Source: Pyropia yezoensis | Taxonomy: Eukaryota; Rhodophyta; Bangiophyceae; Bangiales; Bangiaceae | Direction: 5' to 3' | Length of the DNA stretch: 64,000 nt | Assembly: GCA_009829735.1 (NCBI GenBank) | Contig: CM020619.1 | Span: forward strand, 13,445,777 to 13,509,776 | Part shown: piece by piece, positions 1-64,000 of the stretch | Position numbering within the stretch: position 1 is the first letter of the stretch | How the letters are laid out: every line of letters begins with the position of its first letter | Notes under the pieces: model-generated | Told to the model about the DNA's origin: nothing | Database searches by the model: none | The model's input: the letters and a program-made list of their open reading frames with translations, nothing else | Made by a program: the position numbers and the translations under genes

Positions 1-2
1 CG

Positions 3-240
3 CGTCCCAAGATTGCCGCAAGAGGCAGTGACAGCGCATCTGTTGACAGCGGCGGTGATGCCAGCTGTAGTGGGGACGAGGGCGCGGGCACTGCAGCTGG
101 GTCGCGTGCGCCGTCCACTTGCGTCGCCACGTCTCGTCACCTGACCAAGATGAGCGTGGCTGCGCTTGAGGCGCTTCCTGACTTGGCCGGTCTGGGCGGT
201 TTGCTGGGCCTGAACGGCACGGCCAAAGTGCCAGTCCCGC
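3..240 (+). pseudogene. Left half of an unrecognised ORF, cut by the LTR of element A
   Basis: The frame starting at base 3 is open from the window edge to the first base of the LTR at 241 (79 codons), while the other two plus frames contain stops. The segment is Ser/Gly/Ala-rich and then has a Leu/Gly-rich stretch ending near residues VPVP. It is not a complete gene: it starts outside the window and is cut by a retroelement. The last base (240), added to the reverse complement of 22892 downward, continues the same frame into the ORF at 22303-22897. I infer these are two halves of one protein. Function not recognised. Confidence 0.6.
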
Positions 241-603
241 TGTAGCACAGTAGGGATCCGTCGCACGTCCACTCTCAGGGAACACTTACCAAGGGGGATC
301 GGCACCAACGTCACCGGGAGGCCAAGGTTGCTGTCCTTGGAGCGCAAGCCACGGGACCAAGATGGGAGCCCAGATGGGAGGGGTTTGTTGTTCTACCTTG
401 GCCGGCGGTGGATTCGCCGCCGGCCCCCACGTTATAAACCCTCGGAGACACTACTAACTACCCTCCACCCCAAGATGCAAGTCCCTCTGGTCATACGTAA
501 CTTATAGATACCGTGACCAGTACGAACAATCAAATTAGAAGTTAGGGGTTAGAAGTAGCCCCCCTAATATTAGGGTTACAATACGGCCAACCATATTGCT
601 ATA
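241..603 (-). repeat. 3' LTR of element A
   Basis: 363 bp homologous to 10677-11040 and to both LTRs of element B. On the element strand it starts TATAGCA where the others start TGTAGCA (TG to TA at the terminal dinucleotide) and ends in TGTGCTACA. It carries the variant GGTTGGCCG, as does the 5' LTR of B; the other two LTRs have GGTTGTCCG. Confidence 0.93.
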
Positions 604-1194
604 TATCCCCCCCTTAGATTTGGCCCGTCCTCGGGTCGAGTTGCATTCGGGTTACCGAATGTAAGTGGGTCGCGTGACCGTTTACCAGTCGGGTGGGGCT
701 TTGCGCCCCGTCGCGACAGACACCCCTTTTCGAGGTTGTCTGAGGGGGGTGCCCCCCTTTGTGTGGTACACACACGATCCGTTTTCCGGACCGTTAAATT
801 CCCGATGCGGGTTCTGTTCACGACCCCCCTTTCCGAGGGGTGGTGCAAGCGGATCCGCCACCTGGTGCCTGGTGGTAGGGGAGCCCCTCTCGTGTTACCG
901 AGTGAATGGGGGCGGCCGCTCCCGCTTTTCGCGGGGGCGGTTTCGGGGTGAACCCCTCTTGGTTGCCCCGTACGGGGGTGTGGCCCCGGCCCGCCCAGGT
1001 GCCTGGGTGGAGCCCGTTCGTAGCCTCGTGGGGCGCGGGTCGACCCGCGCGCCTGCGGCGCTTCTCGTGGCCGTTTGTGGTCATAAGCGCGGGCGCCCGC
1101 GCTTCCCTGGCTCGTCCGCGCGAGCGTTCTTCGTACTGGGTCGAGCCGGCCTCGGCTTTTCTGCAAGGGGCGCCCCTGCCACCCCGGTTGCACC
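604..1194. other. Polypurine tract and leader of the opposite-strand ORF
   Basis: Immediately inside the 3' LTR, 604-617 reads as a purine run on the element strand (seven G flanked by A), the expected polypurine tract for plus-strand priming. The remaining 580 bp up to the ATG at 1195 hold no supported gene; they contain many short GC-rich inverted repeats. Any promoter for the ORF at 1195 would lie here or in the LTR. I see no clear TATA box on the plus strand. Confidence 0.6.
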
Positions 1195-3564
1195 ATGTCG
1201 GACCCCCAGGTACCCGGGGGCGAGGACGACCTCCTGCCTGAAGAGGGGGAAGAGGTGATGGTGGACGACGTTCCCGTCTCCGCCACCGCCGCCGAGTGCT
1301 TCCTAGCGAGCTCGTCGGAGGACGAGGACGACCGGGTGACCGTTCGCGTGGCCCCGGACGGCGCGCCGGGCGGGTTGTCGTCCGTGTGTAGCGGCACGAC
1401 GGCTCCGTCGGGTGGCGGACAACCGCGTGCAGCGGTGGCTTCTACCGCTTCTCCTCCGGCGGCCCGGATGGCTTCTGTCGCCGGTACCGGCGTGGCTCTA
1501 CCTCAAGACGGTGTCGCCGGCGTGGCGGATGGTGGTGTTGGCACCCCGTCCAGTCCGGCGGGTCAAGACGGCGCGGGTGCCCGCCCGGTTGGTGTGTCCG
1601 CTGCGGCGGGTAGCGGGTCTACCCGTGCTGCCCCCGTGGTACCCACGTCGGGTCCGGGTGGCGGCGATGCTCTGCCCGCGGTGCCGCGGGCGTCTGGTGG
1701 TCAAGGTGGGTCTACACCGATGGCTGTGGACTCCGGTAGTTACTCCGGGCGGGCGCCCGTCCTTCTTCTTCCTCCTCGGCCGCGTGCGACTCCGGCGCCG
1801 GCCCCTCTTCCGGTGGGGCATCCCCCGGCGCCCCCTATTCTTCCTGGTCCTGCCCGGGTTGCCCCGTTGGGTGGCGGCGTCGCCGTGGCGGCGGGTCAAC
1901 CCGCCATGTCGATGTTCGACTTGGTGGCTCGGGTTCGAGGCCTGACTGTGCAAGAGTCAATGGAGTCCGATGGGCGGATGCGGGTGGACTTCCACCTGCC
2001 CCATCCCCGTGGAGAGTCCTCCCGGCGCGTCAAGGTGGACCCGAGTTGGGAGCGGGAGTTGGTGCGGCTGGTCAACCAGCCGAACGCGGTGCGAGTGGAA
2101 CACCATTGGATCCTGAGTCAGCCGGACGACCGGCATGCGCAGCTCTGGCGTACTCGGGTGGGACGGGGTGAGGTCTACCTCGACCCCGCCTTCGGGGTAT
2201 GCGACCTGATTGCTCCCGCGTTGCCGCGGGAGATTGACTACCCGGCTAGTGCTCGGGGGATTGCGGCGGCGGCGGAGCCGGTTGCGTTTGGGGAGACGGT
2301 GGGCAGTACCGGTCGGTATCCCGACTTTGATTACTACCCGGGGGTATCCCCGTATCTGTCGTTGACGGCTCCCTACCCGCCTATGGCGGGGTTGAAGTCG
2401 GCGTCGAGCTGGCGACGTAACCATGGTGTCATGGCGGATGCGTTTCGCACGGATATCACGTGTGCGTTGCAGACCGGCAACGGTCGTGCGCCGGTATACA
2501 CTCCCGTGCGCCCGCCGCTATGGCAGGAGGGGTGGGAACCCGCCCCTGCTTTCCGGTTTGACACCGGCTCCTGTCTCCGATACTTCGGGAGTGTGTTGGC
2601 CTCCCGGCCGGTCCACCCGTTGCAGGGTACCTTCACCCTTGAGGTTACCCTCGGGCAGGCGTCCTCCTTCTTGCTGTCCGTCCGCCGGCAGGGGCGCCTG
2701 TTTCATCTTCCGACGGGTGTCCGTCGGCACATCGCGCAGTTGGGCGTGGACCTGATAGCTGCCAAGACCGGGTTGGCCCGGGAGTTCGAGGCACTGCTGG
2801 CTGTTCACGATGCCGTGAACTGGGCTGGGGTGTTGGCCCTTCCCCCGTACCGGGACCCGCAGGCTGGGGCTACCCCCTTGCCTCGTCACTCGTTGCGTAT
2901 CCGGCGTACTCAGCCGGGTGAGCCTAGTTGCCATGGGTGGGCGTCCACCGAGGCCGTTCCTGACCTGGGTATTCCCATGGTTATCCATGACCCTCTTCAG
3001 GTCCTTGCCCCGTGGTTCGGTAACCCAATACCGGCGGCGGTTGGCCGTCGTCCCCGAGAGTGGGGCTCTGCGGGTGGGGAGCGTGAGGTGTCCCGTCGTC
3101 GGGCGGAGCCCCGCCGGGGTCACGGTGGAGCCCCTTCGGTAGGGTCCTACCGAGCCTCGTATCAGGTGCCACCGGCTCCGGTGGTAGCCGTGTCGGCTCC
3201 TTTGGCTCCTCTGGCTGCGCCAGTGTCCGCTCCCGCCCCTGTCATACAAGACGGGGGTCCCCGTCTCTGGTATGAGGGCGTTGACGCCCTTGTTGCCCGC
3301 GCAATGCGGGAGGGTCTCTCTGTTAGCTGGGGGGATATCCCCCCAGGTGCTGCGCTAGTTGGGTCAGCGCGTTGCTTCGGTGGCGTGCTGGACCGCCTCC
3401 AGAAAGCTCTGGAGGACGTGGAGGCTGGCCGCAGCACCCTCGTCCAGCTATGCACCGAGGTAACTCGGGTGATTGACCGTCGTGAGACTGCCGAACGGTG
3501 GAGCACGGAGGTATACGCGCTTACGCGTGAGTGGCCTCCCTCGGGCAGTGGGTCTACCCACTGA
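1195..3564 (+). CDS. 789-aa ORF antisense to gag-pol, inside element A (unknown function)
   Basis: An uninterrupted ORF starts at ATG 1195 (context CACCATGT) and runs opposite to gag-pol, between pol and the 3' LTR. The protein has an acidic N-terminus (about residues 1-50), a Pro/Ala/Gly-rich linker (about 60-240), a mixed region rich in Trp, Tyr and hydrophobic residues that looks globular (about 245-620), an Arg-rich patch (about 625-660) and a charged, probably helical C-terminus. I recognise no enzyme motif, zinc finger or membrane span. Antisense ORFs in this position are known in plant Tat-lineage gypsy elements (Grande, Retand). Whether this one is homologous is unknown. Element B has the same ORF with one stop. 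Confidence 0.7.
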   Translation: MSDPQVPGGEDDLLPEEGEEVMVDDVPVSATAAECFLASSSEDEDDRVTVRVAPDGAPGGLSSVCSGTTAPSGGGQPRAAVASTASPPAARMASVAGTGVALPQDGVAGVADGGVGTPSSPAGQDGAGARPVGVSAAAGSGSTRAAPVVPTSGPGGGDALPAVPRASGGQGGSTPMAVDSGSYSGRAPVLLLPPRPRATPAPAPLPVGHPPAPPILPGPARVAPLGGGVAVAAGQPAMSMFDLVARVRGLTVQESMESDGRMRVDFHLPHPRGESSRRVKVDPSWERELVRLVNQPNAVRVEHHWILSQPDDRHAQLWRTRVGRGEVYLDPAFGVCDLIAPALPREIDYPASARGIAAAAEPVAFGETVGSTGRYPDFDYYPGVSPYLSLTAPYPPMAGLKSASSWRRNHGVMADAFRTDITCALQTGNGRAPVYTPVRPPLWQEGWEPAPAFRFDTGSCLRYFGSVLASRPVHPLQGTFTLEVTLGQASSFLLSVRRQGRLFHLPTGVRRHIAQLGVDLIAAKTGLAREFEALLAVHDAVNWAGVLALPPYRDPQAGATPLPRHSLRIRRTQPGEPSCHGWASTEAVPDLGIPMVIHDPLQVLAPWFGNPIPAAVGRRPREWGSAGGEREVSRRRAEPRRGHGGAPSVGSYRASYQVPPAPVVAVSAPLAPLAAPVSAPAPVIQDGGPRLWYEGVDALVARAMREGLSVSWGDIPPGAALVGSARCFGGVLDRLQKALEDVEAGRSTLVQLCTEVTRVIDRRETAERWSTEVYALTREWPPSGSGSTH

Positions 3565-4042
3565 GGAGTGCTATTGGTTGTGAGGGAGAGGGCCCCGGTG
3601 ACCCTTATGGTAGCCGGGTAGTAGTGAGTATAAACTCATCCCCTTAGGGGGCATTGCTTGCCTCTGTTTGCTGCCCTGGGGAGTACCCCTTCTGGCTCAG
3701 TGGTGCCTTGCCTCCCGCCCAACTTCTTCCGGTTGGTTCATGCTTGGGGAGGTCATCCTCCCTCACTTTGTGTCTTGGCTTGGGGAGGTCATCCTCCCGT
3801 GTAAGCCCCCTATTTACTTCGATATTATCGAAGCTAGCCTTTACCTTTAAGTTAACTTATTAAGGTTCAGGTTTTACTGAGTTACCTAAGCTTGACTCTA
3901 CTTAGTTGCCTAAGCTTGGTTCGACTTAGAAGCCTTAGTCTGATTTGACTTAGAAACCTAAGTCTGCCGTAACCATGTCACACCCTACTTAGTAGGTATA
4001 AGCCTCACCCCCCAACAGCCGAAGTCGGTGTCGGTTGGGTTG
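3565..4042. repeat. Spacer between convergent ORFs with 24-bp tandem repeats
   Basis: About 480 bp between the ends of the antisense ORF and pol, with no gene. 3885-3969 is a 24-bp tandem array of three and a half units, each starting CCTAAG or CCTTAG and ending near CTTAG; it is distinctly AT-richer than its surroundings. A second repeat, GGGGAGGTCATCCTCC, occurs twice around 3750-3800. The region sits where two transcripts would converge and could hold their 3' ends. The same array is present in element B at about 29965-30049. Confidence 0.7.
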
Positions 4043-7000
4043 TTACAGTAGGCGTCGTCGCCTGATGTAAGGCATGAGGAGTTGGCGGGGTATATTTGCC
4101 GCCTGTTCCCAGGTGGGTGAGTCGTATCCGACCCACATAACCTTCACGTACCAGGGTCCTGGTAGGTTTGGGTCGGTGTGTCCGACCACGCTCTCTACTT
4201 GGTATGGAATCCCATCCGGTCCCACCGGGTCATCTGACCGGTGGGTTGTAAGAGCTTCATGCAGCAACCCGGCCGGTACCGGCTGAGGCTGTTCCGGCTT
4301 CGGAGCAGGTGTCACATCATTGAGATTTATGCGTTGTATCTTCGTATCGGAGAGCAGCATGACAGAGTGATCATCTCTGGGTAAGATCTGGTACGGTCCC
4401 TTGACCGGTTGCATGAGCTTGTTCCCTCGGAACTTCTTGTGTCTGATATAGACCCAGTCACCTGTTACCAGGGTAGCGTTGCGCACCCGTAGCCGGGCGT
4501 CGAAGTTCTTCTTGTATTGAAGTTGAGTTCGGTCAAGGGCACCCTTGAGCTTAGGAATCATCCAGGATAGCTTGGCCAACCAAGCTAGGTGGATACGTTC
4601 GGCCGGTCGGCCTTTCGGTGTATCATACCGAGTGCACCTGCCTGGTGGCAGCGTCAGGTTACCGACGCCTAGTGGCATAACCCACTCCAGCGGAGCGATG
4701 TTCGTGCTTCGATGTGGCCTGGCATTGTATGCCAGGGTGAGTACGGACAGAAGCCTGTCCCAAGTGTTTGTGTGCTCGGCCACGTAGCATTGTAGCATCT
4801 TGACGATGGTGCGGTTGAACCGCTCCACCTGCCCGTTGGTTTGCGGGTGGTAGTCGGATGCCCGACGTGGTTCGATGCCGAACATGCCCAGGACCTTAGT
4901 GCAGAATGCTGACGTAAGGTTTGCTCCGTTGTCGGAGAGGAGTTGCTTCATGACTCCGTATGCACTGATCCAGTGGTCAACCACTGCGTTCATGATGGTG
5001 TATGCCGTATCATTCGGGATGGCTGCCGCTCGTGACAGCTTAGTGAAGCGGTCAGACATGACCAGGATGTACCTGTTCCCTTCTTCCGTTACCGGAAGTG
5101 GCCCGAGTATGTCGATAGCGACTTGCTCGTTGGGCCCATCGGGTGGGAATAGCTTCATGGCAGACGCCTGCCTATGTAGACTCATGCGGTTACGCGCATA
5201 GGGGTGGCATCCCCTTACGTGGTCGACCACGTCGACGGCCATTGCTGGCCAGTAGAAGAACCTTCGCATTGCTGCGAACATACGTGAACCCCCCGGGTGT
5301 CCGGCTGTGGGGTTCTCGTGTTCTCGTTCCATGACGGCTTGCCGTAAGGACACGGGAACCACGACTTGATGTCGTCCATCGGCGGGTGCCCGCCGGTATA
5401 TGAGTCCGTCTTTGTTCTCGGAGAAGATGCCGGCCGTACCGGCCAGGAGGTTAGCGCGATGGCGTCTACAGTCGTCGTCATTGGCTTGTGCCTCGCGGAA
5501 GTCCGCGAGGGTTAGTGGGCATGCTCGGTGTGCCATGGTATGGTCAACCATACCTTGGGTAGCGTTACCCACCATGCACACCGGTACCACCGGGATGTCC
5601 TCGTCCACCGGGCGGGTATCCCCGCTCGGGGTGTCGAGTCGAGACAATGCGTCTCCGAGATGGTGGGTTGACCCAGCCTTATACACGGTACGGTAGTCGT
5701 GCTCGGCCATTTTTAGCCTCCATCGGGCTAGCCTCCCATGGCTATCGGAATCCTTGTCACCAAGGTTGAGGAGCCATCGTAGGGGTTCGTGGTCGGACCT
5801 CACGATGAACCTGGAGCCCTCCAGGTATGGACGGAGCAGTTGCACTGCCCATATAACTCCGAGGCATTCACGCTCGGTGGCACTATAGTTACGCTCAGCC
5901 GGGTTGAGTGTCCGGCTGAAGTATCCTACCGGACGTAGGTCCGGGATAGCGTTGTCGGTACCGATCAACGTCTCCCCCTGTAGCAGGGTGCATCCCACTT
6001 GGATGTCGCACGCATCGACATCGATGACGAAGGTACCCCGTCGGTGCGGTAACGCAAGGACGGGTGGGGATAGTACGGCTCGCTTCAGCGACTCGAATGC
6101 CTCCTCTTCGCTAGGCGAAGGGGGTTGGAGTACCTTGGGCAGGGTACTGCTCGTAAGAACCGTTAACGGTTTAGCTATCCGAGCGAAGTCCTTGACGAAC
6201 CGTCGGTATACATTGCACATTCCCAGGAAGCTCTTGAGCTGTGTCTGGGTGTTAGGGAACCGGGCATCCCGGAGTGCCCGGGTATTGGCTTCGAGTACCC
6301 CTAGTTCACCAGGGGTTATCTGGTGGCCCAGATACTCGACCGTCTGTTGGAAGAAGGCGCACTTCTTCAGACGCAGAGTTACCCCGGCGTTCCTCAAAAG
6401 GGTGAGCACCTCGTCAACATGTTGCACATGGTCATCCATGTTACGCGAGAAGACGATGACGTCATCGAGGTACACTAGGCAGTTACGCCACTTCACCCCC
6501 GACAGTATAATGTCGATAGCCCGCTGGAATGTAGCGGGGGCGTTGGACAATCCGAAGGGCATCCTTAGGAACTCGTACACTCCACTGTGACAGACGAATG
6601 CCGTCTTGGGGATATCCTCGTCCGCCACCGGGATCTGCCAGTATCCGGCATTGCAGTCGATGGTGGTAAACACCGTGGCTTCCCCCAGGGAGTCGATGCA
6701 TTCATCCATCCTTGGTAAAGGGTATGAGTCTTTCTTGGTAACCAAGTTGAGGCGTCGATAATCGATGCAAAACCGAGGGGTTTGATCCTTCTTCGGTACA
6801 ATAACGATTGGGGCACCCCACTCCGACATCGAAGGTCGTATCACCTTCGCTTCACTCATCCTCTTCACTTCTCCATCAACGATCTCTCGTTGCATAGGTC
6901 CCGCTCGGTGCGGTTGTGACCGGGCGGGGCGTGCGCCTGGTACCAGGTCAATACGATGTTGGGTTGCCCCAATGGTACCCAGGGCTCCGCCTGTCCACAT

Positions 7001-8491
7001 GACGTCATGCTTTCTTAACATCCGTCGTACCCCTTCGGCTACGGAAGGGGGAAGGTGGTCGAGGTCAGCCTCGGCCAGTGCCTTCAATGCTTCTTGGTCC
7101 TTCGGCGGAATATCCGCCGGTAGTGATGGTCGACTAGGCTTCCCGTCATCGGGTTGCTGTCGCTCGGTGGTCTCGGCGACCGCCAGCACCTCAAGTGGGT
7201 CCACTTGACCTTTCTTGTCAGGGGTAAGGATATCTCCTTCGTAGAGCTCGGCAATCTCGAGGATAGTTCCCTTCGGGAGGGTGACTGCCTTACGGCGATA
7301 GTTCGCCATCACTAGGAGGGACGACCCTCCTGATAGGAGGTCTATGAGACCGTTGGCCATGGTCAAGCCATGGCGCTTGTACGTCCGCAAGTTGGACTTG
7401 ACTCTGCAGATGCCTGCGAGGTCACAGTTAACCGGGAGCACTGTCTCCGACAACGGCTCAAAGCGAGTTCGCTTGGCCAACCGAAGTGTCTTCGGCTCGA
7501 CACTTGCGTACACCTCAGCCACGTTAACGTGGCTCCCATGTAGCGTCAGGTCCCTGACGATAGCTGTATGTCCTCGCTTCGTCCCGTCGGCTTCTTGAAG
7601 CTCGACGGTCCTCCGGCCTGGCCGGACTGCATCATCGTGAACGTTGATGAAGGTGCACCCCAGTATGCAGGGCACCGATAGGGTCTCACACACCAGGAAG
7701 TCGACTTCCGTGGTGAGTTCCCCGATGGTAACCCGCAGCGACATCGCTGCGGTCGTACGAATGAGGCGACCATTCGCGTCCTTGATGGTGGGTCCCCGAG
7801 TCACTCTGACTCGCGGAAGCCACTTGTCCGGGAGGGTATCCTTCCGGATAAGGTTGGGTCCAGCCCCTGTATCCAGTACAGGGTAGTACGATCGTGTCGA
7901 CTGGGGGTCAACCCCCAGTGTGGCTGATACCTTGAAGTTCTCCAAGGTAAACAGCACGTGGCCTACACCGATATCCGGTGTAGCTCGGGCATCCTGAACA
8001 GGGCCCTTGTCTGGTTCCATGTGACGGGGCTTCCCGTCCTCTCCTCCCAACCTTGGTGGTTGGTCATCAATCCCCTGACGCCGTGTCGTCGGGGCCGGAA
8101 GGTGTACCCGGGGGTTGATGCGGCGTCGGCTCAACCGCGCTCTCCGTGGGGCTTTCCCCGCGGTACTCCGGGGTGGCTTGCTTGGGTTACCCCAGCGCCC
8201 CCCGGTCATCCTTCCTCTTACTCGTTTCCCGCCCTTGGTAGGGTGCTGTCCGCCGGGACATCCGGCTGAGGAGGTGCCTCCTCGACGGTAGGGTGCTGTC
8301 CGCCGGGGCATCCGGCTGAGGAGGTGCCTCCTCGACGGCCAGTACTCCACCTGGAGCTGGCTGCCTACCCGGTGCGGGTCCGGGTGCTCCGGCGGGATAC
8401 CCCCCGGTGGATGCCTTGCGGTGCGCCGCTGCCCGCCGAGACTCCTCGGGGATGAGTGGGCAGGAAGACACCCAGTTCTGGGGATCCCCAC
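4043..8491 (-). CDS. pol: pol polyprotein of element A (protease-RT-RNase H-integrase-chromodomain)
   Basis: The open frame spans 1482 codons; the functional part probably begins near the frameshift heptamer at 8224-8230. In order I see an aspartic protease motif DTGAG, an RT with YLDD catalytic box and LPRMDE/FGLSNAP signatures, RNase H (VIDVDAC, TERECLG, SDHEPLRW), an integrase zinc region, the integrase catalytic triad (AIDILG, SDNGA, QVERF) and a C-terminal chromodomain-like segment (YVKVMWVGY, TWEQAANIP). The second Cys of the integrase HHCC finger is Tyr (codon 5198-5200; B has Cys), which should impair this copy. It is in the +1 frame relative to gag because of the 50-bp duplication at 8237-8336. 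Confidence 0.93.
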   Translation of the reverse strand: MGIPRTGCLPAHSSPRSLGGQRRTARHPPGGIPPEHPDPHRVGSQLQVEYWPSRRHLLSRMPRRTAPYRRGGTSSAGCPGGQHPTKGGKRVRGRMTGGRWGNPSKPPRSTAGKAPRRARLSRRRINPRVHLPAPTTRRQGIDDQPPRLGGEDGKPRHMEPDKGPVQDARATPDIGVGHVLFTLENFKVSATLGVDPQSTRSYYPVLDTGAGPNLIRKDTLPDKWLPRVRVTRGPTIKDANGRLIRTTAAMSLRVTIGELTTEVDFLVCETLSVPCILGCTFINVHDDAVRPGRRTVELQEADGTKRGHTAIVRDLTLHGSHVNVAEVYASVEPKTLRLAKRTRFEPLSETVLPVNCDLAGICRVKSNLRTYKRHGLTMANGLIDLLSGGSSLLVMANYRRKAVTLPKGTILEIAELYEGDILTPDKKGQVDPLEVLAVAETTERQQPDDGKPSRPSLPADIPPKDQEALKALAEADLDHLPPSVAEGVRRMLRKHDVMWTGGALGTIGATQHRIDLVPGARPARSQPHRAGPMQREIVDGEVKRMSEAKVIRPSMSEWGAPIVIVPKKDQTPRFCIDYRRLNLVTKKDSYPLPRMDECIDSLGEATVFTTIDCNAGYWQIPVADEDIPKTAFVCHSGVYEFLRMPFGLSNAPATFQRAIDIILSGVKWRNCLVYLDDVIVFSRNMDDHVQHVDEVLTLLRNAGVTLRLKKCAFFQQTVEYLGHQITPGELGVLEANTRALRDARFPNTQTQLKSFLGMCNVYRRFVKDFARIAKPLTVLTSSTLPKVLQPPSPSEEEAFESLKRAVLSPPVLALPHRRGTFVIDVDACDIQVGCTLLQGETLIGTDNAIPDLRPVGYFSRTLNPAERNYSATERECLGVIWAVQLLRPYLEGSRFIVRSDHEPLRWLLNLGDKDSDSHGRLARWRLKMAEHDYRTVYKAGSTHHLGDALSRLDTPSGDTRPVDEDIPVVPVCMVGNATQGMVDHTMAHRACPLTLADFREAQANDDDCRRHRANLLAGTAGIFSENKDGLIYRRAPADGRHQVVVPVSLRQAVMEREHENPTAGHPGGSRMFAAMRRFFYWPAMAVDVVDHVRGCHPYARNRMSLHRQASAMKLFPPDGPNEQVAIDILGPLPVTEEGNRYILVMSDRFTKLSRAAAIPNDTAYTIMNAVVDHWISAYGVMKQLLSDNGANLTSAFCTKVLGMFGIEPRRASDYHPQTNGQVERFNRTIVKMLQCYVAEHTNTWDRLLSVLTLAYNARPHRSTNIAPLEWVMPLGVGNLTLPPGRCTRYDTPKGRPAERIHLAWLAKLSWMIPKLKGALDRTQLQYKKNFDARLRVRNATLVTGDWVYIRHKKFRGNKLMQPVKGPYQILPRDDHSVMLLSDTKIQRINLNDVTPAPKPEQPQPVPAGLLHEALTTHRSDDPVGPDGIPYQVESVVGHTDPNLPGPWYVKVMWVGYDSPTWEQAANIPRQLLMPYIRRRRLL

Positions 8492-10451
8492 ACAACATAC
8501 ATCCGGACGTGCCGGTCCCTCCTTGAGTTCGCATCGGGGTAGCCCCGTAGCTGCGGTTGCCTCCCTCGGGCGCCCGAGTGCCTGCTTTCTGGTAGGCCTT
8601 GGGTCCTTGGGTCAACCGGAACATGGACTCCCCCAACCGGTTGGGTCGGCCCGCAATCTGCGGAGGTGCCTCCGTACGTACTGCCCATGTAGGCAGGGGC
8701 TGGTGGGGGTTACCCGTAACCGGGGAATACCCCGTCGTCCGCACATACGGGACGCGCCGTCCCGCTCCCTCGTTGACCTGGAACTGGGTCCCAGCCGGGG
8801 CGATGTACGCTACCGTACCGTGCTCATCAATCACCGGCGTCGCCGGTAGCAACAGGTGGCCCTGTTGGTCAACTAGAGGTTCATCCTCGCCCGTAGGGGT
8901 ATGTTCGGTCGCCACCAGTACTGGTCCGGCCTTACGTTCCACCTTCTCTTGCCTCGGTACCGGGGTAAGACTGGGCTTGCCTCCCTGACCCTTGGGCTTC
9001 GGGGCCAAGGCACACTCCGGGTGTAGAACCCGGTCGGCGTCCCCAAGGGACTTGCACATATGCATCAGTCGACTGAAGTTCGTCCGGGCCGTGTTGGCTC
9101 CCCGTGCGGATATCCGCACGTAGTTGGGTACTCCTGCGAACAGGATGGCCCGTAGCTCCCCTTCTCCGAGGAGCTTCCCCAGCTCGTAGTCGAGCTCTTG
9201 GATCCGGCGTCCAAACATCTCCTCATCCTCCCAGCTCTGGGCGGTGGCAGTGCGCAGGGCCCGGTAGTGGTCCTCGCACTTGTCCTCACTGAGGTAACTG
9301 CTCAGCAGCTCCTTGAGGATCCCACGGTAATCCATGGGGGTGGCCGCGACCCTCATTCCCGGCATCGGGGATGCCTGGCGAAGAATGCCTCGCACCCGTT
9401 CATCAACAAAGAACGGGAGGATCTCCAGGGCCAGCCCCTCGTTAACGAGGGCCTTGTCCGCGGCTGCCTTGAAGCTAGTCAAGAAGCCGATGACTGCCAA
9501 CGGGCGTCTGTTCGGCCCTCCGAACATAGGGACTCCCTTCATAAGGGTCTGCATAGAGCGAATCGCTCGGTGCGACGTATTACGCATCAATTCCGATACG
9601 GTGGTAGATCGGTCCTCCAAACGATAACGTTCGGGAGTCAGTACCGACCTGAAGACTTCGTTGACGATCTCCGTGTCAGCGTCCTGGATATCCAGTCGCT
9701 TAGCCAGTTGATGAGCAAACTCATCGGACTCCATCCGCTTCAGTAGGCTCGCAGTTACCTGCGCGGTCATAGCTTCCACCACTGAAGATGGTACTTCAGG
9801 CGTCGGCACTTCGGGAACCCGAGTTGCCTGGCCCCCTTCGTCGTGGGGATACTGTGAGAGGGTACGCCCTCCGCCAATAACCGACTCTCCACCGGCGTAA
9901 GTATCCGCCGGGTCGTGTCCGCGGAGTCCGCTTCGGGTGCTCCGAGCGTATCGCTCCGTGTGGCTCCGTTCCAACTCTGCCGACGAGTCGGATCCATACC
10001 CCATTGTGTCAGGGGGTTGTCCAGGAGTAGCAACACCGGGGTTGACCCTGGTGGACTCCGAAAGTAGTCCGGCCGGTTCTAACCGTACTGGTGTGGGAGG
10101 AACACGACGGGGTCCCGTCGTGTGGCGTGTTGACATCAACACGGCCATTGCGTCCTCCGTCCGCTCTTGACGACCGTCGAGTCCGGAAAATCGGGCCTCG
10201 ATGCGGGCCAATGATGCCATCAGGGAATCCCCTGGTGAAGGAGGCGGCGGAGTGAGGTCGGTCGACGACAGTTGAGGCGGGCCCCTGCCTCCTGCCGTCC
10301 GAGCCGTGCCAAACGTCGATCCGGCACCGGAAAGCATTGGCGTCTCAACATTGTCGATCGGGTCCCCGATCTCGGTTCCCGTAGTCACCTCCGGGGTCGG
10401 CGTCGACGCCGATCCGTCATCTTGAACGTTCCCCGTCTCTTGGGTAGACAT
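8187..10451 (-). CDS. gag: gag of element A
   Basis: The ATG on the minus strand at 10451 (MSTQETGN) opens a 754-residue capsid/nucleocapsid protein. The first 220 residues are low-complexity. A helical capsid-like region follows (including QTLMKGVPMF and FLTSFKAAADKAL), then a basic linker. Near the C-terminus is a zinc-knuckle relative with spacing CX2CX4NX4C, where Asn stands in place of the canonical His; B has the same substitution. The last residues after the 50-bp duplication differ from what the single-copy ancestor would encode. It overlaps the pol frame by about 300 bp. Confidence 0.9.
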   Translation of the reverse strand: MSTQETGNVQDDGSASTPTPEVTTGTEIGDPIDNVETPMLSGAGSTFGTARTAGGRGPPQLSSTDLTPPPPSPGDSLMASLARIEARFSGLDGRQERTEDAMAVLMSTRHTTGPRRVPPTPVRLEPAGLLSESTRVNPGVATPGQPPDTMGYGSDSSAELERSHTERYARSTRSGLRGHDPADTYAGGESVIGGGRTLSQYPHDEGGQATRVPEVPTPEVPSSVVEAMTAQVTASLLKRMESDEFAHQLAKRLDIQDADTEIVNEVFRSVLTPERYRLEDRSTTVSELMRNTSHRAIRSMQTLMKGVPMFGGPNRRPLAVIGFLTSFKAAADKALVNEGLALEILPFFVDERVRGILRQASPMPGMRVAATPMDYRGILKELLSSYLSEDKCEDHYRALRTATAQSWEDEEMFGRRIQELDYELGKLLGEGELRAILFAGVPNYVRISARGANTARTNFSRLMHMCKSLGDADRVLHPECALAPKPKGQGGKPSLTPVPRQEKVERKAGPVLVATEHTPTGEDEPLVDQQGHLLLPATPVIDEHGTVAYIAPAGTQFQVNEGAGRRVPYVRTTGYSPVTGNPHQPLPTWAVRTEAPPQIAGRPNRLGESMFRLTQGPKAYQKAGTRAPEGGNRSYGATPMRTQGGTGTSGCMLCGDPQNWVSSCPLIPEESRRAAAHRKASTGGYPAGAPGPAPGRQPAPGGVLAVEEAPPQPDAPADSTLPSRRHLLSRMSRRTAPYQGRETSKRKDDRGALG
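8224..8230 (-). promoter_or_regulatory. GGGAAAC frameshift heptamer, out of phase with gag in A
   Basis: On the element strand, GGGAAAC is followed by GAGTAA. In elements C and D the same heptamer is read as G GGA AAC in the gag frame, the required phase for -1 slippage. Here, because of the upstream 50-bp duplication, gag reads it as CGG GAA ACG. Removing one repeat copy restores the phase and places a TAA directly after the slip site. Confidence 0.75.
8237..8336 (-). repeat. 50-bp tandem duplication at the gag/pol overlap of A
   Basis: Two adjacent 50-bp copies (8237-8286, 8287-8336), differing by one base. 50 is not a multiple of three, so the duplication changes the relative phase of gag and pol. 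It is also present in B (25601-25700). Confidence 0.95.
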
Positions 10452-10656
10452 AGTCACAATCAGTCAACCGACGTAACAATCACCACGAATAAGAGAGCGA
10501 GGGGGTAGATTGGGGAGAGTAACAGTAAATCACAGTCAAAGGTAAAAACTCAACACAATCGATCAGGTCGCAACACCACGAGTACAAGAAAAGGACCGGA
10601 TCCCTATCCGTGTGCCAGGGCCGAATACGGCGTCACCACAAGGGTGACGGAAACCC

Positions 10657-10675
10657 GTCCCCTGCTGCTCCACCA
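10657..10675 (-). other. tRNA primer-binding site of element A
   Basis: One base inside the 5' LTR, the element strand reads TGGTGGAGCAGCAGGGGAC. The leading TGG pairs with a tRNA CCA end, and the rest implies an acceptor stem ending in CTGCTCCA. The identical 19-mer follows the 5' LTRs of B, C and D. I cannot name the tRNA with confidence. Confidence 0.85.
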
Positions 10676-10676
10676 A

Positions 10677-11040
10677 TGTAGCACAATAGGGATCCGTCGC
10701 ACGTCCACTCTCAGGGAACACTCACCAAGGGGGATCGGCACCAACGTCACCGGGAGGACAAGGTTGCTGTCCTTGGAGCGCAAGCCACGGGACCAAGATG
10801 GGAGCCCAGATGGGAGGGGTTTGTTGTTCTACCCTGGCCGGTGGTGGATTCGCCGCCGGCCCCCACGTTATAAACCCTCGGAGACACTACTAACTACCCT
10901 CCACCCCAAGATGCAAGTCCCTCTGGTCATACGTAATTTATAGATACCGTGACCAGTCCGGACTATCAAATTGAAAGCCAAGGATTAGAAGTCGGCCCCC
11001 CTAATATTAGGGTCACAATACGGACAACCATATTGCTACA
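10677..11040 (-). repeat. 5' LTR of element A
   Basis: 364 bp, TGTAGCA...TGCTACA on both ends. It carries the variants GGTTGTCCG and CCTTGGCTTTC, which pair it with the 3' LTR of element B rather than with its own partner at 241-603. It includes a TTTATAA box and a GC hairpin, as described for B. Confidence 0.95.
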
Positions 11041-12362
11041 GCGACGCGGGACCGAGCGGTTGACGAAGGGCTTGGTGCGCGCCTCGTGGACGAAGAAGAG
11101 GTCCCCGTCTCGGCGGATGTACACCGTCTTGCCGTCGAGGGCGTGAACGGTACCGCGCAGCCAGCCGCGTTTGTGGCGGTGGAACCAGACCTCCTGCCCG
11201 ACGTCGACGGAGTTGACGGTGGTGCCCGTGTGCGAGAGGGCGTTGCGCAGTCGGTCGGCAGCGGTGCAGCGCTCTATGGTGGCGCGCGCAGTCTGCATTG
11301 CGCGCGACCGTGAGGCAATGGAGGGGACGGCGTGGGCGTTGTCGCCGATGAGGAGGCGGGGAGGCTGGCCGGTGACGACCGTGGTGGGCGACACGCCGTG
11401 GGCGCGGAGGGCGTCGCTGCGTGGCTTGTATGCCATTGCCAGCGCTAGCTCGGGCACGAGGGAGGGCGTCTCGGCGAGGATGCGCAGGAAGGCGTCGCGA
11501 ATTGGCCCGTGGTGCCGCTCGTTGCAACCGATCCCCCAAGGCACTTCGGTCGGCGCCGTCCGCCAGTGGATGCCCATGGAGTGCAGGCCGCTGATGACGA
11601 CGTCGTTTTCGGCCTCGGTGCCCCCGTCCGTGAGGACCGTCTCGGGGCTACCCCAAAAGCTTAGCAACGAGTGGTAGAGGATTGCGAACGCTACCTCGCC
11701 GCGCATGGAGGGAAAGAAGCGGCCCGTGCCGTAGTCAGTGTCAGGGCACGTGATGTCGAGCACCTTGGGGTGGGCGGGGGAGCGTTGGAAGGCGTCCATG
11801 GCAACGACGCGGTTGAAGGCGAGGGGGCGGGGAGGGAGGGCGTACTTAAGTCGGCGGGGGAGGTTGGCGTGCTGTTGGCACGGCACGCAGGATTGGGCGA
11901 CTTCCTTGAGGGTGCGCATGTCCTCGGGCGAGAACATGTTGCGTGGGAACGCGCCGAGGACGGCGGTGACGCTGGCGTGGCCGAATTGGCGGTGGGACAG
12001 GCTGAGCGCCGCCCGGGTGTAGAACGTGGAGGCCGCCTTGGGCGGCGGCGGCGGGGGTAGCGTCATGTGGCCGCATTGCACCGGGCAGTTGATGGTGTTC
12101 GTCGTGTTCTCGATGTAGATGCGGGAGCGGGGGGTGTGCACGATCATACCCATGCGTCGGTGGGACTCGAGGCCGACGAGGAGGGGTACGGCGTTGTGGC
12201 GTAGCATGTGGACCGACGGGAGCGTGAGGGTGACAGCCTTGCCGTCCGTCGCCGTCGTGGTGATGCGGAGGGCTGTGCGGCCGATGCCGTGCGGCACGTC
12301 GTTCCCCAGCGCGTACCGCATCGTGGGTGGCTGCATGCCGCCGATGAGGGCTTGGGGGTGCA
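11041..12362 (-). pseudogene. Ty1/copia-type integrase half of a broken pol gene
   Basis: The minus frame is open from the LTR of C (12362) to the LTR of A (11041), about 440 codons. It has a GAG-pre-integrase zinc region (HRQFGH...CVPC), then a DDE integrase core: AMDAF, LTDGGTEAEND, and a Glu in CNERHHG. A copia-type order is inferred because the RT half lies elsewhere (33695-35367). Its downstream end stops mid-frame at the LTR of A (…SVPRR), and the frame resumes exactly at 33700 after removal of the GTCGC duplication. Its upstream end is cut by the LTR of C, so gag and protease are missing. All three catalytic residues are present, but the gene is split. Confidence 0.85.
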
Positions 12363-12934
12363 TGTAGCATCCCTGGCCCGGACTTCGCGCCGACCCGGGA
12401 ATGCGACCAGAGGGCACCAGGTGCCAGAACACACCCACCGTGTGGTCATGGTTGGCGGCCGTGGCGCGTGCCCGGCACTGGGATGCGGTGGACTACGCTA
12501 CCCACACGTGAGAGAGGGATTTCTGATGGGTTTTTGCATATTTGTGAGGGACTTGATTTGAGAGAATTTGAGTGTGAGATTAGTGAGTGGGAATAGAGTT
12601 AGTAGTGATAGTGGCCCCCGACCTGACGAGGTTAGACTCGGGTCGGGGCCACTCGGGGGTGTGGGGGGGGCTACCTGGCCAACGTGCCGAGGCTCCCCCA
12701 GATGCGCGTTAAGAGGAACAGCGAGGCGCCCTTGGCGCGCGCCCTCAGGAAAAAGACAACCGCGCGTTTGCTTTCCTCTTCCCCGTGTGCACTACCGCGC
12801 GTATCTGTTTGCTCTGCGAGCAGGCACGTGAGGCAACAGGCATACCACTCTCTTAGTTACCCTTTCTGTGCTACCTGTCCCTTCCCCCCGAGGGATATTG
12901 ACACGTGTCCGAGAGGGTCGAGTTTTATACCACA
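12363..12934 (+). repeat. 5' LTR of element C
   Basis: Starts TGTAGC and ends ACCACA, 572 bp, homologous over its length to 19909-20476 with scattered substitutions. It is preceded by copia-type integrase sequence and followed, after a four-base spacer, by the primer-binding site. Confidence 0.92.
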
Positions 12935-12938
12935 TATT

Positions 12939-12957
12939 TGGTGGAGCAGCAGGGGAC
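12939..12957 (+). other. tRNA primer-binding site of element C
   Basis: TGGTGGAGCAGCAGGGGAC, identical to the sites of A, B and D although the LTR and coding sequences of C are clearly a different family. Confidence 0.85.
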
Positions 12958-13143
12958 TGGAGTGTTTGAGAAGAGACATTTGGGAGCAGCGGTTGGGTTG
13001 TTCCTGTTCTGTCTTTTTGTGCGGTTTGGGAATTATTTGCACCCGTTCACGGGAATCGCATTCCTGGCTCCCCAACGCCTCTCTTGTGGTCTTGCGATCT
13101 TTGGACACGCAGGCAACTGGACTGTGGCTGTCAAGAGACCAAC

Positions 13144-14903
13144 ATGGCTACCCTCCATGGCACGACGGTGCCCGAAGGGGTAGACCCCGCGTCCCTTGAC
13201 GCATCCCCGGTCACTGCGGGGGACGGTGCCCAACCCGGCGATCTCCCTACGGGCGAAGCAGACATGGGTGTGACACCCGGTAGCGGACTGGAGTCTACAG
13301 GCCGCCAAGTACCTCCTCCTCCCGTTCCTCCGGCTGTCCCTCCTGTGGGAGCCACCCCGGGGTCAACGGCGTTTGCGTCCGCTCGAAGAAGACGTCTCCC
13401 TCATGTCGGTTCTACTCCTGAACTTCCAGGGATAGCCCCTGGTGTGTTTACTCCTGGACCTACACATGGCAGCTAGGTGTATACACCTCTTCCTGTGGGC
13501 GCTAGCAGTGCCAGATACACCGCCATGACAGGTTCTACGGGTCCCCCTGAGACTTCGACTGCTGGGACCGGCCAAGCTTTTCCTCCCCTTGCGTCCTATG
13601 GGAAGGGGAGCTCCAAAACCGGTAACCGGAGCAGCCGGAGGCGGCGGCGTCGTCGTCGTCGCTCTGGCACCAGCGAGACCAGTTCCTCGAGCTCTGAGGA
13701 GGGATACGACTGGGACGCATCCCCTGGTCCCACCCGGCGCAGGCTGGTCGAGTTTGACTTTCCTGCCCACCATGTGGGGGATGCCACCCTTAACAAGGTC
13801 ACATATTGGGGCACCTAACGGCTGGAGAACCAATACCAAGGTTACACCCGGAAGATGGCAAAGAAGATGGCATCCCTGAACCGGCGCATGCAGCCGAGCT
13901 TCGGGGGACAACCTAAGTTTTCCGGGAAGAGGCCGGCGCTTATCTTTGCCTTCCTGCGCCGGTTTGTCAAGGCATGCAACGACAACGATGTGTCCGAGGG
14001 CAAGGCACTCTACCTCCTGGTTAACTTCATAACCAGAGAAGCGGAACAGCGGTACGCACAGGTTGTCCCAGACTCAGCTGGACGCATTGTCGGGCGTACC
14101 GTTGGGAGCTACCCGGAAGAGGTCAACTGGCTCTTGCCCAACTACGCTGACGCGGACTCCCTGCGCAAGGCAGTGGGCAAGTTGAACCGGGCAACCATGG
14201 AACGACAAGAGACTCCTGAGGCCTTCGCCCGCCGTGTCCGGGAGATGAGCGAGGCTTGCGGCCACGTTTACCCTGAGAAAAGGCTCAAGATGATCTTGTC
14301 GGAAGGGTTTCCTGATATCTTCAAGTGGACGCTGAGAACTACAACCAGGAACACCAAGAACATACCTTCCAGCAGCTGATGGCCTACACCCTTGGCAAGT
14401 ACCGGCAAGTCAAGGTCCTCCGAGCTCCTATGGTATCGACTCCCAAGCCGTTGTCGCGAGTTCGTCCCGGACCTGACAAGTATAAGGGAGGTTATAGCCC
14501 TGCACCGGTACTGGCAGTTGGCGAGACCTCACCCGTGGTGTCAGGAGACCAGTGGGGCGGCTTCGTCTCTAAGGAAGAACCTTCCTTGGTCGCCCCCAAG
14601 CAGGTCAAGAACCAGCGGTTCCGGTCTTGTTGGCTGTGCCAGAAGAAGGACCACATGTCCTACCAGTGCCTGACCATTCCCAAGGACCTCCAGGAGAAGC
14701 TCAAGCGTCACGGACTGGTGTTTGCGAAGGCCGTCAATTGGGCTGACCGGCGAGCACCCTCCAAGATGGACAAGGCACAGGTACACGCAATCCGCGTGGC
14801 GACCTTGCAGAGCATCACGGAGGCTCTGGCCAAGGAAGCTCCTACGGACTTTGATGTGGAGACCGAGACCTCTAAAGAATCCTCGGACCCGGGAAACGAG
14901 TAG
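13144..14903 (+). pseudogene. gag: gag of element C, interrupted
   Basis: Starts at ATG 13144 (MATLHGTTV). The frame holds stops at 13474-13476 (TAG) and 13816-13818 (TAA) and then shifts near 14325. Before the shift is a capsid-like helical region (13855-14330, e.g. LIFAFLRRFVKAC, similar in layout to the gag of D). After it comes a canonical zinc knuckle CX2CX4HX4C (CWLCQKKDHMSYQC) at about 14627-14668. An Arg run followed by a Ser run lies at 13638-13695. The gag end GGA AAC GAG TAG coincides with the frameshift heptamer. As annotated it cannot give a full protein without recoding. Confidence 0.85.
14891..14897 (+). promoter_or_regulatory. -1 frameshift heptamer G GGA AAC at the gag/pol junction of C
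   Basis: Gag is read CCG GGA AAC GAG TAG, an X XXY YYZ slip site one codon before the stop. A -1 shift gives GGG AAA CGA GTA and enters the pol frame, which is then open without a stop to the protease and on to 16040. GGGAAAC is a known class of eukaryotic -1 heptamer. I did not model a downstream pseudoknot. Confidence 0.8.
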
Positions 14904-17900
14904 GGCAGGCGCTCTCCCCAAGCGTCTTCCCGAACCTCCGACGGCAGGGTACTTCTACCCGTTCTCCCCTTGCGTGCCGGGAGAAAGGACGGCAGGTACC
15001 TGCTCAACTGATAGCGGCATGGACACCCTGTTTGTTCAAGGGGACTTTTCTTGTCCTGCGTAAGGAAAACCTCAAGATCAATGCTCGTATGCGTGTAGGG
15101 GATAGCCTCCCCGAAGCTGTTTTTCCGGTGGTTGACACAAGAGCCGGACCAAGCGTCATCACTGAAAACCTACTACCTCCGGGCTGGCGTCGACATGCCT
15201 GGAGAGCTCCTACCAAGACCCGGATTGTAGACGCTTCGGGTCAAACCCTACGACCGCTTGGCCTCCTTCCTGTCGCCATCTATGTCAACAACGAACCAAT
15301 GCTTTTTCCATTTCTAGTGGTCAAGACTCTCTCAGTACCCCTGATCCTAGGCTGGGACTTCCAGAAGCAGCCTGTCAAGAGTTTCCTGCGTGGAGAAGGA
15401 AAGGTGCAGTTCAATCATGGGTTTGTGTCGCCGGTGCTGGAGCATCTGGACGCCAAGGTTCGTGTAGTCCAGAACAAGAAGGACCGCAGCCCACCCTCTA
15501 CCTCTACTCTCTTCAAACCGGTGCTCCTACCTCCTCGTTCGGAGACCAAGGTTCGAGTGACCACCCGGACTACGGGTCAATGCCTGATCTACGGACGTAA
15601 GGAATTTCTGGCGAAACACCAGTTATACTTGGCCCACGGACATCACAAGCAGGTGGAGAGGCACACCCCATTCTCGGTGCTAATCGTCAACGTGAGGCGG
15701 AAGCCGATAACTCTCGCCAAGGGCACTCGAGTCGGATCAGCAGAACCTTACAGAGGGTCTGCCCGTGCCATGAGCAAGGAGGACCTCTTGAACCTGCAAC
15801 AAGAACTGGCATCCAACTTAACCGTCCTAGACGTACCTCCGGAACAAGCGGAAGCTCGCGGCGTTTCCCCGAAATCCGATCAAGCGCCATCCAGGATGCC
15901 GAGCGTCAACCACGAAAACGTTCCTCCCGACTTGAAGGAGGCACTAGAGAAGCTTCTCCTGGAATATCGGCACCTGAGGTCTGGAGAGCTGGGCAGGATG
16001 GACGGCACCCTACACCGGATCCAGCTCAAGCCGAATGCCTAGCCAGTGCACCTGCAACCGTATCGGGCTGGACCACATCGCCGGGATGACATTGAGAAGC
16101 AGGTTAACAGGATGCCCAAGATGGATGTTATCGAGCCCTCTGATGGCGTGTGGGCCTTCCCGGTGGTAGTCGTTCCGAAACCTGGCGTTCACTTCCGTTT
16201 CTGCGTTGGCTACAGGCGCATGAACGAGATGACAGTCAAGGATGTATACCCCATACCCCGGATGGACGATTGCATTGACTTCCTTGGTGATGCCACCCTC
16301 TTCTCGACACTGGATTGTAATGCCTGTTACTGGCAAATCACTCTGGCTGACGAGGACAAGGACAAGAACACCTTCACGTGCCATATGGGGCTATTCCGGT
16401 GCAAGCGTTTTCCTTTTGGTCTCACCAATGCTCCGGCTACCTTCCAGAGAGCCATTGACATCATCCTGTCGGGGCTAAGGTGGAGAACATGTTTGGTCTA
16501 CCTGGACGACATTATCGTTTTCTCCAAGACCCCGGCGGAACACCTAGAGCACCTTGGAGAGCTCCTGGCTCTCCTGTCCAATGCTGGAGTTACTCTGAAG
16601 GCCGAGAAGTGCCACCTGTTCGAGACCAAAGTGGAGTACCTGGGGCACATGCTGAGTCCGGGGGAGCTCCGTGTCAACGAAAAGATTATCAAGGCTCTCC
16701 GGCAAGCCCGGCAACATAAGACCCAGACGGAACTTAAGAGCTTTCTGGGTATGTGCAACGTCTACCGCCGGTTCGTACGGGACTATGCCCGGATTGCCGG
16801 GCCGTTTACCAAGCTCACCAGCAAGAAGCTCCCCGCACAACTCCGGGTGCTCGACGAGAAGCAGACGGCTGCCTTCGAGGAGCTCAAGAAGCGCCGGACC
16901 ACGACTCCAGTACTGGCGTGACCCAAGCGGGAGGGCCAGCTTGTCCTGGAGACAGACGCCTGTGGCGTCCAGGTGGGGTGCTCTCTACTCCAGCAACAAC
17001 CTGATGGGCACTTCTTCCCGATAGGCTACTACAGTCGCTTCCTGACTCCAGCCGAGAAGAACTATTCCACAACGGAGCGCGAATGCTTGGCGGTCGTCTG
17101 GGCTAGCTTCCTGTTACGCCCCTATCTGAAAGGACACGAGTTCGTCATTCGGACGGACCACGCCAGCTTAAGGTGGCTGCTATGCATGGACAGTAGCCAA
17201 GGAAGGGTCGCCCGGTGGCGCGTACGCCTCTCGGACTTCAAGTACAAGGTGTGCACCAGAGCAGGGAGGGAGCACCACTGCGCCGACACGATGTCCCGGT
17301 TGGACACTCCTGCAGCCGACACAGGCCCTATCCCGGAGGAAATACCTTCTTTCATCCTCCCGAATGTCGGACATGGCTGGCATGCTCCCCTGTATGAGTC
17401 GCCTGAAGCTCATCAACCGGTAATCTTTCACAGGATATTGGAGGCACAGCTTACGGATCCTCAGTACTTGGAGCTTTGCCACCATATGGACCTGAACCGA
17501 AATGGTCGCTTCTCCGAGTCTACGGATGGACTCCTGATACGGGTGTTACCCTTCGATGGGGCAACTCAAGTCCACGTACCCCGTAGTCTACGAGCTGACA
17601 TCGTCCGCCTGGATCATTCGTCTCCCCAGGCCGGACATCCTGGCATTAACTGGATGTATGCCTCGATGCGGCCACACTACTATTGAGAAACCATGGCAAG
17701 TGACGTCCACAAGCATCTAGAGGCTTGTGTCTCCTGTGCAAGGAACCGGTTGTCCCAGAGGAACAAGACTTCTAAGCTACGCCTGTTCCCTGCGGCGGAG
17801 CCTTTTGCAAGCCTGAGCATGGAGATCCTGAGGCCCCTACCTGAGACATCCAGTGGCAACATATACCTGCTCATCATTTGTGACCGGTTCTCCAAGTTCA

Positions 17901-18976
17901 CCCGAGCGATCCCGCTGAGGACCATCACGGCCCTGGATGTCACGTCAGCCTCCTGTGAGTACTGGATAGCTGCCTATGGCCCTCCAGACTCCTTCTTGAC
18001 CGACAACGGTCCCCAGTCTGCATCCCTGTTCTTTCACGGAGTCTGTGACCTAATGGGTATCAAGAACTTGTTCACTACGACGTATCACACACAAACGAAC
18101 AGCCAGGTGGAACGATTCAACCGGACCCTGGTGGACATGCTACGGCACTACGTTGAGGAGCATCAAGAAGACTGGGACGAGCTCCTGGGCGTCCTCACTC
18201 TAGCCTACAACTCTCGAGTTCACCGGACAACGGGGGTCGCTCCACTCGACTTTGTCACCCCAAGGCGGCCGACCAACTTCTCCCTGGAAAGAATACCAGA
18301 CGGTCTCCAGCCTGCCCTGAAGTCGGGTCCCAAGGCAAAGGATGAGTTCCTGGAACAACTGAAGCTCCTGCTCCCAAGAGTCAAGGAGTCCATTTCGAAG
18401 ACCCAGGAGCGATACAAGCGGGACTATGACAAAGGTGTTCGGGAGAAGAACAAGGAACTGGGTGGTGGCGACTGCGTTTTTGTGGACAATCATAGCAAGA
18501 CCCGAGGGAAGCTGGACTCCATGACGGATGGGCCCTGTGAGATCCTGAGTACGGACGGCTGAACGTTCCTTCTAGACGTGGATGGCTCCCCGTATCGGGT
18601 GAGCAGGGACCATGTCACCAGAGCTCCACCGCCAAGCAAACGGGATCTGACCCGGCGCAAGCGTGCCGCAGTACCCTGGACATCCCAAGAAGAAGGCCGA
18701 GAATTTGTCTCCGTCAAGTTCGTTGACCATGCCTGGAGGGACGGGCGCTTGTACCTGCGAGTACGCTGGTTCGGTTTCAAACCGGCTGATGATACCTGGG
18801 AACTTTCCAACGGGTTGCCCATTGCGGACGGTTGCGCCTACACGCGTCGGAACGGGATTGCGGGCACTCCGGTGGCCAGAGCCGGAAATATCCTGGAATC
18901 GGAATCGGAGGATGACGAGAAAAAAGGAGCTGATCAGAACATGCGGGACGAGTCGAGCTGGATGACCTTGGGGTAG
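14898..18976 (+). pseudogene. pol: pol of element C with four in-frame stops
   Basis: One continuous frame broken only by stops at 16040-16042 (TAG), 16919-16921 (TGA), 17684-17686 (TGA) and 18560-18562 (TGA). It encodes protease with DTRAG (the Gly of DTGAG changed to Arg by one G-to-A), RT with intact YLDD, RNase H (ETDACGVQVGC, TERECLAV), integrase zinc region (HSS...GH, CVSC), a catalytic core where the first Asp is Glu (SMEILRPLP), then LTDNGPQ and QVERF, and a chromodomain-like tail (LRVRWFGF, DDTWELSNG). The lesions suggest decay after insertion. The stop at 17684 corresponds to a Trp codon in A (TGG to TGA). Confidence 0.9.
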
Positions 18977-19908
18977 TACGCCGCCCGGTTGGCTTTGTCC
19001 AGCTTCCAGAACTCTTGATGGTTGCAGCTCACGACGTAGTCACGCTGGCGCCCGCGCCGCTCGCCTTTCTCCCGCGCCGGCGACAACATGGAGTACTTCC
19101 GGGTCAAGAAAGGCGGCTCCAGAGCGACCATGCTCGGACGGGGAGCACAAATCAGGCTCCCCGACCCCTTCAGCGCCTCGTCCCAGACCTTGAGCGCCCG
19201 CTGGAGGTACCCTTCCTCCTCCGGCCACCGGAGAACGGACGCAGACACGCGACGCTCGGTCAGGGGAAGATCCAGCACCAGCGAGAAGGAAAGAATCTCC
19301 AGACGAGCAACCCAAGAGGAACCCGAAGAGCTCTGGGAGCGGTCTTGAGCCAGGCGCATCTGGTCCGCCGCGTGGAGACACGTCTTGTCCATCTCTGTTA
19401 AGACCCCGCGCTGGAGTTTCTTGCGCCAGCTAACCAGACAATCTTGCTGGCACTGGGCCTAGCTGGCGTTCCCGAGCACCGAAGAGTAGCGCCGGCCCGC
19501 CAGAGGATCCTGCCCAAGAAGCATCTCCGGGTGACCCGCCGGGGGGGTCTCGACCGGGCGCCACGCAGAAGCCGGCGGAACTCGACCCGCCTCCGCCGTG
19601 GCGACCGACGCCGGCACCGACATCAGAGGAGCCATAGACAGGAGACGGCCACGGCCGCCCGAGCTCTCCTCCGCAACACTCGCCGCCGGAGCCACGGGCC
19701 CAGCCAGGATCTCGGAGCTTGACATGTCGACCAGAATCCGGGGGAACGGGAAGGTCAAGGTGAAGGAGGGGGGGGGGGCAGGGTTGGAGAAGGTGAACGC
19801 GCTCGGGGTGAAGACACTCGACCTCGGCACCGGTGTGGACGTGCTGGAGGCTGTGCACGGTGGCACCTGGTACGGCCCGAGGACGTGCCGGACTAGGGAG
19901 GGAGCCAT
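18934..19908 (-). pseudogene. Antisense ORF between pol and 3' LTR of element C
   Basis: On the minus strand an ATG at 19908, exactly at the inner edge of the 3' LTR, opens a frame that runs to a TGA at 18934, broken by a single TAG at 19459-19461. Without that stop it is about 324 residues. The first part is Pro/Ser/Thr-rich. The second is well mixed (LEILSFSLVLDLPL, YLQRALKVWDEALKG, FWKLDKANRAAYYPKV) and looks like real protein. It overlaps the pol end tail to tail by about 40 bp. The position matches the antisense ORF of A and B, but I see no convincing sequence similarity between them. Function unknown. Confidence 0.6.
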
Positions 19909-20476
19909 GTAGCTTCCCCAGCCCCGACTTGGCGCCGACCCGGGAATGCGACCAGAGGGCACCAGGTGCCAGAACACACCCACCGTGTGGTCATGGTTGG
20001 CGGCCGTGGCGCGTGCCCGGCACTGGGATGCGGTGGACTACGCTACCCACAGAGAGAGGGATTTCTGATGGGTTTTTGCATATTTGTGAGGGACTTGATT
20101 TGAGAGAATTTGAGTGTGAGATTAGTGAGTGGGAATAGAGTTAGTAGTGATAGTGGCCCCCGACCTGACGAGGTTAGACTCGGGTCGGGGCCACTCGGGG
20201 GTGTGGGGGGGGCTACCTGGCCAACGTGCCGAGGCTCCCCCAGATGCACGTTAAGAGGGACAGCGAGGCGCCCTTGGCGCGCGCCCTCAGGAAAAAGACA
20301 ACCGCGCGTTTGCTTTCCTCTTCCCCGTGTGCACTACCGCGCGTATCTGTTTGCTCTGCGAGCAGGCACGTGAGGCAACAGGCATACCACTCTCTTAGTT
20401 CCCCTTTCTGTGCTACCTGTCCCTTCCCCCCGAGGGATCTTGACACGTGCCTGAGAGGATCGAGTTTTGTACCACA
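19909..20476 (+). repeat. 3' LTR of element C
   Basis: 568 bp, TGTAGC...ACCACA, homologous to 12363-12934; preceded by a purine-rich stretch (GACTAGGGAGGGAGCCA). The sequence after 20476 is unrelated to the copia-type integrase on the other side. Confidence 0.92.
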
Positions 20477-22302
20477 CACCCGGGTGCCGAACACCCGTGG
20501 GACCGCGGGGGGGTGTGCCGCGTGCGGTCGGGTGCCGCCCGTTATGGCGCACGCGGCGGCACCGTGTGGGTGCGTTCTGTGCTACGCGTGTGCCGCGGGG
20601 GTGGGGGGGAGTTTCGGGGGGTGCGGCGCCCGCGTGCGGGCGCTGTCGTGGGGGGTGGGGGGGAGGGCGGGAGGGGCGCCGCGCGTGGCCAGCGACCACC
20701 CGGCGACGGTCAGGGACCGCCAGCCTTATGCTACCCAGCGCGAGCGAGCGCGCAGCCAGCGGCCAGCCCCGCTGCGGCCAGCGACAGACCGGCAGCGGCT
20801 ACCGACGGCCAGCTGCACGGCATCCAGCCACTCCAGCCCCTCCGCGGCGAGCGACCACCCGGCGACAGTCAGTGGCCGCCAGCCCCACGCCCCACGCCAC
20901 GCAACGTGTGCGAGCGCAACCGCCCACCCGCCCGCAGCCAGGCGGGCGGATCGACGGACCATCCACGCCGCATTGCGGAGCGGCCCGCCAATACCGTACC
21001 TCATCGAGCAATTTTAACTACTCTATCATCGTGTTGATGGCTTGTGTGGTCTGTTGAGTATCGAGTGCCGTCGCGCCTTCCAGCCTCGTGAGCTGGACGC
21101 CAATGCGCTAATCTGGCGCGAACACCGGATTTCGTTCCGCGTTTTACGCTTTAGTGCGTAAAACGCGGGACGAAATCCGGAGTTTCCCGGCGTGCGCATC
21201 TTACGGACGATGCGCTGCGAGGCAGACCAATGGATATCTACCTCGAGGCAACGGCCCCAGACGAGAGGGCCCTATGGTCGCAAGTTCCAGAAAAGGCTAC
21301 GCAAGGGCTACGCAGGCTACGCACATACGCACCCCACCAGGAAAGGTGTTTCACGAGGGGGTCTGGAAGTCATCGCATTCTTGAGGACCCCCATTTTGCG
21401 ATATCCTCCTGCGATAGAATTTTCGGGCGGGCCCCACGCCGCTGGGGCTCTTCTGTCCGAAATACGGCCTCCCATTGGCTGGCTTGTCGCCAGAAGTCAA
21501 CTGTCCCCGGTGGGCGCAGGGCCCTCGGCGGCCGGAAGGCCTCACGCTCGCTTACAGAACCGCTGTGAGACTCCTCGGGCACCCACAGCCTGCGCGGGCC
21601 TGGTGCGGGGGGCCACCTGCGCCTGCCTTCGACTACTCGCGAACAGCCCGTCGCCACGTTGTGCGGTGGTGACTGGGCGACTCCACGGCTCCACGAACTT
21701 CGCCGAGCCCCCCCCACCGTCGCCGTCAGAGCTGGCCCGTCGCACAAGCAGCTGCCGACGCGCAAACGCGTCACCGCCAGTGCAGTCGCCGCTCGTGTGC
21801 CGCCCGCGGCTCCCCCTCCCTTGCGTGCTGTCGCTTGACGACAGTCGTAGCGAAGTCGGCGGTGGCTGTGGGTCTTAGTGCGGCCGCTGCCAGTGCGTCC
21901 CCGCCCGCTCCCACCGCCACGGGCGCTCTCGCGGCGGGCACTGCCGCTGCGAGCTTGGAGGCGGTCGTGGCTGCTGCGGTGCGCGCTTCGAGGGCCGCTT
22001 CCGCGACGTGTGGTACGACACCCGCCCCCGCGGCGGCGGGCGGTCCCGTGCCGGCCGCTGTCACCATCGGTGTCGGATGTCCAAGTGGCGTTTTGCGGGC
22101 CCTCGCACCCGCTCTTTGACTGTGTTGGGCTGCTGCGGATGTCCGCCGCACGGCGGACTGTCTCTGCCACGGCCGGCGCTCTCGTCCACCACAACCGAGC
22201 CACATGGGCTTCGCGCCCCTACGGTGCGCTCCCCAAGTTCCGCAGCACTGTCGACGTGCCGCTGAGTTGACAACTGTTGACCTAGTAGGAAGGTTATCGG
22301 AA
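20477..22302. other. GC-rich segment without a supported gene
   Basis: About 1.8 kb between element C and the split ORF. Frames on both strands stay open by base composition (Arg/Ala/Pro/Gly-rich translations), and none shows a motif. A 34-bp direct repeat (20692-20725 and 20851-20884, three mismatches) and a 25-bp inverted repeat (21125-21180) are the only structures I can point to. This DNA should be the continuation of whatever C inserted into, but it does not look like copia gag or protease. Confidence 0.5.
21125..21180. repeat. 25-bp inverted repeat with 6-nt loop
   Basis: Left arm 21125-21149 starts CCGGATTTCGT. The right arm 21156-21180 is its reverse complement with one mismatch, around the loop TTTAGT. 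It could fold as a strong hairpin or mark the ends of a tiny foldback element. No gene is associated. Confidence 0.85.
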
Positions 22303-22897
22303 CTATTGTGGAGCAAGTAGCTTGCGATGGCTCTCGACGTGCAGGCAGTATACGGGGATAAAGTGCTGGCTGGGTTGGAATGGGTAAAAATGCGGAGCTG
22401 CACGGACCTGTACTCTGTACTGCTTGGCAAGCTTCGATGGGTGCATAGCATTGACAAAGAAGTGCATCGCCAAGCGCTTCGCTTGATCTTCATCCCTGCG
22501 CGGAGGCAGGGCGTGCGGCCCATTACGTGCGCTTAGGTCGGCGAAGTCAGGAACGACGAGCAACAGCCGGCGGACGCTCGAGACCGGGAGGACACGTAGA
22601 GCAACACTTGTCGTCCCGGGCGCTACCCGCCACGCGAGTCGCGCGCATCTTCTCCGAGAGAACGGGCACCCCAGCACAGGTGCAACAGGCTCCATCTCAC
22701 AAAGAACGGCGACGTCACCAGCTGGCATGCGGATTAACGCGGGCACCTCCCCCACAGATACCGTCGCCTGCTCCGGATGCGCACGATACAGAACGGCGTC
22801 ATGCCAGGGCCGTGGGTAGAACGACTCCGTGCTGCGCACAGTCTGGACGTTCAGAGTACCGCAATCCATTGTGCCTCGGAACTTGACGCTTTGCGGG
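22303..22897 (-). pseudogene. Right half of the unrecognised split ORF, cut by the LTR of element B
   Basis: The minus frame is open from the LTR of B (22897) to a stop at 22303, about 198 codons. The protein is well mixed (SFYPRPWHDAVLYRA, VGEVPALIRMP, LLLVVPDFADLSARNG, AKRLAMHFFVNAMHP) and does not look like random GC-rich translation. It has no start of its own: its upstream part lies at 3-240 on the other strand, and the two halves join in frame after removing the CCCGC duplication. I do not recognise the family. A transposon-encoded protein is possible given the surroundings. Confidence 0.65.
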
Positions 22898-23260
22898 TGT
22901 AGCAATATGGTTGGCCGTATTGTGACCCTAATATTAGGGGGGCTACTTCTAACCCTTAACTTCCAATTTGATAGTTCGTACTGGTCACGGTATCTACAAA
23001 TTACGTATGACCAGAGGGACTTGCATCTTGGGGTGGAGGGTAGTTAGTAGTGTCTCCGAGGGTTTATAACGTGGGGGCCGGCGGCGAATCCACCGCCGGC
23101 CAGGGTAGAACAACAAACCGCTCCCATTTGGGCTCCCATCTTGGTCCTGTGGCTTGCGCTCCAAGGACAGCAACCTTGGCCTCCCGGTGACGTTGGTGCC
23201 GATCCCCCTTGGTGAGTGTTCCCTGAGAGTGGACGTGCGACGGATCCCTATTGTGCTACA
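22898..23260 (+). repeat. 5' LTR of element B with promoter-like features
   Basis: TGTAGCA...TGCTACA, 363 bp. It contains TTTATAA at 23063-23069, the best TATA-like box in the LTR. Just downstream is a perfect 9-bp stem hairpin (23076-23101, GGCCGGCGG with its complement). Transcription would start shortly after. It carries the GGTTGGCCG variant shared with the 3' LTR of A. Confidence 0.93.
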
Positions 23261-23261
23261 T

Positions 23262-23280
23262 TGGTGGAGCAGCAGGGGAC
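23262..23280 (+). other. tRNA primer-binding site of element B
   Basis: TGGTGGAGCAGCAGGGGAC one base after the LTR; identical to A, C and D. A leader of about 200 bp without a gene follows, up to the gag ATG. Confidence 0.87.
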
Positions 23281-23485
23281 GGGTTTCCGTCACCCGTGTG
23301 GTGACGCCGTCTTCGGCCCTGGCACACGGATAGGGATCCGGTCCTTTTCTTGTACTCGTGGTGTTGCGACCTGATCGATTGTGTTGAGTTTTTACCTTTG
23401 ACTGTGATTTACTGTTACTCTCCCCAATCTACCCCCTCGCTCTCTTATTCGTGGTGATTGTTACGTCGGTTGACTGATTGTGACT

Positions 23486-25750
23486 ATGTCTACCCAAGAG
23501 ACGGGGAACGTTCAAGATGACGGATCGGCGTCGACGCCGACCCCGGAGGTGACTACGGGAACCGAGATCGGGAACCCGATCGACAACATTGAGACGCCAA
23601 TGCTCTCAGGTGCCGGATCGACGTTTGGCACGGCTCGGACGGCAGGAGGCGGGGGCCCGCCTCAACTGTCGTCGACCGACCTCACTCCGCCGCCTCCTTC
23701 ACCAGGGGATTCCCTGATGGCATCATTGGCCCGCATCGAGGCCCGATTTTCCGGACTCGACGCTCGCCAGGAGCGGACGGAGGACGCGATGGCAGTGTTG
23801 ATGTCAACACGCCACACGACGGGACCCCGTCGTGTTCCTCCCACACCAGTACGGTTCGAACCGGCCGGACTACTTTCGGAGTCCACCAGGGTCAACCCCG
23901 GTGTTGCTACTCCTGGACAACCCCCTGACACAATGGGGTATGGATCCGACTCGTCGGCAGAGTTGGAACGGAGCCACACGGAGCGATACGCTCGGAGCAC
24001 CCGAAGCGGACTCCGCGGACACGACCCGGCGGATACTTACGCCGGTGGAGAGTCGGTTATTGGCGGAGGGCGTACCCTCTCACAGTATCCCCACGACGAA
24101 GGGGGCCAGGCAACTCGGGTTCCCGAAGTGCCGACGCCTGAAGTACCATCTTCAGTGGTGGAAGCTATGACCGCGCAGGTAACTGCGAGCCTACTGAAGC
24201 GGATGGAGTCCGATGAGTTTGCTCATCAACTGGCTAAGCGACTGGATATCCAGGACGCTGACACGGAGATCGTCAACGAAGTCTTCAGGTCGGTACTGAC
24301 TCCCGAACGTTATCGTTTGGAGGACCGATCTACCACCGTATCGGAATTGATGCGTAATACGTCGCACCGAGCGATTCGCTCTATGCAGACCCTTATGAAG
24401 GGAGTCCCTATGTTCGTGGGCCCCAACGGACGTCCGTTGGCAGTCATCGGCTTCTTGACTAGCTTCAAGGCAGCCGCGGACAAGGCCCTCGTTAACGAGG
24501 GGCTGGCCCTGGAGATCCTCCCGTTCTTTGTTGATGAACGGGTGCGAGGCATTCTTCGCCAGGCATCCCCGATGCCGGGAATGAGGGTCGCGGCCACCCC
24601 CATGGATTACCGTGGGATCCTCAAGGAGCTGCTGAGCAGTTACCTCAGTGAGGACAAGTGCGAGGACCACTACCGGGCCCTGCGCACTGCCACCGCCCAG
24701 AGCTGGGAGGATGAGGAGATGTTTGGACGCCGGATCCAAGAGCTCGACTACGAGCTGGGGAAGCTCCTCGGAGAAGGGGAGCTACGGGCCATCCTGTTCG
24801 CAGGAGTACCCAACTACGTGCGGATATCCGCACGGGGAGCCAACACGGCCCGGACGAACTTCAGTCGACTGATGCATATGTGCAAGTCCCTAGGGGACGC
24901 CGACCGGGTTCTACACCCGGAGTGTGCCTTGGCCCCGAAGCCCAAGGGTGAGGGAGGCAAGCCCAGTCTTACCCCGGTACCGAGGCAAGAGAAGGTGGAA
25001 CGTAAGGCCGGACCTGTACTGGTGGCGACCGAACATACCCCTACGGGCGAGGATGAACCTCTAGTTGACCAACAGGGCCACCTGTTGCTACCGGCGACGC
25101 CGGTGATTGATGAGCACGGTACGGTAGCGTACATCGCCCCGGCTGGGACCCAGTTCCAGGTCACCGAGGGAGCGGGACGGCGCGTCCCGTATGTGCGGAC
25201 GACGGGGTATTCCCCGGTTACGGGTAACCCCCACCAGCCCCTGCCTACATGGGCAGTACGTACGGAGGCACCTCCGCAGATTGCGGGCCGACCCAACCGG
25301 TTGGGGGAGTCCATGTTCCGGTTGACCCAAGGACCCAAGGCCTACCAGAAAGCAGGCACTCGGGCGCCCGAGGGAGGCAACCGCAGCTACGGGGCTACCC
25401 CGATGCGAACTCAAGGAGGGACCGGCACGTCCGGATGTATGTTGTGTGGGGATCCCCAGAACTGGGTGTCTTCCTGCCCACTCATCCCCGAGGAGTCTCG
25501 GCGGGCAGCGGCGCACCGCAAGGCATCCACCGGGGGGTATCCCGCCGGAGCACCCGGACCCGCACCGGGTAGGCAGCCAGCTCCAGGTGGAGTACTGGCC
25601 GTCGAGGAGGCACCTCCTCAGCCGGATGTCCCGGCGGACAGCACCCTACCGTCGAGGAGGCACCTCCTCAGCCGGATGTCCCGGCGGACAGCACCCTACC
25701 AAGGGCGGGAAACGAGTAAGAGGAAGGATGACCGGGGGGCGCTGGGGTAA
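23486..25750 (+). CDS. gag: gag of element B
   Basis: ATG 23486 (MSTQETGN) begins a 754-residue gag almost identical to that of A (for example VGPNGRP here, GGPNRRP in A). The layout is low-complexity N-terminus, capsid-like helical region (about residues 230-480), basic linker, and the altered zinc knuckle CX2CX4NX4C at 25437-25478. The C-terminal 30 residues are translated from the second copy of the 50-bp duplication and from sequence that would be pol in the single-copy ancestor. No frameshift or stop. Confidence 0.92.
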   Translation: MSTQETGNVQDDGSASTPTPEVTTGTEIGNPIDNIETPMLSGAGSTFGTARTAGGGGPPQLSSTDLTPPPPSPGDSLMASLARIEARFSGLDARQERTEDAMAVLMSTRHTTGPRRVPPTPVRFEPAGLLSESTRVNPGVATPGQPPDTMGYGSDSSAELERSHTERYARSTRSGLRGHDPADTYAGGESVIGGGRTLSQYPHDEGGQATRVPEVPTPEVPSSVVEAMTAQVTASLLKRMESDEFAHQLAKRLDIQDADTEIVNEVFRSVLTPERYRLEDRSTTVSELMRNTSHRAIRSMQTLMKGVPMFVGPNGRPLAVIGFLTSFKAAADKALVNEGLALEILPFFVDERVRGILRQASPMPGMRVAATPMDYRGILKELLSSYLSEDKCEDHYRALRTATAQSWEDEEMFGRRIQELDYELGKLLGEGELRAILFAGVPNYVRISARGANTARTNFSRLMHMCKSLGDADRVLHPECALAPKPKGEGGKPSLTPVPRQEKVERKAGPVLVATEHTPTGEDEPLVDQQGHLLLPATPVIDEHGTVAYIAPAGTQFQVTEGAGRRVPYVRTTGYSPVTGNPHQPLPTWAVRTEAPPQIAGRPNRLGESMFRLTQGPKAYQKAGTRAPEGGNRSYGATPMRTQGGTGTSGCMLCGDPQNWVSSCPLIPEESRRAAAHRKASTGGYPAGAPGPAPGRQPAPGGVLAVEEAPPQPDVPADSTLPSRRHLLSRMSRRTAPYQGRETSKRKDDRGALG

Positions 25751-28700
25751 CCCAAGCAAGCCACCCCGGAGTACCGCGGGGAAAGCCCCACGGAGAGCGC
25801 GGTTGAGCCGACGCCGCATCAACCCCCGGGTACACCTTCCGGCCCCGACGACACGGCGTCAGGGGATTGATGACCAACCACCAAGGTTGGGAGGAGAGGA
25901 CGGGAAGCCCCGTCACATGGAACCAGACAAGGGCCCTGTTCAGGATGCCCGAGCTACACCGGATATCGGTGTAGGCCACGTGCTGTTTACCTTGGAGAAC
26001 TTCAAGGTATCAGCCACACTGGGGGTTGACCCCCAGTCGACACGATCGTACTACCCTGTACTGGATACAGGGGCTGGACCCAACCTTATCCGGAAGGATA
26101 CCCTCCCGGACAAGTGGCTTCCGCGAGTCAGAGTGACTCGGGGACCCACCATCAAGGACGCGAATGGTCGCCTCATTCGTACGACCGCAGCGATGTCGCT
26201 GCGGGTTACCATCGGGGAACTCACCACGGAAGTCGACTTCCTGGTGTGTGAGACCCTATCGGTGCCCTGCATACTGGGGTGCACCTTCATCAACGTTCAC
26301 GTTGATGCAATCCGGCCAGGCCGGAGGACCGTCGAGCTTCAAGAAGCCGACGGGACGAAGCGAGGACATACAGCTATCGTCAGGGACCTGACGCTACATG
26401 GGAGCCACGTTAACGTGGCTGAGGTGTACGCAAGCGTCGAGCCGAAGACACTTCGGTTGGCCAAGCGAACTCGCTTTGAGCCGTTGTGGGAGACAGTCCT
26501 CCCGGTTAACTGTGACCTCGCAGGCATCTGCAGAGTCAAGTCCAACCTGCGGACGTACAAGCGCCATGGGTTGACCTTGGCCAACGGTCTCATAGACCTC
26601 CCATCAGGAGGGTCGTCCCTCTTAGTGATGGCGAACTATCGCCGTAAGGCAGTCACCCTCCCGAAGGGAACTATCCTCGGGATTGCCGAGCTCTACGAAG
26701 GAGATATCCTTACCCCTGACAAGAAAGGTCAAGTGGACCCACTTGAGGTGCTGGCGGTCGCCGAGACCACCGAGCGACAGCAACCCGAAGACGGGAAGCC
26801 TAGTCGACCATCATTACCGGCGGATATTCCGCCGAAGGACCAAGAAGCATTGAAGGCACTGGCCGAGGCTGACCTCGACCACCTTCCCCCTTCGGTAGCC
26901 GAAGGGGTACGACGAATGCTAAGAAAGCATGACGTCATGTGGACAGGCGGGGCCTTGGGTACCATTGGGGCAACCCAACATCGTATTGACCTGGTACCAG
27001 GCGCACGCCCCGCCCGGTCACAACCGCACCGAGCGGGACCTATGCAACGAGAGATCGTTGATGGAGAAGTGAAGAGGATGAGTGAAGCGAAGGTGATACG
27101 ACCTTCGATGTCGGAATGGGGTGCCCCAGTCGTTATCGTACCGAAGAAGGATCAAACCCCTCGGTTTTGCATCGATTACCGACGCCTCAACTTGGTTACC
27201 AAGAAAGACTCATACCCTTTACCAAGGATGGATGAATGCATCGACTCCCTGGGGGAGGCTACGGTGTTTACCACCATCGACTGCAATGCCGGATACTGGC
27301 AGATCCCGGTGGCGGACGAGGATATCCCCAAGACGGCATTCGTCTGTCACAGTGGAGTGTACGAGCTCCTAAGGATGCCCTTCGGATTGTCCAACGCCCC
27401 CGCTACATTCCAGCGGGCTATCGACATTATACTGTCGGGGGTGAAGTGGCGTAACTGCCTAGTGTACCTCGATGACGTCATCGTCTTCTCGCGTAACATG
27501 GATGACCATGTGCAACATGTTGACGAGGTGCTCACCCTTTTGAGGAACGCCGGGGTAACCCTGCGTCTGAAGAAGTGCGCCTTCTTCCAACAGACGGTCG
27601 AGTACCTGGGCCACCAGATAACCCCTGGTAAACTAGGGGTACTCGAAGCCAATACCCGGGCACTCCGGGATGCCCGGTTCCCTAACACCCAGACACAGCT
27701 CAAGAGCTTCCTGGGAATGTGCAATGTATACCGACGGTTCGTCAAGGACTTCGCTCGGATAGCTAAACCGTTAACGGTTCTTACGAGCAGTACCCTGCCC
27801 AAGGTACTCCAACCCCCTTCGCCTAGCGAAGAGGAGGCATTCGAGTCGCTGAAGCGAGCCCTACTATCCCCACCCGTCCTTGCGTTACCGCACCGACGGG
27901 GTACCTTCGTCATCGATGTCGATGCATGCGATACACAAGTGGGATGCACCCTGTTACAGGGGGAGACGTTGATCGGTACCGATAACGTTATCCCGGACCT
28001 ACGTCCGGTAGGATACTTCAGCCGGACACTCAACCCGGCTGAGCGTAACTATAGTGCCACCGAGCGTGAATGCCTCGGAGTTATATGGGCAGTGCAACTG
28101 CTCCGTCCATACCTGGAGGGCTCCAGGTTCATCGTGAGGTCCGACCACGAACCCCTACGATGGCTCCTCAACCTTGGTGACAAGGATTCCGATAGCCATG
28201 GGAGGCTAGCCCGATGGAGGCTAAAAATGGCCGAGCACGACTACCGTACCGTGTATAAGGCTGGGTCAACCCACCATCTCGGAGACGCATTGTCTCGCCT
28301 CGACACCCCGAGCGGGGATACCCGCCCGGTGGACGATGGCATCCCGGTGGTACCGGTCTGCATGGTGGGTACCACCCAAGGTATGGTTGACCATACCATG
28401 GCACACCGAGCATGCCCACTAACCCTCGCGGACTTCCGCGAGGCACAAGCCAATGACGACGACTGTAGACGCCATCGCGCTAACATCCTGGCCGGTACGG
28501 CCGGCATCTTCTCCGAGAACGAAGACGGACTCATATACCGGCGGGCACCCGCCGATGGACGACATCAAGTCGTGGTTCCCGTGTCCTTACGGCAAGCCGT
28601 CATGGAACGAGAACACGAGAACCCCACAGCCGGACACCCGGGGGGTTCACGTATGTTCGCAGCAATGCGAAGGTTCTTCTACTGGCCAGCAATGGCCGTC

Positions 28701-29891
28701 GACGTGGTCGACCACGTAAGGGGATGCCACCCCTGTGCGCGTAACCGCATGAGTCTACATAGGCAGGCATCTGCCATGAAACTATTCCCACCCGATGGGC
28801 CCAACGAGCAAGTCGCTATCGACATACTCGGGCCACTTCCGGTAACGGAAGAAGGGAACAGGTACATCCTGGTCATGTCTGACCGCTTCACTAAGCTGTC
28901 ACGAGCGGCAGCCATCCCGAATGATACGGCATACACCATCATGAACGCAGTGGTTGACCACTGGATCAGTGCATACGGAGTCATGAAGCAACTCCTCTCC
29001 GACAACGGAGCAAACCTTACGTCAGCATTCTGCACTAAGGTCCTGGGCATGTTCGGCATCGAACCACGTCGGGCATCCGACTACCACCCGCAAACCAACG
29101 GGCAGGTGGAGCGGTTCAACCGCACCATCGTCAAGATGCTACAGTGCTACGTGGCCGAGCACACGAACACTTGGGACAGGCTTCTGTCCGTACTCACCCT
29201 GGCATACAATGCCAGGCCACATCGGAGCACAAACATCGCTCCGCTGGAGTGGGTCATGCCATTAGGCGTCGGTAACCTGACGCTGCCGCCAGGCAGGTGC
29301 ACTCGGTATGATACACCGAAAGGCCGACCGGCCGAACGTATCCACCTAGCTTGGTTGGCCAAGCTATCGTGGATGATTCCTAAGCTCAAGGGTGCCCTTG
29401 ACAGAACCCAACTTCGATATAAGACGAACTTCGACGCCCGACTACGGGTGCGCAACGCTACCCTGGTAACAGGTGACTGGGTCTATATCAGACATCAGAA
29501 GTTCCGGGGGAACAAGCTCATGCAACCGGTCAAGGGACCGTACCAGATTCTCCACAGAGATGACCACTCTGTTATCTTACACTCCGATACGGAGATCCAA
29601 CGCATCAGTGTGAATGATGTCACACCTGCTCCGAAGCCGGAACAGCCTCAGCCGGTACCGGCTGGGTTGCTACATGAAGCTCTTACAACCCACCGGTCAG
29701 ATGACCCGGTGGGACCGGGTGGGATTCCATACCAAGTAGAGAGCGTGGTCGGACACACCGACGCGGACCTACCAGGACCCTGGTACGTGAAGGTTATGTG
29801 GGTCGGATACGACTCACCCACCTGGGAACAGGCGGCAAATATACCCCGCCAACTCCTCATGCCTTACATGAGGCGACGACGCCTACTGTAA
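25446..29891 (+). CDS. pol: pol polyprotein of element B (protease-RT-RNase H-integrase-chromodomain)
   Basis: Open frame of 1481 codons; the functional part probably starts near 25708. Counting from 25446: protease DTGAG at about 207-211, RT YLDD at about 674-677, RNase H (VIDVDACDTQVGC, TERECLG, SDHEPLRW), and integrase zinc finger with both His and CHPC intact. The integrase triad is Asp1126, Asp1186 and Glu1222, which gives the usual DD35E spacing. The C-terminal chromodomain-like segment (WYVKVMWVGY...TWEQAANIP) may direct integration into chromatin. The copy looks enzymatically intact. Expression depends on frameshifting, and the normal -1 signal is out of phase. Confidence 0.94.
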   Translation: MGIPRTGCLPAHSSPRSLGGQRRTARHPPGGIPPEHPDPHRVGSQLQVEYWPSRRHLLSRMSRRTAPYRRGGTSSAGCPGGQHPTKGGKRVRGRMTGGRWGNPSKPPRSTAGKAPRRARLSRRRINPRVHLPAPTTRRQGIDDQPPRLGGEDGKPRHMEPDKGPVQDARATPDIGVGHVLFTLENFKVSATLGVDPQSTRSYYPVLDTGAGPNLIRKDTLPDKWLPRVRVTRGPTIKDANGRLIRTTAAMSLRVTIGELTTEVDFLVCETLSVPCILGCTFINVHVDAIRPGRRTVELQEADGTKRGHTAIVRDLTLHGSHVNVAEVYASVEPKTLRLAKRTRFEPLWETVLPVNCDLAGICRVKSNLRTYKRHGLTLANGLIDLPSGGSSLLVMANYRRKAVTLPKGTILGIAELYEGDILTPDKKGQVDPLEVLAVAETTERQQPEDGKPSRPSLPADIPPKDQEALKALAEADLDHLPPSVAEGVRRMLRKHDVMWTGGALGTIGATQHRIDLVPGARPARSQPHRAGPMQREIVDGEVKRMSEAKVIRPSMSEWGAPVVIVPKKDQTPRFCIDYRRLNLVTKKDSYPLPRMDECIDSLGEATVFTTIDCNAGYWQIPVADEDIPKTAFVCHSGVYELLRMPFGLSNAPATFQRAIDIILSGVKWRNCLVYLDDVIVFSRNMDDHVQHVDEVLTLLRNAGVTLRLKKCAFFQQTVEYLGHQITPGKLGVLEANTRALRDARFPNTQTQLKSFLGMCNVYRRFVKDFARIAKPLTVLTSSTLPKVLQPPSPSEEEAFESLKRALLSPPVLALPHRRGTFVIDVDACDTQVGCTLLQGETLIGTDNVIPDLRPVGYFSRTLNPAERNYSATERECLGVIWAVQLLRPYLEGSRFIVRSDHEPLRWLLNLGDKDSDSHGRLARWRLKMAEHDYRTVYKAGSTHHLGDALSRLDTPSGDTRPVDDGIPVVPVCMVGTTQGMVDHTMAHRACPLTLADFREAQANDDDCRRHRANILAGTAGIFSENEDGLIYRRAPADGRHQVVVPVSLRQAVMEREHENPTAGHPGGSRMFAAMRRFFYWPAMAVDVVDHVRGCHPCARNRMSLHRQASAMKLFPPDGPNEQVAIDILGPLPVTEEGNRYILVMSDRFTKLSRAAAIPNDTAYTIMNAVVDHWISAYGVMKQLLSDNGANLTSAFCTKVLGMFGIEPRRASDYHPQTNGQVERFNRTIVKMLQCYVAEHTNTWDRLLSVLTLAYNARPHRSTNIAPLEWVMPLGVGNLTLPPGRCTRYDTPKGRPAERIHLAWLAKLSWMIPKLKGALDRTQLRYKTNFDARLRVRNATLVTGDWVYIRHQKFRGNKLMQPVKGPYQILHRDDHSVILHSDTEIQRISVNDVTPAPKPEQPQPVPAGLLHEALTTHRSDDPVGPGGIPYQVESVVGHTDADLPGPWYVKVMWVGYDSPTWEQAANIPRQLLMPYMRRRRLL
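25601..25700 (+). repeat. 50-bp tandem duplication at the gag/pol overlap of B
   Basis: Two identical 50-bp units, 25601-25650 and 25651-25700, starting GTCGAGGAGG. Because both A and B have it, it predates their divergence or was spread by conversion between them. Confidence 0.96.
25707..25713 (+). promoter_or_regulatory. GGGAAAC frameshift heptamer, out of phase with gag in B
   Basis: Gag reads CGG GAA ACG here, so -1 slippage cannot use it. With one 50-bp unit gag would read G GGA AAC GAG TAA, exactly as in C, and -1 would enter pol. In the present copy pol is +1 to gag. Confidence 0.75.
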
Positions 29892-30369
29892 CGACCCAAC
29901 CGACACCGACTTCGGCTGTTGGGGGGTGAGGCTTATACCTACTAAGTAGGGTGTGACATGGTTACGGCAGACTTAGGTTTCTAAGTCAAATCAGACTAAG
30001 GCTTCTAAGTCGAACCAAGCTTAGGCAACTAAGTAGAGTCAAGCTTAGGTAACTCAGTAAAACCTGAACCTTAATAAGTTAACTTAAAGGTAAAGGCTAA
30101 CTTCGATAATATCGAAGTAAATAGGGGGCTTACACGGGAGGATGACCTCCCCAAGCCAAGACACAAAGTGAGGGAGGATGACCTCCCCAAGCATGAACCA
30201 ACCGGAAGAAGTTGGGCGGGAGGCAAGGCACCACTGAGCCAGAAGGGGTACTCCCCAGGGCAGCAAACAGAGGCAAGCAATGCCCCCTAAGGGGATGAGT
30301 TTATACTCACTACTACCCGGCTACCATAAGGGTCACCGGGGCCCTCTCCCTCACAACCAATAGCACTCC
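29892..30369. repeat. Spacer with 24-bp tandem repeats in element B
   Basis: Inverse complement of 3565-4042. It contains no gene; the 24-bp array lies at about 29965-30049. It separates the converging ends of pol and the antisense ORF. Confidence 0.7.
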
Positions 30370-32739
30370 TCAGTGGGTAGACCCACTGCCCGAGGGAGGC
30401 CACTCACGCGTAAGCGCGTATACCTCCGTGCTCCACCGGTCGGCAGTCTCACGACGGTCAATCACCCGAGTTACCTCGGTGCATAGCTGGACGAGGGTGC
30501 TGCGGCCAGCCTCCACGTCCTCCAGAGCTTTCTGGAGGCGGTCCAGCACGCCACCGAAGCAACGCGCTGACCCAACTAGCGCAGCACCTGGGGGAATATC
30601 CCCCCAGCTAACAGAGAGACCCTCCCGCATTGCGCGGGCAACAAGGGCGTCAACGCCCTCATACCAGAGACGGGGACCCCCGTCTTGTATGACAGGGGCG
30701 GGAGCGGACACTGGCGCAGCCAGAGGAGCCAGAGGAGCCGACACGGCTACCACCGGAGCCGGTGGCACCTGATACGAGGCTCGGTAGGACCCTACCGAAG
30801 GGGCTCCACCGTGACCCCGGCGGGGCTCCGCCCGACGACGGGACACCTCACGCTCCCCACCCGCAGAGCCCCACTCTCGGGGACGACGGCCAACCGCCGC
30901 CGGTATCGGGTTACCGAACCACGGGGCAAGGACCTGAAGAGGGTCATGGATAACCATGGGAATACCCAGGTCAGGAACGGCCTCGGTGGACGCCCACCCA
31001 TGGCAACTAGGCTCACCCGGCTGAGTACGCCGGATACGCAACGAGTGACGAGGCAAGGGGGTAGCCCCAGCCTGCGGGTCCCGGTACGGGGGAAGGGCCA
31101 ACACCCCAGCCCAGTTCACGGCATCGTGAACAGCCAGCAGGGCCTCGAACTCCCGGGCCAACCCGGTCTTGGCAGCTATCAGGTCCACGCCCAACTGCGC
31201 GATGTGCCGACGGACACCCGTCGGAAGATGAAACAGGCGCCCCTGCCGGCGGACGGACAGCAAGAAGGAGGACGCCTGCCCGAGGGTAACCTCAAGGGTG
31301 AAGGTACCCTGCAACGGGTGGACCGGCCGGGAGGCCAACACACTCCCGAAGTATCGGAGACAGGAGCCGGTGTCAAACCGGAAAGCAGGGGCGGGTTCCC
31401 ACCCCTCCTGCCATAGCGGCGGGCGCACGGGAGTGTATACCGGCGCACGACCGTTGCCGGTCTGCAACGCACACGTGATATCCGTGCGAAACGCATCCGC
31501 CATGACACCATGGTTACGTCGCCAGCTCGACGCCGACTTCAACCCCGCCATAGGCGGGTAGGCAGCCGTCAACGACAGATACGGGGATACCCCCGGGTAG
31601 TAATCAAAGTCGGGATACCGACCGGTACTGCCCACCGTCTACCCAAACGCAACCGGCTCCGCCGCCGCCGCAATCCCCCGAGCACTAGCCGGGTAGTCAA
31701 TCTCCCGCGGCAACGCGGGAGCAATCAGGTCGCATACCCCGAAGGCGGGGTCGAGGTAGACCTCACCCCGTCCCACCCGAGTACGCCAGAGCTGCGCATG
31801 CCGGTCGTCCGGCTGACTCAGGATCCAATGGTGTTCCACTCGCACCGCGTTCGGCTGGTTGACCAGCCGCACCAACTCCCGCTCCCAACTCGGGTCCACC
31901 TTGACGCGCCGGGAGGACTCTCCACGGGGATGGGGCAGGTGGAAGTCCACCCGCATCCGCCCATCGGACTCCATTGACTCTTGCACAGTCAGGCCTCGAA
32001 CCCGAGCCACCAAGTCGAACATCGACATGGCGGGTTGACCCGCCGCCACGGCGACGCCGCCACCCAACGGGGCAACCCGGGCAGGACCAGGAAGAATAGG
32101 GGGCGCCGGGGGATGCCCCACCGGAAGAGGGGCCGGCGCCGGAGTCGCACGCGGCCGAGGAGGAAGAAGAAGGACGGGCGCCCGCCCGGAGTAACTACCG
32201 GAGTCCACAGCCATCGGTGTAGACCCACCTTGACCACCAGACGCCCGCGGCACCGCGGGCAGAGCATCGCCGCCACCCGGACCCGACGTGGGTACCACGG
32301 GGGCAGCACGGGTAGACCCGCTACCCGCCGCAGCGGACACACCAACCGGGCGGGCACCCGCGCCGTCTTGACCCGCCGGACTGGACGGGGTGCCAACACC
32401 ACCATCCGCCACGCCGGCGACACCGTCTTGAGGTAGAGCCACGCCGGTACCGGCGACAGAAGCCATCCGGGCCGCCGGAGGAGAAGCGGTAGAAGCCACC
32501 GCTGCACGCGGTTGTCCGCCACCCGACGGAGCCGTCGTGCCGCTACACACGGACGACAACCCGCCCGGCGCGCCGTCCGGGGCAACGCGAACGGTCACCC
32601 GGTCGTCCTCGTCCTCCGACGAGCTCGCTAGGAAGCACTCGGCGGCGGTGGCGGAGACGGGAACGTCGTCCACCATCACCTCTTCCCCCTCTTCAGGCAG
32701 AAGGTCGTCCTCGCCCCAGGGTACCTGGGGGTCCGACAT
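30370..32739 (-). pseudogene. Antisense ORF of element B, with one premature stop
   Basis: Same 789-codon frame as 1195-3564 in A, starting at ATG 32739 on the minus strand. It is broken by TAG at 31639-31641, where A has GAG (Glu). The halves are 366 and about 420 codons and remain in one frame. Only a few other residue differences from A are visible (for example PYPPMAG in A, AYPPMAG here). The N-terminal half alone would hold the acidic and Pro/Ala-rich parts. Confidence 0.8.
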
Positions 32740-33330
32740 GGTGCAACCGGGGTGGCAGGGGCGCCCCTTGCAGAAAAGCCGAGGCCGGCTCGACCCGGTA
32801 CGAGGAACGCTCGCGCGGACGAGCCAGGGAAGCGCGGGCGCCCGCGCTTATGAACACAAACGGCCACGAGAAGCGCCTCAGGCGCGCGGGTCAACCCGCG
32901 CCCCACGGGGCTTCGAACGGGCTCCACCCAGGCACCTGGGCGGGCCGGGGCCACACCCCCGTACGGGGCAACCAAGAGGGGTTCACCCCGAAACCGCCCC
33001 CGCAACAAGCGGGAGCGGCCGCCCCCATTCACTCGGTAACACGAGAGGGGCTCCCCTACCACCAGACACCTGGTGGCGGATCCGCTTGCACCACCCCTCG
33101 GAAAGGGGGGTCGTGAACAGAACCCGCATCGGGAATTTAACGGTCCGGAAAACGGATCGTGTGTGTACCACACAAAGGGGGGCACCCCCCTCAGACAACC
33201 TCGAAAAGGGGTGTCTGTCGCGACGGGGCGCAAAGCCCCACCCGACTGGTAAACGGTCACGCGACCAACTTACATTCGGTATCCCGAATGAAACTCGACC
33301 CGAGGACGGGCCGAATCTAAGGGGGGGATA

Positions 33331-33694
33331 TGTAGCAATATGGTTGTCCGTATTGTGACCCTAATATTAGGGGGGGCTACTTCTAATCCTTGGCTTTCAA
33401 TTTGATAGTTCGTACTGGTCACGGTATCTACAAATTACGTATGACCAGAGGGACTTGCATCTTGGGGTGGAGGGTAGTTAGTAGTGTCTCCGAGGGTTTA
33501 TAACGTGGGGGCCGGCGGCGAATCCACCACCGGCCAAGGTAGAACAACAAACCCCTCCCATCTGGGCTCCCATCTTGGTCCCGTGGCTTGCGCTCCAAGG
33601 ACAGCAACCTTGGCCTCCCGGTGACGTTGGTGCCGATCCCCCTTGGTGAGTGTTCCCTGAGAGTGGACGTGCGACGGATCCCTATTGTGCTACA
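33331..33694 (+). repeat. 3' LTR of element B
   Basis: 364 bp, TGTAGCA...TGCTACA, preceded by the polypurine tract AAGGGGGGGATA (33319-33330). It carries GGTTGTCCG and CCTTGGCTTTC, matching the 5' LTR of A. It is followed by GTCGC and the copia-type RT half. Confidence 0.95.
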
Positions 33695-35367
33695 GTCGCC
33701 CGCCCGCTGACCCACCACCGACCACGCCGACGCCACCCATCCGAACGCACACGCGCGCCCCCGCCCCGCTGGCACAACTGCCCGCGGCGGCCCGCGTGTT
33801 CTCGACGCACTCCGTCGACCCAAGCTCCCACCAACACCCCCGCTGGGACGCAGCCAAGAAGACGGAGATCGATGTCTTCCGCTCCATGGGCTGCATGCGC
33901 GCTGTGCCCGCAACGGAGGTGCCCAAGGGCACCCAGATATTCGACTACGTCTGGCGGGTTACCTACAAGGAGAACCGTGAAAACGGCAAACCGCCCGCCC
34001 GCGCCCGCTTCTGCATCGCCGGCAACCGGGACTGGAACAAGGAGAGCAACGTGCCAACGTCGCCCGTCACCCCGCAACGCGCCATCCGCACACTCGGCGC
34101 CGCAGCAGTTATCCTCGGCTTCACCCTCCGCACGAAGGAGTTCCTTCGAGCCTACCTCCAGTCCGACGAGCTCCCCGAGCCGATCTACGTGCGCATCCCC
34201 CCCGAGGCTGGCGAGCCCTTCCCCTTCGTTTGGGCCTTCTTCCGCGCCATCTACGGCAAGGACGACGCCGGCCGCCACTTCCTCTTTTCCCTGCAGAAGC
34301 GGTTCCTCAACATCCCTAACGTCACCCTCAGCATGGCGTTCGAGACGATCTACATCTGGGCCCTCCACGGCGCTATAGCGGCCTACGTGGACGACACCCT
34401 CTCTATGGGCGACAAGCTGTTCGACGCCGCCATCTGCACCGTCATGGAGCAGTACAAGACCCACCGCCCGGACCACGGCACCGTCCAGTTCGCGGGCATC
34501 TCAGTAACGACGGACGACCACGGCGTGCACTGCAACGCGGGCCATTACGCCTCCTCGCTCGTGCCCATCATCGAGCCTGAGCGCATGACGGGCCCCTTGC
34601 CCCACCCCCGGGCGCTGAGCGCCCTCGCCGCCAAGCTGCTATGGATCGGCCGATGCGGGCGGCCGGACGTCCTCACCAACGCCACGCAGCTGGCCAACCT
34701 CGCGGCACCGACGGGCGCGGACGCCCGCCACGCCAACGACACCCTGGCACTGCTCATCAACCGACCGCTGTCGCTGAACTACCCCAAACTGGACCGAGCA
34801 TCCCTCCGCATCGTCGTCTACGCCGACTACTCGGGCTCCGCGCTCTCCAACGTCGGCAAGCGACAAGTCTGCTTCATGGCCGCGCTCAAGGACGACACCA
34901 ACCGATTCTCCCTCCTCAACCGGGCGTCCCACAAGCCCTCCCGCGTCTGCCGAGGGTCTACGGCTGGCGAGCTGCTGGCCCCGGCCGACGGATACGCGGC
35001 CGCCCTCGACGTCCGCCAACTCCTACAAGAGCTACTCGACCAGCACATCCCTGTCGAGACCTACACGGACTCAGCCACGGCGTACGACCTGGTCACGTCC
35101 TTCAAGGACCCGGCGGACCTGACCGGCAAGAACGACCTGTTCACCCTGCGGCGGGCGCTCCTCGACGGCTCCATGGCGGCCATCCACCACTTCCACGGCG
35201 AGCACAGCCCGGCCGACCCGCTCTCCAAGCCGACGTGGTCAAGGCCCACGCCCAACAACGCGCTCAAGGTCGCCCTGCACACGGGCGTGTTCGAAACGCC
35301 CACGACCTCGCAGACGACCACCGACGCGTACCGCAACTCCCCAAGGGCCGGCACACCCGAGGCCTAG
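33695..35367 (+). pseudogene. Ty1/copia-type RT/RNase H half of the broken pol gene
   Basis: The frame is open from the LTR of B to a TAG at 35365-35367, about 557 codons. It begins with a Pro/Thr-rich linker, then a copia-type RT (TEIDVFRSMGCM, RARFCIAGN, FLRAYLQSDELPEPIYVRIP) with catalytic AYVDD at about 34381, then RNase H (VVYADYSG, TAGELLAPADGYAAA, TYTDSATAYD, HGEHSPADPLSK). It has no start codon of its own near the LTR. It is the continuation of the integrase half at 11041-12362, from which it is now separated by 21 kb and a strand switch. The order integrase before RT is the copia order. I could not define the copia LTR beyond 35367. Confidence 0.85.
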
Positions 35368-38300
35368 GATTCCAACGAGCGGGCAGTGTTAGCAGTATGC
35401 GCAACCCCGCCCCAAGGCACCAAGGCAAGCGCGCGACGCCGCCACCAAGCCAAGACCAAGCGACACACGGCACCTGGCGGACGGTCCGCACCATCGGGGA
35501 GTGTGAGCGACATGATTAGCATGCCTACTTATCTGCATTGGATTCAGATATCTGCATCTCCCGGGCGGCGATAAAGGCCCAGCGCCACGGCGCCCGGCTC
35601 AACCCGGGCGTCACGCGCCAACCTTCCTCGACATATTCACACCGGCAGCCCCCTGGAACGCCCACTTCTTCCGACCGTGCTGTACTATCGTTTTCTTCTA
35701 TTCGTCGGCCCAACCTCCTTGGGTTCCCACCGCACACTGTACGGCCTCGCAAGGGATGGCATCTGCCAGTACAAAGGGCGGGCCCAACCGCCAAGCGCCC
35801 TGATCCGCACGAGCCCTGACAACAGACGGCCCATGGCCCTTGGCCCACAGCGGCGCGTCACGAGCACGTGGGCGTCGTGTTCTTGTGCAGTATGTCTCGC
35901 TGGCATCTCGCGAGGGGTCAGTGCTGTCCTTTTGTTTTGAGGCTGCCCCCAGCCGTCTACAGGAGTGACCAAGGTCGCCGGCGGGGGGAGTGGCAGCCCG
36001 TCTTCCCAGCCAGATCATTTCCTTACGAATCGTCTGTCCCCCCCGCCCCCCCCGCTCCTCACGAACAGACGCTGAATCCATTGTCCATAAGCCGACAGCG
36101 GGGCTCAGCCGGGATCGTCGGCCGGCCGTTGGCATTGAATGCTGCGGCCCCCGCGGCCCACACAGGCCCGCCAACTTAACTGTTCGATTCCTCTGAGCAG
36201 TGGCAACTGGTTGGCCCACCGCACACCGCTCCGGCCCACGATCCGCACGGCCGCGGGCCGTGATGGGCAGCCCGGCGTCCCAACAGTATTGTTCCGCATG
36301 CGCCCAGTCCGCATAAATAACGGATGTGGCCTTGGCCGACGATCCGGTGTCACTCTTGGCGACCGAGGGCAGACAACCAAGAATCCATTCGATGCAGCAA
36401 CAGTGTGTGGTGACTGTTCCGCGCTCGTGGTTTTCTCCCGCTGGCAAGCGCACCTCAAGGGCCGTGCACACATCATGATGACAGGCGGCGGTGATCACGT
36501 CACGCCCCGCTGCCCAACCGATCGGACTCCGTTGCGCGCGTCGGTGTCACAGACTTGGCTCCTCTTGTCCGAAGACCCGACTTCAATAAATGGTTTCTTT
36601 CAGGATATCGTTGTAAACCTCTTCTGTTCTTGACATTCACATGGAACAAAAAACAATAAAATTGTGGCAAAAGTCGTGAGTCGTGCTTTTAATTCGTATG
36701 GATAGGCGACTGTTTCCGAAAACTGGTTCAGGTCGGTTCATATTCGGACAATGCTGAAGCTTGGATGGCACGAGTTCCCGATGCTAAAGATAGGGTGAAC
36801 CGATCTTCACGTGTCGTGCCCCGTAAAAGACTAAAGCGTCTCTTGACAGCCAGGTGCGAAGGCAGGCACGGCTGCGACGTCAGCCGCATCGCTCCAGTAC
36901 TGCAGCAAGCGACGTCCAGCTGCGCCCTCAGCCCACACTCAGTTAAAGTGGCTCTTACGGCTCCTCGCTTGAGAGGGGCTTAGTGTCAACGTGTAGAAAT
37001 ATGAGCGGTTAAAGAGAGATTTGGGTCGCGACATAAAAATCTGGGCTCACGCGGCATTCCGGAGGGGGGCCTCGTCAGCGGCGTAACGCAATCATCGACG
37101 GGCTTCATGGAAAGTCTCTCGTGCTCCGCGAAGCTGGGAGCCTGTGGGCCATCCTGACTCGCCAGCGTTCTGTAGGCCCTCCTGCAGCCGCCGCGCCGCC
37201 TTCCAGAGAAGGACCAACCGACGGAGGACGCCATGGAAGGAACCCAGAAGTATGTTGAGTCTGTGGGACTCAGGCTTCTTTGCCAACGTGTGGGGTGCGG
37301 CGTGGCGATCGGGAAGGCGCACCACCATGGTGTCTGCAGCGAGACTGACAGCCGCATATACGCGCACCCTCTCTGTGCTCACGTCTGAGGTGGTCCTGAG
37401 GCGGCCATGGCGTGGGGCAGCATGGCAACGGTGGGGACGCGAAGGAAGGCACCGCGCGCACATCGGCGGCCAGGTCCTGCAATAAAACAGGTTGGGCACT
37501 TCGTGAGTCGCGCGCGCGTCGGCCTATTTCACCACAAGGACTGCTCAGGGTCGGCCACGTTTGTTTCCTTGTGAATTCTGGCATTCCGAGCGTCCTCTTC
37601 AAAAGTGAACGCCGCTCACCATGCCAGCCAATGGGTGCTCTACGCTGGCATGTTTGGCCAATGGACGGCGAGCTTTTCTCTAAGAGCCGCTTCTCAGTGT
37701 ATGAACTCGGTGTGAGCCATGCCCCTCCTGTGGCTACGCACCTACCCTTCCCCTATTTCTTCTCTGCCGCCCACAATGACCAGCTCTCCTCCACCTCCTC
37801 CGCCTGCAGTACAGCGGTACTGTCTGATTGTCTCCCTCCGCCACGGGCACCTGCCAACTTGCACTTCTGTGAGTTTCCAAAACATGTGCCAACCCCTAAG
37901 ACGGGTCAGGAGCTGATGTGTCACGTCGCTCATCTCCTAAGACCATATGACACACACATCATTCACATTCATCCGTATTCACATCTACTGGTGTGAGCCC
38001 CATGGACTCAGCCAGTGAGCTGTGCGTGGTGGCGTGTCGGAAGAAGAAGTCCCGCCACCATCTCAGCGGGTTCCAGCTCTGCCGCTGGCGCATACTGCCG
38101 GCGCGACCGCGGTCTCGGCAGAAGGGGGCGGAGTACTCCGCTGCAGTCGCCGTCGCGTCGTCGCCTCCGCGGCACGAACGGCTCTTCGGACGTGCTTACA
38201 GCAGATAGCTAGTTTAAAACAAATGATTGGTACTCGAACCAATCGGTAAGCTGGTTTTTGAAAACACCCAGGTTGCCGAACCCTGTCTGGTAACACTCCG

Positions 38301-38450
38301 TCGTCGCTCACTCAAAAGAGGCGCTCTGGTCCTTTCCATGCCCAACTTTGAAAAGAAACAATATGTTTCTCCTTCAAGACGAAGAATTACTTTTCCCAGC
38401 ATCGACGCCGTACGGTTGAGGTTTACAAATGTCCCGTGATCTGGTCAACG
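35368..38450. other. Intergenic segment, no supported gene
   Basis: About 3 kb of less GC-rich DNA. Frames of up to about 260 codons exist on both strands but overlap each other, mostly lack an ATG, and show no motif. AATAAA occurs at 36585-36590 and 36655-36660 on the plus strand, possibly a polyadenylation region for something I cannot identify. A small hairpin (GATTGGT / ACCAATC) lies near 38224-38243. The 3' LTR of the copia-type element should begin just after 35367, but its limits are not visible without a second copy. Confidence 0.5.
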
Positions 38451-40727
38451 CGTGAGTACAGGCACCGGTGAACATCGTTCCGTTGCATGGGGGCCATGTG
38501 GAAGGGGCACAGTCGGGCCGGAACGCGAGGCCACTCCTATGACGCGTTTCCGGATGAATCAGCTCTCGCCATGGCTCGTCGCGAGTGTGAGCAAGTGGGA
38601 GAGTCCGCCACGGGTCGACCTCTTACTGGCTTCTGTGTTCTTCTATTTTTTTTTTTTGCACCGGGCCCGCTGCACAGGCGCAGTTCCCGGCGTACGCTCT
38701 TTCGCACGTGGTCACTGCTCGGCGTCAGGCCCGAATGCTTGGCGCGCGCGGCCGTAAGCTGTCGTGTGCCCCCCCCCCTCCCCCCCCCCCCCCCCCTCGG
38801 TAGCTGGCAGGGTCTCGTGGGCTCTGTGGGAGCGATGATTGGTGAATGTGGTCCCACCTCGCTGGTGGTGGAGGAGGTGGGTGTATGCGGCGTGGGGGTG
38901 GGGTAGGTGGGTCCTCGCTCGCTCGTCGGCCCGGCGCCCACCCGACCTGCGCCGCCCGCCGCGCGCGGCGCTGCGCGACCACGCGGCGGATGGTGGTGCG
39001 TGGAGGGGGGTGCCGGCGGCCGCCTGGAGGGACCCGCCCTTGGCTTGGGGAGGAGGTGGGGGGCGGGCGGGGGCGGGAGTCTGTGCCTGCCCGCCCTCCT
39101 CACCCCTCTCCCCAACCCTCCCTTTTGGCCGTCGGCGGCCCGCCGTTTCGGGCGGTTGACTCGACCTTTTTTTTTTTTTTTTTTTCCAACCGCCCCGGCG
39201 CCCAGTCCACTTGCAACTGTGCGCGCCCCCGTTGGCCGAGCGCCATCGAGCTGGTCGCGGGGGTGGTGGTGGGTGGGATGGGAGGAGCACAGAGCTGCGG
39301 TGAAGCAGCCGCAACCCGTTCTCCTCCCCCTCAGTCCGCCCCCTGCTGGTGCACCCGCGCATGCCCCGTGTCGGACGATGGTGGTGGTGGGGGAGAGAGT
39401 TGGGGGATGGCGGGGAATAGGGCATTGCGTCGGTGCCGTGCTGTGCCCCGCCCCCCCCCCCCCCCCCCCTTCCCCCCTGCCTCTGCAGGCTGTTGTCGGC
39501 CGACCCCGAGCCGCGTCGGCAGGGCGGTCTGCCGCGCTGGCAGGTACCCCCTCGCGGTTTGTGTGGCTGGCCGTCTGGTGCTTTCGCACACTCAATTGTC
39601 TGGCAGGCCGCTCTCTTGCGTGCAACCCCTCGGCCCTCCCCCCCCGCCCACTGCTGCACTACCGCTTTGCAGGTTGACGATGGCGGCGGAGGCGGCGACG
39701 GCGGCCGTGGCAGCATGGCGCAAGAGGTTCTGGCAGGCGCACGCTTCCTCGCAACTTCCCCCTTCCCCCCCCCCCCGAATCCTCCGCACGCACAGCAGAG
39801 TCGCGCGAGCACACGCCGCGCCAACCTGCCTCTGTGCCCTACCCCACCCCACCGAGGGTGACCTCAACCGCGCACCCGCACCCCCCCGCGACCCCGCCCG
39901 TCGCTGCCTCGGCGCACCGGCCGACCGGCGGCGCACGGCTGACGTTGGAACCCCCGCATTCGTGACCCACCGCGCGCCGCCGCGGCCTACCCGCGCCCCC
40001 GCCTGGTCCGTCCGCCGCCCACTGCGCGCCTCCGCTAATCTGTGTACCACCGACGGCGGCCGCCGCTGGTAGCCTAAAACTACAACCCCACCCCTCCATC
40101 CCCTCCCACCCCCTCCGTTCTCTCGCTACCCCCTCTCTCTCCCCCCTCTCTCTCCCCTCTCTCGCTTCCTCCCCCCCCCCCCCCCCCCCTTCCAACACAC
40201 GGTGCGCCATCACGTGCGCGCGTGGCGACGCCCGGCCGGTTGCGAGCGGCGCGGCGGTGCCCACGCGGCCTACCCCCACTCACCCTTCCCCTCCCTCGAG
40301 GCCTCCCCCCCCCCACGTGCGCGCTCGTACCGCGGCGCCGCTCACGCACGACCGACCTTGTGGTTGCTGAGGCGCCAAGCGGGGGGGGGCGGGGGAGGAG
40401 AGAGGGGGGGGCGACCGACGGGGGAGAGGGTGCACCTGCGCCCACCCCCCCCCCCCGCCTCCCACCCCGCCTGGCCTCCAGGGCGTGATCCGAGATCCCA
40501 CGTGTCGCTGCACTGCCGCCGAGACCATTAAGGTCACAAGGGTCAAGGCCAGGGACACCCCGCCACCGCCCCCACGGAGGACATCGTCTGGTGGGGTGGT
40601 CCCCAGTGAGGGGGAGTCGCTCGACAAGAGGAGCCAAGGGTGAGAGGACGAGAGTTGACAAGAGGGCGGGGTGGAGTCGGGGGGGTTACTGGCGACTTGG
40701 GGGGTGGCGCGCCGAAGGGGAAGCGAA

Positions 40728-40778
<51 letters not shown>

Positions 40779-40838
40779 GAGAGCAGGAGAGTCCATCCCC
40801 GCGCTGATTGACACGCCTGTCACGTGCCTCCCCCCCAG
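38451..40838. other. Low-complexity GC-rich region with homopolymers
   Basis: Contains poly-C runs (38769-38796, 39446-39476, about 40169-40190), poly-T (38646-38659, 39167-39185) and a GA microsatellite (40727-40793). Open frames of up to 400 codons exist on both strands but translate to Pro/Arg/Ala/Gly-rich sequence with no motif, as expected for such composition. It may contain the promoter and first exon of the gene that follows. Confidence 0.5.
40727..40793. repeat. GA dinucleotide microsatellite
   Basis: About 67 bp of nearly uninterrupted GA repeats, 45 bp upstream of the acceptor-like site of the Gly-rich gene. Confidence 0.95.
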
Positions 40839-41210
40839 GGGAGCGCGCGGGCTGAACGCCACTGCTGGGGGCGAGCGGGGGCGGAGGAGGACCCCCTGGG
40901 GGAGAGGCCGCCCGCCTCGTCGGCCGACCGCCAGGCCACGGCGCGGGGGGCGCGGCGCGGGAGCCCCCCCTCCCCCCCCCCTCTCCCTCCCTCGCCGTCA
41001 CCGACCCGCTGTCGGCTGACCCCGCGCCCCGCGTTCGGGCACGCGTCCCCCCCCCCCCCCCCCGGTGGGGGTTGTGTGCCGCCACCGCGACGGGCTCGTG
41101 TGGGCGGGGCGGCCGGCGGGTGCACCACCCCCCCCCCTCCCCCTGCGCGCCCCGCCGCTCCCCTGGGAGCGGGCGGTCTGCGGCGCGGCGCGGCACGGCG
41201 GACCCGCCCC

Positions 41211-41241
<31 letters not shown>

Positions 41242-44200
41242 ACGCCACGGGTCGCGACCGTGCGTGCGTGGAGGGGCATGCCGCCGCGGCGGGCTCGGGC
41301 GGCGCCCGTACCCGTGGCGGCACCCGGCGCGGCAGCGGCGGCGGCGGCAGCGGCGGCGGCGGCCGGAGCGGCGGCGGCGGCAGGCGCGGGGCCCACCGCG
41401 GGCGACCCGGCGGGCGGCGGTGCAGGAGCGGCGCCCCCGCCCCCCCCCCCCCCCCCTCACCACGCCCCGCCCGTGGGCGCCTATCTCGGCCCCTCCCCCC
41501 CCCCACCCTCTCTGCCACAGGCGGCCCAGCGGGCGACACGCTTGCTTCCGTGTCGCTGTCGCCGCCGGCTGACGGCGCTGCCGCTGTGGCTGCCGCCGCT
41601 GCCGCTGCCGCTGTCGCTGCCGCCGCCCCCGACGTGGGCCCCGCCGCCGCCGCCGCCACCGCCGCCGCTGCCCGCGGTGGCAACCCCCACGCGCCCAGCG
41701 GCGGGGGCGGCGCCGCCGCGTCGGCGGCGGCAGCGGCGGCAGCGGCGGCAGCGGCCGCCGCGGCGGCGGTGGCGGCGGGGGAAGCGGCCGACGCGGCTGT
41801 AGACGTGTGGGACGACATTAGCGGCTTTGACGTTGTCGGCGGTCGTGGCCGTGGCCGTGGCCGTGGCGGTCGCGGCTTATTGGGCCGGGGGGGGGGGAAG
41901 GCAGCCGGTCGCGGCCGCGCGGCGGCGACGGCAACGGCGGCTGCGGCGGCGGCGGGCAGTGGCGTGGGGGGTGGTAAGGCCGCGGGCGGGGTCGGCGCGA
42001 CCACACGCGCCAACGGTGTGGGCACCCGCGCGGGTGGCGGCGACAGGGGTGGCAGGCGTCCACGTGGCCGCGGCACCGGTGCCTCAGCGGGGACTGGAAA
42101 GGGGCGTGGGGGGGCGGCGCGGACGTGTGGCGCCCGCGGCGGGGGACCCGGCGCGGATAGGGGACGCGGTCGGCGTGGTGCCACAGCGGCAGCGGACGCT
42201 GCCACAGCCGCCGCCGTCGCCATCGCCCCCGCCGAAAGTAGTGGCCCAGAAGACGAGGTATTCACCGCTGGGCCGGCCATCCAGCCGGCGGACGTGCTCA
42301 GTGGGGGGCAGGGCAGCACTCACCCAGACGGCGGCGTCGGTGGTAGTGTTTCCCCTGCGGGGGTTCTGGGCGGTCACACCGGGTTGGACGTCCCGTACGG
42401 TGCCATGCACCCGATTGGGGGAGGTGGTGGCGGCGGCGGTGGCGTCGGTGGCGGTGGGGGCGGTGGCAGTGGTGGCGGCGGCGGAGCGGGCAGCTATGGG
42501 GGAACCCCCGCCGCGACGCAGCAGGAGGCGGCTGAAGTGGCTGCTGCCGCCGCCGCCCACGCAGAGGAGCTTGCCGCGTACGGACAAGCGCAGCCACTCG
42601 ACGGGTCTGGTGGGCCCGCCACGGGAGGGGCGGGCATGATTGGACTTGGGGGGGGAGGCGGAGGCGGCCTCCACGACCCAACGGGTGGGGGAGGCGGCGG
42701 CGGCGTGGGAGCCCGCGAGCGCCTAGGCGGCGGTGGCGGGGGGGACGTCTATGAACAGGGCGGTGGGGACTATGGCGGCGGACGCGCGCCCTATGACCCG
42801 CGGGTGGGAGTCGGGGGGCTGATGGATCCCGGCGGCGGGGGGGGGGGAATGGCCGGCTCGTACGGTGGTGCGGCGGGGATGCCCGGCCAGTACATGAATA
42901 GCGCTGGTGGCGGCGGTGGGGGGGGGGGCTATGGGGGGTATGGCATGCCTAGTGGCGGCGTCGGGGGTGGCGGGGGGGGTGGCCTTCGAGGGCCTGGCCA
43001 TGGCGGCCGGGGTCAGGTGGGCATGGCCCCCGCATCTGGTGCCATAGGGGGCGGCGGCGGTGGCGGCGGCGGCGGCGGCGGCATGCTCCCGCCTCTCTCT
43101 CACGATCACGGCGCGCAAATGCACGGGCAGGCAGCCTACCCTGGCGCCGCGGCCGCGCAGGTGCAGCAGGCGCAGCTCATGTCGGCCGCAGCTGCGGGAC
43201 ACCATGGCGGCCACGGCGGGCCGGTGGGGTATGGGGGGCACCCGTCAATGATGGGCGGCCGGCTGCCGCCCCATGTGGGGCACGGCCAGGGGGGGTCAGG
43301 CGTAGGGGGGGGGGGCGGTGGCGGTGGTATGTTTCCGTCCACCTCGGGGGGTTGGAACGGCGGCGGCGGCGGGCAGGGCCAAGCCGGCGGCGTGCCTGGC
43401 GGCGGTGGGCCCATGGCTGCAGCCGCCTCTGCAGCGGCGGCTGCCGCCGCTGCGACGGCCAACTTTAGCTCCGGCGGCCGGGACGGGGATGGCGGCATGG
43501 CAGGAATGCAGCAAATGGGGGTTGGCGGAGGCGGCGGCATGGGCGCCCACTATGGCATGGGGCCCGTCCAGGCAGGCCGGCGAGGGACGGGTGCCGGTAA
43601 TGCGGGAGGGAATGGGGGGGGGGGAATGCTGCCAGGCCCAGGCATGTACGTGCCTGGGGGTGGCGGCGGTGGCGGCGGTGGAGTTGGCCGTGACGGGGCC
43701 TACTTTACTGGCGGCAGTGGCGGCGGCGGCGGCGGCGGCGGCCTGGGCGTCCCAGGCGGTCCCCCCCCGTACGGTGACCTGCGGATGGGTGGCCACACGG
43801 GCGACACGGACGCAGCTGCGGCCGCGGCGGCTGCAGCTGCCTCCCTGGACATTCCCCCCGGGGGGCCGACACCCGCCATGTACCTCCACGCGGCGGGCGC
43901 GTCGCGGGTGGCACCGCCGGTGCCCCCCCCACAGCAACCCCGGGGGGGGGGGGGGCGCCCGGTTGGGGGGACCAGCCTGGGCAAGCGCCCCGCAAGGGGG
44001 GCCCCGGGCCGCGGAATGTCAGCCGACGAGGGGGGGGGCACAGACGGCGGCGGCGCCGCCTCGGCCGGAGGCGGCGGCGGTGGCGGCGGCTGGGGAAGCG
44101 CAGGGGGGAGCGGGGGAGGCCTTGCCGGTGCCGGTGCCGCCGCTGCCGCCGTTGGTGGGGGTGGTGGCGGCGGAGGGGTCGGGGAGGGGCGGCCGTCGGA

Positions 44201-44969
44201 AGGGGTTGTCAAGCTCGCGGCGCGGGCGCGGCACAACATGCACACCAAGAACTCGCGGCTCAAGATTGACTCGAAGATTGCCCTTCTGGGCGAGGCGCTG
44301 GGCGTGTCCTCCAAGAAAAAGGCCGAGATCCTTGATGTGACGCTTCAGTGGTGCGAGCGGGTCAAGCGCCAGCGCCTGCACGTAGGCCTCTCCTTGCCAT
44401 CGGCGTCTGAGGTGGCAGCATCGATCGCCGCCGAGGGTCCCCCCGTGCCGCCAGGTGCCGACGCGGACGGCGCGGGTTCTGCCACCGCCGGCTCTGCTAG
44501 AGGGGCAGACCCGGTGGGGGGCGGCGCCGGCGCAGGCGGCGGCCTTGGTGGCGGCGCCGGCGTTGGCGGCGGCGGGACGCCTAGCCGGTCCACCCACGGT
44601 TGGGGGCGTGCCTCTCCTGGTAGTGGCAGCATCGGCGGCGGTGGAGGCGGTGGCGGTGGCGTTGGTGGCAGTGGTGGCCGGGGAGTCCCCCGAGGGCGGC
44701 AAACGCCCGGCGGCGGTGGTGGCGGCGGCGACTCGGCAGGCGGCGTGGACGATGGTGAGGATGACACGCTGGTGGCTGCCGCGACGGCCGCGTCGGCGGC
44801 GGCGTTTCGCTCCCCACAGTCCCGCGAAGGTGGCGGCGGCGGTGGGGGGGCGGGGGGGAGTATCGGCGGCGGGCGCTCCCCTGCCTACCCAGGAGGGCAC
44901 GACCCAGACGGGCGGCCACACTCAGGCGGGGGGGGAGGAGGAGGAGGCGGCGCGGGGGGGAGGTCTTGA
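40839..44969 (+). CDS. Very Gly/Ala-rich protein with a C-terminal bHLH-like segment
   Basis: The frame is open for over 1370 codons to a TGA at 44967-44969. Most of it is Gly-, Ala- and Pro-rich low complexity, including RGRGRGRGG-type runs near 41840-41880. One segment is different: 44211-44380 reads AARARHNMHTKNSRLK...KIALLGEALGV...KKKAEILDVTLQW. The basic stretch plus two amphipathic helices resembles a basic helix-loop-helix DNA-binding domain, so a transcription-factor role is plausible but inferred. The first in-frame ATG is at 42405; the open frame upstream begins just after a C-rich run ending CAG (40836-40838) that could be a splice acceptor, so an upstream exon is likely. Start unresolved. 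Confidence 0.55.
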
Positions 44970-46965
44970 CGCGCGCGCGCGTGCGAGCGCGCGGTGAGTC
45001 GCGGCGGGGAGGGGGGCGGAGCGGGCGGCGGCGGGGGTGGCGGCGCGTGGCGCGGCGGCGCGCGGTGGGGGCGGGGAGGTATAGTGCGGGTGCGTGAGAC
45101 GACCGCGCAGTGCAATTGGGTGGCCAACAAAAAGGTCCAGCAAGCTCTTCTGTCGTGTGTCGTTTGGCGTGCGTCTGTCCCCGCCTTCCGCAGCCGCTGC
45201 CTCTCCCACTGCCACCCGCCCGCTAGGGCCGCGACCGCGCAGACGCGCGGGCTCACCGGGGGGGCGGGGCGGCCTCGGTTCTTATCTTTTCTACTTGGCG
45301 CGGGGCTCTCCCTTCTCCTGCCGTGGAAGGGCTGGCAGGGAGGTGCAACGACACTGGGGGGGGGGGCGGGGGGTCTTGCGGGCTCTCCCACCTCCGCCGT
45401 CGCTGCCGCCCTCATCGCAGCTGCCATCGCCGCCACTCTGGTGTCCCTGCTTCGCTCCCTATCGCCGAGCCGGCTGGCCGCGAGTGTGGCGGCGGGTGTG
45501 GGCGGGGGCGACAAATGGGACGCTGGCTCCCCCGCCGCTGCTGCCGCTTGATGGTACCCATCACTGTCCATTGCTGGGTGGGGCGGGTCTGGCTGCAAAA
45601 GCGGAGCGGTCGCACCCACTACCGCGGCCACAGCCTCGGCCCTTTGGTGGCGGTGACTCCATCGCCTGCCCCTTTGGTCTTCGATGCCCGCACCGCCACC
45701 ACACGCTGTGGTTTCTGTCCGCTTCCCCAGCCCACCCCGCGACGTTCACCCAACCCGACCCAAGCTGGCGGCCCGCCCGCCGCAAGCGGCGCACCCATGG
45801 GACGCCGCCGCCACCCTCGGGGATGGCGTGCCCCCTGGTGCCGCACACGTGTGTGTCCTTTCCCTCCCATGTGGGCGCCACCACGCACGCCCGGCTTGGT
45901 TCCGCAGTGCGCGTGCGGCCATATGGATAGGGGTGGGGATTGGGATGAAGAGGGGGGGGGGGGGGTCACACAGCCTTTGTGATGGTGCCTCGAGGGGGAT
46001 GACGATGGTGCGAAGGCGGGGAGGCATGACAAGGGGGGGAGGCAGGATGGGGGCGGAAGAGGGGGTGATGGAAGGGGGAGGGCGGTTCACTGCCTCGTGG
46101 GCTGGAAGGGGCGCGGACGCGCTCGCCGGAAGCCCCATGACCGGCGTCGTTGCGGCGGGGACGCGGAAGAGAGGGGGGGAAGAGGACGGAACCAGACCAT
46201 CGTGAGAAGGGCGGTGGGGTGGGTGCCCCCGTTTCTGGTGCCAAGGATCACGGCCGAGGCCGCCGGCCGGCCGCCGCCGCGGGCCTCGCTCGCTGCCCGC
46301 TCACGCGCCGCCCAACAGCTGTCACTGTCGCGACTGTGATTCTTCGTGAGCCGCCTCCGCTTCCCCCCACGCGTGGGAAAATCATCGCGATCAATGGTAA
46401 CGAGCAAGCCCACCGCCGAGTAAATTCACGCAGCGCCAACGGTCAAGTGGCTGCGAATCGTGGGCGTTGGATCTGCAGCGGCGACATTAGTCGAGGCCAA
46501 TTTGATGGAAGTCGGGAGGAGGGGGGCGGCCCACCCCCCCCCGCGGTCGCGTGCGGACCGTGTCTCGTCGGCGAGGATTGGTGGCTGGCGTGCGCCGCCG
46601 TCGGCCGCCTCCTCGGCGCCGAGATTGCCGCACTGCAGACCACTGGCCGATCACGCCCCACCCCCCATGTCATGGGGGCCCCGGCGCCGCATGGCCATTG
46701 GGCGGGCGGGGCCCGGCAGCCGCCCTGCATCAGCTCTCGGCGTGTTTAGCACTCTGACGCCGCCGTTGTCTGCTCTCACGACCTCCGCCAGCGAGGCCGT
46801 CATCCCCCCCCCGCACCCACCCCTTCCCCACCTCCTCAGCTCCTCGCGTCGTCTACGAGTCTTTCGTCGCATTTATCCCTCACTCCACCTGCACTTCCCC
46901 CTCGTTTGTCCCCCCCCGTGGCCCTCCCCCCCCCCCCCCCCCCCCTATTCGCATCCCCCGCCGCC
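44970..46965. other. Intergenic GC-rich segment and 5' region of ATP sulfurylase
   Basis: About 2 kb without a supported gene. Frames of 200-280 codons on the plus strand show no motif and overlap equally long frames on the minus strand. Poly-G lies at about 45952-45965 and a poly-C run at 46926-46945, 20 bp before the ATG of ATP sulfurylase, within what should be its 5' UTR or core promoter. Confidence 0.5.
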
Positions 46966-48327
46966 ATGGCCGCCTTCGTGCCCACCACGGCGGCTGCCCG
47001 CCTGGGCGGGCGCGCCGCCCCGGCCACCCAGTCGTCGGCCCTGTTTGGCACCCCCGTCGCGGCGGCTGCGGCGGCCGCCCCCGCGCGCCTGTTGACGCCG
47101 ACCATGACGGTGGCGCCGTCGGCGCCGACCCAGCTGGCTGTCGAGGACGTGGTGGAGCTCCTCGTCCCCGCCGACCAGGTGGCCGCCCTCACCGCCGAGG
47201 CCGCCACCCTTCCGTCGGTGACCCTCACGGACGTGGACCTCCAGTGGGTCCACGTACTGTCAGAGGGGTGGGCGTCGCCGCTCAAGGGGTTCATGCGCGA
47301 GGACGAGTACCTCCAGTCCCTCCACTTTAACTGCATCCGCCAGCCGGATGGGTCGCTGTCCAACCAGTCGGTGCCCATTGTGCTGGCGGTGGACGACGCG
47401 ACGAAGGAGGCTGCCGCCGATGCGGCCGCGATTGCGCTCAAGGACCCGTCGGGGGAGCTGGTGGCCATCCTCCGGGCGCCCGAGTTTTTCGAGCACAACA
47501 AGGAGGAGCGGGTTGCCCGCTCGTTTGGCCTCACCGACGCCCGCCACCCGTATGCTGAGATCATCTACAACAGCGGAGACTGGCTGGTTGGCGGTGACCT
47601 GCAGGTCCTCCGCCCCATCACGTATGGCGACGGCCTGGACGAGTTCCGCCTCACCCCGCGGCAGCTGCGGGAGGAGTATGCTGCTCGCGGCGCGGACGCG
47701 GTGTTTGTCTTCCAGCTCCGCAACCCCATCCACAATGGCCACGCGCTGCTCATGACGAGCTGCCGGGAGCAGCTCCTGGAGCGGGGCTTTAAGAACCCCA
47801 TCCTGCTGGTTCACCAGATTGGGGGCAAGGTCAAGGGCGATGATATCCCACTGGCCGAACGGATTGCTCAGAACAAGTGCGTACTCGCGGAAGGGGCACT
47901 CGACCCGGCGTCAACCATCCTCGGCATTGCCCCGTCGCCGATGCTGTACGGCGGCCCCACCGAGGTGCAGTGGCACGCGAAGAGCCGCGTCAATGCTGGC
48001 TGCCAGTATTACATTGTGGGCCGTGACCCAGCTGGGATGGCGCACCCCAACGGAGAGCGGGATATGTTTAACCCGTGGCATGGCAAGAAGGTGCTTTCCA
48101 TGGCGCCTGGGCTGGAGAAGCTGGAGATTCTGCCCTTCCGGGTGGCGGCGTTTGACAAGACGGTTAACAAGATGGCCTTCTTTGAGCCGTCACGGGCCGA
48201 TGACTTTGTGTTTATCAGCGGCAGCAAGATGCGCAAGATCATGCGCGAGGGGGGCTCCCCGCCGCCGGGCTTTATGGTGCCCTCGGGCTGGCAGGTGCTG
48301 GTCGACTACTATGCCAACCTGTCTTAG
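46966..48327 (+). CDS. ATP sulfurylase (sulfate adenylyltransferase), probably plastidial
   Basis: Catalyses ATP + sulfate to adenosine 5'-phosphosulfate + pyrophosphate, the first step of sulfate assimilation. The single-exon 453-residue protein starts at ATG 46966 in a strong context (CCGCCATGG). Residues 1-50 are Ala/Thr/Ser/Arg-rich with almost no acidic residues, like a plastid transit peptide. The enzyme body follows: PUA-like N-terminal part (LSEGWASPLKGFM), the nucleotide-binding QLRNPIHNGH at 250-259 (the HxxH motif of the family), and GRDPAGM at 352-358. There is no fused APS kinase domain, and the length fits the plant/algal monofunctional type. No frameshift. The plastid location is inferred from the N-terminus only. 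Confidence 0.95.
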   Translation: MAAFVPTTAAARLGGRAAPATQSSALFGTPVAAAAAAAPARLLTPTMTVAPSAPTQLAVEDVVELLVPADQVAALTAEAATLPSVTLTDVDLQWVHVLSEGWASPLKGFMREDEYLQSLHFNCIRQPDGSLSNQSVPIVLAVDDATKEAAADAAAIALKDPSGELVAILRAPEFFEHNKEERVARSFGLTDARHPYAEIIYNSGDWLVGGDLQVLRPITYGDGLDEFRLTPRQLREEYAARGADAVFVFQLRNPIHNGHALLMTSCREQLLERGFKNPILLVHQIGGKVKGDDIPLAERIAQNKCVLAEGALDPASTILGIAPSPMLYGGPTEVQWHAKSRVNAGCQYYIVGRDPAGMAHPNGERDMFNPWHGKKVLSMAPGLEKLEILPFRVAAFDKTVNKMAFFEPSRADDFVFISGSKMRKIMREGGSPPPGFMVPSGWQVLVDYYANLS

Positions 48328-49590
48328 GAAGGGGAGCGGGAGAGTGGCGTAGTCTGCATAATGACCTGCCTTTTTTTGTTTTTGCTGATGGTCTTTTCTT
48401 TTTTCGCCCTGGAAAAGGGCCACCCGGCGGCGCCACGAAGGCGGCCGTCCCCGCCCCGATCGTGTGAGTGTCCGTCCGGACGACACCGGAAGGGCGCGCG
48501 TGGGAGCAGAGCCCCCCACCTCTTCCCCACCGGAGCCGCCGTGGACGGGACCAGCCACTCTTGTACTCCCCCTGCCGCCCTATAAGAAAGGCAAGGAGGC
48601 CGAGCGGGACGTCCCCAATGAGCGCCTCCGTGATGGCCCGGCGGCGCGCGAGGTCGACGCCGCCCTTGGCGGCTAGTGCCGCAGCGGCCAGTACGATGCC
48701 GTCGGCGGCGGCGGCAGGCCCAGAACCGAGCACACCCAGTTCGTCCCGACGACCCCCGTCCATTGCCTACACAGCCGCTACCCTCTCATCCGTGAAGGCC
48801 CACTACTCTACCCCGACCGTTCATCGATACAAGCTGGTAAATCACGCACAAACTGTAGTGTGAACAATTAGGTACAGTCCCCACATAGACAGGCGCATGT
48901 ACAGTAGTTGCGTTCAAGACCTTCACTGACGATTTCCAATGGTGTGTGCTCGCTGGCCCTCCCTGACCTGATCCGTCAGCCATCTGCTCTGCTCGATGCA
49001 CTCTGGGGTCCACAGCTAGCCTCAAATCGCCACGTGGACGGCCAACACCGGCCGACCCGGCTCAGCCGCACAGACCCGACTGCCCGCCGCCGGGTGCCAA
49101 TGCGCGGCTGTCCTGGTGAACCACCCCGGCCACGTGTGGCACGACTCCGACGGTCTGTGGCGCTCCTCCCATCCGCCCTTGGCGATTGGATTGGCGGTGC
49201 CTCTGCGGCTCTGACGGCCGGGGGGAGGGGCGCCAGGAGCACAGCGGCGCCTCTGCGGCGGAGTGTTGGGGCGTGTGTGGCGCCTGCCCTCGTTGGGGCC
49301 CTGGGGCTGACTGCAGCGATTTGTGCCGTATCCCTTATTCTCCAGTGGCACGTGTGCGGGCTGTCGGGCTCGTCGATCCTCCACCCTTGGCCCCCCTACA
49401 CAGCACGCCACCTTCGATCCACACCGCACAGGCCATTCCACCTTCGTCCCGGCAATCCGTTCACCCCAACCTCTTCGGCAACACCTCCGCCCTACCATCA
49501 TCTCCATCACCAACGTTTTGTACTCGGTAACGTTCATTCGATCCTGCCACTTGCCCTCGAGCACCTTCTCTGCCCCTCCCCACCACCACC
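48328..49590. other. Intergenic region between ATP sulfurylase and desaturase
   Basis: The 3' flank of ATP sulfurylase has T-rich stretches (48370-48405). The following 1.2 kb shows no convincing gene. A 247-codon frame (48908-49651) overlaps the desaturase start in another frame and has no motif. The last 80 bp before 49591 are C-rich with CACCACCACC at the start codon. Confidence 0.5.
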
Positions 49591-50991
49591 ATGGCGCCTG
49601 ATATCCGCCGGTTCAATCCGGATGTGGACGATGCGGGCCTCGCTGACCTGACCGGCCGCCTCCGCGGCCACGGTCGGCCTGTGGACGCAACGGAGCTGCG
49701 CAAGCACGCCTCCCGCGGCGATGCTTGGATTTCCATCCGCGGCAAGGTGTACGACGTGACGGCATTTTCGGCCGTCCACCCCGGCGGCGACATTGTGTTG
49801 ACGGCGGCGGGCAAGGACGCCACGGACGTGTTTGCCGCTTTTCATCAGAACACTGACTCGTACAAGCTGCTGCCGGGCCTGTACGTGGGCGAGCTGGTGG
49901 AGGAAGCCAAGGCAGGCCGGCCCGCCGTTGATGGCACCACTAGTGTGCGGTCCCCCGAGTACCTGGCAGACGTGGTAGGGATGCGGCAAGAGCTTCAGCG
50001 GCTCCGGCTGTATGACTCGTCGAAGTTGTTTTACGCGTACAAGGTGGCCTTCAATGTGTCCCTTCTGGCGTGCTCGGTGGCTTTGCTGCGCGCGTATGGG
50101 TCGTCGCTGGGCGGGGTGGTGGTGTCGGCGCTGCTGCTTGCCCTCTTCTGGCAGCAATGTGGGTGGCTTGCGCACGACTTTCTCCACCACCAGGTGTTTC
50201 GCAACCGTGCGTTTGGCAACGCGGCCGGCATCCTGATTGGGAACATCTTTCAGGGCTTTTCGGTTGCGTGGTGGAAGACCAAGCACAACCACCACCACGC
50301 GGTGCCCAACGTGGTGGATGCCCTCTCTGGGGGTGACCCCGACATCCACACCACCCCCGTGCTGCTGTGGAGTGAGAAGCTGATTGAAGGGGAAGACCTC
50401 GGCTCCCTCCCGCGGTGGTTGATGCGCAACCAATGGTTCCTCTATTGGCCCATCCTGTGCATGGCGCGGACGTCGTGGGTCATCCAGTCGCTGCTCTTCC
50501 AGGCCGAGCCCGCCTCTATCTACTGCTCCACGCAGCGGATGCGGGTCGCTGAGGCGATTGGCCTTGTCATCCACCACGTGGGCTTTGTTGCCCTATCCAT
50601 GTACGCGGGCAGCTGGCCCCTGTGGGCGCTGTTCTGTTGTCTCTCTCAGGGCCTGGGTGGCCTGCTCATTGGCGTGGTCTTTACCGTAGGCCACAACGCC
50701 ATGGAGGTCCTTACCGACGCGGACGTGTCGGCCACGGACTTTGTTCGCATGCAGGTGCGGACAACCCGCGACGTGACGCCGAGCTTGTTTAACGATTGGT
50801 TCACGGGCGGCCTCGGCTACCAGGTGGAGCACCACATCTGGCCGACGCTGCCGCGGCACTCGCTGCCTGCGGCTGCGCGTATCCTGCGGCCGTTTTGCGC
50901 CAAGTATGGCATCCGCTACACGTGTGAGGGGCTGATCGAGGGGAACGTGGCGGTCTGCCGGCTACTGGCCGACCTCGGACGGAACCTCTAG
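49591..50991 (+). CDS. Front-end fatty acid desaturase with N-terminal cytochrome b5 domain
   Basis: Introduces a cis double bond between an existing one and the carboxyl end of a fatty acyl chain, in the ER membrane or on plastid-derived lipids, as in synthesis of arachidonic and eicosapentaenoic acids. The 466-residue single-exon ORF starts at ATG 49591 (CCACCATGG). Residues about 1-110 form the cytochrome b5 domain with the haem motif HPGG at 63-66. Then come His box I HDFLHH (195-200), His box II HNHHH (232-236) and His box III QVEHH (411-415), whose Gln in place of His marks front-end enzymes. Hydrophobic segments lie between the boxes (about 150-190 and 300-360). Delta-5, delta-6 or delta-8 specificity cannot be told from sequence alone. 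Confidence 0.95.
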   Translation: MAPDIRRFNPDVDDAGLADLTGRLRGHGRPVDATELRKHASRGDAWISIRGKVYDVTAFSAVHPGGDIVLTAAGKDATDVFAAFHQNTDSYKLLPGLYVGELVEEAKAGRPAVDGTTSVRSPEYLADVVGMRQELQRLRLYDSSKLFYAYKVAFNVSLLACSVALLRAYGSSLGGVVVSALLLALFWQQCGWLAHDFLHHQVFRNRAFGNAAGILIGNIFQGFSVAWWKTKHNHHHAVPNVVDALSGGDPDIHTTPVLLWSEKLIEGEDLGSLPRWLMRNQWFLYWPILCMARTSWVIQSLLFQAEPASIYCSTQRMRVAEAIGLVIHHVGFVALSMYAGSWPLWALFCCLSQGLGGLLIGVVFTVGHNAMEVLTDADVSATDFVRMQVRTTRDVTPSLFNDWFTGGLGYQVEHHIWPTLPRHSLPAAARILRPFCAKYGIRYTCEGLIEGNVAVCRLLADLGRNL

Positions 50992-51363
50992 GCTGATACT
51001 CGCGGCCGTCCCCCTGCCGCCCATGTTGTTGTGTGTGTGTGAACTGGATGTGGTCATGGTTCGTGAAATGGCCTGAAATACGGAATAAAGTCCAAAAACG
51101 CAATATCGATACGGATTGGCACCATGAGCAGTGGAGCCCCCTCCCCCCCCACAGGTGCCGCCTACGCCACCTCGTCGCCGGCAGGCGGCAAACGCCCCTC
51201 CTCGACGTGGGCGCCCGGCCGCGCACGCTTCCCTCCCCGCCGCGTGCTGTCCTCCCCCCCCCCCCGACTATTCGATGGGCGCCCGCCGCAGCCGCCTGCG
51301 GGGCAGGGCGGCGGCGACAGCAACGCCGCCACCAAGGCGACAACAACAGTGGCGGTCGCCGCC

Positions 51364-51419
<56 letters not shown>

Positions 51420-52613
51420 TGCTGCCGCCGCCGCCGCTGCTGCCGCCGCCGCCGCCGCCGCTGCTCCTGCCGCCGCCGCCGCCGCTCCTGCCGCCGCCGC
51501 CGCCGCTGCCGGCGGCGTCACCGCCGCTGCCGGCGGCGTCACGGGCGGCCGACGGCGACGTGGCCGATGACGGCCCCCGGACGCTCCGATCAGACGGCTT
51601 TGGCACCGCCTCCTCCCACCGCCGCCGGGCAACAGGCGGTGGCGGCGGCGGCGGCGTTGGCGGCGGCGGGGGGGTGCCCGGCGCGCCTGGCGACTGGGGC
51701 GGCCACCGTGGTGCGGCGACGTCGGCGGCCGCGGCGGCGGCGGCCGCGGCGCCGACGAGGCCCTCCACCCTACGAAGGGGGTGGGCGGCCCGCCGCCTGC
51801 CCCTGTCCCCGTCGGCGGCCGACGATGCTGCCGATGACACCACCGCGGCGGTGGCAGGCGGGGCGGGAAGACAGTGATGTTGGTGGTGGGGATGCGGGTG
51901 GGGGTGGCGGCGCCGCGCGGCGGGTATCGCTTGGGGGCAGCTTACGCTCCCAGCGGCAGCTGCGCAAGAAGCTACCCGGGACGTTCGCCCTTGGGCGGGG
52001 GCTGCTGGGGCGGCGGCGGTGGGGGTGGCCGGCGATGGCGGGGGGGGGGGTTGGGGGGGGGGGGGGGGGGGGGGGGGCTCACGAACGCATCCGCCCGGCT
52101 GGACGACCTCTTCAACGCACTCCATGCCGCCGCCGCCACCACCACCCCTACTATGTACCGTGGCGGGCGGGGGGGCCGGCAGCGCCCTCGCCGACCCGCT
52201 GGCAGTCCACTACCTCGCAGACGTTGCCCTGTCGGCCTCGACTCGGAAGGAGAGGGCAGGGCGGGGGAGGGGGAGGCCAGCCGCTCGTTTATCACGGGTT
52301 AACGCCCGGTGCCGAGGCTGTGGCCAGCGCGCCGCCTTACTTGGCTTGACCTTTTCTCTCGACGGCCTCGGCGGGCCCCAGGGGCCCCTCAGGTTTGAGC
52401 GCGGCGGGGCTCGGCTAGCTGGCCTGAGGCGCTGGCCGCGTGAATGCCTTGGCGCCAGCCGCCTGGCTGTCAGTGGGCTGGCCGCTAACTGGCCGAATGG
52501 TCGGAGCGCTGGCTGCCTGGCCGTCTGTGTGCTGGCCACCAAAACGCGCGTTGTGTCTCATGTGCCACCCCGGCCAGTCACACTCGGACCGACGCAACCA
52601 TAACGCGGGTCCC

Positions 52614-52645
<32 letters not shown>

Positions 52646-53447
52646 TGCGTTCCCTGCCGCCTGGTCATCGGTCAGCCGTCTCGTCTACCGTCACAGCGGT
52701 CAAGTCGCAGGTTCGGTCCGTGATGGATGAGCAGAAGCGGGCCCTTGAGGCGGAACACGCCCGTGCCGTGGAGCTCGCCGAGAACTTGGGCGGGCAGATT
52801 ACCGCCTCGTCACGGTGGTTGTGTTATGACAGGGCTCGCAGCCTCTAGGGGAGGGTGGGTAGACTGCATCGGTTCCCTGTTCCCTGTGCTCCGTGTGATT
52901 CGCCGGTGACACCGGTGTCGTCGCCCAAGGCCCCGATACCATGCACACACGAGCTCTAAGTTTCTCCAATATTCTTCCGACCAATATAATCCGACCTGGC
53001 CCAGGTTCGTTCAGTAAGTGATGGACAGGAGCGACCGCTCTCGACGATTCCTAGCCGAATGTAGTACAGTCAATCCCCGACCTTGTACCACCCCTGTATA
53101 AGCCCAGGTGGGCCTATAACGAGTCGACCGACGATCTCAGACTTACAGCGACGACCGTCAATTGTGGGCCGATCGTTCTGATCTATTGGCCGGGTTAATG
53201 AGGCCGACCAATAACATTTTAGAGAAATTCAAACCAGGTGGCCCCAGCAGTGACCGCTGTCGTCGGGGCCACCATCGTCGTCGCGACCACCGTCGTCGCA
53301 CCGCGCCATCGTCGCGGCTGTCGTTCCTGCAGCCCATTGGCTGATCCACGCCCCGGTCACCCGCACGTTCGCCCCCTCCCTTCGCCCCCCACTGTAAGAT
53401 CTGCAACCTCCCCACCCTCTGGCAACCCCGACCACCTCCTCACCACC
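50992..53447. other. GC-rich low-complexity region, no firm gene
   Basis: Contains a GCC trinucleotide array (about 51358-51510, poly-Ala or poly-Pro in the possible frames), poly-G at 52051-52077 and poly-C at 52615-52645. Frames change repeatedly and no motif is visible. A short stretch 52684-52848 (plus strand, stop at 52846-52848) encodes a charged helical peptide (VMDEQKRALEAEHARAVELA) that could be the end of a degenerate gene. An ATG at 51124 opens a 148-codon frame into the GCC array; I do not trust it. Before the transposase, 53067 onward (CAGTCAATCCCCGACC after TA) could be the left end of a pogo-type element, but I found no matching right end. Confidence 0.4.
51358..51510. repeat. 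GCC trinucleotide-repeat array
   Basis: About 150 bp dominated by GCC units with scattered GCT/CCT interruptions. Confidence 0.9.
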
Positions 53448-56289
53448 ATGCCCGCCTCCACCCTTCCCCTTGCTCCCCCCCCTCTTCTTCAAACCATTCC
53501 GCAAGGCGCGCCTGCCGAGTTGGCACGGATCGCCACTGCCGTGGACGGTGCACCGTCATCAATCACCTTTGAGACACTAGGCATTGACCGGGCGGCTGCG
53601 TTTGGCCCGGCGGGAATGATGGTTGACGCGCCGAGCGACGACGACGGCTCAATGATGGTGGACGGTCAGCCGTCAGCGCCGCGCGCGGCAGCATTGTCAC
53701 CGATCGAGGCCACGTTGGCGTCTGCCGAGGCGGCCTTGGTGGCAGCCTGCCCCAATCTACAGGGGGCCGCCCAGCATGGCATCCGGGCGGCGGTCCGGGT
53801 CGCGGCAGACATCGCAGCTCATTGGCTCACCCGGCAGGCGCCGGCTCAAGGCGATGACGACCCGCACCCCGCCGACGGTCGACCTGGGGCCCCGCCCACC
53901 GGCGGAGACATGGACGCTGACACCCCGGTTGATGAGGCGACCGCTGGACCGCCCTCCGACGGACCCCCATGGGGTCAGCCCAGCGGGGTACAGCCCCAAC
54001 GTGTCAGTCCTCGCCGGCTTGCCCCTGCGAGACGGGCGCCCAAGGCCAGATGCAAGCTCACTTTGAGGCACCGCCTGATGATCATCACCATGAGGCGGGC
54101 GGGCCTGACGTGGGACCGCATCCGCCGCGAGATGCCCATTGCCGTCAGCGACAGCGCCATCCGGCGGACGTGGTATCCCCGAGCCGTCTACACGAGCGTC
54201 CTGCAGCTGGGCAATGCGGACCTCGACGCCGTGAGGTGCAGGCCACCCGCTTACCCCCTGTTGGACTCGGCGCTGCTCCGCTGGTTCTTGGCGGTCCGCG
54301 CGTGCGGCAGACGGACTGTGCCTGTGACTGTCTCGCTCCTCAAGGAGAGGGCCAAGGAGCTTGCGGCGGAGACGGGAATCGAGGGCTTCCAGGCGTCGAC
54401 GGGGTACATCTGCTGGTGGGTCAAGAGGAATGACGTCCGCAGCATCTGCCTGGGGGGCACGGGCGCGTCTGCCGATGTGACAGGGTCAGCCCGTCGCATT
54501 GCCGAAATCCGAGAGACGCTACGTGGCTTCCACCCCCGGCTGATATACAACGTTGATGAGACGGGGCTCTTTTACCGGTGCCTCCCCAATCGCTCCTTCG
54601 TATCCGCCCGGGAGCGCCGCAACGCCCGTGGGCCCAAGGCTATGAGGGCGAAGGAGCACGTGACGGCGGTGCTCTGTGTTAATGCTGATGCCTCCCACAA
54701 GCTTCTCATTGCCATCATTGGCAAGGCGATGCGGCCGCTCTGCTTCCGCCCGCCCCATCCGGCCTGTCCCCTACCTTACTTTCATCATGACAACTCGTGG
54801 ATGGACGGGCCCACAATAGAGCAGTGGTTTAAGACTGCGTTTCTAGCCGAGTTGCGACGGATGACCTCTGAGCCTGTGTACCTGGTAATGGACAACGCCC
54901 CGTCCCACGGAGAGCTGCAGGCGGACGGTGTCACCATCGTATCCTTGCCGCCCAACACAACATCCGTGTACGAACCTCCGGACATGGGGATAACTTCCGC
55001 GGTGAAGCGCCGGTACAAGGCGCGGCTGCTGCGTCGCGTACTTAACGACATCAACGCTCAATTGGGCTCGGCTGGTCGCCGCACGGCGCCGACGCCATCA
55101 TCCACGGGGCCCCCACCATCCGCGGCCCCGCCGCCGGCCGTGGTGCCCCGACCATCCGCGGCGCCCACACCGCCCGCGGCGCCCCCGCCGGGGGCCACAC
55201 CCCCGCTGGCCGCCGCGCCCCCGCCGGCCGCGGGGCCTCCGCTTGCCGCTGCGCCCCCGCTGGCCGCCGCGCCTCCGCCGGCCGCGCCGCCCCTGCTGGC
55301 GGTCTTGCCCCCGCCGGGGGCAGCGCCCCCGCTCGCCGTCGCGCCCCCGCCGGCGGCGGCGCCCCGGCTGGCGGCGGCGCCCTGCTGGCGGCGGCGCCCC
55401 CGCTGGCCGCGGCGCCCCTGCTGGCGATCTCGCCCCTGCTTGCGGCCGCGCCATCTCTCACCGACGCGCCCCCGCTGGCCGTCGCGCCCCTGCTGGCAGC
55501 CGCACCCCGACTGGCCGCGGCGCCCCTGCCGGCCGCGGCGCCCCCGCGTGCGGCGGCACCCCCGCTGGCGGTCGCGCCCGTGCTGGCGGTCGCGCCCCCG
55601 CTGTCGGCCGCGCCCCCGCTGGCCGCCGCGCCCGCCCTGGCCGCGGCGCCCCTGCCGGCCGCGGCGCCCCTGCCGGCCGCGGCGCCCCTGCCGGCCGCGG
55701 CGCTCCTGCCGGCTGCGCCTCTCCTGTTTACCGCCCCATCGGCGGCCCATGCTGTCCGGGCTTGGCAGGTGCCCCCCGTGGCTGGGATCCCGTACAACGC
55801 GCGTCTGGCAGGTCTCCCTGCTCCCCCGGGGCGCCGCACGTTTATTAGGCCTTTTGTGGTACGGCGACCTCCTGCCTCGGCACCCGGGCCTGCGGGCGAC
55901 GATGACCCTGAAGAGGACGGGGGGGAGGGGGCGGCGCTGAATCTCATGGACGTCTGCACGATGCCGAAGGTGGAGTGGGAGGCGATCTCTATCTCACGAT
56001 TGCTCAGTGCTGGCTGAAGGCCAACATTCTTTTGGCCGACACGGCAGCGGTGCTCCGCAGTCAGCACGGCACATACCACGCGGGGCTGCCGACGATGGAC
56101 GCGGAGGTGGCCGAAACTGTGGGCCTGATGGAAGCGTGCTCGGCCAGCGCGCGGCCGGACACCCCGGCCGAGGCTGCGGATCGTATAGCGGATGTGGTCG
56201 AGTGGCTGGAGGCCGAGGAGCTGCCAGCCACTGTTTTTGCGACTGCAGGTCGCATAGAGAGCGACGCAGAAGAGAGCGACGATGAATAG
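53448..56289 (+). pseudogene. Pogo/Tigger-like DDE transposase, frameshifted, with internal minisatellite
   Basis: ATG 53448 (MPASTLPL, in CACCACCATG) opens a frame with an acidic and Pro-rich N-terminus, a helix-turn-helix-like region (LTLRHRLMIITMRRAGLTWDRIRR, about residues 202-225), a CENP-B-type segment, and the DDE_1 catalytic core. The core residues are Asp370 (NVDETGLFYR), Asp482 (VMDNAPSHG) and Asp512 (EPPDMG); the 29-residue gap fits the pogo group. The core is followed by about 650 bp of Pro/Ala repeat. The frame then moves twice (near 55380 and near 55990), and the true C-terminus (FIRPFVVRRP, LNLMDVCTMPKVEW, then CWLKANILLADT, ending SDAEESDDE at 56289) is read in two other frames. 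Unrecognised introns could explain this; frameshifts are simpler. Confidence 0.8.
55090..55720 (+). repeat. GC-rich minisatellite inside the transposase
   Basis: Many copies of short units around GCCGGCCGCGGCGCCCC and CCGCTGGC. In one frame they encode AAP/PPA repeats and in another RRP/RPCW repeats. The frame switch near 55380 is visible as the change from Ala/Pro to Arg/Pro/Trp/Cys translation. Confidence 0.85.
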
Positions 56290-57512
56290 GTTGCCATGTA
56301 TTCTTTCTCTCGTGCTCACTAAACAGAACAAAACACGCTGCACATATGGACAAGGTGCCAGACGGGGGCGTCGACGCACTCAAAAAATTCTCGAAATGCT
56401 GCCCCCGTAAAGGTACGAGGCACACTGGGGAGGGGGGGAGCGGACGAGGGAAGGGTGGCGGATGGGGTCGGCAAGGCAAGACACAATGTCGAGGTCATGC
56501 TCCCGCCCCCGCCCTCCACCCTAGCGGACGCGCCGCTACCCGCCCAGAAAGTCTGACCGGCGTGACTACAAACAACGCGGGGGTGGGGGGTGTTAAGTGG
56601 GCTCCGCCGGGGGAGGTGAGACGCCCACACAGCCAGGTTGGCCAAGAGTTGAGGAGGTGAAATGGGCGGTGGTCCCCATCACGTCCGAGCAGCGTCGCTG
56701 AGATGCAGGGAAAGGGAGGAGAGTATGGCTCGACCAGAGGAGGGTGACAGGCAGGGGCGGCGGGGGATTCCAGAACACGGTGTGCCAGGCACCCCCCCCC
56801 CCCCAACATGTCCAGCTGAGAGACGCGCAGTATCCCTCTCGGGCTCTACAGCCGACACGACGCCCATCAGCCACGTACTGTGGACCTGCACGACGCGGCA
56901 AGGGTGACCGTGAAGAGGGGCGACCGGATGGTCGCCGGGGGGGGCCGAAAGAAGTTCCACACAGCCAACTTCCTGCCCCCCCCTGCGCCCCCGCCCGCCA
57001 CCGCCACCACCAGGTCCACCGACACCAACTCAGGTTCTACGGCGAGTGGGGACCCCATCCCATCCGTACTTCGCACGAGAGATCATCTCTCGTGCGTGGC
57101 ATAGCGGTGGTGGGGTCCCTGCTCGCCGCCCCATGATGGGGCGCAGGCGGGGTGGTGAAAGCGGGGAGAGGGGGGAGTGCCGGACGAGGGCGAAAGGGGG
57201 CTCCAGAACGCCGCATTGTTGGCAGCGCCCGCCGCCAGCACCGCCAACTGGCACGCCGCCGCCCGCTCAGACCGAGTAGCCGCCATAAATCACTTCAACA
57301 GCTGGCCGCGCAGCTGGACCACACGGTAGGGAGGGGTGCCGAGTGGAACACCGGGAGAGTGGCGGGGGGGGCGCTGAGGCGCCCGACACAGCCAGGCTGC
57401 AGCCCCCCCTGTGGCAGTATTGACCCCCAGGTAGGGCGGCAACACGTGCCATGCAAGGGGCGGCAGGCCACTAGCCTGACCCGTTCCTCCCCCTGCATTT
57501 GAGTCCATATTC
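56290..57512. other. Region between transposase and element D, no supported gene
   Basis: About 1.2 kb; frames of around 100 codons on both strands, none with a motif. It contains the 87-bp hairpin at 57041-57127 and a poly-C run (about 56794-56804). A phrase like ACACAGCCAGGTTG recurs (56628, 57397), suggesting a degenerate repeat. Confidence 0.5.
57041..57127. repeat. 87-bp hairpin (imperfect palindrome)
   Basis: Arms 57041-57083 and 57085-57127 are reverse complements around the single base 57084. The inner 12 bp (CGCACGAGAGAT) and outer blocks (GGCGAG, GGGACCCCA) match perfectly; a middle block has several mismatches. A smaller palindrome GCCCCATGATGGGGC abuts it. Confidence 0.9.
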
Positions 57513-57578
57513 CCTAAGTTAGGGATAGTAGTTAGCTTAGTAGTAAATTACTACTAAGCTAACTATCCCTAACTTAGG
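57513..57578. repeat. 66-bp AT-rich palindrome
   Basis: Left arm 57513-57546 and right arm 57548-57578 are near-perfect reverse complements (CCTAAGTTAGGGATAGT... and its complement), apart from a 3-base insertion in the left arm. It is much more AT-rich than its surroundings and lies at or near the left edge of element D. Confidence 0.9.
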
Positions 57579-57913
57579 CAACATGGATTTGAGGGTTTTC
57601 TGCATTTATCGTCTTGAATTTTCGTGTGGCCCGGTGGGCAGGTGCTGGGGTGGGAGATTCTGAGTGGTGAGATTCTGAGGGGACCCTGGGGGGAATAAGG
57701 GGAGGGACAGCGGGGCTTGGCCTCGCATCCCCGTCCCGACCAAGAAACTGTTGGCCCACACACCATCTTCTTGTTTGTCAGTGGGGGGGTTGCCCCTTAA
57801 CAGAGACAGAGTGTGTGCGACTTGCACTTCTTCCGGTTCCCCCGACAAGGGAGGCAGCCCTTGCGCACCGCTCCAGCTTGGGTGTAGCGTGTGCGAGTGG
57901 TTTTTGCCACATT

Positions 57914-57932
57914 TGGTGGAGCAGCAGGGGAC
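57914..57932 (+). other. tRNA primer-binding site of element D
   Basis: TGGTGGAGCAGCAGGGGAC, two bases after the LTR end. Same primer as A, B and C. Confidence 0.85.
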
Positions 57933-58030
57933 AGAGGTAAACTTTACCTCCGGGTGCACCCGGGTGTAGGGGGCCCTCTGTCTCAGAGGAACGGTGGACT
58001 TGGACCGTGTCATACGGATCGTTAGCAAAC

Positions 58031-60089
58031 ATGGCTGGTTCGGACCCCCCGTCGTCTTGGGAGTACACGGGTGACGCACGTACTTCAGTGCCTTTGAATA
58101 CTGGTGAGACACAGGTAGGTGTACCTGGGGTCGCAGAGGGACTAGAGGTCCCTCAAGCCAGCAGGATTGGGAGTACGGGCGGGCAACAGGCCACCCCGAC
58201 TCAGTCGGGAGCTCATTCGGGTGACACTTCTGATGTTGGTGGGCCGAAGTCCGGCCACCGTGTGGTACGCTCAACGGGAACGTCCCAAGGTGAGAGGACC
58301 GTCCCCGCGGGATCCACTCGGGTTGGAGCCAACTTTGGCTTGGAGCCGTCGCCAACTAGGCTTTCGGAGGACGGCGGACCTCCGTTGGTCGGTAATGGGC
58401 TCGCGCCCAGGCCCCCGGTTGAGGCCCCTGAGGATCGTGGTTACCCCTCAGGTGGACTCCCGGAGGCGGACCGAGACTCAACTGGAGTCGATAATCCACT
58501 CGTCGCGGAAACTGTCCGTCGGGAGGCGACCAATGTGTTGCGGAAGACTTTGCCGGACCTGGTGGTTACGATGACAAATACTATTCTGAATCAGATTGTG
58601 GCGAGTTTGCCAGATGGCCTCAATGTCCAGACCTGATTGGGGCCTTCGAGCCCGCAGACGCAGGGGGAATCCCTCCCTACGCCTGTCTCGGGTCGCCCCG
58701 AGCCGGGGGCGACCCCTGTGACTCCCAATGAGGGAGCCACACCATTCTCTGTGGGGCGCACGCCCTTCACGGGGGATTTCCCCTCGGAAACGCCGGTGGC
58801 TACACCAAGCTCGCCGCGGCAGACGACAGGCACTGCGGGTCAACTCACCCCATTGCCTCAGCGGCTTTTCCCTCAACGTGAGGTGCCGCCCAAGATCCAG
58901 GTGGCCAACTCGGTCTATCAGAGGATCTTTGACTGTGAGACCTACGCCCTCCACAACAAGTCGGTGGCGTACGGTCTCCTTCAGGCCCGAGCTATGGGCC
59001 GTGCCAAGAAGAATGCACATCACTCTTTTGGGCACAAAGCGGAGTGGGATGGAACTCCCCCCCTCCGTGTCATTGCGTTCTTACGTCGTTTCACAAAAGC
59101 CTGTGACGACAATGCCATGAGGGCATGGCTTCTACATGCTACAGGAGTTTACCAAGGGCGACCTACGGACAGAACTCATGTCCGTCATGCCCAGATCCTC
59201 AAGTGGAGGCCCTGGTGAGGTGACGTCCTACTTGGAGCTCGTCAAGTGGCTGTTGAGAGCTATGGTGGATGAAGCAGCGTTGGCTTCTCAAGTCGAGGAG
59301 TTTACGCAAGCTCATCAGGAAGAGACTGAGGACGAATTGTCCTTTGCGGAGCGGGTCCGTAAGCTCAACAATCTTTGTGGCTTTCTTCATCCACAAGCTG
59401 TGGTGAAGAGTCGGTTTGTGGAGGGACTCCATTTGTCAGTCCGTATGGAGACCCGGGAGCATAATACTGCCCGGGCGACACTAGCCGAGTTGGCCAGGTT
59501 CGCTTACCGCAGAGGCGAGGCCTACCGCAAGTTGCGGGAGGAACAACGCCAGGAGCGTCAGGCCGAGTTGGCGAAAGAACGAGAAGAGGCGCGCCAGGCC
59601 AGAGAGCTACGAGAGGCACGCCGAATCCGCAAGGATAAGGTAGTAGCTGCCGTGGGAACATCCCAGGGTACCTCATCGGCTTCCCAAGTCGGGAAGACCC
59701 CTCCGGGAACTGACCATCGGTGTTGGAACTGCAACTCCGATGGACACTGGGCATATGATTGCCCTATGTTGAGTAAGCGCATTCAACAACTCGTTAAGAA
59801 TGCGAGTAAGAAGTCGGCTACGAACGAAGTACGTTCACGCCGCGAGGGTGGACCTCGACCGGTAGTGGCGGTCACCACACCCTCGGCGGAAGGGGCGGAC
59901 ACGTCGTCCTCGGACTCGTCATCTTCCCCTTCGCCCTCGGATTCCGACGCCAAGTCGGCGGGAAACGAATCACAGTTGGAGCTGGCCGTCCTACGCTCAC
60001 AACGGCAGCCTCTCCCAAGTGGGTCAAGAGGACGAACCAACCCTGCCGGATACTGCGGCGACCGAAGGGAGTCCGCCCATTGCGGGTAG
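58031..60089 (+). pseudogene. gag: gag of element D, interrupted
   Basis: ATG 58031 (MAGSDPPSS) opens a frame with a TGA at 58634-58636, continues to about 59120, then shifts by +1 into the frame ending at 60089. Features in order: low-complexity N-terminus, capsid-like part (LRVIAFLRRFTKACDDN, FVEGLHLSVRMETREH), a long charged coiled-coil-like helix (QRQERQAELAKEREEARQA), canonical zinc knuckle CWNCNSDGHWAYDC at about 59731-59772, and a Ser/Asp-rich tail. After the slip heptamer the expected stop is TCA, so gag runs on to 60089. Confidence 0.82.
59960..59966 (+). promoter_or_regulatory. -1 frameshift heptamer G GGA AAC of element D
   Basis: Gag reads GCG GGA AAC GAA TCA. The -1 frame (GGG AAA CGA ATC) stays open to a single TAG at 60161-60163 directly before the protease. 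The phase is the same as in C. The gag stop that follows it in A, B and C (TAA or TAG) is replaced by TCA. Confidence 0.75.
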
Positions 60090-63000
60090 GACTCACCAAG
60101 AACGTAAACCCACGTCGGGTCATCGCGGTGCTGACGGGTGAGAGCTTCCAGGTGGCTGGATAGGTGCAACTAGCCCCCGGCTGTGCCTGTTGTGCCCGTA
60201 TCGTACTTGATACCGGTTCAGGAGCCTCCTTGATACGCAAGTCGCCATTACCAAAGGAGATGAAGCTCCAACGCTGGAGGTCTATGGCCGACCATATGAT
60301 TGACATCAATGGTGGGGTACTTCCCATGGTTGGTGCCGTGACCCTACCAACTAGGTTGGGAGCCCAGGAGGTCGACGTGACCTATGGAGTAGTCGAGAAT
60401 GTATCGGTACCCCTCCTTCTGGGTACCCCTTATGTTGTGACACAAGTGCATCTGATTTGTGGCCCGGAGTATTGGGTCAAGTTGATGAATGGGGAGACCA
60501 TCCCCATCCTTGGTAAGGGAAAGTCTGTGGCTCCTGTGACAGTCTTACAGTCGAAGCCTGTTTGCTCCGTGAGAAAAGGGTTTACTGCTACTCTGCGTTT
60601 AGCCCGTAAAGTCACGTTGCCCCCCAACTCGGTGGCGCACGTTGACGTTGTAACTGATTATACGGGGAACGGGTTGGTGCACCCTAACCCCGGTCTTGCT
60701 CGCAAGCACCAAGTGCATGTTGCCCTTGGCACGATGGAATCCAAAGCCAGAGTCCCGTAGAAGGTTCAGGTGGTGAACCTGAGCTCTTCGCCCTAGTACT
60801 TCAAGTCGGGAACCAAGTTTGGCTACATCGACCAACATGAGGGACCCGTAGTAGCGGTCACCCTCAACGCGGGCGCGAGTAGCGACCCAAAGTCTGGAAA
60901 GAAGAAGCACCATGCCAAGCCGGCCGCCTCTCCTCGACCCCACCTGAACATCGAGAATGTTCCACCCAGGTTGAGGGTTCAAGTTGAACGCATCTTGGAC
61001 CAATATTACAAGTTGTGGGATGGTCAATTGAGACTCATGAGAGCCACCCAACACCGGATCGAGTTGAAGCCCGGTGCACCCCCTATACGCCAACAACCGT
61101 ATAGGGGAGGACCCCGTTCAAGGGCCCTCGTTAAGGAGCAAGTCACTCGCATAATGGCCCTCGATGTGATTGAGCCCAGCAACGCCGAGTGGGCGAGTCA
61201 GGTGGTCATTGTCCTCAAGGTTGATGGGACCCCGCGGTTCTGTATCGAGTACTGTGAGCTCAACGAGAGCACGGTGAAGGATAGTTATCCCCTACCTAGG
61301 ATGGACGACTGTCTAGACTCTCTGGGGGAGGCGAACGTGTTCTCTACCCTTGACTGTAACGCGGGGTATTGGCGAATTCCCATTGCCACGGAAGGCAGGC
61401 ATAAAACTACCTTTACCTGTCACTGTGGTACCTACCAGTGCAAACGACCACCGTTTGGACTGTGCAACGCGCTGGCAACTTTCCAGCGCGCGATGGACAT
61501 GATTCTGGCCGGAGAACGATGGCAGATCTGTCTTGTGTACCTAAGCGATATCATTGTGTTCCCCCGAAGTCCGGAGGAGCACATTGGCCATCTTGGCCAG
61601 GTGTTCAAGCTACTTGCTGACGCCGGTGTGTCACTGAAAGCGAGTAAGTGCCACCTCTTCACTCAAGAGGTGGAATACTTGGGACATGTTGTCTGTCCGG
61701 GGCGTCTCAGCGTCAACGAGAAGATCCTGAGAGCCATCCGTAAGGCTCAGTACCCCCGGACCCAGACCCAGATGAGGAGCTTCCTCGGGATGTGCAATGT
61801 GTACCGACGTTTCACCAAGGGCTTCGCCAAGGTGGCGAAGCCGCTGAATGAGCTAGTTAGCTCGACGCTACCGAAGAACCTGCCTCCCCCAAGTCGGGTG
61901 GAGTAGGAATCCTTTGAGACTCTTTGGGATCTACTGCTGAAGCCCCCTATCTTGGCTATTCCCAGGTTGGGAGGCCACTACATCTTAGACGTGGCTGCTA
62001 CCTACGACCAACTTGGTTGTGTGTTGCTTCAGCAGCAGCCGGACAAGGAGTACTTGCCGGTAGGATACTTCAGCAAGGGGCTGAACTCGGCTGAGAAGAA
62101 CTATGGAGTCACCCAGTTGGAAGGACTCGCAGTGGTGTGGGCGGTGATGTCCCTTCGTCACTACCGAGAGAGTGAGAAGTTCCTCATCCGCTGTGACCAC
62201 CGCGCGTTGCAGTTCATCTTTCAGACGGATTGCACGAACACACGCCTCAACAGGTGGAGGGTGCGACTGGCACCCTTCAACCTTGATATTGTGTACCGAC
62301 CTGGCAGGCAACATGCCCTAGCCGACGGCACTTCTCGGGTACCTACCGAGGGACTGGACACTAACTCAGTCAATGATGACATCCCCATCGTGGGGGTAGT
62401 CACGCGCTCGGGTCAGGCGTTGGACCCTGAGGCGCCAGGGAAAAAGAAGTAATTGCCCCTGTCCCTGGACGAGGTGCTGAAGGCCCAGGCCAAGGACTCC
62501 TTCTGAAAGTCGCAGAGGGATACGCTAGATACGGTGGCGGAGACGCGGTTCTTCATCGGAGACGATGGCCTCCTCTTGAGGGGGGGGGTAATTCAGGGGA
62601 CCGAAGAACTTTTCGTCCCCGCATCCCTCAAGGACAGTATCCTTAAGAGGGAGCATAGCGCTCCCACAGGTGGACACCTGGGGTCTATTAAACTGTACCA
62701 GACCCTGAGGACCTGGTACTACTGGCCGTCGATGGTGATGGACATCTACAGTTGGGTGGCTGCCTGCACAAGTCGTGCGCAGAACCGTCTGATGGAACGG
62801 CGACCTACTACGGCTATGTTACTGTTCCCGGCCAAGGAGCCCTTTGTCGCGTTGGCGATGGACATCCTTGGGCCCCTGCCAGTGACCGAGGAGGGCAACC
62901 AGTACCTCCTGGTCATCTGCGATCGCTTTACAAAACTTACGCGAGCGATTCCTCTGGCAGAGATCACGGCCATATCGGTCGTGTCAGCCTTCCTAGATCA

Positions 63001-63951
63001 CTAGGTTGCCGCGTTGGCATCCCGGACAGTACACTGTCAGACAATGGACCGCAATTTGCGTCCGTACTGCTTCAGGGAGTGCTGGATATGTTGGGGGTTC
63101 AGGCAAACTATGCCACCCCCTACCACCCACAAACTAATGGGCAGGTGGAGCGCTTCAACAAAACTATTGTTCGGCAACTGCGCCACTATGTGAGTGAGCA
63201 CGTGAAAACGTGGGACCAATACATTTCTATTCTTACGACCGCCTACAATTCGCAGGTTCACTCATCTACCGGGGAAGTACCCCTCGCTTTTGTGACCTCC
63301 CGTCGCGTGCGGTCTACTGCCGTACGGCGGCCGTTCCCAACTAGGGAGACTGATGGCAGTACACCTACTTCTACTGAGAGTAAGGCGGAGTTCGATGCTA
63401 GGCTCGAAAAACTCATCTCTAAAGTCAGGACTGAGATGGACAAAGCGCAAAAGCGCTACAAGCATACTTTTGACAAAAAGGTGCGTAACGCCAAGCACGT
63501 CCCCGAGCAGGGTGACTGGGTACTGGCTCACTCACACACCCCAACTGGGGGTAAGTTGGTGCTCCAGACGAAGGGGCCATACCAGGTCCTTCGTACAGAT
63601 GGACGGCGGTTCACCATCGAAAGTGACGATGGGGTCCGCACAGTAAATGCACAGGACGTAGTAAAAGTTGCACCACCTCCTGTAGGCGACCCGGCTTGGG
63701 CGCGTGCGCTGAAATCGTGGCGCCTGCCTTCGCTACCTGCGGCCCAACAGGGCCCGCAGGAGTACGTGTACGATAAGTTCATCGACCACGGGTGGGATGA
63801 AGACACTAACCGCCTCATGTTGAGGGTGCGTCGGTTCGGCTATAAGGCGAAGGTTGATACGTGGGAATACGTGGAGGATCTTCCTGCTGAGAAGGTCCGG
63901 GCATACTGCGCCCGGAATGATATCGACCCTAACGGCCCTCCCTCAACGTGA
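59967..63951 (+). pseudogene. pol: pol of element D with stops and a frameshift
   Basis: In the -1 frame from the heptamer: protease DTGSG (about 60211), RT, RNase H, integrase zinc region and core (AMDILGPLP), then after a frame change near 63005 SDNGPQ, QVERF and a chromodomain-like tail (LMLRVRRFGY, DTWEYVEDLP). Stops include 60161-60163, 60758-60760, 61904-61906, 62450-62452 and 63002-63004 (the last at a codon that is Trp in A). The RT box reads YLSD instead of YLDD (AGC at 61544-61546), and the first RNase H Asp position is Ala (DVAATYD). It should be inactive. Confidence 0.88.
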
Positions 63952-64000
63952 GGGAAGGCCAAGTTACAGTGCCATGAGAGTGCTTCAAGTCGAAGTGGTA

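Follow-up and report, generated by a model that had tools for sequence, protein, structure and literature searches.

An 11.9-kb segment between two inverted Ty3/gypsy retrotransposons appears flipped relative to its order at insertion

In the window (the whole stretch of 64,000 nucleotides analysed here), two copies of one Ty3/gypsy family, A and B, lie in opposite orientations, and the 11,857-bp segment between them (positions 11041 to 22897) appears to be flipped relative to the order that existed when the elements inserted. Target duplications, long terminal repeats (LTRs), restored insertion sites and proteins strongly support this flipped order. The initial annotation had proposed an inversion by recombination between the two elements; the flip itself was borne out by LTR kinship, by uninterrupted copies of the insertion sites and by proteins that run across one join, whereas the sequence fits a biological and an assembly origin alike. 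A real crossover between the inverted copies is, in our judgment, the likeliest cause, with somewhat better than even confidence. Below, X and Y denote the two insertions as they would have stood before the exchange.

Structure of the two elements

Element A occupies 241 to 11040, with gag-pol on the minus strand, and element B occupies 22898 to 33694 on the plus strand; from sequence and LTR kinship, A is probably an X/Y recombinant and B its reciprocal. The two are 98.4% identical across about 10.8 kb, their alignment counting 168 substituted and 5 gapped positions, and their boundaries are exact because the outer edges of both read TG at the start and CA at the end. The LTRs of A lie at 241 to 603 (A-left, analysed as 241 to 601, with an inner end of TA, not CA) and 10677 to 11040 (A-right), both on the minus strand, and those of B at 22898 to 23260 (B-left) and 33331 to 33694 (B-right), both on the plus strand.

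A Pfam profile search of the pol frames of A (4043 to 8491, minus strand) and B (25446 to 29891, plus strand, 1481 amino acids) found the same domains in both copies, namely a gag-asp protease at amino acids 205 to 283 (below the cut-off), RVT_1 at 565 to 725, RNase H at 820 to 930, the H2C2 integrase zinc-binding domain at about 1045 to 1102 and the rve integrase core at about 1119 to 1216. This succession of protease, reverse transcriptase, RNase H and integrase is the Ty3/gypsy order, and the TG...CA ends, together with a primer-site-like TTGGTGGAGCAG and a G-rich tract adjoining the LTRs in other copies, are those of an LTR retrotransposon. A 756-amino-acid frame in the gag position of A (8187 to 10457, minus strand) had no Pfam match, and an Rfam search of the 64-kb window gave no match at gathering thresholds.

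Target duplications are exchanged between the elements

The initial annotation had placed four 5-mers at the outer edges of A and B, and all four are present exactly there on the plus strand. CCCGC (236 to 240) is the left copy of the putative X target duplication and GCGGG (22893 to 22897) its second copy as the reverse complement, while GCGAC (11041 to 11045) is one copy of the Y duplication in reverse complement and GTCGC (33695 to 33699) the other. As had also been claimed, neither element matches across its own flanks: the left flank of A pairs with the left flank of B and the right flank of A with the right flank of B, each as the reverse complement.

How much weight this pattern bears depends on what the family normally does. 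LTR-end matches with up to 2 mismatches number 944+891, so the family is large, and we surveyed 34 LTR pairs on contig C1 spanning about 10.5 to 10.9 kb, a non-random sample taken from the first-listed LTR matches and chosen for spacing. Four pairs whose ends were missed by the motif (L076/77, L097/98, L109/110 and L111/112) and three that are LTR arrays or duplicated blocks rather than single elements (L083/84, L095/96 and L117/118) were left out. A perfect 5-bp duplication was found in 22 of the 27 remaining single elements, one had a one-base mismatch and four had none; among the 22 positives, L089/90 and L091/92 are one insertion present twice, and L082/83 lies within a duplicated block. 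Reading by eye added two more elements and one solo LTR with a 5-bp duplication. The premise that the family makes 5-bp duplications is upheld by these counts, but the 5 of 27 elements that lack a perfect one are of the kind that the initial annotation had named as weakening its argument, and they mean that a missing duplication alone is not rare. A search for reciprocal partners among these five elements found none in that sample.

The crosswise match is another matter. Flank comparisons between different surveyed elements matched over 5 bp in only 6 of 2,808 cases, both strands included, and 4 of those 6 are the single insertion present twice. Multiplying about 0.2% for each match, we put the chance that one specified pairing shows two crosswise 5-mer matches at about five in a million. 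With the duplication length established and chance matches so rare, the double crosswise match is very unlikely to be fortuitous. That two unrelated odd insertions, or mutational loss of duplications, produced the pattern by coincidence thus has a vanishingly small probability; although elements without a matching duplication are not rare (5 of 27), coincidence would also leave the LTR kinship and the uninterrupted sites described below unexplained.

LTR kinship follows the same crosswise pattern

Both LTRs of one insertion are identical at the start. Of the eight informative sites that divide the four LTRs two against two, six place A-left with B-left (and A-right with B-right); of the other two, one puts A-left with B-right and the other A-left with A-right. 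The crosswise distances are 1.92% for A-right/B-right and 3.32% for A-left/B-left, and those of the present pairs are 4.99% for A-left/A-right and 2.75% for B-left/B-right. In a tree of 96 LTRs, for which no support values are given, A-right has B-right as its sister within one group (insertion Y), and A-left and B-left fall in another (insertion X). By this kinship both copies are chimeric.

Several features temper this evidence. Five of the six crosswise sites fall inside 51 columns and so count as one block, not as six independent witnesses. B-left is closer to B-right than A-left is to B-left, and the LTRs of L054/L055, an element with an intact duplication, are 4.4% apart, so LTR divergence by itself proves nothing. 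The divergence of the X LTRs (3.3%) also exceeds that between A and B (1.6%), against the expectation of a simple history; gene conversion could account for this, as could selection that acted before insertion. We consider the LTR kinship, as read from the alignments, good but not overwhelming evidence for the flip.

LTR types were mixed in 1 of 31 surveyed pairs, L078/L079, which has no target duplication. This pair shows, elsewhere in the genome, the same sign as A and B.

Uninterrupted copies of both insertion sites

The flanks were joined in the flipped-back order, and 400 bases of each junction were searched against the same genome. The restored X site matched C2:21301603-21302002 with 97% identity over 400/400 bases; of the 3 matches obtained, the other two are the two halves in the window itself. 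The restored Y site matched C2:467525-467924 with 94% identity, again over 400/400 bases; of its 10 matches, 4 span the join (the three weaker ones at 80%, 79% and 68%), 2 are again the halves in the window and the remaining 4 are confined to one side of it. In the best copy of each site the 5-mer is present once, exactly at the join, and more diverged Y copies differ there in one base. These copies show that both insertion sites were formerly contiguous, the comparison being with related sequences at other loci of this genome and not with a non-inverted chromosome. In practice they dispose of a coincidental match of the duplications.

The homology extends well beyond the searched junctions. 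On the X side, the first half of a multi-copy sequence (1 to 240, plus strand) matches the uninterrupted copy L041 at 96.7% over 1,700 bases, the match running on to the left for about 1,458 bp beyond the window start, and the second half (21274 to 22897, minus strand, with a frame at 22306 to 22890 on the minus strand) matches it at 94.4% over 1,637 aligned bases. On the Y side, the first half of a repeat (11041 to 12360, minus strand, 1,320 bases) is 91.1% identical to the copy L044, and the second half (33695 to 35395, plus strand) is 91.7% identical to it over 1,701 bases and 80.3% identical to another, L048. The Y homology stops at 12360, where element C starts, an older decayed gypsy element with LTRs of about 571 to 574 bp (12363 to 20476, plus strand) that lies within the flipped segment.

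Coding content agrees with the restored order. The left half of the X-site frame alone finds 17 homologous proteins from other sources, and 16 of the 17 hold the right half as well, downstream and in order. Across the restored joins the open frames reach 512 codons (X) and 1,039 codons (Y), and the same four pieces give frames of 349, 282, 516 and 557 codons at the present joins. The evidence from uninterrupted sites, proteins and frames is independent of the LTRs.

Neither half of the X target had a Pfam match, and none above the cut-off was found in 5 of its 17 homologues. The halves of the Y target, whose first half carries a retroelement-like frame, gave no reverse transcriptase match and nothing beyond a weak match to an integrase zinc-binding domain (E 0.0029, below the cut-off). 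A copia-type pol read by eye in the Y target was not confirmed by Pfam, and the single match in a search of PDB sequences was weak and unrelated (E 0.054).

A proposed history of the exchange

X and Y, members of the same family, would have inserted in opposite orientations some 12 kb from each other, each making a 5-bp duplication, X in the multi-copy protein-coding sequence and Y in the older retroelement-like repeat. Later the two would have paired and crossed over by non-allelic homologous recombination, inverting 11,857 bp; the resulting chimeras A and B would each combine an LTR and flank of X with an LTR and flank of Y. We infer both that the exchange took place in the organism's own DNA and that the crossover fell within the elements.

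When the switch point was sought with one reference per LTR type, an apparent change from X to Y lay between 7390 and 9504. Once the references were raised to 4 and 5, the sites between 6680 and 7390 and between 9504 and 9516 proved polymorphic inside one or both groups, and this crossover map was withdrawn. At the outer right end, five sites (10149 to 10332) agree with the expected exchange, one X-type reference being compared there with 16 to 17 Y-type pieces, and sites 1130 and 4769, further left, disagree with it.

Differences between A and B are patchy: they amount to 0 to 0.7% per 300-base bin over 1441 to 4140 and to 8.7% over 4141 to 4440, and the longest stretch without substitutions is 942 bp (1351 to 2292). 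This patchiness means that the elements were mosaic before insertion or that sequence was exchanged afterwards. Arms of 10.8 kb with 98.4% identity, 12 kb apart, are a classic substrate for repeated flipping, and the segment might be real but recurrently inverted, toggling among strains or nuclei, with the assembly having caught one state. Conversion between the arms could have left the 942-bp stretch beside a tract differing by about 9%, but recombination between element RNAs prior to insertion is expected to give such a mosaic as well, and in other copies, too, several of these sites vary. We regard such toggling as doubtful, and equally unlikely its broader form, a live flip-flop in a haploid-diploid red alga as one case of genome-wide exchange among hundreds of family copies. 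Toggling is itself a form of real crossover, so the confidence given to the two overlaps.

Aberrant transposition (hybrid element insertion), as in cut-and-paste transposons, is extremely improbable as the source of the inversion, since LTR retrotransposons do not excise. Its product can closely resemble that of ectopic recombination (PMC2775673), but it predicts identical, non-chimeric end copies, whereas A and B differ by 168 substitutions and their LTRs are mixed.

An assembly flip as the main alternative

The weightiest alternative to a crossover in the organism is that the chromosome keeps the insertion order, with matching duplications, and that the assembler or gap filler reversed the middle segment through the 10.8-kb inverted repeats. 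We think this quite possible, though we incline against it. The initial annotation had cautioned that an assembly switch would look the same, and the caution is justified: an assembly flip predicts the tested sequence features as well as a real inversion does, and they fit both equally.

The published Pyropia yezoensis genome was built from homozygous thalli with PacBio RSII reads, HGAP3, 5-kb mate pairs, PBJelly, BioNano and Hi-C, giving 660 contigs with an N50 of 340.8 kb and scaffolds of 43.6, 34.3 and 29.4 Mb that represent the three haploid chromosomes; repeats make up 48.0% of it (PMC7423979). The sequence studied here is presumably that assembly or its descendant, and the doubt is more serious because of the method so inferred (PacBio RSII, HGAP3, N50 340.8 kb, 5-kb mate pairs): such an assembly could mis-join 10.8-kb repeats, all the more plausibly in so large a family. 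Possible assembly trouble is visible elsewhere. For one element, near-identical flanks in reverse complement occur on either side at a distance of about 46 kb, next to a run of N, and a pair of 3' LTRs 10.5 kb apart share identical 120-bp flanks.

Against an assembly error, intact duplications were assembled in 22 of the 27 scorable elements, so mis-joins are not the rule. A and B are distinguishable, with 168 differing positions and no substitution-free run above 942 bp, and the window contains no N (count 0). With homozygous thalli as the source, no heterozygous inversion need have been collapsed.

Discussion

The process proposed here is an established one whichever origin applies, and exchanged duplications at inversion ends are already known. 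A real event would be an inversion mediated by retroelements, in what is probably a red alga, for which uninterrupted copies of both parental sites have been located. Crosswise duplications, crosswise LTRs and uninterrupted copies together make a cheap whole-genome test by which such events could be counted; if the present case is an artefact, the same test exposes wrongly oriented segments in repeat-rich assemblies. A narrow literature search found no published account of this inversion, and the word "inversion" occurs 0 times in the main text of PMC7423979.

LTR elements and endogenous retroviruses are known that lost their target duplications through recombination between copies, with discordant LTRs as the sign. 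The A/B pair bears the same sign of mismatched flanks and discordant LTRs, and differs in that both reciprocal products lie side by side and each site has been located in a copy without the insertion.

The Drosophila inversion 2z3, which lies between Galileo transposons and was explained by ectopic recombination, is closely similar in having opposed copies, exchanged target duplications and two chimeric copies (PMC2775673). Of the features by which that paper recognizes ectopic recombination, our case shows opposed homologous copies, exchanged duplications, copies that are chimeric by LTR kinship, and sites contiguous in the other order, the last seen in related copies from the same genome. 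In contrast, Galileo is a DNA transposon, 2z3 was compared with non-inverted chromosomes and its crossover could be narrowed to 141 bp, whereas the A/B pair involves an LTR retrotransposon and 11.9 kb, is compared within one genome, and gave no stable crossover position when one was sought. In inversions that separate human from chimpanzee and are flanked by L1 or Alu copies, chimeric elements with mismatched duplications mark the derived state (PMC2603318); these likewise combine retrotransposon recombination, chimeric elements and mismatched duplications, but the elements are non-LTR and the inversions were verified by PCR and in a second species. Since opposed copies, exchanged duplications and chimeric copies have already served as published proof for 2z3 (PMC2775673), and mismatched duplications as the criterion for the L1/Alu inversions (PMC2603318), the A/B pair adds a case, probably from a red alga, to an established type.

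Element C within the flipped segment

The flipped segment between the opposed Ty3/gypsy copies A and B carries an older gypsy element, C (window 12363-20476). By scoring 40 matches, we found that the two LTRs of C are each other's best match at 97%, with the remaining matches at 94-95%. C is flanked by GTGCA and CACCC, which do not match, and a search to the right of C for the continuation of the repeat on its left (11041-12360) found none; therefore, the right edge of C has probably undergone a further deletion or exchange.

Internal features of A and B

Antisense to gag-pol, a long frame lies within both copies (window 1195-3564 in A and 30370-32739 in B). It encodes 789 amino acids in A, for which a Pfam search returned no match, and is split into two frames by one stop in B. 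The differences between A (241-11040) and B (22898-33694) are distributed very patchily. The LTRs of X, the original insertion whose LTRs are now A-left and B-left, diverge by 3.3%, more than A does from B (1.6%).

Other arrangements of the LTR family

Several other loci of this genome carry further arrangements of the A/B-family LTRs. On contig C2, the L026/L027 pair (29419036-29430841) faces each other with the G-rich tract side inward in both and with flanks similar in reverse complement; these are element ends in a fold-back arrangement. On contig C1, three regions (807790-819260, 1497761-1507603 and 1581223-1585301) show LTR end motifs regularly spaced at about 880, 1228 and 2028 bp, and are tandem arrays holding an A/B-family LTR end. 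Also on C1, L089-L092 (15454948-15511424) look like a single insertion present in two copies about 46 kb apart, with flanks near-identical as reverse complement and an adjoining run of N; the region was either duplicated in inverted orientation or wrongly assembled. L083/L084 (C1:13173231-13184302) are two 3' LTRs spaced 10.5 kb apart, each followed by an identical 120-bp flank, and reflect either a block duplicated in tandem or an error of the assembly.

L078/L079 (C1:8413221-8423972) bound a full-length copy that lacks a target duplication and contains both LTR types, its LTRs being 4.1% apart; this copy is a candidate second recombinant besides the A/B pair.
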